Source: Mitosporidium daphniae | Taxonomy: Eukaryota > Microsporidia | Length of the DNA stretch: 27,387 nt | NCBI RefSeq assembly: GCF_000760515.2 | Contig: NW_013546161.1 | Span: 1-27,387 of the forward strand | Reading direction: 5' to 3' | Part shown: positions 1 to 27,387 of the stretch, one piece after another | How the letters are laid out: the number at the start of each line of letters is the position of its first letter | Position numbering within the stretch: position 1 is the first letter of the stretch | The notes under the pieces: generated by a model | Databases searched by the model: none | What the model saw: only the letters and a program-made list of their open reading frames with translations | Told to the model about the DNA's origin: nothing | Translations under genes and position numbers: made by a program

Positions 1-967
1 GAGCGTGAAAGTATGCTCTTGAATTCAAAAAGAAGGTTTGAATGTGCAGCAGCGACAATGGTTCCTTTCCTCATGTCGACCGATGTAGAAGTGATGTTTT
101 CAACGACTCCACCAGCCTCCTTTACAATCAAAATACCCGCCGCTATATCCCACGAATGAATGCCAATCTCGTAATAGATGTCACCAGCACCCTCGGCAAT
201 CTTAGTGAGATTCATTGCTGCGCTTCCAAAGCTCCTTATCCCATGAACGGGAATTTGAATTAGCGAATGCATTATGGACGTAATGCATGCCTTATACTCG
301 GGCACATAGCCCATCATTGGAAGATTCCATTCAGTAACAACAAGACAGTCAGACATGCGTTTTTCAGAATTGCTCATGTGTGAATAAAGCGGCAGCCTTT
401 GCGGTGTGGAGCTTTCGTTCTCATCAACCAGATATGCCCCTTTTCCTTTGACCGAATAATACAACTAAACATTCGAATTAAATTTAGTACTTTCTTCAGC
501 GTCGGATGATAGATAATTCCAATGAGCGGGTCAGGACACTCGCCAGCCATTTTAGGAACCTCAACAAGCGCCAGCGAGACGCAACTATGGGACAAAAGAC
601 CATGTAAGAAATTAATGGTCCCATCAATGGGGTCAAGTACCCAATAATAGCATGGTCCATTTTGATTGCAGGAAACATTATTTGTGGGCACTTGAATGCC
701 CTCTTCGCCTAGAAAACTTTATGGTCAAAAATAATGATACAATATGTGGGGAAATGCGAGAGACAGTTTTGACGCGATTTCCCTCTCAATAGCAATATCT
801 CTCTCCGTTACCAGATCCGTTGGAGAATTGTTTTTTTTGGAAACTTTGAAAGTGTCTTGAGTTGTGGAATCCCTTTTTTTATGGCAGAAATTTTGGGTTG
901 AAACATCTTTTACAATCAAAATAACTTGCTCCAAAATAGAGTCAACATCAAGGAGCGCCATATCCAT
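1..967 (-). CDS. Inositol monophosphatase family protein (3' end cut by window)
   Basis: Mg-dependent phosphatase that hydrolyses inositol monophosphate, recycling inositol. After splicing, the frame reads SPTDLVTERD, then FFLGEEG, then the metal-binding WVLDPIDGTINF, and near the C-terminus IHSWDIAAGIL and KEAGG. All are hallmark IMPase motifs, with catalytic Glu, Asp and Thr present. Two introns restore the frame: 717-740 (24 nt), which rejoins FPHI to FFLGEEG, and 465-490 (26 nt), which rejoins HPTLKK to LYYSVKGKGAYLV. The start is the first ATG of the open frame, at 967; the upstream TTG was not used. Human IMPA1 (277 aa) ends shortly after the RRVIAAN-like segment, here RKGTIVAAAHSN, so only about 10-20 residues are missing off the window edge. 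Between SILEQVILIV and SPTDLV the protein is somewhat long and basic, with no clear extra intron. The exact substrate (inositol phosphate or PAP) cannot be told from motifs alone. Confidence 0.92.
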
Positions 968-1197
968 CAAGCCTACAACGCGAAAATAAAATAATTTGAT
1001 GCGTCATAAAAATTGATTCCACTGATTTCCGAATTTACGATTGCAATTCCAATCGATCGATGGTTGGCGGTTTAAATGGCCGCAGCCCCATTTGCTATAA
1101 TAGCGTGCAATGCTGCGCCAATTTGATATTTATTGATTTATTGATTTTTCGGACATATCAAGTACGATTGCTATAAATGGTGGAAATGCAGTCTTGC

Positions 1198-1625
1198 TTA
1201 CCTTTGAAAGACAATGGACCCGAGCGGTGCAGCCATGCAAATGCCCACGAACAAAATCACCTTTAAAGCCAAAGTTCGAGGGTTGGAAATGCTAAAAGGA
1301 AAAACCTACAATAAAAATGGCAAAAAACATCTTGGGGACCGTTAACTTCAAAGTGGTAAACATCTGGATTGTGTTCAGCATGTCCATGATGATCATCATT
1401 TGCGTGTGTTTCCTTGGTAGGGATGAAGGGACGAGAATTTTCTACAGAATAGGTTTGATCGTTGTTTTCAAAGATGCCAGCTAAGTGACCTGCACGGCTG
1501 TTCAGGCCATACATGGCAATAAGAGATGTCGTCTTTTTGTGGGCACAATTATACAAGATTGGATTGTTTATCAGCAGCAGCCCCGATCGGCGACGAATGA
1601 TTGAGGGCGCAACAGACGCAATCAT
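1198..1625 (-). CDS. COX7C: Cytochrome c oxidase subunit VIIc (yeast Cox8) family
   Basis: Nuclear-encoded small subunit of mitochondrial complex IV. Removing the 23-nt intron 1306-1328 joins VNGPQD to VFPFSISNPRTLALK, followed by one transmembrane helix (VILFVGICMAAPLGSIVF) and the end QR. This matches the COX7C/Cox8 pattern: a PFS[IV].N entry, a basic residue, then a helix with a central AAP/ATP. The spliced product is 134 aa, against roughly 60-80 aa for known members. The extra N-terminal part begins MIASVAPSIIRRRSG, rich in Arg with no acidic residues and therefore presequence-like. It continues into a His/Asp-rich linker (DDHHGHAEHNP). I found no intron that shortens this extension and keeps the frame. 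The first ATG (1625) was chosen; a second lies about 38 codons downstream. The gene implies a respiring mitochondrion. Confidence 0.75.
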
Positions 1626-1694
1626 CGCGACAATACGAATTGAAAATTGGTTCAAATTTTATTTCCAACATTTATTGTTGTGACATTCAATTCA

Positions 1695-1736
1695 TTATTC
1701 TCAATGCGCTATTCTCGATCTGCTATTCTCAACTGG
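1695..1736. repeat. Three 14-bp imperfect direct repeats
   Basis: Three consecutive 14-bp units sharing a TATTCTC core (TTATTCTCAATGCG, CTATTCTCGATCTG, CTATTCTCAACTGG). They sit between the GPx stop (1743) and the COX7C start (1625), so they lie in the COX7C 5' flank. They could be regulatory or simple replication slippage. Confidence 0.6.
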
Positions 1737-1742
1737 CCATCA

Positions 1743-2430
1743 TCAAGCTGCGTCCGCTTTTTCATTTAAAAGGGCTACAATCTTCTCTTCAAACGTCATT
1801 GGCTCTTCATTGGGACCAAATCTTTTGACGGGAATCCCATATCGATTGACAAGAAACTACAATTAATGGGCCGAAAGCTACCTTGGTAAAATTCCACTTG
1901 ATCGCATTGCCTAGCGTTCCTGGGCAAGCTTTTTTCAAGTACGAAAATAAGGGATGTGCTTCGCTTCCATTAACTTTGATCGGATGAAACATTACAAGCT
2001 TTGTTGAGAATCCGGACGAAAAATCTCTAATCTGGCATGTGGTTCCGGATTCTAATTTTGACTTCAACATGTACCTTGCTTTGCGAACTAAAGTTGACCA
2101 TGTGATCAAATTACCTGATTGCACGGGAAAAGAAGCACTTTTAGGCCTTGCGAATCGTACTTTTCAGCCAACTTGCCCAATTGCTCATAATTATTGGGAG
2201 TATATCCACAATGAGAGGCAACATTGACCACCAGTAGGACCTTGGGGTAAAACAAAAAATGCCACCTTATCCTTGAACTCCGAGAGAGATATAATGCGAT
2301 CCTTTTCCAGGCTTTCAGCTTCAAACTGGTATATCTAAAATTACGGGATAAGCATTGCCTTTTCGGCGGACATTTGATGGGCAAATCTTCTGATTTGTTT
2401 ACCAAGACGATTATTAAATAAGACTTGCAT
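1743..2430 (-). CDS. Glutathione peroxidase, cysteine type (5' exon unresolved)
   Basis: Thiol peroxidase that reduces hydroperoxides using glutathione or thioredoxin. The spliced frame gives [12 protein letters not shown], then [18 protein letters not shown] with the peroxidatic Cys (not selenocysteine), then LLFPCNQFAKQESG with the catalytic Gln, and KWNFTKFLVNRYG with the Trp/Asn pair; it ends at a TGA. Four introns are needed: 2241-2265 (25 nt), 2088-2114 (27), 2052-2074 (23) and 1857-1881 (25). They leave a 13-nt micro-exon at 2075-2087 encoding FAKQ plus one base. The conserved part starts at 2334 and is preceded in frame by TAG, so an upstream exon must supply the start. ATGs at 2430 ([19 protein letters not shown], presequence-like) and 2373 are candidates, but no GT-AG junction I tried restores the frame. 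The 5' boundary given is therefore provisional. Confidence 0.85.
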
Positions 2431-2434
2431 CAAC

Positions 2435-2679
2435 AATTTAATTTACTTTTTAAACTTTTTTCTGCAAACTTGGCCATTAGAGTTTTACCCCGCCTGTGCA
2501 GAGCGTGTACATACTTTTGCGGCCGCTTTCCACAATGGCTTTGCTTTAAAATTAAATAAAGCTGAACAAATGTGGACGCCACGCACGCTCCTGTTTTGAA
2601 GCTGCTTTTGGCCGTTTTATGGGCGGTGAAAAATTGAATAGAAACCTCGGATGACGGCGGTCCAAGTTTAGTCGGCGGT
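2435..2679. other. Gap between GPx 5' end and RFC 3' end
   Basis: About 245 bp containing the 3' flank of the RFC gene and the 5' flank of GPx, both on the minus strand. Several intron-like GT..AG segments with CTAAT can be picked out on the minus strand, so the missing first exon of GPx may lie here. I could not assemble a recognisable protein or RNA. Confidence 0.4.
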
Positions 2680-3925
2680 TTAATAATATGTTATCGGGGG
2701 CATGTTGTAGGACGGCTGGGTCATAATCAGATTTACTTCGCATCCGAAATCCATCAGCTGTAAATGTGCATCTGCACCCTCTGTTATGTTTCTCGACACG
2801 CTAAGCAGCTTCAGGGCCACCATTGACTTTACAATGGATGACAGGGCAGGGTCGTTAGAGATGTCCTCCTCCATCTACATGCATAAAGGTTGGTTCGCTC
2901 CATACTTGGATCAGAAATTGGCTTGCAGAATATCCGGATCTCATGAACGAATCCAAGAAACTGCCAATGGCTTCAGGGCCAGATTGCACTGCAGAGCGAA
3001 ACCCATCTATCACTTTGCTCGGAAGCACCTACAGAGAAGGAATAAATTGCGTGCAATACTCCTGTCATTTCTTTTAGGCTTTCAATGGCAATGCCATTGG
3101 TCCCGATGAACCTCTTGATATTTTGAAGATAATTGATCGCTTTACGAAGATCGCCGAAACTCCTGTCAATAAGAAATTCCAGGCCCTAGCTCGTCAGAAA
3201 CGATCAAACCTCATCGGCACACTGTATGTTTTCTTCGTTGCAAATAAATTGAAGACGCTTAACAGCGGACGCCTTGTCAATTGCCTTGAACCTAAATTTG
3301 GCACATCTTGAAATCAAAGGCTCGATAATCCTAATGAAAGTCCGAAAATTAGCTTACTTGTGCACGTAATTACAAAGGATGCAAAACCGCGTTGTCGAAG
3401 AATAAGCCTCAATAATTCGCCTCAATGCTGCCTGGGCATCATACGTCATACAATCGGCCTCGTCCAAAATGATCAGCTTGAAAAAGGGCGGAGAATTGAT
3501 GAGCGTTTTTGCAAACGACTTGATTTTCTCTCTTACCACGCCGATTCCACGCTCGTCAGAGGCGTTCAGTTCAAGTATCCGTTGGCGATAAGCATTCTCT
3601 CTAAAGATAAATCATAAGGAGCGCCACCCAAATAACTCCCTTGCCAGAGCAAGTACAGTCGATGTTTTTCCTGTCCCGGGAGGGCCATACAACAAAAGAT
3701 GTGGAAGCTATGCATCAGCAAAAATGGAGTGTCGTACATCTCCGGAAACAATTGATCTCCTCAATAACGCAACTACCTCCTCCTGTGATGCGATTTCGCC
3801 AAGCGACTTTGGACGGCTAATAATCTCGTTAAGCATTAAAAATACTATTTTTCCACCCATTGACGAGTGGAGGAAGTGTGGCTGACTGATGGCGACGGGG
3901 GCCGACTTTCGCTGGTTGAGCTCAT
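2680..3925 (-). CDS. RFC4: Replication factor C small subunit (human RFC4 / yeast Rfc2 type)
   Basis: AAA+ subunit of the RFC clamp loader, which opens PCNA and places it on primed DNA. After splicing: [16 protein letters not shown], the Walker [11 protein letters not shown] (about residues 61-70), [13 protein letters not shown], Walker [11 protein letters not shown], sensor 1 TRFCILCNY, and the arginine-finger motif [14 protein letters not shown]; then the collar domain. Seven introns: 3817-3845, 3708-3737, 3601-3627, 3331-3357, 3186-3209, 3029-3059, 2875-2905 (24-31 nt). The first recreates the YRPKSL box exactly. The product is 348 aa, near human RFC4 (363) and yeast Rfc2 (353). NASDERGI followed by VVREK and the adjacent residues favour this subunit over the other small subunits. 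A further in-frame 21-nt GT..AG stretch (2716-2736) near the C-terminus may or may not be spliced. The start at 3925 faces MPP10. Confidence 0.95.
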
Positions 3926-3974
3926 GATTGAAAATTTGCGTTTTGACGGAAATTTAATTTTTTTAATTCCAAAC
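3926..3974. promoter_or_regulatory. Shared divergent promoter of RFC4 and MPP10
   Basis: 49 AT-rich bp separate the RFC4 start (3925, minus) from the MPP10 start I prefer (3975, plus). An in-frame MPP10 ATG at 3924-3926 overlaps the RFC4 ATG within a single CATG. If that ATG were used, the two genes would have no intergenic DNA. No TATA box is evident; there are runs of T and A. Confidence 0.45.
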
Positions 3975-4898
3975 ATGCATTTTTCTAATGAAGACGATCC
4001 GTTGGCATCGTCGACTTTCCGGCGCTCCCAGCGCAAAATGGCATCGCAAATAGAAAAGTTGGAGCGAGAAAGCGTGGCAAAAAAGTCCTGGACACTTCTT
4101 GGGGAGGCAAGTTCCAAGCAAAGGAGCCAAAACTCGCTTCTTGAAAATTTTGTTGAATATGAATCCAACGCCAAGGTAATTATTTGTACTTCTTTCCATG
4201 TAGCCTGTATTGGAGGTTACTCAAGAAGTCACCGATTCGATTGAACAGATTGTTAGAAAGAGGATTATGGATTGCGTTTGGGACGACCCATCGCCACCGT
4301 CCTTTGTCAACCACGTTCCAAGGCCCAAACAAGACCTTCCTGAGGTTTCGACCGAAAAGTCTACAGCGTCCTTGTCCAAGCTTTATGAAAATGATTATCT
4401 GGAAAAGAAGGAAAGCCAAAGGCCGCTGTCCACTTCAAAAATTACTCCGGAAATCGCATCTCTATGGGACCAAGTATCGCAAGCGTTGGACACACTTTCT
4501 GGATTCCAATTTGCCTCTGCCATGGATTCCGTGCACTCAATATCATCGCAAGCACAACTACCGTCTTTTTCGACAAATGAAATTGAAAAGGGAGCCGCAA
4601 TTCACGCTGCCTCATTGGCTGTAAGCGGCGCGTCGTCACATACGCCAGAAGAAATAAAAAGGCCCTTGCGTACTCCTTTGAAATCTGAGCTTGAGCGAGA
4701 CAGTTCTAAAACCGAGCACCAGCGGGCCAAACGGCTGCGGAAGATCAAAGGATCTAAAAGGCCACATGCCTCCTCTTCTCTGCTCAATACGCTCTCCAAG
4801 CAAAAGGTACCAATTTTTTCGTGATTTTATTTTAGAATGTCAAAGTTCATGCAAGTGCGATAAAAGGCAAATCAAAGGCTCGCAGCGCCAACCGATAA
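3975..4898 (+). CDS. MPP10: MPP10, U3 snoRNP / SSU processome component (short form)
   Basis: MPP10 works with IMP3 and IMP4 in the SSU processome at the early pre-18S rRNA cleavage sites, in the nucleolus. The sequence aligns to the C-terminal conserved region of MPP10: QIEKLERESVAKKSWTLLGE, RSQNSLLENFVEY, the I..RI.D..WDD block (QIVRKRIMDCVWDDP), LSKLYENDYL, and LWDQVSQALDTLSGFQF, with a Lys/Arg-rich tail. Introns 4176-4203 (28 nt) and 4807-4835 (29 nt) restore the frame; the second adds a final basic exon ending at TAA 4898. The protein is 288 aa, against about 590-680 in yeast and human: the long acidic coiled-coil N-terminus is absent. I chose ATG 3975 (MHFSNEDDPLASS); ATGs at 3924 and 3867 are in the same frame but overlap the RFC4 coding exon. 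Confidence 0.88.
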
Positions 4899-5098
4899 AC
4901 CAATGTTGATATTTTAATAAATTAATTGGAATCAAATACACTCGTCAAAAAGGGCCATCCATTTCCGGCAACACCATAAATTACCAACGGCAACACCAGT
5001 TTATTGTTTAGCCCATCCCTTCTATTAGTGGATCGATGGGATGAAACTATTAACCACAAGCCTATTGTGCACATGCTATTAGCGATCGGCATAAAAAC
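4899..5098. other. Convergent intergenic region MPP10 / DCP2
   Basis: 200 bp between two convergent stop codons. It contains a short direct repeat of cggcaacacca (around 4966 and 4989) but no open frame with recognisable features and no RNA gene. Presumably it holds the 3' ends of both transcripts. Confidence 0.5.
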
Positions 5099-6114
5099 TT
5101 ATTCAAGCCAAAGAATATTCAACGCCTTGCTCATAGATGCCTTCCAATCAAACCGGGGCAACACAAGTGGGGGTGTGTCCGAAATGGGAGCGCTAGATTT
5201 CTTTTTTTTGGAAAGCCACCTAGAAAGCATCTCCAACGGGGTATTCGATATCGCGTATCTTTTAAGAAGCATTTGTTTGTCCGAAAGCGCATCCTGTATA
5301 TTGTGCCATGCGATATCCTATACATTACTACAAAAATACCAAACCCAAATCTCGTTTTTTGTTTGCCAGCCAAAAGCGGTGTCCTCTGAGACCCCGCAAA
5401 TTATATACAGCCGATTGATGCGTTCATTTGGACCCTTCCATTCAAGAAATGGGGTGTCACTGCCAATATCTGCGAATTTAAAGCACCGACGCACCTCCAC
5501 AATTGTAGCCTGTCTCTTCATATAATTCTCGAGTCGCACAGTGTGCCATAGACTCGCCCTCACTTAGTTTTCCCTTGGGAAAGGCCCATGTATCTCTTGA
5601 CCGATGCCCCCTTACCATCAAGCACTTTGCATTAAAAAAAAATATACCTTTGTTAAGGACGGGTTGAGAAGGATCACACCAGCAACGGGGACCGATCTTT
5701 TATGTGCAGAGAAAAATTCTATCAATTGCGGTATCTCTGCAACCAAATGCGAAAGGGCAGGGTCTCTGTTTAGCATTTGACGGCAGAATTTCGGAAACTT
5801 CATCGAGGGGTAGACGTCAGCCTTTTCTGAGCTTGTTCGAAGATGGTCATCATAGAACCAGTGAGCAGCCTCCAAGTGAAAAAGCAGCCGATCAGCGGCC
5901 AATTTGTCGGCCTCTGGAAGGTTCACAATAAACCGACTAAACATCAGCACATCAAAACAAACCAACAAATGTCATCCAATGCATTGTCTATCGAACATGG
6001 AAATGTGGCCAATGATGACGATGGCGCTGAAGCTGACAAAGAGGGCGCTAATACGGCTGATGATGGCACTGAAGACGAAAAAGAGGGCAGTGATACTGCT
6101 GATGATGGCGGCAT
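5099..6114 (-). CDS. DCP2: mRNA-decapping enzyme DCP2
   Basis: Nudix hydrolase that removes the m7G cap in 5'-3' mRNA decay, with Dcp1 as activator, in the cytoplasm and P-bodies. The N-terminal regulatory domain is seen as NALDDICCRFIVNLPEADKL, then EAAHWFYDDHLR and SVPVAGVILLNPSLTK. The catalytic domain has RDTWAFPKGKLSEGES and a complete Nudix box at about residues 165-187 (G x5 E x7 RE L x EE x G Y). A conserved end LYIICGVSEDTAF and EIWDIAW (box B) follows. Introns: 5937-5962, 5625-5647, 5470-5494 and 5318-5344 (23-27 nt); the spliced product is 304 aa. Before the domain lies a Ser/Pro/Ala-rich stretch (residues 2-38) built from PSSAV/APSL/PSSS-like repeats. The ATG at 6114 is the only start in frame with the spliced ALDDICC box. 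The long C-terminal regulatory tail of many fungal Dcp2 proteins is missing. Confidence 0.95.
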
Positions 6115-6150
6115 AGCCAAATAATAAAATTTAAAAATACGAACTTTTCA
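6115..6150. promoter_or_regulatory. 36-bp divergent promoter of DCP2 and FAD synthase
   Basis: Only 36 bp separate the DCP2 ATG (6114, minus) from the first in-frame ATG of the FAD synthase gene (6151, plus). The sequence is AT-rich (aataataaaatttaaaaat). Both promoters and 5' leaders must fit here or overlap the coding DNA of the neighbour. Confidence 0.6.
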
Positions 6151-7016
6151 ATGAATTCTACCATGTGGATCGGAAATTCAAATTGTTCGTCCTCTTACTC
6201 GGACCCGGCAGGTTTCCTTATCGAAAGAATTTCAACATACATTGGCGACAAGATAAAAGCAGATGGTCTTTCGCGAAAGATTTTCAACAGCTGTCAAATT
6301 ATCACCAAAGTCCTCAATACATACGGGTAAGCAAGTTTTTTAAGCAGCCTTAGCATCGGATCAATTGCCTTGAGTTTCAATGGCGGAAAAGATTGCACTG
6401 CACTTCTGGTCCACCTTCTTGCCTGCATTGGTGGTAGGAGTCCCCTCCCACTTTTGTATCTCCACAATGATGATCAATTTGAGGAGGAGTGGGAATTTTC
6501 TTGCGCCTTGACATCAATGTAGGAGGATACGAAACTTTTATTGAAATGTAGGATTGGAGCAGACAAGGTGCAACTGCATCGACTTGAATGCACAGATTTA
6601 AAGGATGGGCTTTCCAGCTTTCTTCAAAAATATCCCAACATCTCTGTGCTCTTCCTAGGTGTCCGATGTACAGATCCACACTCCAGTATGGATAGTATAC
6701 CCTGACAGGCCAGATGAGCTAAAACCGATCCAAATGACGGACCCCGGATGGCCCCAAGTCCTGCGCGTCCACCCACTTCTCGACTGGACATATTCTGAGA
6801 TCTGGCTCTTTCTAAGGACGCTTTCGATTCCTTACTGCACGCTGTATGACCAGGGGTACGTAATGAACAAGTTAACTTAAATGCAGATACACCTCCATAG
6901 GGGGGAAAGAAAAAACAAAACCTAACCCGGCTTTACGGTGCACCCGTGAACAAGGTAAATACAAACCGGCATACGACCTTTTGGACGATTCTTTGGAAAG
7001 GGCAGGCCGGAGCTAA
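6151..7016 (+). CDS. FAD1: FAD synthase (FMN adenylyltransferase, PAPS-reductase-like domain)
   Basis: Transfers AMP from ATP to FMN, making FAD. The spliced protein carries the PP-loop [16 protein letters not shown] (about residues 62-77), [58 protein letters not shown], and [15 protein letters not shown] with NPALRC near the end. These match human FLAD1 (C-terminal half) and yeast Fad1. Four introns: 6327-6353 (27 nt), 6519-6551 (33), 6686-6713 (28) and 6856-6886 (31). The third uses the AG at 6712-6713; the earlier AG at 6708 breaks the frame. The product is 248 aa, a single-domain enzyme without the molybdopterin-binding domain of FLAD1. The start at 6151 is in frame with a second ATG at 6163. 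The C-terminus ends RAGRS, convergent with RPS29 after 48 bp. Confidence 0.93.
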
Positions 7017-7064
7017 CGCCGATTGGAAAGTTTTATTTTCAGTATAAATTTATTGTTTGGCGGT

Positions 7065-7378
7065 TTAGCGATACTACAGCATAAAAACGTAACAAAGGTA
7101 CCTTCATGAAGCCAATATCACTCGAATACTGACGGAAGCATTGGCGGCAAAGGTTAAGCCCATACTTGCGGATGAGACCGTCTTTGTTGGTGCAAACTCG
7201 GCTACATAAGTTAGTAATTGGGTCCATGGGGTAGCCGAAACATAGGCAACATCGTACACAATGCCAAAAGATGGCCATGTTGTTGCATGGGATATCAAAA
7301 AGGTTGGGACACTTACCACTCGCGGGATCCTTTTCCAAACGTACGGGGGCGGGAATGAAAGACTGATTCGTGAGACAT
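7065..7378 (-). CDS. RPS29: 40S ribosomal protein S29 (uS14)
   Basis: Zinc-binding protein of the 40S head. Three exons join to 56 aa: [19 protein letters not shown], then [20 protein letters not shown] and [17 protein letters not shown]. The four zinc ligands are C21, C24, C39 and C42. Length and the KYR end match fungal S29. Exon 1 is 62 nt, exon 2 is 100 nt and exon 3 only 9 nt (TAT CGC TAA). Intron 1 (7202-7316) is 115 nt, with a GTAAGT donor and a TACTAAC branch site, unlike all other introns here. Intron 2 (7074-7101) is 28 nt. The usual SHPR motif reads SRPR, a His to Arg change. The TAA stop is certain because the protein ends as expected. Confidence 0.96.
7202..7316 (-). other. Long RPS29 intron with canonical TACTAAC branch site
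   Basis: 115-nt intron starting GTAAGTGT and ending TTACTAACTTATGTAG. It is three to five times longer than any other intron in the window and the only one with a full yeast-like branch motif. I looked for C/D-box snoRNA motifs (RUGAUGA with CUGA) and found none. Confidence 0.85.
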
Positions 7379-7448
7379 ACTGTGATTTAGAAAAATTACA
7401 GGCACAAAACCCTTGTTGCAAATTGCGATTAAATTCCGAGTTTATAAA

Positions 7449-8915
7449 TTAAATTTTAAGAACCCTGAGAACGTTGGTGGACCCGGAAACTTGTTCAATG
7501 ATGCCAGAGGTGACCACAGAAATATCGCCCTTGATGACCATCTTTGAGGAGATAGCATGGTCCATTGCGTTTTTTACAATGGAATCGGTTCCGTGCATCG
7601 TTAAAACAAGCAAGGGGTATATACCGCGAAGGACCTGCATTTGACGAGCGACTTGTGGATCAGCGGTCACACCAAAGACTGGGGGAATCGGGCGGTACTT
7701 GTTGACGGCAAGTGCTGTAGCTCCTGTCTCTGTAAGGGCAATAATTAAGGGCGCCTGGATATCCCAGGCAGTCTTCACTGCGCTTGATGCAATGGCCTCC
7801 GAAACCGAAATGGGGATTTTGGTATTCTTCTTGATGGCTCCATAAACCTCAGCATAGTTGATATCGGCCTCGGCCTCACGGCAAATTCTCGCCATAATTG
7901 TGACGGCCTCAATTGGATATGCTCCCTTGGCAGTTTCTCCAGAAAGCATAACACAATCAGAGCCATCGAGGACAGCATTGGCAACATCGGTGGCCTCTGC
8001 TCGTGTTGGCCTTGGATTAACAATCATCGATTCGAGCATTTGTGTTGCCGTAATGCAGGGCTTGCCGACAGCATTGCATTTTTTGATCATCATTTTTTGG
8101 GCACGGAAGACCTGCTCCACTGGGATTTCAACGCCAAGATCGCCCCGGGCCACCATGATACCATCAGAAGCAGCGAGAATTTCGTCAAAATTTTCCAAGC
8201 CCTCTTCGTTTTCGATCTTTGAAATGATGCGAATGTTGGAGCTTCCAAGTAGCTTTCTAATCTCCACCACATCGGATGCCTTGCGAATAAAGGAGGCCGC
8301 AACGAAATCGACTCCCTGAGCAATGCCAAAATGTAGATCTTGGATATCTTTTTCGGTGAGCGCGGGAAGCGCGACCTTGATTTTGGGAAGATTGACACCC
8401 TTGACTTCGCCGAGAAGCCCGTCATTAAGGATCCTGGTCTTAACAAAGCCTGGTCCGGTCTCAACTACCTCACAGGCAATCAGTCCATCGTCAACCAGGA
8501 TAAGGTCTCCGGCCTTGACAGAGGAATCAAGAGAAGAATATGAGACGGAGACACAGGTCTCATCACCCAGAATGGAATAGTCTGTGTAGAAGGTGAAGCT
8601 GGAGTTTTTCTTCAGCTTGATCTCCTTGCCATTTTGGAGCTTGCTAGTGCGGATCTCTGGACCCTTGGTGTCTAGCATGATGGCCACGGTTGGTGGATTT
8701 TCACATTGAGAAAGATAAGTGCGCAAGTTGGCAATAGTCTGCGCGTGATACTCATGAGAGCCATGGGAGAAGTTTAATCTCATCACATTCATACCTGCAT
8801 CGATGAGCTTACCAAGCATTTCAACAGACTGGGTCTTTGGCCCAATCGTGCACACGATTTTGGTTTTGATGTGGATTTGACGGTCGTTAACGAGGGAGAT
8901 GGAAGCAGTCGACAT
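7449..8915 (-). CDS. Pyruvate kinase
   Basis: Glycolytic enzyme converting phosphoenolpyruvate and ADP to pyruvate and ATP. A single uninterrupted frame of 488 aa shows KIVCTIGPKTQSVEML, MRLNFSHGSHEYH, MLDTKGPEIRTS, the catalytic-lysine motif IISKIENEEGLENFDEI, VARGDLGVEIP, GKPCITATQMLESM, NPRPTRAEATDVANAV, CVMLSGETAKGAYP, and the C-terminal effector domain ending VLRVLKI. Length is typical (yeast Cdc19 is 500 aa), with A, B and C domains all present. The start is ATG 8915. It has no intron, while neighbours carry two to ten. RPS29 lies downstream on the same strand after 70 bp. The isoform cannot be decided from sequence alone. Confidence 0.98.
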   Translation of the reverse strand: MSTASISLVNDRQIHIKTKIVCTIGPKTQSVEMLGKLIDAGMNVMRLNFSHGSHEYHAQTIANLRTYLSQCENPPTVAIMLDTKGPEIRTSKLQNGKEIKLKKNSSFTFYTDYSILGDETCVSVSYSSLDSSVKAGDLILVDDGLIACEVVETGPGFVKTRILNDGLLGEVKGVNLPKIKVALPALTEKDIQDLHFGIAQGVDFVAASFIRKASDVVEIRKLLGSSNIRIISKIENEEGLENFDEILAASDGIMVARGDLGVEIPVEQVFRAQKMMIKKCNAVGKPCITATQMLESMIVNPRPTRAEATDVANAVLDGSDCVMLSGETAKGAYPIEAVTIMARICREAEADINYAEVYGAIKKNTKIPISVSEAIASSAVKTAWDIQAPLIIALTETGATALAVNKYRPIPPVFGVTADPQVARQMQVLRGIYPLLVLTMHGTDSIVKNAMDHAISSKMVIKGDISVVTSGIIEQVSGSTNVLRVLKI

Positions 8916-9420
8916 TTATTTGCAAAGAAAAGACAAAACCCCTGTTTGCACTTTTATTATTTTTTGCAAGTAAAGTTTCAACTCTTGTCCAATAAAATGA
9001 AAGCAATTTACATGTCTTAGTCAATGAATAAAATTTTTGTCAATGTGGCCAGTATGGTCGATGTAATTTGAATTTTACAACGGGTGAAATTTAAAGTGTA
9101 CAGGGGAAATGCAAGAATCATGCATGTTAAAAGCCCACAATTGATTGGCCATCCATACTGGCTGCCAGGAGCCCCATCATGCTTAATACGAGTGCCCGTC
9201 AAATTCAGCTAGGGGCTCATTAGATCGAATATACCTCTTCAACTTTAGATCAATGCTGGCGTGGAAACAAAAATAATGCCTTGTACATGTCGCTAATGGT
9301 TGGCGTTTACGGGCATGTAAAAACAAGGCCTTACCAACGGTTAGCACATAATTTGATGTATGGGATTTAAATGACAACTTACATGGTGTCATTTGAGACA
9401 GGAATTTTAATTTTTTAATC
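8916..9420. other. Longest gap: divergent region between pyruvate kinase and PUS10
   Basis: 505 bp, by far the longest unassigned stretch, upstream of both flanking genes. On the minus strand there are weak open frames. One (about 9183-9398) contains KRQPLATCTRHYFCFH; another (9017-9190) contains a hydrophobic run CGLLTCMILAFPLYTLNF. Between them is a segment (9203-9228) that looks exactly like the local 26-nt introns (GTATAT, CTAAT, CCCCTAG). No combination gave a protein I recognise. It may hold a small fast-evolving gene, an RNA gene or just promoters. Confidence 0.4.
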
Positions 9421-10975
9421 ATGAAATTTAATCTCTGCCAGACCTGTCTTTCCATCATCACTTCCCAAAATCTTGCTATTGAAAATGAATCCTATTGTGT
9501 AATTAACTTAAACGATCCAACAGGGCACATATGCTTTCTATGTTGTAATAGTGCATCCTCTTCATTTCAGACAGCCTTCTCTTCCGTTTGTATCTCTCAG
9601 CTATTAAAAGAGTATGGATTGATACTGCCTACATTTTCGATTTCCATATTTCTCCCGCTCTGCTTTCCCTTTCGAGCATTGCAAATTCTCAGATCAATTA
9701 TAAGGTAGCATTTTTAAATTGGCCAACTGTAGAGAAAACGACAGGGAAAAATATCTTTTCCTTTTAGATGGAATTAGCCGCTCATTCAAGCAGGCCTTCC
9801 GGTCTTTATTTGCAGCTTCCCTTGAAAAGGCAGAAAATTTTCAAATGAAGCAAGATCAGTCGGTACGCTGTAGTTTATAAAAGTAGAGTCCTTTTAAGAT
9901 TGAGGTGAGACTGATGAGTGTGGAGGCTTCACTTTTGATACTGGAGAGGCCTCTTACCTGCATTTCCCTTTGTGAAAGGCCAAAGAAATATCAAATGAAA
10001 TCCAATTTGGTAAAATGCTGCTTTTTATTCCATAGAAAAAGCTATGGATCGCCAATCCGGCCAGCGTGGCTGAATTTACCCTTTCAATGCAAGAAAATAG
10101 AGAAATAATCGAAGTTTCCATGTCCGAGCCCATTTTAACGTTCTACCATGCCCCAATGTACGTCGCTGGTAGGTATACAAAATCACAAAGGAATATTGCG
10201 CAGTCGCCATGGATCAACAAATCCTTGCAATCCGTATCCGGATATATTGATGCCATTGTGACGAAGCACTTTCAGGCAGATGGGTGCAAATTCTGCTCTG
10301 CTGGAAGAGAGGATATTGACGTAAAGATGTTAGGCGAAGGGCGGCCATTTTTGCTGGAGATCTGCAATCCAAGGCGCTATCTTTTGCTTCGGGCACATGC
10401 CCAGTCCGGGGCCTCTTTGCCCCCGCAAAATTCGCCTCTTGATGTCCTTAGAAAGCTTCTAGACACCATTTGCAGCGAAGTTCTACAAGCATCTTTGGGT
10501 TCTGTATCAATTATACCAAGACTCTGGCTTGTTCGTGGCACAGCCTCTGCACAGCTTATCAAAGTTGGAGAAGTGCACCGGCCAAAGCTTTACAAAGCCA
10601 CGATTTCCTCAAAAGTTCCTCTTGTGGGATGTAGAAACTTTAAAACGCTTTCCATTAACCAGAAAACCCCGATTCGCGTTCTCCATCGAAGGGCGAATCT
10701 CAACCGCAGTAAGATGATTTATGAGTGCGAGCTTTCTCCTTTTCCAGAGGATGGCTCGTTTGTAGAAGTGACCATTAGAGCCCAGGCGGGAACGTATCGA
10801 TTTTCATCCTCATCGTAGATATATTAAGGAATTCGTCCATGGAGATTTTGGGCGCACCAGCCCCAGTCTTGGTGACCTCTTATTTGGGGTTTCCGACGCC
10901 TGCGAGCTTCTTGAACTGGACGTGCTGCAAGTGGAAATGCCAGAATGGCCTCCCAACGAGGACATCTTAATTTAA
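9421..10975 (+). CDS. PUS10: tRNA pseudouridine synthase PUS10
   Basis: Stand-alone pseudouridine synthase that modifies positions 54/55 of tRNA in archaea and animals. The N-terminal zinc motif is LCQTC...ICFLCC (C-x2-C twice). The catalytic half reads MYVAGRYTKSQRNIAQSPW, then FCSAGREDIDVKMLGEGRPF with the catalytic Asp in REDIDV, INQKTPIRVLHRRANLNRSK, and RAQAGTYIKEFVHGDFGRTS. The end is EWPPNEDILI. Introns: 9705-9732 (28 nt), 9863-9886 (24), 10010-10035 (26) and 10794-10818 (25). The last one recreates the invariant QAGTYIKEFVHGD motif. The spliced length is 483 aa, close to human PUS10 (529). The THUMP-containing middle is present but weakly conserved. Baker's yeast has no PUS10. The stop is only 16 bp before the aprataxin start. 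Confidence 0.93.
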
Positions 10976-10991
10976 TTTAATAAAATAAACC

Positions 10992-11744
10992 ATGAAGCCT
11001 AGCGTCCCAAAGCCTGCGGGACTGTCCTCAATCATACCTATGGGCTTTACTTCTGGTTCGATGTCGAGATTTTGCTTATCTTCAGACTCGCCGCAAAAGC
11101 TGCCGTCACCACAGAAAATGCCAGCAAACAACCATTGGAATACGGCATTAATGGCGTATGTCCTTGATGAAGAGGGCCATCGTGAAGAAATCATCAAGTC
11201 CACGCCGCTTGCGCTTATCATCATGGACAAGTACCCAAAGGTAACAGCATCTCTTATTGCATAGTCATCCATTCATTGGTTGGTGCTTCCAAAAGCATCC
11301 GAAATCGATTCTATCCGGGATTTACGGCGCGAACACATCCCACTGCTGCAACACATGCAAGAGCTTGCAAGGTCGGAGCTTAAAGAGCGGCATCCAAACT
11401 TAGATATGGACTCTGTGCTCTACGGATTCCATTCAATACCATCGATGAGGTAGATACGGCAAAGAGCGATAATCCCTAGGCTCCTACACATGCACGCTCT
11501 TAGTAACGATTTTATCTCTGATTGTCTAAAGAAAAGGGAACACTGGAATTCGTTCAACACAAGCTTTTTCCTTTCTGTGGAAACGATTTTGGCAAAACTG
11601 GGCACCACTGGAATGCTGGGCGATATTGATGAGGCCAAAATGTATTCCCTGCTAAAACTGCCGCTAAAATGCAGTTTCTGTTCGCTGAATTTTACATCGA
11701 TGCCGTCGTTTAAGGCTCATATTTATGAACACAGAGCAAAATAG
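10992..11744 (+). CDS. APTX: Aprataxin (HIT-domain DNA deadenylase with zinc finger)
   Basis: Removes AMP from 5' ends of abortive DNA ligation intermediates; yeast Hnt3. The spliced sequence shows NHWNTALMAYV, LALIIMDKYPKSSIHWLVLP, FHSIPSMRLLHMHALSNDF, LKKREHWNSFNTSFFL, LLKLPLKCSFC, and a C2H2 finger (C-x2-C-x12-H-x4-H) ending HIYEHRAK. In the HIT motif the nucleophilic and third His are kept (LHMH). The first His is Leu, which I recall as common in plant and fungal aprataxins. Introns: 11241-11264 (24 nt) and 11450-11479 (30 nt); the product is 232 aa. There is no FHA domain, as in fungal and plant forms. Start ATG 10992 lies 16 bp after the PUS10 stop. Confidence 0.94.
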
Positions 11745-11866
11745 GCTGAAAAATAAATTTCACACCGCTAGCTACATAGCAAGCAGGGCAGCATTTTCAA
11801 ATCCAGAATTTGGAAGGTTCGCCGCCCCGGCAAAGAAACCGTTAACGTTTAATGATAATAACGCAT

Positions 11867-13072
11867 CTAAGAACGAGTCAGGTCTGCCAACTCTGGCGTG
11901 GTCTCCACGTCTGCATGTGGGGATGGCATAGGTTGGCTGGCCTCTCGGCATGCGTTTTCCTCCCTTAAATACCTTGGTTTTCTCAATGTAAAGCTTTTAA
12001 AAAAGGCCCTTGGGATGCAGATTTTCGGAAAGGGGCGCGGTTGGGAAGGATCATAAGGCTGTTTTGGCTGCATCATCTTTGGCGCATCTGTGTTCCAAAT
12101 CCGTTTTGCCTCAGACAGGCGCTCTGTGTCTGAGGCCTCCCTCAAGTCGCCATTGATGTCTCGTACAAGCATTAGCCGATCCTATTGAAAAGTGAAATCG
12201 GATTTTCATACCCTTGGATTTTGACAATGCCCAATATCTACGATCAAGAATGGCACCCTGGACCGCTCGCAGGGGTCATTCCTAATCAATTTCTGGGACT
12301 GTGGCACGTCTTTGTCGGGTTTCACCAGTGGACGTGTGGAGAGATAGTCGCGTGCGACAACAACGTCATACTCCAAAATGGCGCCTGCTTGTTCCGGAGT
12401 CAGCTCCTTTGACTCGTGGATTTTGACAAACGTGGGCTTTAGCCATTGATTTGGTTTCTTTAATATAGAATCGATGCGATAGGAAAAGATTTCTCCCTCC
12501 TTGATGTCTATTTGACTGCCTGACGAAGAAAGTCTCTGAGAAAACGGAAGATAGTCATTAACATTGACCCCAACGGCCATCTCCATGCGGGCGACATATT
12601 CCTTGTCGATTTCAAAATTTCTTGCCACCATTTCGTCCTGCAGCATCTTCATCCGCAAAATCGCCTCTATTCGCTCAATGGATAGGCAAAAGGCCCGAGA
12701 AAGACGGCGAACGGTCCAATATAGCGGACTTTCTTTATACGTTCCAAATATCAGATTCTTCATGTTATCCGAGATAGGAACGGTATTTTTAAACTCCTGA
12801 TTGTATGGGAATGGCTATGGATTAGGGTAAAGGTAAGGGCATCTTGAACATACCGATGTTGGACCAAAGAATATGGGGCCTACGGGATTCTCCTTTGCGT
12901 ATTTGTGCACGATGGGAATCCACGCCTTTAAGTTTGAAAAGAGCTCTTTTCTTTTTATGGAATTTGGATGTTCCGTAAGGCGTAGGCCATTTTGCACACG
13001 AGGAACATCCGATGGATATCGAGCCCTGCTGGAGTAGCCAGCACGGGCAGCCTTGACACAATTGCCAGCCAT
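11867..13072 (-). CDS. Probable mitochondrial small-subunit ribosomal protein (Bot1p/mS45-like)
   Basis: Likely a fungal-type mitoribosomal small-subunit protein of the Bot1p ('eukaryotic mitochondrial regulator') family. The best block is YKESPLYWTVRRLSRAF followed by LSIERIEAILRMKMLQDE: a 'SP..WT... ...RV.AILRLK.LE' pattern typical of that family, then an acidic and Lys/Pro-rich tail. The N-terminus MAGNCVKAARAGYSSRARYP is basic with few acidic residues, presequence-like. Introns: 12815-12853 (39 nt, the longest of the short class) and 12182-12211 (30 nt). Both are phase 0 and rejoin PTS to PFPYNQE and NPR to DRLML. The product is 378 aa, ending at TAG. Family assignment is from recalled patterns and is moderate. 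Confidence 0.6.
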
Positions 13073-13127
13073 TGAGAAAGGTATTTTTAAAGCAAATAAA
13101 ATAATAAAATAAATAAGTTGTTGATAT

Positions 13128-15126
13128 TTATTTCAAAAGAGCTTCTTTTGGAAACTTTCTTTTGCCCTATTAATAGTCAATTGGGGATGCCAAACACTTA
13201 CTTTTAAAATACGTACAGCCTCCTGGGCATCCAACACACGCCAGCCATTTTGCTCCAGGCATTGCAGCGCAAAGGGGATGGTGAGCTTGACGGTTTTCGA
13301 AAACTCGGTTACAATTGCCTTTTTCATGGGGGTCAAGTGGCTCAATTCACACGGCTCCATTGCCTGATCTGTCGATGGCATGGCCGGCGAAACGGAGTCA
13401 ACGTATCTTGTCAAATACCAATCGTCAAATAGGATGGAAAAGTTGAATGGCGATCCCGTCATGGTGTGACCAGGTATGATTATGAGGTTCCTGACAAAGG
13501 TTCTTGGAATCAACTCGGTACCTTGGCAGTTATGAAAGCATACACGAACCTTCACAGAAAAGACCGGAAAAAAAAACTTGAATCACAGGAATCTCGCCGC
13601 CCTCCGGAATAAACAGAGGTCGCCCATTGAAGGCAATTACCGATAGAGATTCCATGAGATGTTTTATAGGTGAGAGCTGGGAAAGAAATTCGGAAATGTT
13701 TGAAGGCGATTTCTGAAAAGTCACCGGGTCTGGCTTTCCAGCCTCTCCGTGACCAAGAAGAAACAGATCTTTCTTTTGGGACGATGTTAACAATGACTTT
13801 TGGATGTGCGCCCAAATTGCCCCGACAGTGGCAAGATCTGGAGGTGGCCTACAAATACCTGAAATCGCGCTTTCCGAAAAAAGCATCGGATAAAAGGATA
13901 TTCTTGCCTCAGAATGGTTCGAATATAACGATTTTAGAGACGTTCTATCATGTGAGTCGAGCCCTGTGATAAGGGCTTGCAGGAAGGGGGAAAGAATTTC
14001 CTGCAAGCCTACATCGAAAGAAGAGGGGAGCGGCATTTTCATATTAACAGATTGTCTAATCACGTCCAGCGAAACACCATCTAAAATTGATAGTTTGGGA
14101 AACTTCAATGCGAAAGAGAAGAAGATCAGGACAATTGGGGTTGGTGGGAAAATCACATCCACCGAAGATGCCTTGATTGCTGGATTTCCGGACACCAAAA
14201 GCTCGGCAAGCTTACACTCCGAATTGGAGTATAAAAGGGACACGAACTCCCTAACTTCGTCGATCGAGCTAAGCTCGTTGTCGGAGAGGCTCAACGATTG
14301 GATTTTCGCAAACAACGACACAAAATTGGCCGGGTTATTGGGTCCTTTGGAGATATTTCTGTTGGCCCTTTTGGATTTGCCATACTCGTCTTTTTTTATA
14401 AGGTTGCTTATCGGGGATAGGCTTTTCAAAGCATTGCTTGCCAAATTTATGGACGTCACATTTGGAAGATGTTCATATATTGAAGAAAAAATCAAGGACG
14501 TCCAATAGTCGACGGCAAAGGAAATTTTGGCAGCCATTGGGCGTTTTGCAGGCGGCAGTTGCGAGACAACTGTGGCCAACTCTTTATCATTACAAATTCC
14601 AGAGAGGTTCAGATAACCTGCACCCTGATCGTATCTGGCGAGCAGCCAGCACTTTACAATGTTATTAAGCTCAAATTTAAAAGGCATTGGTGGCGTCTGC
14701 AAAGAGGCAGTGCAAAAAGCGCCCTGTTGTGCGTCAAAAGACGGCGTCGCCATGTCCATTTGAATGTCTGTAATTAAAGTAATCGATAGCTAGGGTTAAC
14801 GATACAAGTTCCCACCTTTTGCCGGTAAAAGATGATTCCAGATAGCTCAACCACGGCAAGTGCCATTGATTTTGTGGCAAAAAGCAATTTACACTTCCCA
14901 CACTCGGGGCTCCACGATTCGACATTTGAAATTTTTACAGGTCTAGGTGCATGTTTTTGCAGGAAGCGGATCAGCGTATCGACAGATCCCACCTCGGACG
15001 ATATATTTGCAATCTAGGAAGAATTGTGGATAGATATTGGCAGCCTACCTCCACCATTGTCGGCTTGGGTGGTTGGAATGAACGCTCCCTGTCTCCCTCA
15101 TACTGGGCTCTATGGGGACGGGACAT
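13128..15126 (-). CDS. MEX67: mRNA export factor MEX67 / NXF1 (TAP)
   Basis: Principal receptor carrying mRNP through the nuclear pore, normally as a heterodimer with Mtr2/NXT1. The 624-aa spliced product keeps the whole NXF order. An RRM-like domain covers about residues 25-105 (SMALAVVELSGIIFYRQK matches NXF1 beta/alpha elements). Leucine-rich repeats follow (VTSINLASNALKSLSPI, LSLSDNELSSIDEV, FPKLSILDGVSL). Then comes an NTF2-like domain (DRTSLKSLYSNHSEARISFYP, through LIIIPGHTMTGSPFNFSIL) and a C-terminal UBA/TAP-C (LTPMKKAIVTEFSKTV, CLEQNGWRVLDAQEAVRIL, GKRKFPKEAL). Introns: 15014-15048 (35 nt), 14790-14815 (26), 13550-13577 (28) and 13167-13201 (35). The length is nearly identical to human NXF1 (619). 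The start is the first in-frame ATG, 15126. Confidence 0.93.
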
Positions 15127-15219
15127 TACTGGCAAATAAATTGTAAATTTTTGAAATTTTTGAAATTTCAAAAATTTACTCGCCAATTAAGTTTAAAATT
15201 TTGTACAAACTATAAATAA
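15127..15219. promoter_or_regulatory. Divergent promoter of MEX67 and MARCH5-like gene with palindrome
   Basis: 93 bp between two divergent start codons. It holds a perfect inverted repeat with 17-bp arms (GTAAATTTTTGAAATTT and its complement) around a 3-bp centre at 15143-15179. A dyad centred between two starts suits a factor serving both genes, but that role is an inference. Confidence 0.55.
15143..15179. repeat. Perfect 17-bp inverted repeat, 3-bp spacer
   Basis: Left arm 15143-15159, spacer ttg, right arm 15163-15179. The arms are AT-rich and also contain the tandem element TTTTTGAAATT. The symmetry is exact over 34 bases. Confidence 0.9.
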
Positions 15220-16593
15220 ATGGAAGAGAAGTCATGTTGGATTTGCTTTCTTTCCTCCTCCGAGGACCCTGCCAGCTGTTCAGATGCTAAATGGGTGCAC
15301 CCGTGCAAGTGTAGTGGATCTACGCAATGGGTGCACGAGGATTGCCTTTTAAGGTGGCTTAAATCCAGCTCCCGCTCAGGAAATAATCTGTTTAGATATG
15401 GCAACAGGCGCTCATCTGATTCCGTCTCGATCACCCCATCGTCCACAACGGCTTCCTCAAGCGGGCAGCGCTCTTTTTTCTATAGGCTGCTCGAGGACGT
15501 CAAGATGGCGCTGTCGAGAATCTGGCCTGGCTCTCTTGGCCGGGTTGTAACGATCTCATCCAAGCTGGCGTGTCCGCAGTGCAAAACGCCATATCTTATC
15601 ATTCAGAACGAAAATAGCTGGGTGCTAACTTTTCTGGAAAAGATAAACTATTTTGGCTCCAAAACGCTGACCATGTTTGTGTATTGTTCTCTTGCCGTTG
15701 GCGGGTTTTCGATCCTTTGGGTTCACGGGACATTTTCGCTGCTGTTTATGTATGGCATTGAGGATTACACACGGATGTTTTCCGAAATCATACTAAATGA
15801 AGAGTCCTTGTCAGAGGAGAATGTCATCAGCACACTTTCTGCGCTTGTCAACTACATCACGTTTACCCTGGTCGCGGTTCCTATGATCCCGCTGTTTCTG
15901 ATTGTCTCTGTGCTTCCTATTTCTTCCGTCAGACACGCCATCTCTGTGATTTTGATGGGAAAGCTCTACATGTTTACTAATGTCGATGGGAGTTCCACGG
16001 ATGATTACCAGCTCCAACCACTGTCGTGGCTCATTCCTGCCGTTTATGTGACATACTCCGTTGCGAGAGACTTTCTTTTCAAAAAGTTGGGCATTTCAAA
16101 GAAAATTGCCGAGCGGCAACTTGCGGCCACATCTGATGCCATACACGATGCAGGGGAGGATGAAGGCTCGATCGTTGCCGCTGTTATTTTGGAGTCAGAC
16201 GACGATAGCTCTTCTGATGGCGAGCTGGAGCAGGAACAACACCGTCTTCAAACAGACCCCTCGCTCGTGGAAGAACCAACACAACAGGGCCCCATTCCGG
16301 ACTCTCCTGTTCAAACTACAGTCAGAACGATTGCTACAATACGAGCCAGCATTACTCCGATCATTTCCTCGCTGTTTATGCCGTTTCTCGTTCCTTTTAT
16401 CAGGGTATTCTTTGCATCGATGGGTGGACGTTTTTTTCCCGTCTCGTCGCTTCCAATTATCTATAAAAACCTAATTGCAGCGTCGGCTTTAATTGTTGTG
16501 AAGGACTTTTTCCAAATAACCTACCACATTGAACGAGATCGCTTGGAAAAGTCAAGATCAGTTCTAAATTATAACCTTTCTGAAAATATTTGA
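15220..16593 (+). CDS. RING-CH (MARCH5-like) transmembrane E3 ubiquitin ligase
   Basis: Membrane E3 with an N-terminal RING-CH (C4HC3) finger. Zinc ligands: CWIC (6, 9), HPCKC (29, 31), WVHEDC (H39, C42) and CPQC (118, 121). The sequence around them (WVHEDCLLRW, ACPQCKTPYLI) and the helices after it resemble MARCH5, the mitochondrial outer-membrane ligase controlling fission and fusion, more than ER Doa10. In MARCH5 the last CxxC follows within about 25 residues. Here a Ser-rich insertion makes the gap 75 residues. About five hydrophobic segments follow (for example YITFTLVAVPMIPLFLIVSV and LIAASALIVVKDFF), with an acidic cytosolic linker (ESDDDSSSDGELEQEQ) before the last two. 457 aa, no intron. 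Mitochondrial location is inferred from similarity only. Confidence 0.82.
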   Translation: MEEKSCWICFLSSSEDPASCSDAKWVHPCKCSGSTQWVHEDCLLRWLKSSSRSGNNLFRYGNRRSSDSVSITPSSTTASSSGQRSFFYRLLEDVKMALSRIWPGSLGRVVTISSKLACPQCKTPYLIIQNENSWVLTFLEKINYFGSKTLTMFVYCSLAVGGFSILWVHGTFSLLFMYGIEDYTRMFSEIILNEESLSEENVISTLSALVNYITFTLVAVPMIPLFLIVSVLPISSVRHAISVILMGKLYMFTNVDGSSTDDYQLQPLSWLIPAVYVTYSVARDFLFKKLGISKKIAERQLAATSDAIHDAGEDEGSIVAAVILESDDDSSSDGELEQEQHRLQTDPSLVEEPTQQGPIPDSPVQTTVRTIATIRASITPIISSLFMPFLVPFIRVFFASMGGRFFPVSSLPIIYKNLIAASALIVVKDFFQITYHIERDRLEKSRSVLNYNLSENI

Positions 16594-16605
16594 TCGGCAG
16601 CCTTT

Positions 16606-16878
16606 TCAGCAATAAATACATTTGCGAGGTTGACAAAATAAATAGCTTACGCCAGCCAATAGTGGTGGTGCTTCCCGAATGTATCGACCAAAAGCAGCAA
16701 AATGTACAATGTCGGCACACCACTGGATGGCCGCTACACCCCATGCAGAGAGACTATTAAGTTGGGTAATTTGGCGGTCCGGTTTTAACCGCATCGTATG
16801 ATAAAGTGATCCCGGCAAACGCATGCAAAGTTGACGCACAACCGCTTTTTGGAAAATCGGCACACCAAAGATTGCCAT
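16606..16878 (-). CDS. Small membrane protein, possibly complex III subunit QCR10-like
   Basis: 90-aa frame from ATG 16878. The N-terminus is basic (VVRQLCMRLPGSLYHTMRLK). One membrane-type segment begins SAWGVAAIQWCADIV and is followed by REAPPLLAG. The order W-G-x-A-A, hydrophobic run, then P-L-L-x-G at the same spacing resembles Qcr10 of the cytochrome bc1 complex. The similarity is short and from memory. A GTAAGC donor follows PPLLAG. Splicing to the AG at 16598 (49 nt) would replace the tail with a segment ending at 16569, which overlaps the 3' end of the MARCH5-like gene. The unspliced stop (16606) is given. It is divergent from the glycine decarboxylase gene, another mitochondrial function. 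Confidence 0.4.
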   Translation of the reverse strand: MAIFGVPIFQKAVVRQLCMRLPGSLYHTMRLKPDRQITQLNSLSAWGVAAIQWCADIVHFAAFGRYIREAPPLLAGVSYLFCQPRKCIYC

Positions 16879-16987
16879 CAATCACGTCGTTTCCGATTTA
16901 AATCGATCAGCACAACGTTGCTTAATTTCCAAATTGGGCATTTAAGGTTTCCACTCTTTATGGGACACATTCGGCATACAGTCTTTG
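16879..16987. promoter_or_regulatory. Divergent promoter of QCR10-like gene and GLDC
   Basis: About 109 bp between the two divergent ATGs. AT-rich with no clear TATA box or palindrome. Both products would be mitochondrial, so co-regulation is plausible but not shown by the sequence. Confidence 0.35.
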
Positions 16988-19945
16988 ATGGCTTTGATGA
17001 GTGGAGTGTTTGCAACAAGGGCCGTTATTAGAAACATGTCCAGCACCAAAGTATATCGGTCCTTTACGGATCTGCTTGGACTAAATAAGCTTTTCTTGTC
17101 AGACATCGGTCCAAATTCGTTCGTCCAAAAAGCATTGGGAAATTGCAAAGAACAACAAATTCTGCAAAGTTTGGGCTGCAACTCACTGGAAGAGCTAACA
17201 AAGAAATCGTTGCCCCTTCTTTCCAAATATGATATGATCAATGATGTTGACCTTCAGGCCTCGCTGTCAAAGTTGGCTCTTGATAGCGGAAGTTCGGAGC
17301 ATTTTTTGTTGTCCAAGGTAATTCCGAGAATCTTGGAGCTGAACAGAGACCCGGAAAGCTATAGCCTATTTCTTGGACAGGGCTATTATGGGACTGTTCT
17401 TCCACAGGTGATCAAGCGAAACCTGGTTGAAAACCCACAGTGGTATACATCCTATACTCCTTATCAGGCGGAAATCAGTCAAGGCCGTTTGCAAGCCCTG
17501 TTTCTATACCAGCATCTAATTACCGAGTTGACGGGCATGGATATTGCAAATGCAAGCTTGTTGGATGAGCCCAGTGCCGCGGTAGAGGCGATTTCGGTTT
17601 CACTGGCACTTGGGCGTCGGAGGAAAATCTGGGCGTGTAAAAATATTTTTGCACAAACCAAGCGCGTGTTAATTGGCAAGGCATCGATTTTTGACGCCGA
17701 AATTGTTTTTGGCAGTGTTGATTGTGCGGGAAATCTGTTTCCGCCATTGGATGATTCCTACTCCTGTGTGTTTCTGTAATCGCCAAATATCTTTGGATCC
17801 CTTCAATGCCACATGAGTGTCATTGCTGAAGCGTGCCACCGTTTCGGGGTAGTTTTGATTTTTGCTGTTGACCTGTTGTCGCTTACCCTTTCAATGCCCC
17901 CACATATGGCAGACATTGTGGTTGGATCTTCGCAGCGCTTAGGAATGCCGCTAGGATATGGCGGCCCCGGCGCTGCGTTTATCGCTTGCAAGATGAAGTA
18001 TGCCCGGAAATTGCCGGGAAGAATCGTGGGAGAATCGATCGATTCGCAGGGAAGAAAGGCATACCGGCTATCTCTCCAGACGCGAGAACAGCATATTAGG
18101 AAAGAGAAGGCAACTTCCAACATTTGCACAGCCCAAGTTTTACCGGCCCTGGTGGCTACCTTTTACTCCATATATCATGGACCCGAGGGCCTGGTCGCTA
18201 TTGCATGTCGAATACGGTTTTTCGCTCACAAGTTATGGCAGACGCTTTCTTCGTTCGGATATTCCTTTTTTGACGAGGATTTTTTTGACACCTTGGCACT
18301 CAAAATATCAAATGCATCTTCAGTGGTCTCTCAGGCACTTGATATGAATATTGCACTATGTTGCGTCGGTGATGATGGCGATACCGTTTTAATATCCGTG
18401 TCGGAGGTCACTACTATCCAGCACCTTTTAGACTTGTGTGTATTTTTTGCATCGCTTTCAAACAGGGAGCTCGATGTAGAGCAATTGGCAGAGCAATTTC
18501 AGGCGTATCGAGCCATCGATCCCTCGTCTTTACAGAAGAGACCAAAGTTTTTGCAGTCACAAGAGTTTTTGTGTTTCCATTCAGAACAGGCATTCACTAG
18601 GTTTCTATTTTCTCTCGCAAAAAAGGATATCTCGCTTGTTGACAATATGATTCCGCTCGGATCGTGTACTATGAAGCTGAACCCATGTTCGGCCCTTGCG
18701 CCGTTTACTAATCCGCTCTGGAACAACATACATCCACTTGTACCTTTAGAGTGGGCAGGAGCATAAGCCTACATCATACAGGATCTCAAGTCGATTCTGC
18801 TATTTCTGACCGGCTTTGCTGACATCACTTTTCAGCCGGCATCTGGTGCCCAAGCAGAATTTACGGCTCTTTCGATGATCAAAAAATACCACGGCAGCCG
18901 CAGAAAGACGTTGTGTCTGATACCGGAATCGGCACATGGAACCAACTTTGCCAGTGCCTCGTTGGCTGGGTTTGAGATTCGGAAAATTAAATGTCAATCG
19001 GCGACGGGGTCCATCGATATGGACTCGTTGGTAGAGTGCATTTCAAAAGCCGAATTTGAGGATCCAGTCCATGGTCTTGCTAGCAATATTGCATGTATGA
19101 TGATCACGGTGCCCTCGACATATGGAATTGAGGAGCCCAATTTGAAGCTTATTTGCCAGAAAATCCATGCTGCTGGCGGGATTATGTATTTGGATGGTGC
19201 CAACCTTAATGCTTTCTTGGGCATTGCGCGCCCAGCAGACCTCGATATTGACATGATGCACATCAATATGCACAAGACTCTCTCCATTCCTCATGGAGGA
19301 GGCGGGCCTGGAATGGGGCCATTGCTTGTAAACGAGAAGATCAGGGATTTCCTACCCACGCACCCTTTTCCCTCCTTTGAAGGTGGGAACTGTTCTTCAC
19401 TCGGTATTGAGGCCATTTCGGGAGCACCCTATTCGTCTACCTCTCTGCTGATAATCCCATGGATCTACTTGAGGTTATTGGGGTACTATGGGACCAGAAA
19501 GTCATCCCAGCATGCCTTGGCAAACGCCAACCACTTGGCAAAGGAATTAGAAAAGAGGGGTTTTAGTGTGCTTTTCAAAAATCCTTTCGGATACGTGGCC
19601 CACGAGTTTGTGGCAAGGCCAACGGCATTGTCGACCTTTCCCGTCACACCAACGGACATTGCCAAACGATTGCAAGATTACGGATATCACGCTCCCACTG
19701 TGTCGTGTCCAATTTCAGATGCCTTGCTTATTGAGCCGACGGAAAGTGAAAGCATTACAGCTATCAACGAGTTTGCTACCGCCATGGGGAGCATTGCAGC
19801 CGAAATCGAGGAGGGACGAATCGAGTTACTCAAGGAATCTCCGCATTCGACATTGTCTGCAATTTCTTTCCATGCCACACCGGTGGGCCGGGTCAACGAG
19901 GAGTATGGAGACACCCGCCTCAACTGGGCATGCTGCTGCAAGTAG
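16988..19945 (+). CDS. GLDC: Glycine dehydrogenase (decarboxylating), P-protein; frame has two in-frame TAA codons
   Basis: PLP enzyme of the mitochondrial glycine cleavage system. One frame of 985 codons, close to human GLDC (1020 aa), contains LFLGQGYYGT, YTPYQAEISQGRLQALFLYQ, VVGSSQRLGMPLGYGGPGAA, LQTREQHIRKEKATSNICTA, IPLGSCTMKLNPCS, FQPASGAQAEF, IPESAHGTNFASA and YLDGANLNA. The PLP-lysine motif is MHKTLSIPHGGGGPGMGP, and PTESES follows. The N-terminus MALMSGVFATRAVIRNM is presequence-like. There is no intron and no frameshift, but TAA occurs at codon 264 (17777-17779), where the family has the conserved Gln of VLVQ.P. It occurs again at codon 593 (18764-18766), where the family has a conserved Tyr. 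Motifs on both sides of each stop are intact. Possible explanations are a young pseudogene, readthrough, two sequence errors, or 42-nt in-frame introns that would delete conserved residues. Confidence 0.9.
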
Positions 19946-19987
19946 TTAAATAAAAGTTTTATTTTCACAGAGTATTTTTGTCTTTAA

Positions 19988-20358
19988 ATGCTGGTCAAAA
20001 TCAAGGTTTGTCGCTCGTTTTACTTAATCCGTAGACGCTCTCGGGAAAGGAGGTAATGTCTGCATCATGCTAATTTTAGATTGAAATCGACATCGAGCCT
20101 TATGATAAGGTATGGAATTGCACCTTCCTCAACATAAGATTCTCAAATTGAAGGAAAAAATTGAGGAAAAGGAAAGAATCCCACCTCAGCAGCAAAGGTA
20201 TGATGTGTCGTCTTTTACCACACAGGTTGATATATGGAGGCAAACAGATGTATATCCCTTCAACGCTTTATCGTAGGAATGATGATAAGATTGCCTCAGA
20301 TTACCATATTGAGGGGGGCTCCGTATTGCATCTGGTTTTGGCTTTGAGAGGCGGCTAA
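19988..20358 (+). CDS. NEDD8: Ubiquitin-like protein NEDD8 / Rub1
   Basis: Ubiquitin-like modifier of cullins. Six exons spliced from 371 bp give exactly 76 aa: [20 protein letters not shown], then [40 protein letters not shown] and [16 protein letters not shown]. Ala72 (LALRGG) marks NEDD8; ubiquitin has Arg72. Ile44 and Lys48 are conserved. Introns: 20006-20034 (29 nt), 20053-20079 (27), 20110-20138 (29), 20198-20225 (28) and 20250-20276 (27). Exons 1 and 2 are 18 nt each, exon 3 is 30 nt and exon 5 is 24 nt. The stop follows directly after Gly-Gly, so no C-terminal tail needs cutting off. The gene lies 42 bp after GLDC and 27 bp before POLA2, all on the same strand. Confidence 0.95.
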
Positions 20359-20385
20359 ATTGTAATTAAATTTTAAACAAATCCA

Positions 20386-22318
20386 ATGGTCGCCTCTTCT
20401 TTGGCTGCGAGTCCCGCTTCTGCTTGGCGGAAGGAGGCCATGAAAAGGTGCATTGGGATCGAATCCGATGCAGTCCTGCAGCGGTGCATATCCTATGCGG
20501 AGTCTCGGCATATGGGCATCGACACGTTTTGCAATAAGTTTGAAGCCTGGGCGTTGTCCCATTTGCACATAGAGTCTTCCATGATGCTCAATTCAAAGTC
20601 CGTTGATGACTTTTTATCTTTTGAGACGAACCAGCTTAAAGAAAACGTTGCGTCCAACACGTTGGGTGCTCCAAATCTTTTGAGCGCGTCCTCAAAAATC
20701 GCGTCTCCTCTTTCTGTAAGGAGCAAAGGCATGGTTGTAAATTATCCGGTCAATGAAATCAAAAGGACTTCCAGCTTGACCGACGTGCTTGTTTGGCCTG
20801 CCAATAGCGACCTTAACAAGATCCATGCGAACATTAATGAAAACATGGAGGCGCCCGAAATCTCCTTGTTGTTTGACACGGACCTGCCCGGGCGATACAT
20901 GAGAATCGTCTGGCCTCGAGTGGTGAAATGTAGGACGGCCCTGCCATTTAACCATGTATTCTAGGGATAAACAGAAGAATTGAAGAGTTTTCAAACTATT
21001 TCACGCTGGCCGAAGGGCATGAGTGGAGCCATCCCGGAATTCCGAGCCATGAGCCGGTTTTTTGCTATGGAAGGCTTGTCTCGGACTCTGATTCTTCGAA
21101 ATGGAACGAAAAGTCCATTCAATTGGAGTGTTCCAGAGAACTAGGTTCCGGGTGCAGGGTCCATTTAGATTTGATGGATCTCCCTGGGTTTTCCTTCATC
21201 CCGGGAGAGGTGAGTCACCAATGCTTTTAATTCGAGGTCGTTGGCTTTAAGGGCATTTCCCTGATTGACGGGTTTTATCCCACCGAGTTGCTGCCTTTAA
21301 AGCCTTTGGACAAGCCCGTGTCTACTGTGGGCGATCATTCAGACATGCACTTCAAGGCTTCAAATATCTTTTGTGCTGCTGGTCCGTTTGCCTTGGTGAA
21401 AAAATCTGACGATGGGTCCTACACCTTGGACTATGCCCCATTGGAGACCTTGTTTGGGCATATCCGAAATTCAAAGCATGCGTCGTCCTTGGTGCTGCTA
21501 TTGCTTGGGCCATTTGTCGACTCGGACAGTGTCATTTCAATGGCCCGGAATGTGATTTCATCGCCGTTCCATTCGTTCGAACAGCTGTTTAAAGAAGAGA
21601 TTTCAATCCGAATTGGGGGCCTGCTGTCATCCAAAAAAAAGATCAAAGTGATCCTTATTCCGAGCCAAAATGATGTCATTCACGACTATGTGTTTCCCCA
21701 GGCCGCCCTTTCCAGAGATGTGCTCGCCATCCCAAATGTACTGCTTCACAATTTACCGTTAGGATGTAATTGTGCTTCCAAACCCGTGTTTTTTTTATAT
21801 CAACGAGTTGGTTGTTGCTACAACCAGTGCGGATATCCTATTTGACATGAGCTGTAATGAAATTTCAAGGTCACAACTTGTTTAAGTTGGTTTAATTTCT
21901 TAGGGGTCAAGCAGATGTCGATCGCATGACGAGACTGGTAAGGCATCTTATCCAGCAGCGGAGGTACAATGGTGGCCGATTTTATTGTAGTTTTTATCCG
22001 TTATACCCGCCCTCGGTTAATGTTAACTTAGACGTGTGTAGCTCAGGGTATGGCAAGGAGGCCATGCAATCTACACTTCTGTCTTGGAACATAGCTCCAG
22101 ATCTCCTAATAATACCTTCCGCGCTTAGACATTTTGTAAAAACAGTTGATGATGTTCTTTGTATCAATCCGGGAACGCTTGTTTCAAAAGGCGGGCATAG
22201 TACGGGCTCATTTTGCGAAATTTTCGTACAGAAGCTAGGCTTTCCGCTTGTCGACTCCGACATGATCCCACATTTTGCAGATAAGAGAAGCGTCGTGGTT
22301 ATTAAATCGTTAAACTAG
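20386..22318 (+). CDS. POLA2: DNA polymerase alpha subunit B (POLA2 / Pol12)
   Basis: Second subunit of the pol alpha-primase complex that makes RNA-DNA primers. The N-terminal helical domain (IDTFCNKFEAWALSH) is followed by an OB-fold (EPVFCYGRLVSDSD, LPGFSFIPGEVVGFKGIS). The inactive phosphoesterase domain follows (IFCAAGPFALVKKSDDGSY, LLLLGPFVDSDS, VILIPSQNDVIHDYVFPQ, IVLPNPCFFYINELVVATTS, SFYPLYPP, PDLLIIPSALRHFVKTVDDV, CINPGTLVSKG). Five introns: 20930-20964 (35 nt), 21210-21236 (27), 21738-21762 (25), 21870-21903 (34) and 21964-21990 (27). The spliced length is 594 aa, against 598 in human. The 35-nt intron was placed by phase, joining VVK to WINRRIEEFSNYF, and is the least certain. The stop is TAG; the next gene is convergent after 78 bp. 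Confidence 0.93.
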
Positions 22319-22396
22319 TAAATCCCGATTGGTGGTTGTATCTCATCGGAGATGATGATTGCTTTGTCGCTGGGGACGTCTAGGCCAAGTGCATCA

Positions 22397-24734
22397 TTAG
22401 CGATGTTTTGCTATGTGCTCGGAAATCGAATTTCTCATCATCGAAATGGAGCCTTCAAAGTCCAAAAGGGGAAATGGGATAGAGGGAACAATTGATGAAC
22501 CAATCTTTAGGCATATCGATTGATCAATATACCAAATGCTAAAGAAATACGCAAATGTCAGCACGTACCTTAATAGGACTTCCTCGTTTCCTATTTGTAT
22601 GGGCTTTCCTGGACCTCTGAACGGAACTGAAAGCAGGGAAAGGATAATGGCAAGTCTAACGATTCTTTCGACAACTGTTGTCGGCGTTTCAAATCCAAGA
22701 TGATATTGCTTTGGAACGACCATGGATGTCCCAGTTACCTCCACTTGAGATGTTGAAAATTCTGGAAACACAAAGCTGAAATTCTCCTTCTTCATGTGGC
22801 TGTCTCGAGAATAGGACGACCGAATGGCAAGAAAATAGTTTTGCACGAGCTCCTTGGCCTCTTCTGCCCAATCAAACGAAACCTGGTGGATTCTGGACAA
22901 CAAGGAAGAAATGGGCATTAGCAAGGAAAAAAACTCGGAAACATCATAGGATTGATGATACAAGTCAAAAAGAGCATCATTGACCGCTCTCGTTGAGCTT
23001 GGATTGACATATTCTATTATCATGTCGAAAGAAGACAGAGCATTTACATACGAAGAGTCGGTTTTGGTATCAAGACTTTGGCGAGCTACATCGGTATGAG
23101 CCAACACAGAGCAGCAGCACTGTGGCGATACCAGATGGTCAAATTCAAACGGCAGCCTTTTGGACTTAAAAAGCGGGGAATGAATCCAGAAAATAGAATT
23201 TCGGGACAGTTGCATTGCTAAGGGCACTTCCGCGACATGGCTAGTCTTTCCAGAGCCGGCATCGATATATTTCTGCATCGATTGCACAATGCCAGCGTTT
23301 GATGCCTCCGTTGAAGACCAGGGGACATTCCACAAGTATTTTCTAAGCCTCATAATGATGTGCTTGATGAAATGGTCCTCCTGGTGGAAAATCAGCAAAT
23401 GCAGCGGCTTGCCGATCGAAGACGTCAGCGCGCTAACTACGCTAACGAAAAGGAAATAAATGGCATTTTCAAAAATACCTTATGATCAGCGCTAGCCTAA
23501 AATGTTGCGGAAAAAATGTGGTGCACAGTCCAAATGAGAATGAACCGGTCCACCGCAAAATGGCGTGTTGGAAACTCGGATTTTGTGGAGCAACTTTTGA
23601 ATTGCAAAAGTCGTGCAGTGAATAAAAGTATGGAAGCCTGTAGCATGAGGCAACAGGATGAATTTCAATTTCTGCCTTTAGGAAGGGGTAATTCGCTTCC
23701 TTGGCGCCAAATAAAAACGCCTCGTCACAAGCCTGCAATGCTGGGGTATTTTTGAAAATGCCATCTGAATATCCAAAAAGACACATCCAATTTCCAACCA
23801 GTAAAGACTCGGATTTTACGAGCTCCGTAGAAAAAATCAGCTTGGCAAGCGCAAAAACACCCGGGGTCTTTTCAACAAGCAACATTACAACATTGAAGGC
23901 CGAAATGATCCTGGCTGGGATTAGCTCTGTAAGCTGGCCAGAACAGCTTGGACAAAAGTTAGACAACAAAGAAGACCTTGGATCAATCCAAATAAGCCGA
24001 GTCGCAGTGTGATAGAAAGACTTGCACTTGGAATTGTGGCATTGAAAGCCCTGATGCAGCAATTGACCCTGTGGCGAGCTGATGGAAAGGATGACTCCCT
24101 GAAATTCGGATAATGAACGCGCCACGCTAACGCAAGGCGATAAGGAGCCATTGAGCGGCATCGGCATTTTCCCTTGCACTTTAAAATCGCCAAAAAGCTG
24201 CCGCATCGAAAATGTACACAGCATGCAGTTAAAAATAACTTGCTCCATGGAAAGCCAAGAGACGATTTCATTGAAACGGGGTTCCTCTCTATGCTGGGAC
24301 GACATAAGATTGAAAATATTGGTGTCCAATTCGTCCCAGTCATCAAATTCATGGCTATCCAAATTTGCATCAGCGTTAGGGTTAACGGTAGGAGAATTGA
24401 GAAATGGCTTGAAATCAAATAATTCGATTTTTCTATCTAGTATTCGCAAGATGGAATCTTTAAGAGCAACCTTGACGCTATCAAATCCAGCTTTAGACGC
24501 AAAAATCATGTTGGCAAACTTTGGAAACCATTTTGCAAAGCAAAACAAATTGATGGAAATCGAAATGTCAAACTTTGCATGCTGAACAAGTCTAGCTTTA
24601 GCCAAACTGTTACTTGTCGATTCACTAGGACCGCTGTGTTTTGCGAGATTGATAAGTTGCGAGATGGAAAAGTTAAAACAAGAGTCTATCGGTTCATGGT
24701 GATAACGGAGCAGATACGCCTCCAATGTTTGCAT
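22397..24734 (-). CDS. Degenerate MCM-family protein, MCMDC2-like
   Basis: The N-terminal half has the MCM OB-fold with ARSLSEFQGVILSISSPQG and a zinc motif (FQCHNSKC ... FCPSC). The C-terminal half follows the MCM AAA+ order: LALIISVVS and KPLHLLIFHQEDHFIKHII at the Walker A place, SIFWIHSPLFKSKRLPFEFD at Walker B, CSVLAHTDVA at sensor 1, then NALSSFDMIIEYVN at the arginine-finger motif, and a winged-helix end. The ATPase residues are missing: no GDPGTAKS, no DEFD, and the invariant SRFD reads SSFD. That pattern fits MCMDC2 (fly mei-217/mei-218), a meiotic crossover factor, better than MCM2-9. Introns: 23442-23478 (37 nt) and 22539-22568 (30 nt; in frame, so retention is possible). 756 aa. 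The start, 24734, lies 10 bp from a tRNA gene. Confidence 0.68.
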
Positions 24735-24739
24735 TAATT

Positions 24740-24744
24740 AAAAA
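24740..24744 (-). terminator. Pol III T-run terminator of tRNA-Arg
   Basis: Five A on the plus strand (T5 in the transcript) directly after the discriminator base, ending 5 bp before the ATG of the MCMDC2-like gene. Confidence 0.8.
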
Positions 24745-24816
24745 TACAGACAAAGGGACTCGAACCCTCAACCTTCTGATTCGAAGTCAGACGCGCTTCC
24801 ATTGCGCTATGCCTGT
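24745..24816 (-). tRNA. tRNA-Arg (anticodon UCG), no intron
   Basis: Complete cloverleaf read by eye: acceptor ACAGGCA / TGTCTGT (one G-U pair), D-stem GCGC/GCGC with loop AATGGAA, anticodon stem TCTGA/TCAGA with loop CTTCGAA giving anticodon TCG, variable AGGTT, T-arm GAGGG-TTCGAGT-CCCTT, discriminator A. It is 72 nt without CCA, as in eukaryotes. A run of five T follows on the transcribed strand (24740-24744), a Pol III terminator. The A and B boxes are internal. Confidence 0.95.
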
Positions 24817-24896
24817 GATTAGTGTAAACCTACATTATAATACAAGTTAAATTGTATATAATAACCACGAAATTCATTGCTGCCATTTTTACTAGC

Positions 24897-27315
24897 ATGC
24901 CTTTAAAAGAAAACGTCGCTAGAAATACCGATACCATCTTGTCCCCCACTCGTCTCAAACTTCCCTCAAAATCAATTAACACAGCATTGCTTGCTCCAAC
25001 ATCGTCGTCGATACCATCCCGCAGTTTACCTGTGCATTCAGATATTGATCGATCTCAAATTTTGTTGTCCCCTCAATTTAAGCATCTAAAATACAAGAAA
25101 GACTCGACATGCACTTCATCTTTCTCAAATTTGCTTCCTACAAATCAAATCCAAATTGGGATCAAAACCAATNACGTCTCCTCGCTGGCATCATTTGTAA
25201 ATCCAAATACAATCAAGGCAAAGCCGACGACGCCACATGTAGTTCCTCAACCACCTGCCCTTCTTTCTTCTAAAAATAAAAGAGCAAAATGGGATACAAA
25301 GGCATTTATTAATCTATTTACAAATAGGGGCTACTTGAAGATGCCATGGAGGATGTTAAAATGTACAAAAGAGAGTATTCGAAGCTGACCACTCAATATA
25401 AGGAGTCGATTGATAGACGTTTGTTTAGATTTTAATGCCGGTAGTGAATGAATTGGAATCAATAGCTTCGTCGTTAGAAAGTGCCGTTAAAGGAACCACT
25501 TCGGAAAAGCTAACTTTGAGAGAAAAATTGGAGCTAATGGAAAAATCGCTCACTGTAAAAGAGGATCCCTAACGCTTCTAGATGAATGAAAAAGAATATG
25601 GTGCACGCATTTCAAAGATAACAGCCGATTATGATGAAAGGCTATCATCTGCAAAGGAAACGAACTTCAATTTATCAAGGTCATTGGAACTTTCGCGGAA
25701 AGAGCTAGAAATGTGTAATTCTGAAATTGCCAAGCTCAATGCCACCATTGAAGCGCAAAAGTCGACTCTTTCCATCTTTGAGGGTGCAAAACTCTCGCTC
25801 GATCGCATTATATCTGTACGCTTCCATATTTATTCACATTTTAGGAGTACCAGAGAAAGGAAAAAGATTCCGAGTCCACGATTTCTCAGCTTAGTCAAGA
25901 AGTTGCCGCATTGAGGAAACTGGCCGAGGAATTAAAGACAGATGCAATAGAGGGGGAAAAACTAAGGAAGCGGCTTCATAATGAGGTGCAGGTACCATGA
26001 CATTGCTCTCATTTTGAGGAATTAAAAGGAAACATCCGTGTATTTTGCCGTGTCCGGCCTCCTTTGCCCAGTATTTGTTTTCTTTTAAACATAGCTTCTG
26101 ATGGTGTTGAGGAGTCCGCTTTACGTCCATGTGAGCAAGAGGTTGGAAACACTCAAATATCCTTCTCCTCGGATCCCCTGTCTAGAACGGAAGGAATTGA
26201 GCTTTCACAATGGATGGTATTTCGCTTTTTTTATGGTAGGATTCAACGTCGGGATGTGTAAAGCCACAATTGAAAAGCTACCCGTTTACTTTTGATCGTG
26301 TATTTAGCCCTACCTCAACGCAGGCTGATGTATTTGAAGATATTTCGCAGCTTGTTCAAAGCGTTCTAGACGGATATAGGGTCTGTATTTTCGCCTATGG
26401 ACAGACAGGGTCTGGAAAGACCTATACAATGGAAGGCCCTTCTGGCAAGCATGACCCTTCCTTTTCTGGAATGATTCCAAGAGCAGTTGCTCAGATTTTT
26501 GAAACATCCCATAATTTGGGGGTTAAAAATGGATGGAAATTCCAGTTGGAAGCCTCTTTTTTGGAAATTTATAACGAAACTATCAAAGATCTGTTGGCGA
26601 CTCCTAAAAGCATTGCTGGCTGTGTTGAAGAGCTAAAGAAGCTCGAGATTAAGCATAACCCCACAACAGGCAAGACATCTGTTTCGGAGCTAACAATCGG
26701 TACGATTGGGGCAAATATTTTACCGGCTTTAGTTCCTGTAACTTCGATTTCACAAGTTAATCGGCTTTTGAAAGAGGCATCGGAAAATCGGTCGATTGGA
26801 GAAACCAGGTGCAATGAAAGATCCTCACGAAGCCACAGGTATTTTTTGCGGTTTTATTGAAGCGTATTTACTCTGTCTGTGGCTGGGGAAAACCCAGATA
26901 CCGGTGAAAAGATTGAGGGGCTGCTAAATCTGATCGATTTGGCCGGATCTGAAAGATTGTCCTCGTCGGGGGCAACTGGAGACCGGCTCAAAGAGACCCA
27001 AGCTATCAATAAGAGTCTCTCTGCCCTTGGTGACGTGATCATGGCACTTGGTAGGGCGAGCTTTTTTATCATGTAGCAAATAAGGAATCTCATATTCCGT
27101 ATAGAAATTCCAAATTGACCTATCTATTGCAAAACTCGTTAGGAGGAAATTCCAAGACCCTGATGTTTGTAAACCTCTCTCCTTCAAAGGAATCGTTCGG
27201 CGAGAGTCTCTGTTCACTTCGATTTGCAGCAAAGGTACTAGCTTTTGAAACTTGTAACATTATGTAGGTAAATTCTTGCCATATCGGGACCGCAAGAAAG
27301 AATTTGGCGAAATAA
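24897..27315 (+). CDS. KAR3: Kinesin-14 (Kar3-type, C-terminal motor)
   Basis: Minus-end-directed spindle kinesin. The Ser/Pro-rich N-terminal tail (about residues 1-135) is followed by a coiled-coil stalk ([51 protein letters not shown]). The diagnostic kinesin-14 neck is [19 protein letters not shown]. The C-terminal motor has P-loop [13 protein letters not shown] (about 441), switch [10 protein letters not shown], switch [12 protein letters not shown], and the end [17 protein letters not shown]. Ten introns of 23-33 nt: 25302-25327, 25419-25444, 25555-25581, 25816-25844, 25992-26018, 26071-26094, 26217-26239, 26839-26862, 27051-27076 and 27235-27267. The first is GC-AG. Spliced length 717 aa; yeast Kar3 is 729. 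Base 25173 is an N, so one residue in the tail is unknown. Start ATG 24897; the earlier in-frame TTG is not used. Confidence 0.95.
25302..25327 (+). other. GC-AG intron in the kinesin gene
   Basis: 26-nt segment starting GCATTT and ending AAATAG. Its removal joins RAKWDTK to [10 protein letters not shown] in phase and is required for the 717-aa frame. No GT donor exists in this stretch. It is the only non-GT donor among the 60 introns inferred here. Confidence 0.75.
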
Positions 27316-27321
27316 AAAATT

Positions 27322-27387
27322 GCCAAAGTTGTAACCAAACTGCTAGCTGTAGCCAAATTGCTAGCTGTAGCCAAATTGCTAGCTGTA
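27322..27387. repeat. 18-bp tandem repeat reaching the window edge
   Basis: Unit gccaaattgctagctgta. Two exact copies (27352-27369, 27370-27387) follow one copy with two mismatches (27334-27351) and a partial copy (27322-27333). It starts 6 bp after the kinesin stop codon and probably continues beyond the window. On the minus strand it would read as a six-residue repeat (TASNLA). Confidence 0.85.

What the first reader, a model, noticed from the sequence alone, without database searches (positions are those of the whole stretch)
1..27387. Ultra-short introns: 59 of 60 are 23-39 nt
Every frame break in 16 genes closes at conserved protein motifs when a 23-39 nt GT-AG (once GC-AG) segment is removed. 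Most cluster at 23-31 nt. All 16 spliced genes give lengths divisible by three or correct phases. Introns this short are known in chlorarachniophyte nucleomorphs and ciliates but are below the usual fungal minimum, so the spliceosome here may have unusual spacing needs. A full branch motif is absent from nearly all of them. About 40% of the short introns are multiples of three, so there is no obvious bias against 3n lengths.
Basis: partly seen in the sequence, partly recalled or inferred. Interest (0 to 1): 0.8.

Follow-up and report, generated by a model that had tools for sequence, protein, structure and literature searches.

The report
Ultra-short introns in a Daphnia microsporidian
The genes of this water-flea parasite are interrupted by many tiny introns, almost all 22 to 39 letters long, which an ordinary-looking splicing machine should remove; the kind is already known from other parasites and ciliates, but here the introns are unusually dense.

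Summary
The window is a contig of the public genome of Mitosporidium daphniae, an early-branching microsporidian. I found 53 introns of 22-39 nt in 15 genes (median 27). A self-trained gene finder with no preferred intron length puts a sharp peak at 21-35 nt for GT-AG only: 59 of 116 introns, against 3-13 of 62-84 for six control dinucleotide pairs. A model trained without the window finds 42 of 48 window introns at 23-39 nt. Splicing restores NEDD8 end to end across five introns, and GPX, RFC, kinesin and POLA2. The genome carries canonical U1, U2 and U6, plus Prp8, Slu7, Prp18 and an SF1-like KH exon. The public RFC model has three of six introns right and errs at two. No RNA evidence was available.

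The parts
465..490 (-). intron 26 nt, inositol monophosphatase gene
   Evidence: flanking exons match adjoining Inositol_P profile positions
717..740 (-). intron 24 nt, inositol monophosphatase gene
1306..1328 (-). intron 23 nt, small unidentified gene 1198-1625
1857..1881 (-). intron 25 nt, glutathione peroxidase gene
   Evidence: join aligned to GPX4-type chains
2052..2074 (-). intron 23 nt, glutathione peroxidase gene (13-nt exon on its upstream side)
   Evidence: found by eye; join aligned
2088..2114 (-). intron 27 nt, glutathione peroxidase gene
   Evidence: found by eye; join aligned
2241..2265 (-). intron 25 nt, glutathione peroxidase gene
   Evidence: found by eye; join aligned
2335..2358 (-). 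GC-AG intron 24 nt, glutathione peroxidase gene
   Evidence: found by eye; near the start of the aligned region
2875..2905 (-). intron 31 nt, RFC clamp-loader subunit gene; beyond the end of the public model
3029..3059 (-). intron 31 nt, RFC gene; read through in public model DI09_63p40
3186..3209 (-). intron 24 nt, RFC gene
3331..3357 (-). intron 27 nt, RFC gene
3601..3627 (-). intron 27 nt, RFC gene; public model drops 3 further residues here
3708..3737 (-). intron 30 nt, RFC gene
4176..4203 (+). intron 28 nt, Mpp10 gene
4807..4835 (+). intron 29 nt, Mpp10 gene
   Evidence: by eye
5318..5344 (-). intron 27 nt, gene 5099-5521 (no Pfam match)
6327..6353 (+). intron 27 nt, PAPS_reduct/FAD-synthase-like gene
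6519..6551 (+). intron 33 nt, same gene
   Evidence: inside the full-length PAPS_reduct match
6686..6713 (+). intron 28 nt, same gene
   Evidence: inside the PAPS_reduct match
6856..6886 (+). intron 31 nt, same gene
   Evidence: inside the PAPS_reduct match
9705..9732 (+). intron 28 nt, PUS10 gene
9863..9886 (+). intron 24 nt, PUS10 gene
10010..10035 (+). intron 26 nt, PUS10 gene
10794..10818 (+). intron 25 nt, PUS10 gene
   Evidence: inside the full-length Pus10_C match
11241..11264 (+). intron 24 nt, aprataxin-like gene
   Evidence: inside DcpS_C match
11450..11479 (+). intron 30 nt, aprataxin-like gene
   Evidence: inside DcpS_C match
12182..12211 (-). intron 30 nt, Bot1p/MRP-S22-like gene
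12815..12853 (-). intron 39 nt, Bot1p/MRP-S22-like gene
13167..13201 (-). intron 35 nt, NXF mRNA-export factor gene
13522..13543 (-). intron 22 nt, NXF gene
14790..14815 (-). intron 26 nt, NXF gene
15014..15048 (-). intron 35 nt, NXF gene
19988..20358 (+). NEDD8 gene, 76 residues in six exons
   Evidence: residues 1-76 match residues 1-76 of NEDD8 chain 1ndd_A; no M. daphniae protein among the 120 hits listed
20006..20034 (+). intron 29 nt, NEDD8
20053..20079 (+). intron 27 nt, NEDD8
20110..20138 (+). intron 29 nt, NEDD8
20198..20225 (+). intron 28 nt, NEDD8
20250..20276 (+). intron 27 nt, NEDD8; 3n without in-frame stop
20930..20964 (+). intron 35 nt, POLA2 gene
21210..21236 (+). intron 27 nt, POLA2 gene
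   Evidence: join aligned to a POLA2 chain
21738..21762 (+). intron 25 nt, POLA2 gene
   Evidence: join in the aligned region (2-residue gap beside it)
21870..21903 (+). intron 34 nt, POLA2 gene
   Evidence: join aligned
21964..21990 (+). intron 27 nt, POLA2 gene; 3n without in-frame stop
   Evidence: the unspliced reading has a 9-residue insertion here relative to POLA2 chain 8d9d
22539..22568 (-). intron 30 nt, unidentified gene 22397-24734
   Evidence: no Pfam match
25555..25581 (+). intron 27 nt, kinesin-14-like gene
25816..25844 (+). intron 29 nt, kinesin gene
25992..26018 (+). intron 27 nt, kinesin gene
   Evidence: at the edge of the KIFC1 alignment
26071..26094 (+). intron 24 nt, kinesin gene; 3n without in-frame stop
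   Evidence: poorly aligned part
26217..26239 (+). intron 23 nt, kinesin gene
   Evidence: poorly aligned part
26700..26732 (+). intron 33 nt, kinesin gene
   Evidence: join aligned to KIFC1
26839..26862 (+). intron 24 nt, kinesin gene
   Evidence: join aligned
27051..27076 (+). intron 26 nt, kinesin gene
   Evidence: join aligned
27235..27267 (+). intron 33 nt, kinesin gene
   Evidence: end of aligned region

Best explanation
These are real spliceosomal (U2-type) introns of the microsporidian Mitosporidium daphniae, shrunk close to the shortest length a spliceosome can handle. U1 pairs with a weak GTA-type 5' site. U2, with SF1- and U2AF-like factors, picks a degenerate branch point usually 6-11 nt upstream of the last base of a TAG 3' end. 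That leaves roughly 15-21 nt between the 5' site and the branch A. The enzyme core looks ordinary as far as it was checked; what is unusual is high intron density combined with very short introns and weak signals. Shown: the sequence pattern, its GT-AG specificity, length peak, branch motif, restored protein families, and the presence of three snRNAs and several splicing proteins. Inferred: that the RNA is spliced exactly at these sites, that shrinkage reflects deletion bias down to a functional floor, and that retained introns are cleared by nonsense-mediated decay.
For: Organism: the window is a whole contig of 27387 nt and a window protein matches DI09_63p40 [Mitosporidium daphniae], on a contig of 27387 nt; contig C59 is 115,468 nt, the longest M. 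daphniae scaffold in a table of PMC5701793. GT-AG-specific length peak with flat prior and six controls, longer-trained comparison, held-out test on the window. Joins: NEDD8 1-76 to 1-76 over 5 introns; GPX over 5; RFC over 6; kinesin motor; POLA2; full-length PAPS_reduct and Pus10_C matches. Introns are 36% G+C against 45% for coding. Branch motif. U1, U2, U6 above gathering score with unaltered 5'-site-, branch- and ACAGAGA-pairing stretches. Prp8 in a 2419-aa open frame, Slu7 (39), Prp18 (40), SF1-like KH exon (77).
Against: No RNA reads were available, so no splice event is shown directly. The SF1-HH profile found nothing, though that search was silent in all controls. U2AF large subunit matched only below cut-off, with a candidate at C78:30896-31625. 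The gene finder missed 4 of 5 GPX introns and mis-called others, so counts are rough and single boundaries can be off. Two in-frame TAA codons in glycine decarboxylase are not explained by introns. The share of 3n introns in the window (26 of 53) is above one third, a pattern that PMC5014332 (passages) reports for Tetrahymena ultra-short introns, some of which it suspects to be annotation artefacts. Introns in genes without homologues rest on the gene finder alone.
Confidence: 0.95

Rival explanations
1. The frame breaks are sequencing or assembly errors, or decayed genes, and the GT-AG segments were picked because some short GT-AG pair can always be found.
For: GT and AG dinucleotides are common; simple motif-distance counts show only a weak excess (1.0-1.5-fold for GTANG...YAG in the bins from 24 to 38 nt, with a similar value at 78-80 nt). 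The glycine decarboxylase frame does have two unexplained in-frame stops.
Against: Other dinucleotide pairs close breaks far worse and, with a flat prior, show no such peak. Errors would not place 22-39 extra nt with a U1-like 5' site, a branch motif and TAG end where homologues have no residues, five times in 76 codons of NEDD8.
Confidence: 0.02
2. Introns exist but are longer; the gene finder or reader splits long introns into short ones around false micro-exons.
For: 17 of 166 calls exceed 45 nt and two window regions remain unresolved.
Against: With a flat prior GT-AG gives 49 calls of 45 nt or more, the six control pairs 47-66, so these are background. In NEDD8, GPX, RFC and kinesin the exons between short introns encode conserved residues.
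Confidence: 0.03
3. The splicing machine itself is altered (changed snRNAs or lost second-step factors) to accept tiny introns, as may be the case in heterotrich ciliates.
For: A table in PMC9505925 lists Slu7 and Prp18 as not found in Stentor coeruleus (passage); heterotrich introns are 15-16 bp (PMC10245619, passage). No U4 or U5 family search was made here, and most spliceosomal proteins were not checked.
Against: U1, U2 and U6 look canonical in the stretches that pair with introns; Prp8, Slu7 and Prp18 are present.
Confidence: 0.12

Closest known systems
Encephalitozoon cuniculi introns (PMC3629993, passages; PMC2483917, passages)
   Same: Microsporidian GT-AG introns down to 22 nt; branch motif; short introns with canonical ends.
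   Different: E. cuniculi has only a few dozen introns (34, later 37) of 22-76 nt with strict motifs (CTAAYTT in most). Here about 1.5 introns per kb of coding sequence (149 in 123.6 kb), a narrower range and weak motifs.
Paramecium ultra-short introns, about 25 bp (PMC5014332, abstract and passages)
   Same: Ultra-short introns, weak 5' sites; in-frame stops enriched in 3n introns (only suggestive here).
   Different: In most intron classes of the ciliates studied there 3n lengths are under-represented (Tetrahymena at 22-44 bp is an exception); here they are not. PMC2483917 (passage) reports no branch signature in Paramecium; here one is detectable.
Chlorarachniophyte nucleomorph (18-21 bp) and mikrocytid (16-17 bp) introns (PMC10245619, abstract and passages)
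   Same: Intron shrinkage in endosymbionts or parasites to a narrow size range.
   Different: Those are shorter and tighter; mikrocytid introns are conserved in sequence and their spliceosome is strongly reduced. Here the range is 22-39 nt and motifs are degenerate.
Stentor tiny introns (PMC9505925, abstract start and table passages; length 15-16 bp from PMC10245619)
   Same: Exceptionally small spliceosomal introns.
   Different: Slu7 and Prp18 are listed as not found in Stentor; both are present here.

Membership tests
U2-type spliceosomal introns | GT-AG (rarely GC-AG) ends with specificity over other dinucleotides | tested here: met
U2-type spliceosomal introns | 5' site compatible with U1/U6 and a U1 snRNA present | tested here: met
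   GTA in 42 of 52 window introns; U1 83.6 bits, U6 90.8 bits
U2-type spliceosomal introns | branch-point motif upstream of AG and a U2 snRNA present | tested here: met
   about KYTAAY; U2 137.2 bits
U2-type spliceosomal introns | removal from mRNA | not testable with these tools
   no RNA reads held; only indirect, from restored conserved proteins
Microsporidian short introns (Encephalitozoon type) | very short length | tested here: met
   22-39 nt
Microsporidian short introns (Encephalitozoon type) | few introns with strict motifs | tested here: not met
   149 short introns in 123.6 kb, CTAAC in 4 of 149
Ultra-short introns under translational control (Paramecium type) | 3n introns depleted and enriched for in-frame stops | tested here: inconclusive
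   3n not depleted (58 of 149). Stops in 48 of 58 against 32 by shuffling; among introns that a stop-neutral score would still find, 20 of 30 (3n) against 18 of 53 (others), p 0.006, but the two other frames have 14 and 22 of 30 in the 3n set and 28 and 30 of 53 in the rest
Minor (U12-type) introns | U12 snRNA, AT-AC or strict ATCC ends | not tested
   no U12 search made over the genome

The most novel reading that the evidence does not exclude
M. daphniae is a fossil-like intermediate in microsporidian intron evolution: introns were first shrunk to about 27 nt while still dense (some 5,600 if the sampled density holds over the 4.66 Mb held), and only later were most lost and the survivors given strict signals in Encephalitozoon-like species. 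Its ordinary-looking spliceosome, with Slu7 and Prp18 kept, works at a 5'-site-to-branch spacing of roughly 15-21 nt on weak signals, with translation-based clean-up of retained introns.
Probability: 0.45. Interest if true: 0.65.

Novelty: new member of a known kind. Interest (0 to 1): 0.45.

Why it matters
It shows that a parasite close to the root of Microsporidia carries dense, near-minimal introns, which bears on whether intron shrinkage came before intron loss in the lineage with the smallest nuclear genomes. It gives a natural set of weak-signal introns near the lower size limit for testing spacing rules of an apparently ordinary spliceosome. Practically, gene models that miss such introns lose genes or domains: the public RFC model lacks the C-terminal domain that the spliced model has, and no M. 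daphniae NEDD8 stood among the 120 best database hits listed.

Tried and rejected
Simple spacing counts of 5'- and 3'-site motifs: too weak to decide. First gene-finder settings with maximum intron 400 and rare gene starts merged neighbouring genes through long false introns; transition settings were then changed. The second attempt timed out with no output and was rerun in parallel with changed round numbers and fewer control pairs. SF1-HH search: no match in this genome or any control. Search of viral contigs for a relative of the pyruvate kinase: 24 pattern stretches, none a relative. The GC-AG intron at 18755-18781 and a 42-nt version at 18740-18781 were rejected because the segment aligns without a gap to a solved GLDC chain. 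A model check of the kinesin motor was started in the wrong frame and is not used; the kinesin evidence is. Literature: Haag et al. 2014 (the genome paper), PMC10158995 and PMC6349667 are not held, so whether M. daphniae intron lengths are already in print is unknown; the listings showed no paper about them by title or abstract start, and I opened passages of only some of those listed (PMC4589312, PMC7017984, PMC13174016). The claim of a translation-based filter was weakened by my own frame control.

Full report
WHAT WAS EXAMINED. The window is the whole contig G000:C107 of a 4.66-Mb, 147-contig eukaryotic assembly. A spliced window protein hits 'DI09_63p40 [Mitosporidium daphniae]', on a contig of 27387 nt, at 99% identity over 69% of the query. 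The largest contig I fetched from, C59, is 115,468 nt, which equals the longest M. daphniae scaffold in a table passage of PMC5701793 (I also read part of its introduction). NCBI places the species in Microsporidia incertae sedis. I analysed 123.6 kb in all, window included.

ARE THE SHORT INTRONS REAL? I wrote a two-strand gene finder that learns coding statistics from long open frames and starts with no opinion on intron length. With a flat prior of 12-250 nt it finds 116 GT-AG introns, 59 of them at 21-35 nt. The same procedure with GA-AG, GT-AC, CT-AG, AG-GT, CT-AC and TG-AG gives 8 of 84, 9 of 82, 6 of 76, 3 of 77, 6 of 62 and 13 of 80 in that range, and lower likelihoods (GT-AG had one more training round). 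With equal rounds and a trained prior GT-AG leads the best of five controls by about 547 log units; in that setting the TG-AG control has 27 of 89 introns at 21-35 nt, the most of any control. Trained without the window and then applied to it, GT-AG leads the best of six controls by 116 log units and introns, 42 of them 23-39 nt; with a flat prior 27 of 43 are 22-39 nt, against 1-5 of 21-30 for the controls.

In the 123.6 kb the final run has 166 introns; 149 are at most 45 nt and all of these are 22-39 nt, median 27; 143 start GT and 6 GC (one of the six, 18755-18781, I reject below); 119 end TAG. The other 17 are longer and are probably errors. In the window I keep 53: 46 from the GT-only run after dropping 18740-18781, four GPX introns found by eye, and one each in POLA2 and NXF, plus one in Mpp10. 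Range 22-39, 44 of 53 at 23-31 nt. By my reading of the alignments, about 30 of the 53 joins lie inside regions aligned to homologues; the rest rest on the gene finder. The clearest case is NEDD8 at 19988-20358: five introns of 29, 27, 29, 28 and 27 nt in a 371-nt gene. Its 76 residues match residues 1-76 of NEDD8 chain 1ndd_A; the alignment printed, to ubiquitin, is ungapped over 3-76. The glycine decarboxylase frame is the exception: its two in-frame TAA codons lie in stretches that align to a solved GLDC chain, so the 18755-18781 call is dropped.

WHAT DO THEY LOOK LIKE? 5' ends are mostly GTA (42 of 52). An unsupervised motif search of the 149 intron interiors finds about K-Y-T-A-A-Y at log-likelihood 53 against 11-17 in six shuffled sets; its A lies 6-11 nt before the final G in 112 of 149 introns (computed from the distances). 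YTNAY occurs in 113 of 149 against 68 after shuffling, YTAAY in 38 against 18, exact CTAAC in 4 against 2; in the 58 introns with YTRAY the A lies 15-21 nt from the 5' end in 41. Introns are 36% G+C, coding sequence 45%.

THE MACHINE. U1, U2 and U6 are each found once above gathering score: U1 83.6, U2 137.2, U6 90.8 bits, with unaltered ACUUACCUG, GUAGUA and ACAGAGA stretches. Prp8's PROCN domain sits in an uninterrupted 2419-aa frame. Slu7 has a predicted 24-nt intron of its own. Prp18 is present. A KH exon of the SF1/BBP type passes its cut-off, although the SF1-HH profile found nothing. A U2AF-like candidate on C78 is below cut-off. U4, U5, U12 and most proteins were not searched.

THE THREE-N QUESTION. 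58 of 149 introns have length 3n (p 0.16 against one third), so length itself is not avoided. But 48 of those 58 hold an in-frame stop, against 32 expected after shuffling, while 3n+1 and 3n+2 introns match expectation (20 against 21.0, 20 against 20.5). A gene finder sees stop-free 3n introns less easily; 35 of 51 stop-free non-3n introns would still beat retention on score. Restricting to introns that a stop-neutral score would find leaves 20 of 30 against 18 of 53 (p 0.006), but the two other frames have 14 and 22 of 30 in the 3n set, and 28 and 30 of 53 in the rest. I call this suggestive only. Stop-free 3n introns do exist: the POLA2 intron 21964-21990 shows as a 9-residue insertion relative to POLA2 chain 8d9d when left in.

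PUBLIC ANNOTATION. The public RFC protein P0121 has 248 residues against 328 in my model. It agrees at three of six introns, loses three residues at 3601-3627, reads through 3029-3059 and ends before the sixth; it lacks the Rep_fac_C match that my model has. No M. daphniae protein appears among the 120 listed of 828 NEDD8 hits, and the best identity listed is 82%. So short introns were partly used in the public gene set, and partly missed, as far as two genes can tell.

COMPARISON. E. cuniculi introns are 22-76 nt and few, with strict motifs (PMC3629993, passages). Mikrocytid introns are 16-17 bp, nucleomorph introns 18-21, heterotrich ciliate introns 15-16 (PMC10245619, abstract and passages). 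PMC2483917 (abstract and passages) argues that intron-poor genomes evolve strict signals, and short-intron genomes weak ones without a branch signature. M. daphniae is dense and short with weak signals, as that rule predicts, but keeps a detectable branch motif. A table in PMC9505925 lists Slu7 and Prp18 as not found in Stentor (passages); here both are kept. Paramecium 3n introns are enriched in stops (PMC5014332, abstract and passages).

VERDICT. Real, and of a known kind. The specific value is the combination in a deep-branching microsporidian, which makes a shrink-first, lose-later order of events testable. The listings showed no paper on these lengths, but the genome paper is not held, so I make no claim of priority.

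Noticed in passing
16946-19945 (+): Glycine decarboxylase (P-protein) is one continuous 1000-codon frame with in-frame TAA at 17777 and 18764 while the alignment to GLDC chain 6i34 continues through both. GCV_H-like exons exist on C72. Decayed gene, assembly error or readthrough: unresolved.
   Followed up: partly
L017, L020, L023 upstream of U2, U6, U1: Counted from the start of the Rfam match, the three snRNA genes share CCATAA at -54, -60 and -53 and TATAAA at -25, -29 and -25; the pair with a spacer of 20-32 nt occurs 0 times in the other 123.6 kb on both strands. Looks like a shared snRNA promoter.
   Followed up: partly
L029, L030, L031 (C56, C80, C118): The Prp18 gene and the 3.3 kb fetched around it exist in three copies 99.97-100% identical: recent duplication or assembly redundancy.
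   Followed up: partly
L018 and L019 (C47, C84): A 1.9-kb stretch with a sub-threshold U2-like match occurs in two copies at 99.9% identity.
   Followed up: no
24745-24816 (-): tRNA-Arg (TCG) gene of 72 nt.
   Followed up: no
27330-27387: 18-nt tandem repeat, 3.2 copies, at the contig end, perhaps why the contig stops.
   Followed up: no
25173: A single N in the predicted coding frame of the kinesin gene.
   Followed up: no
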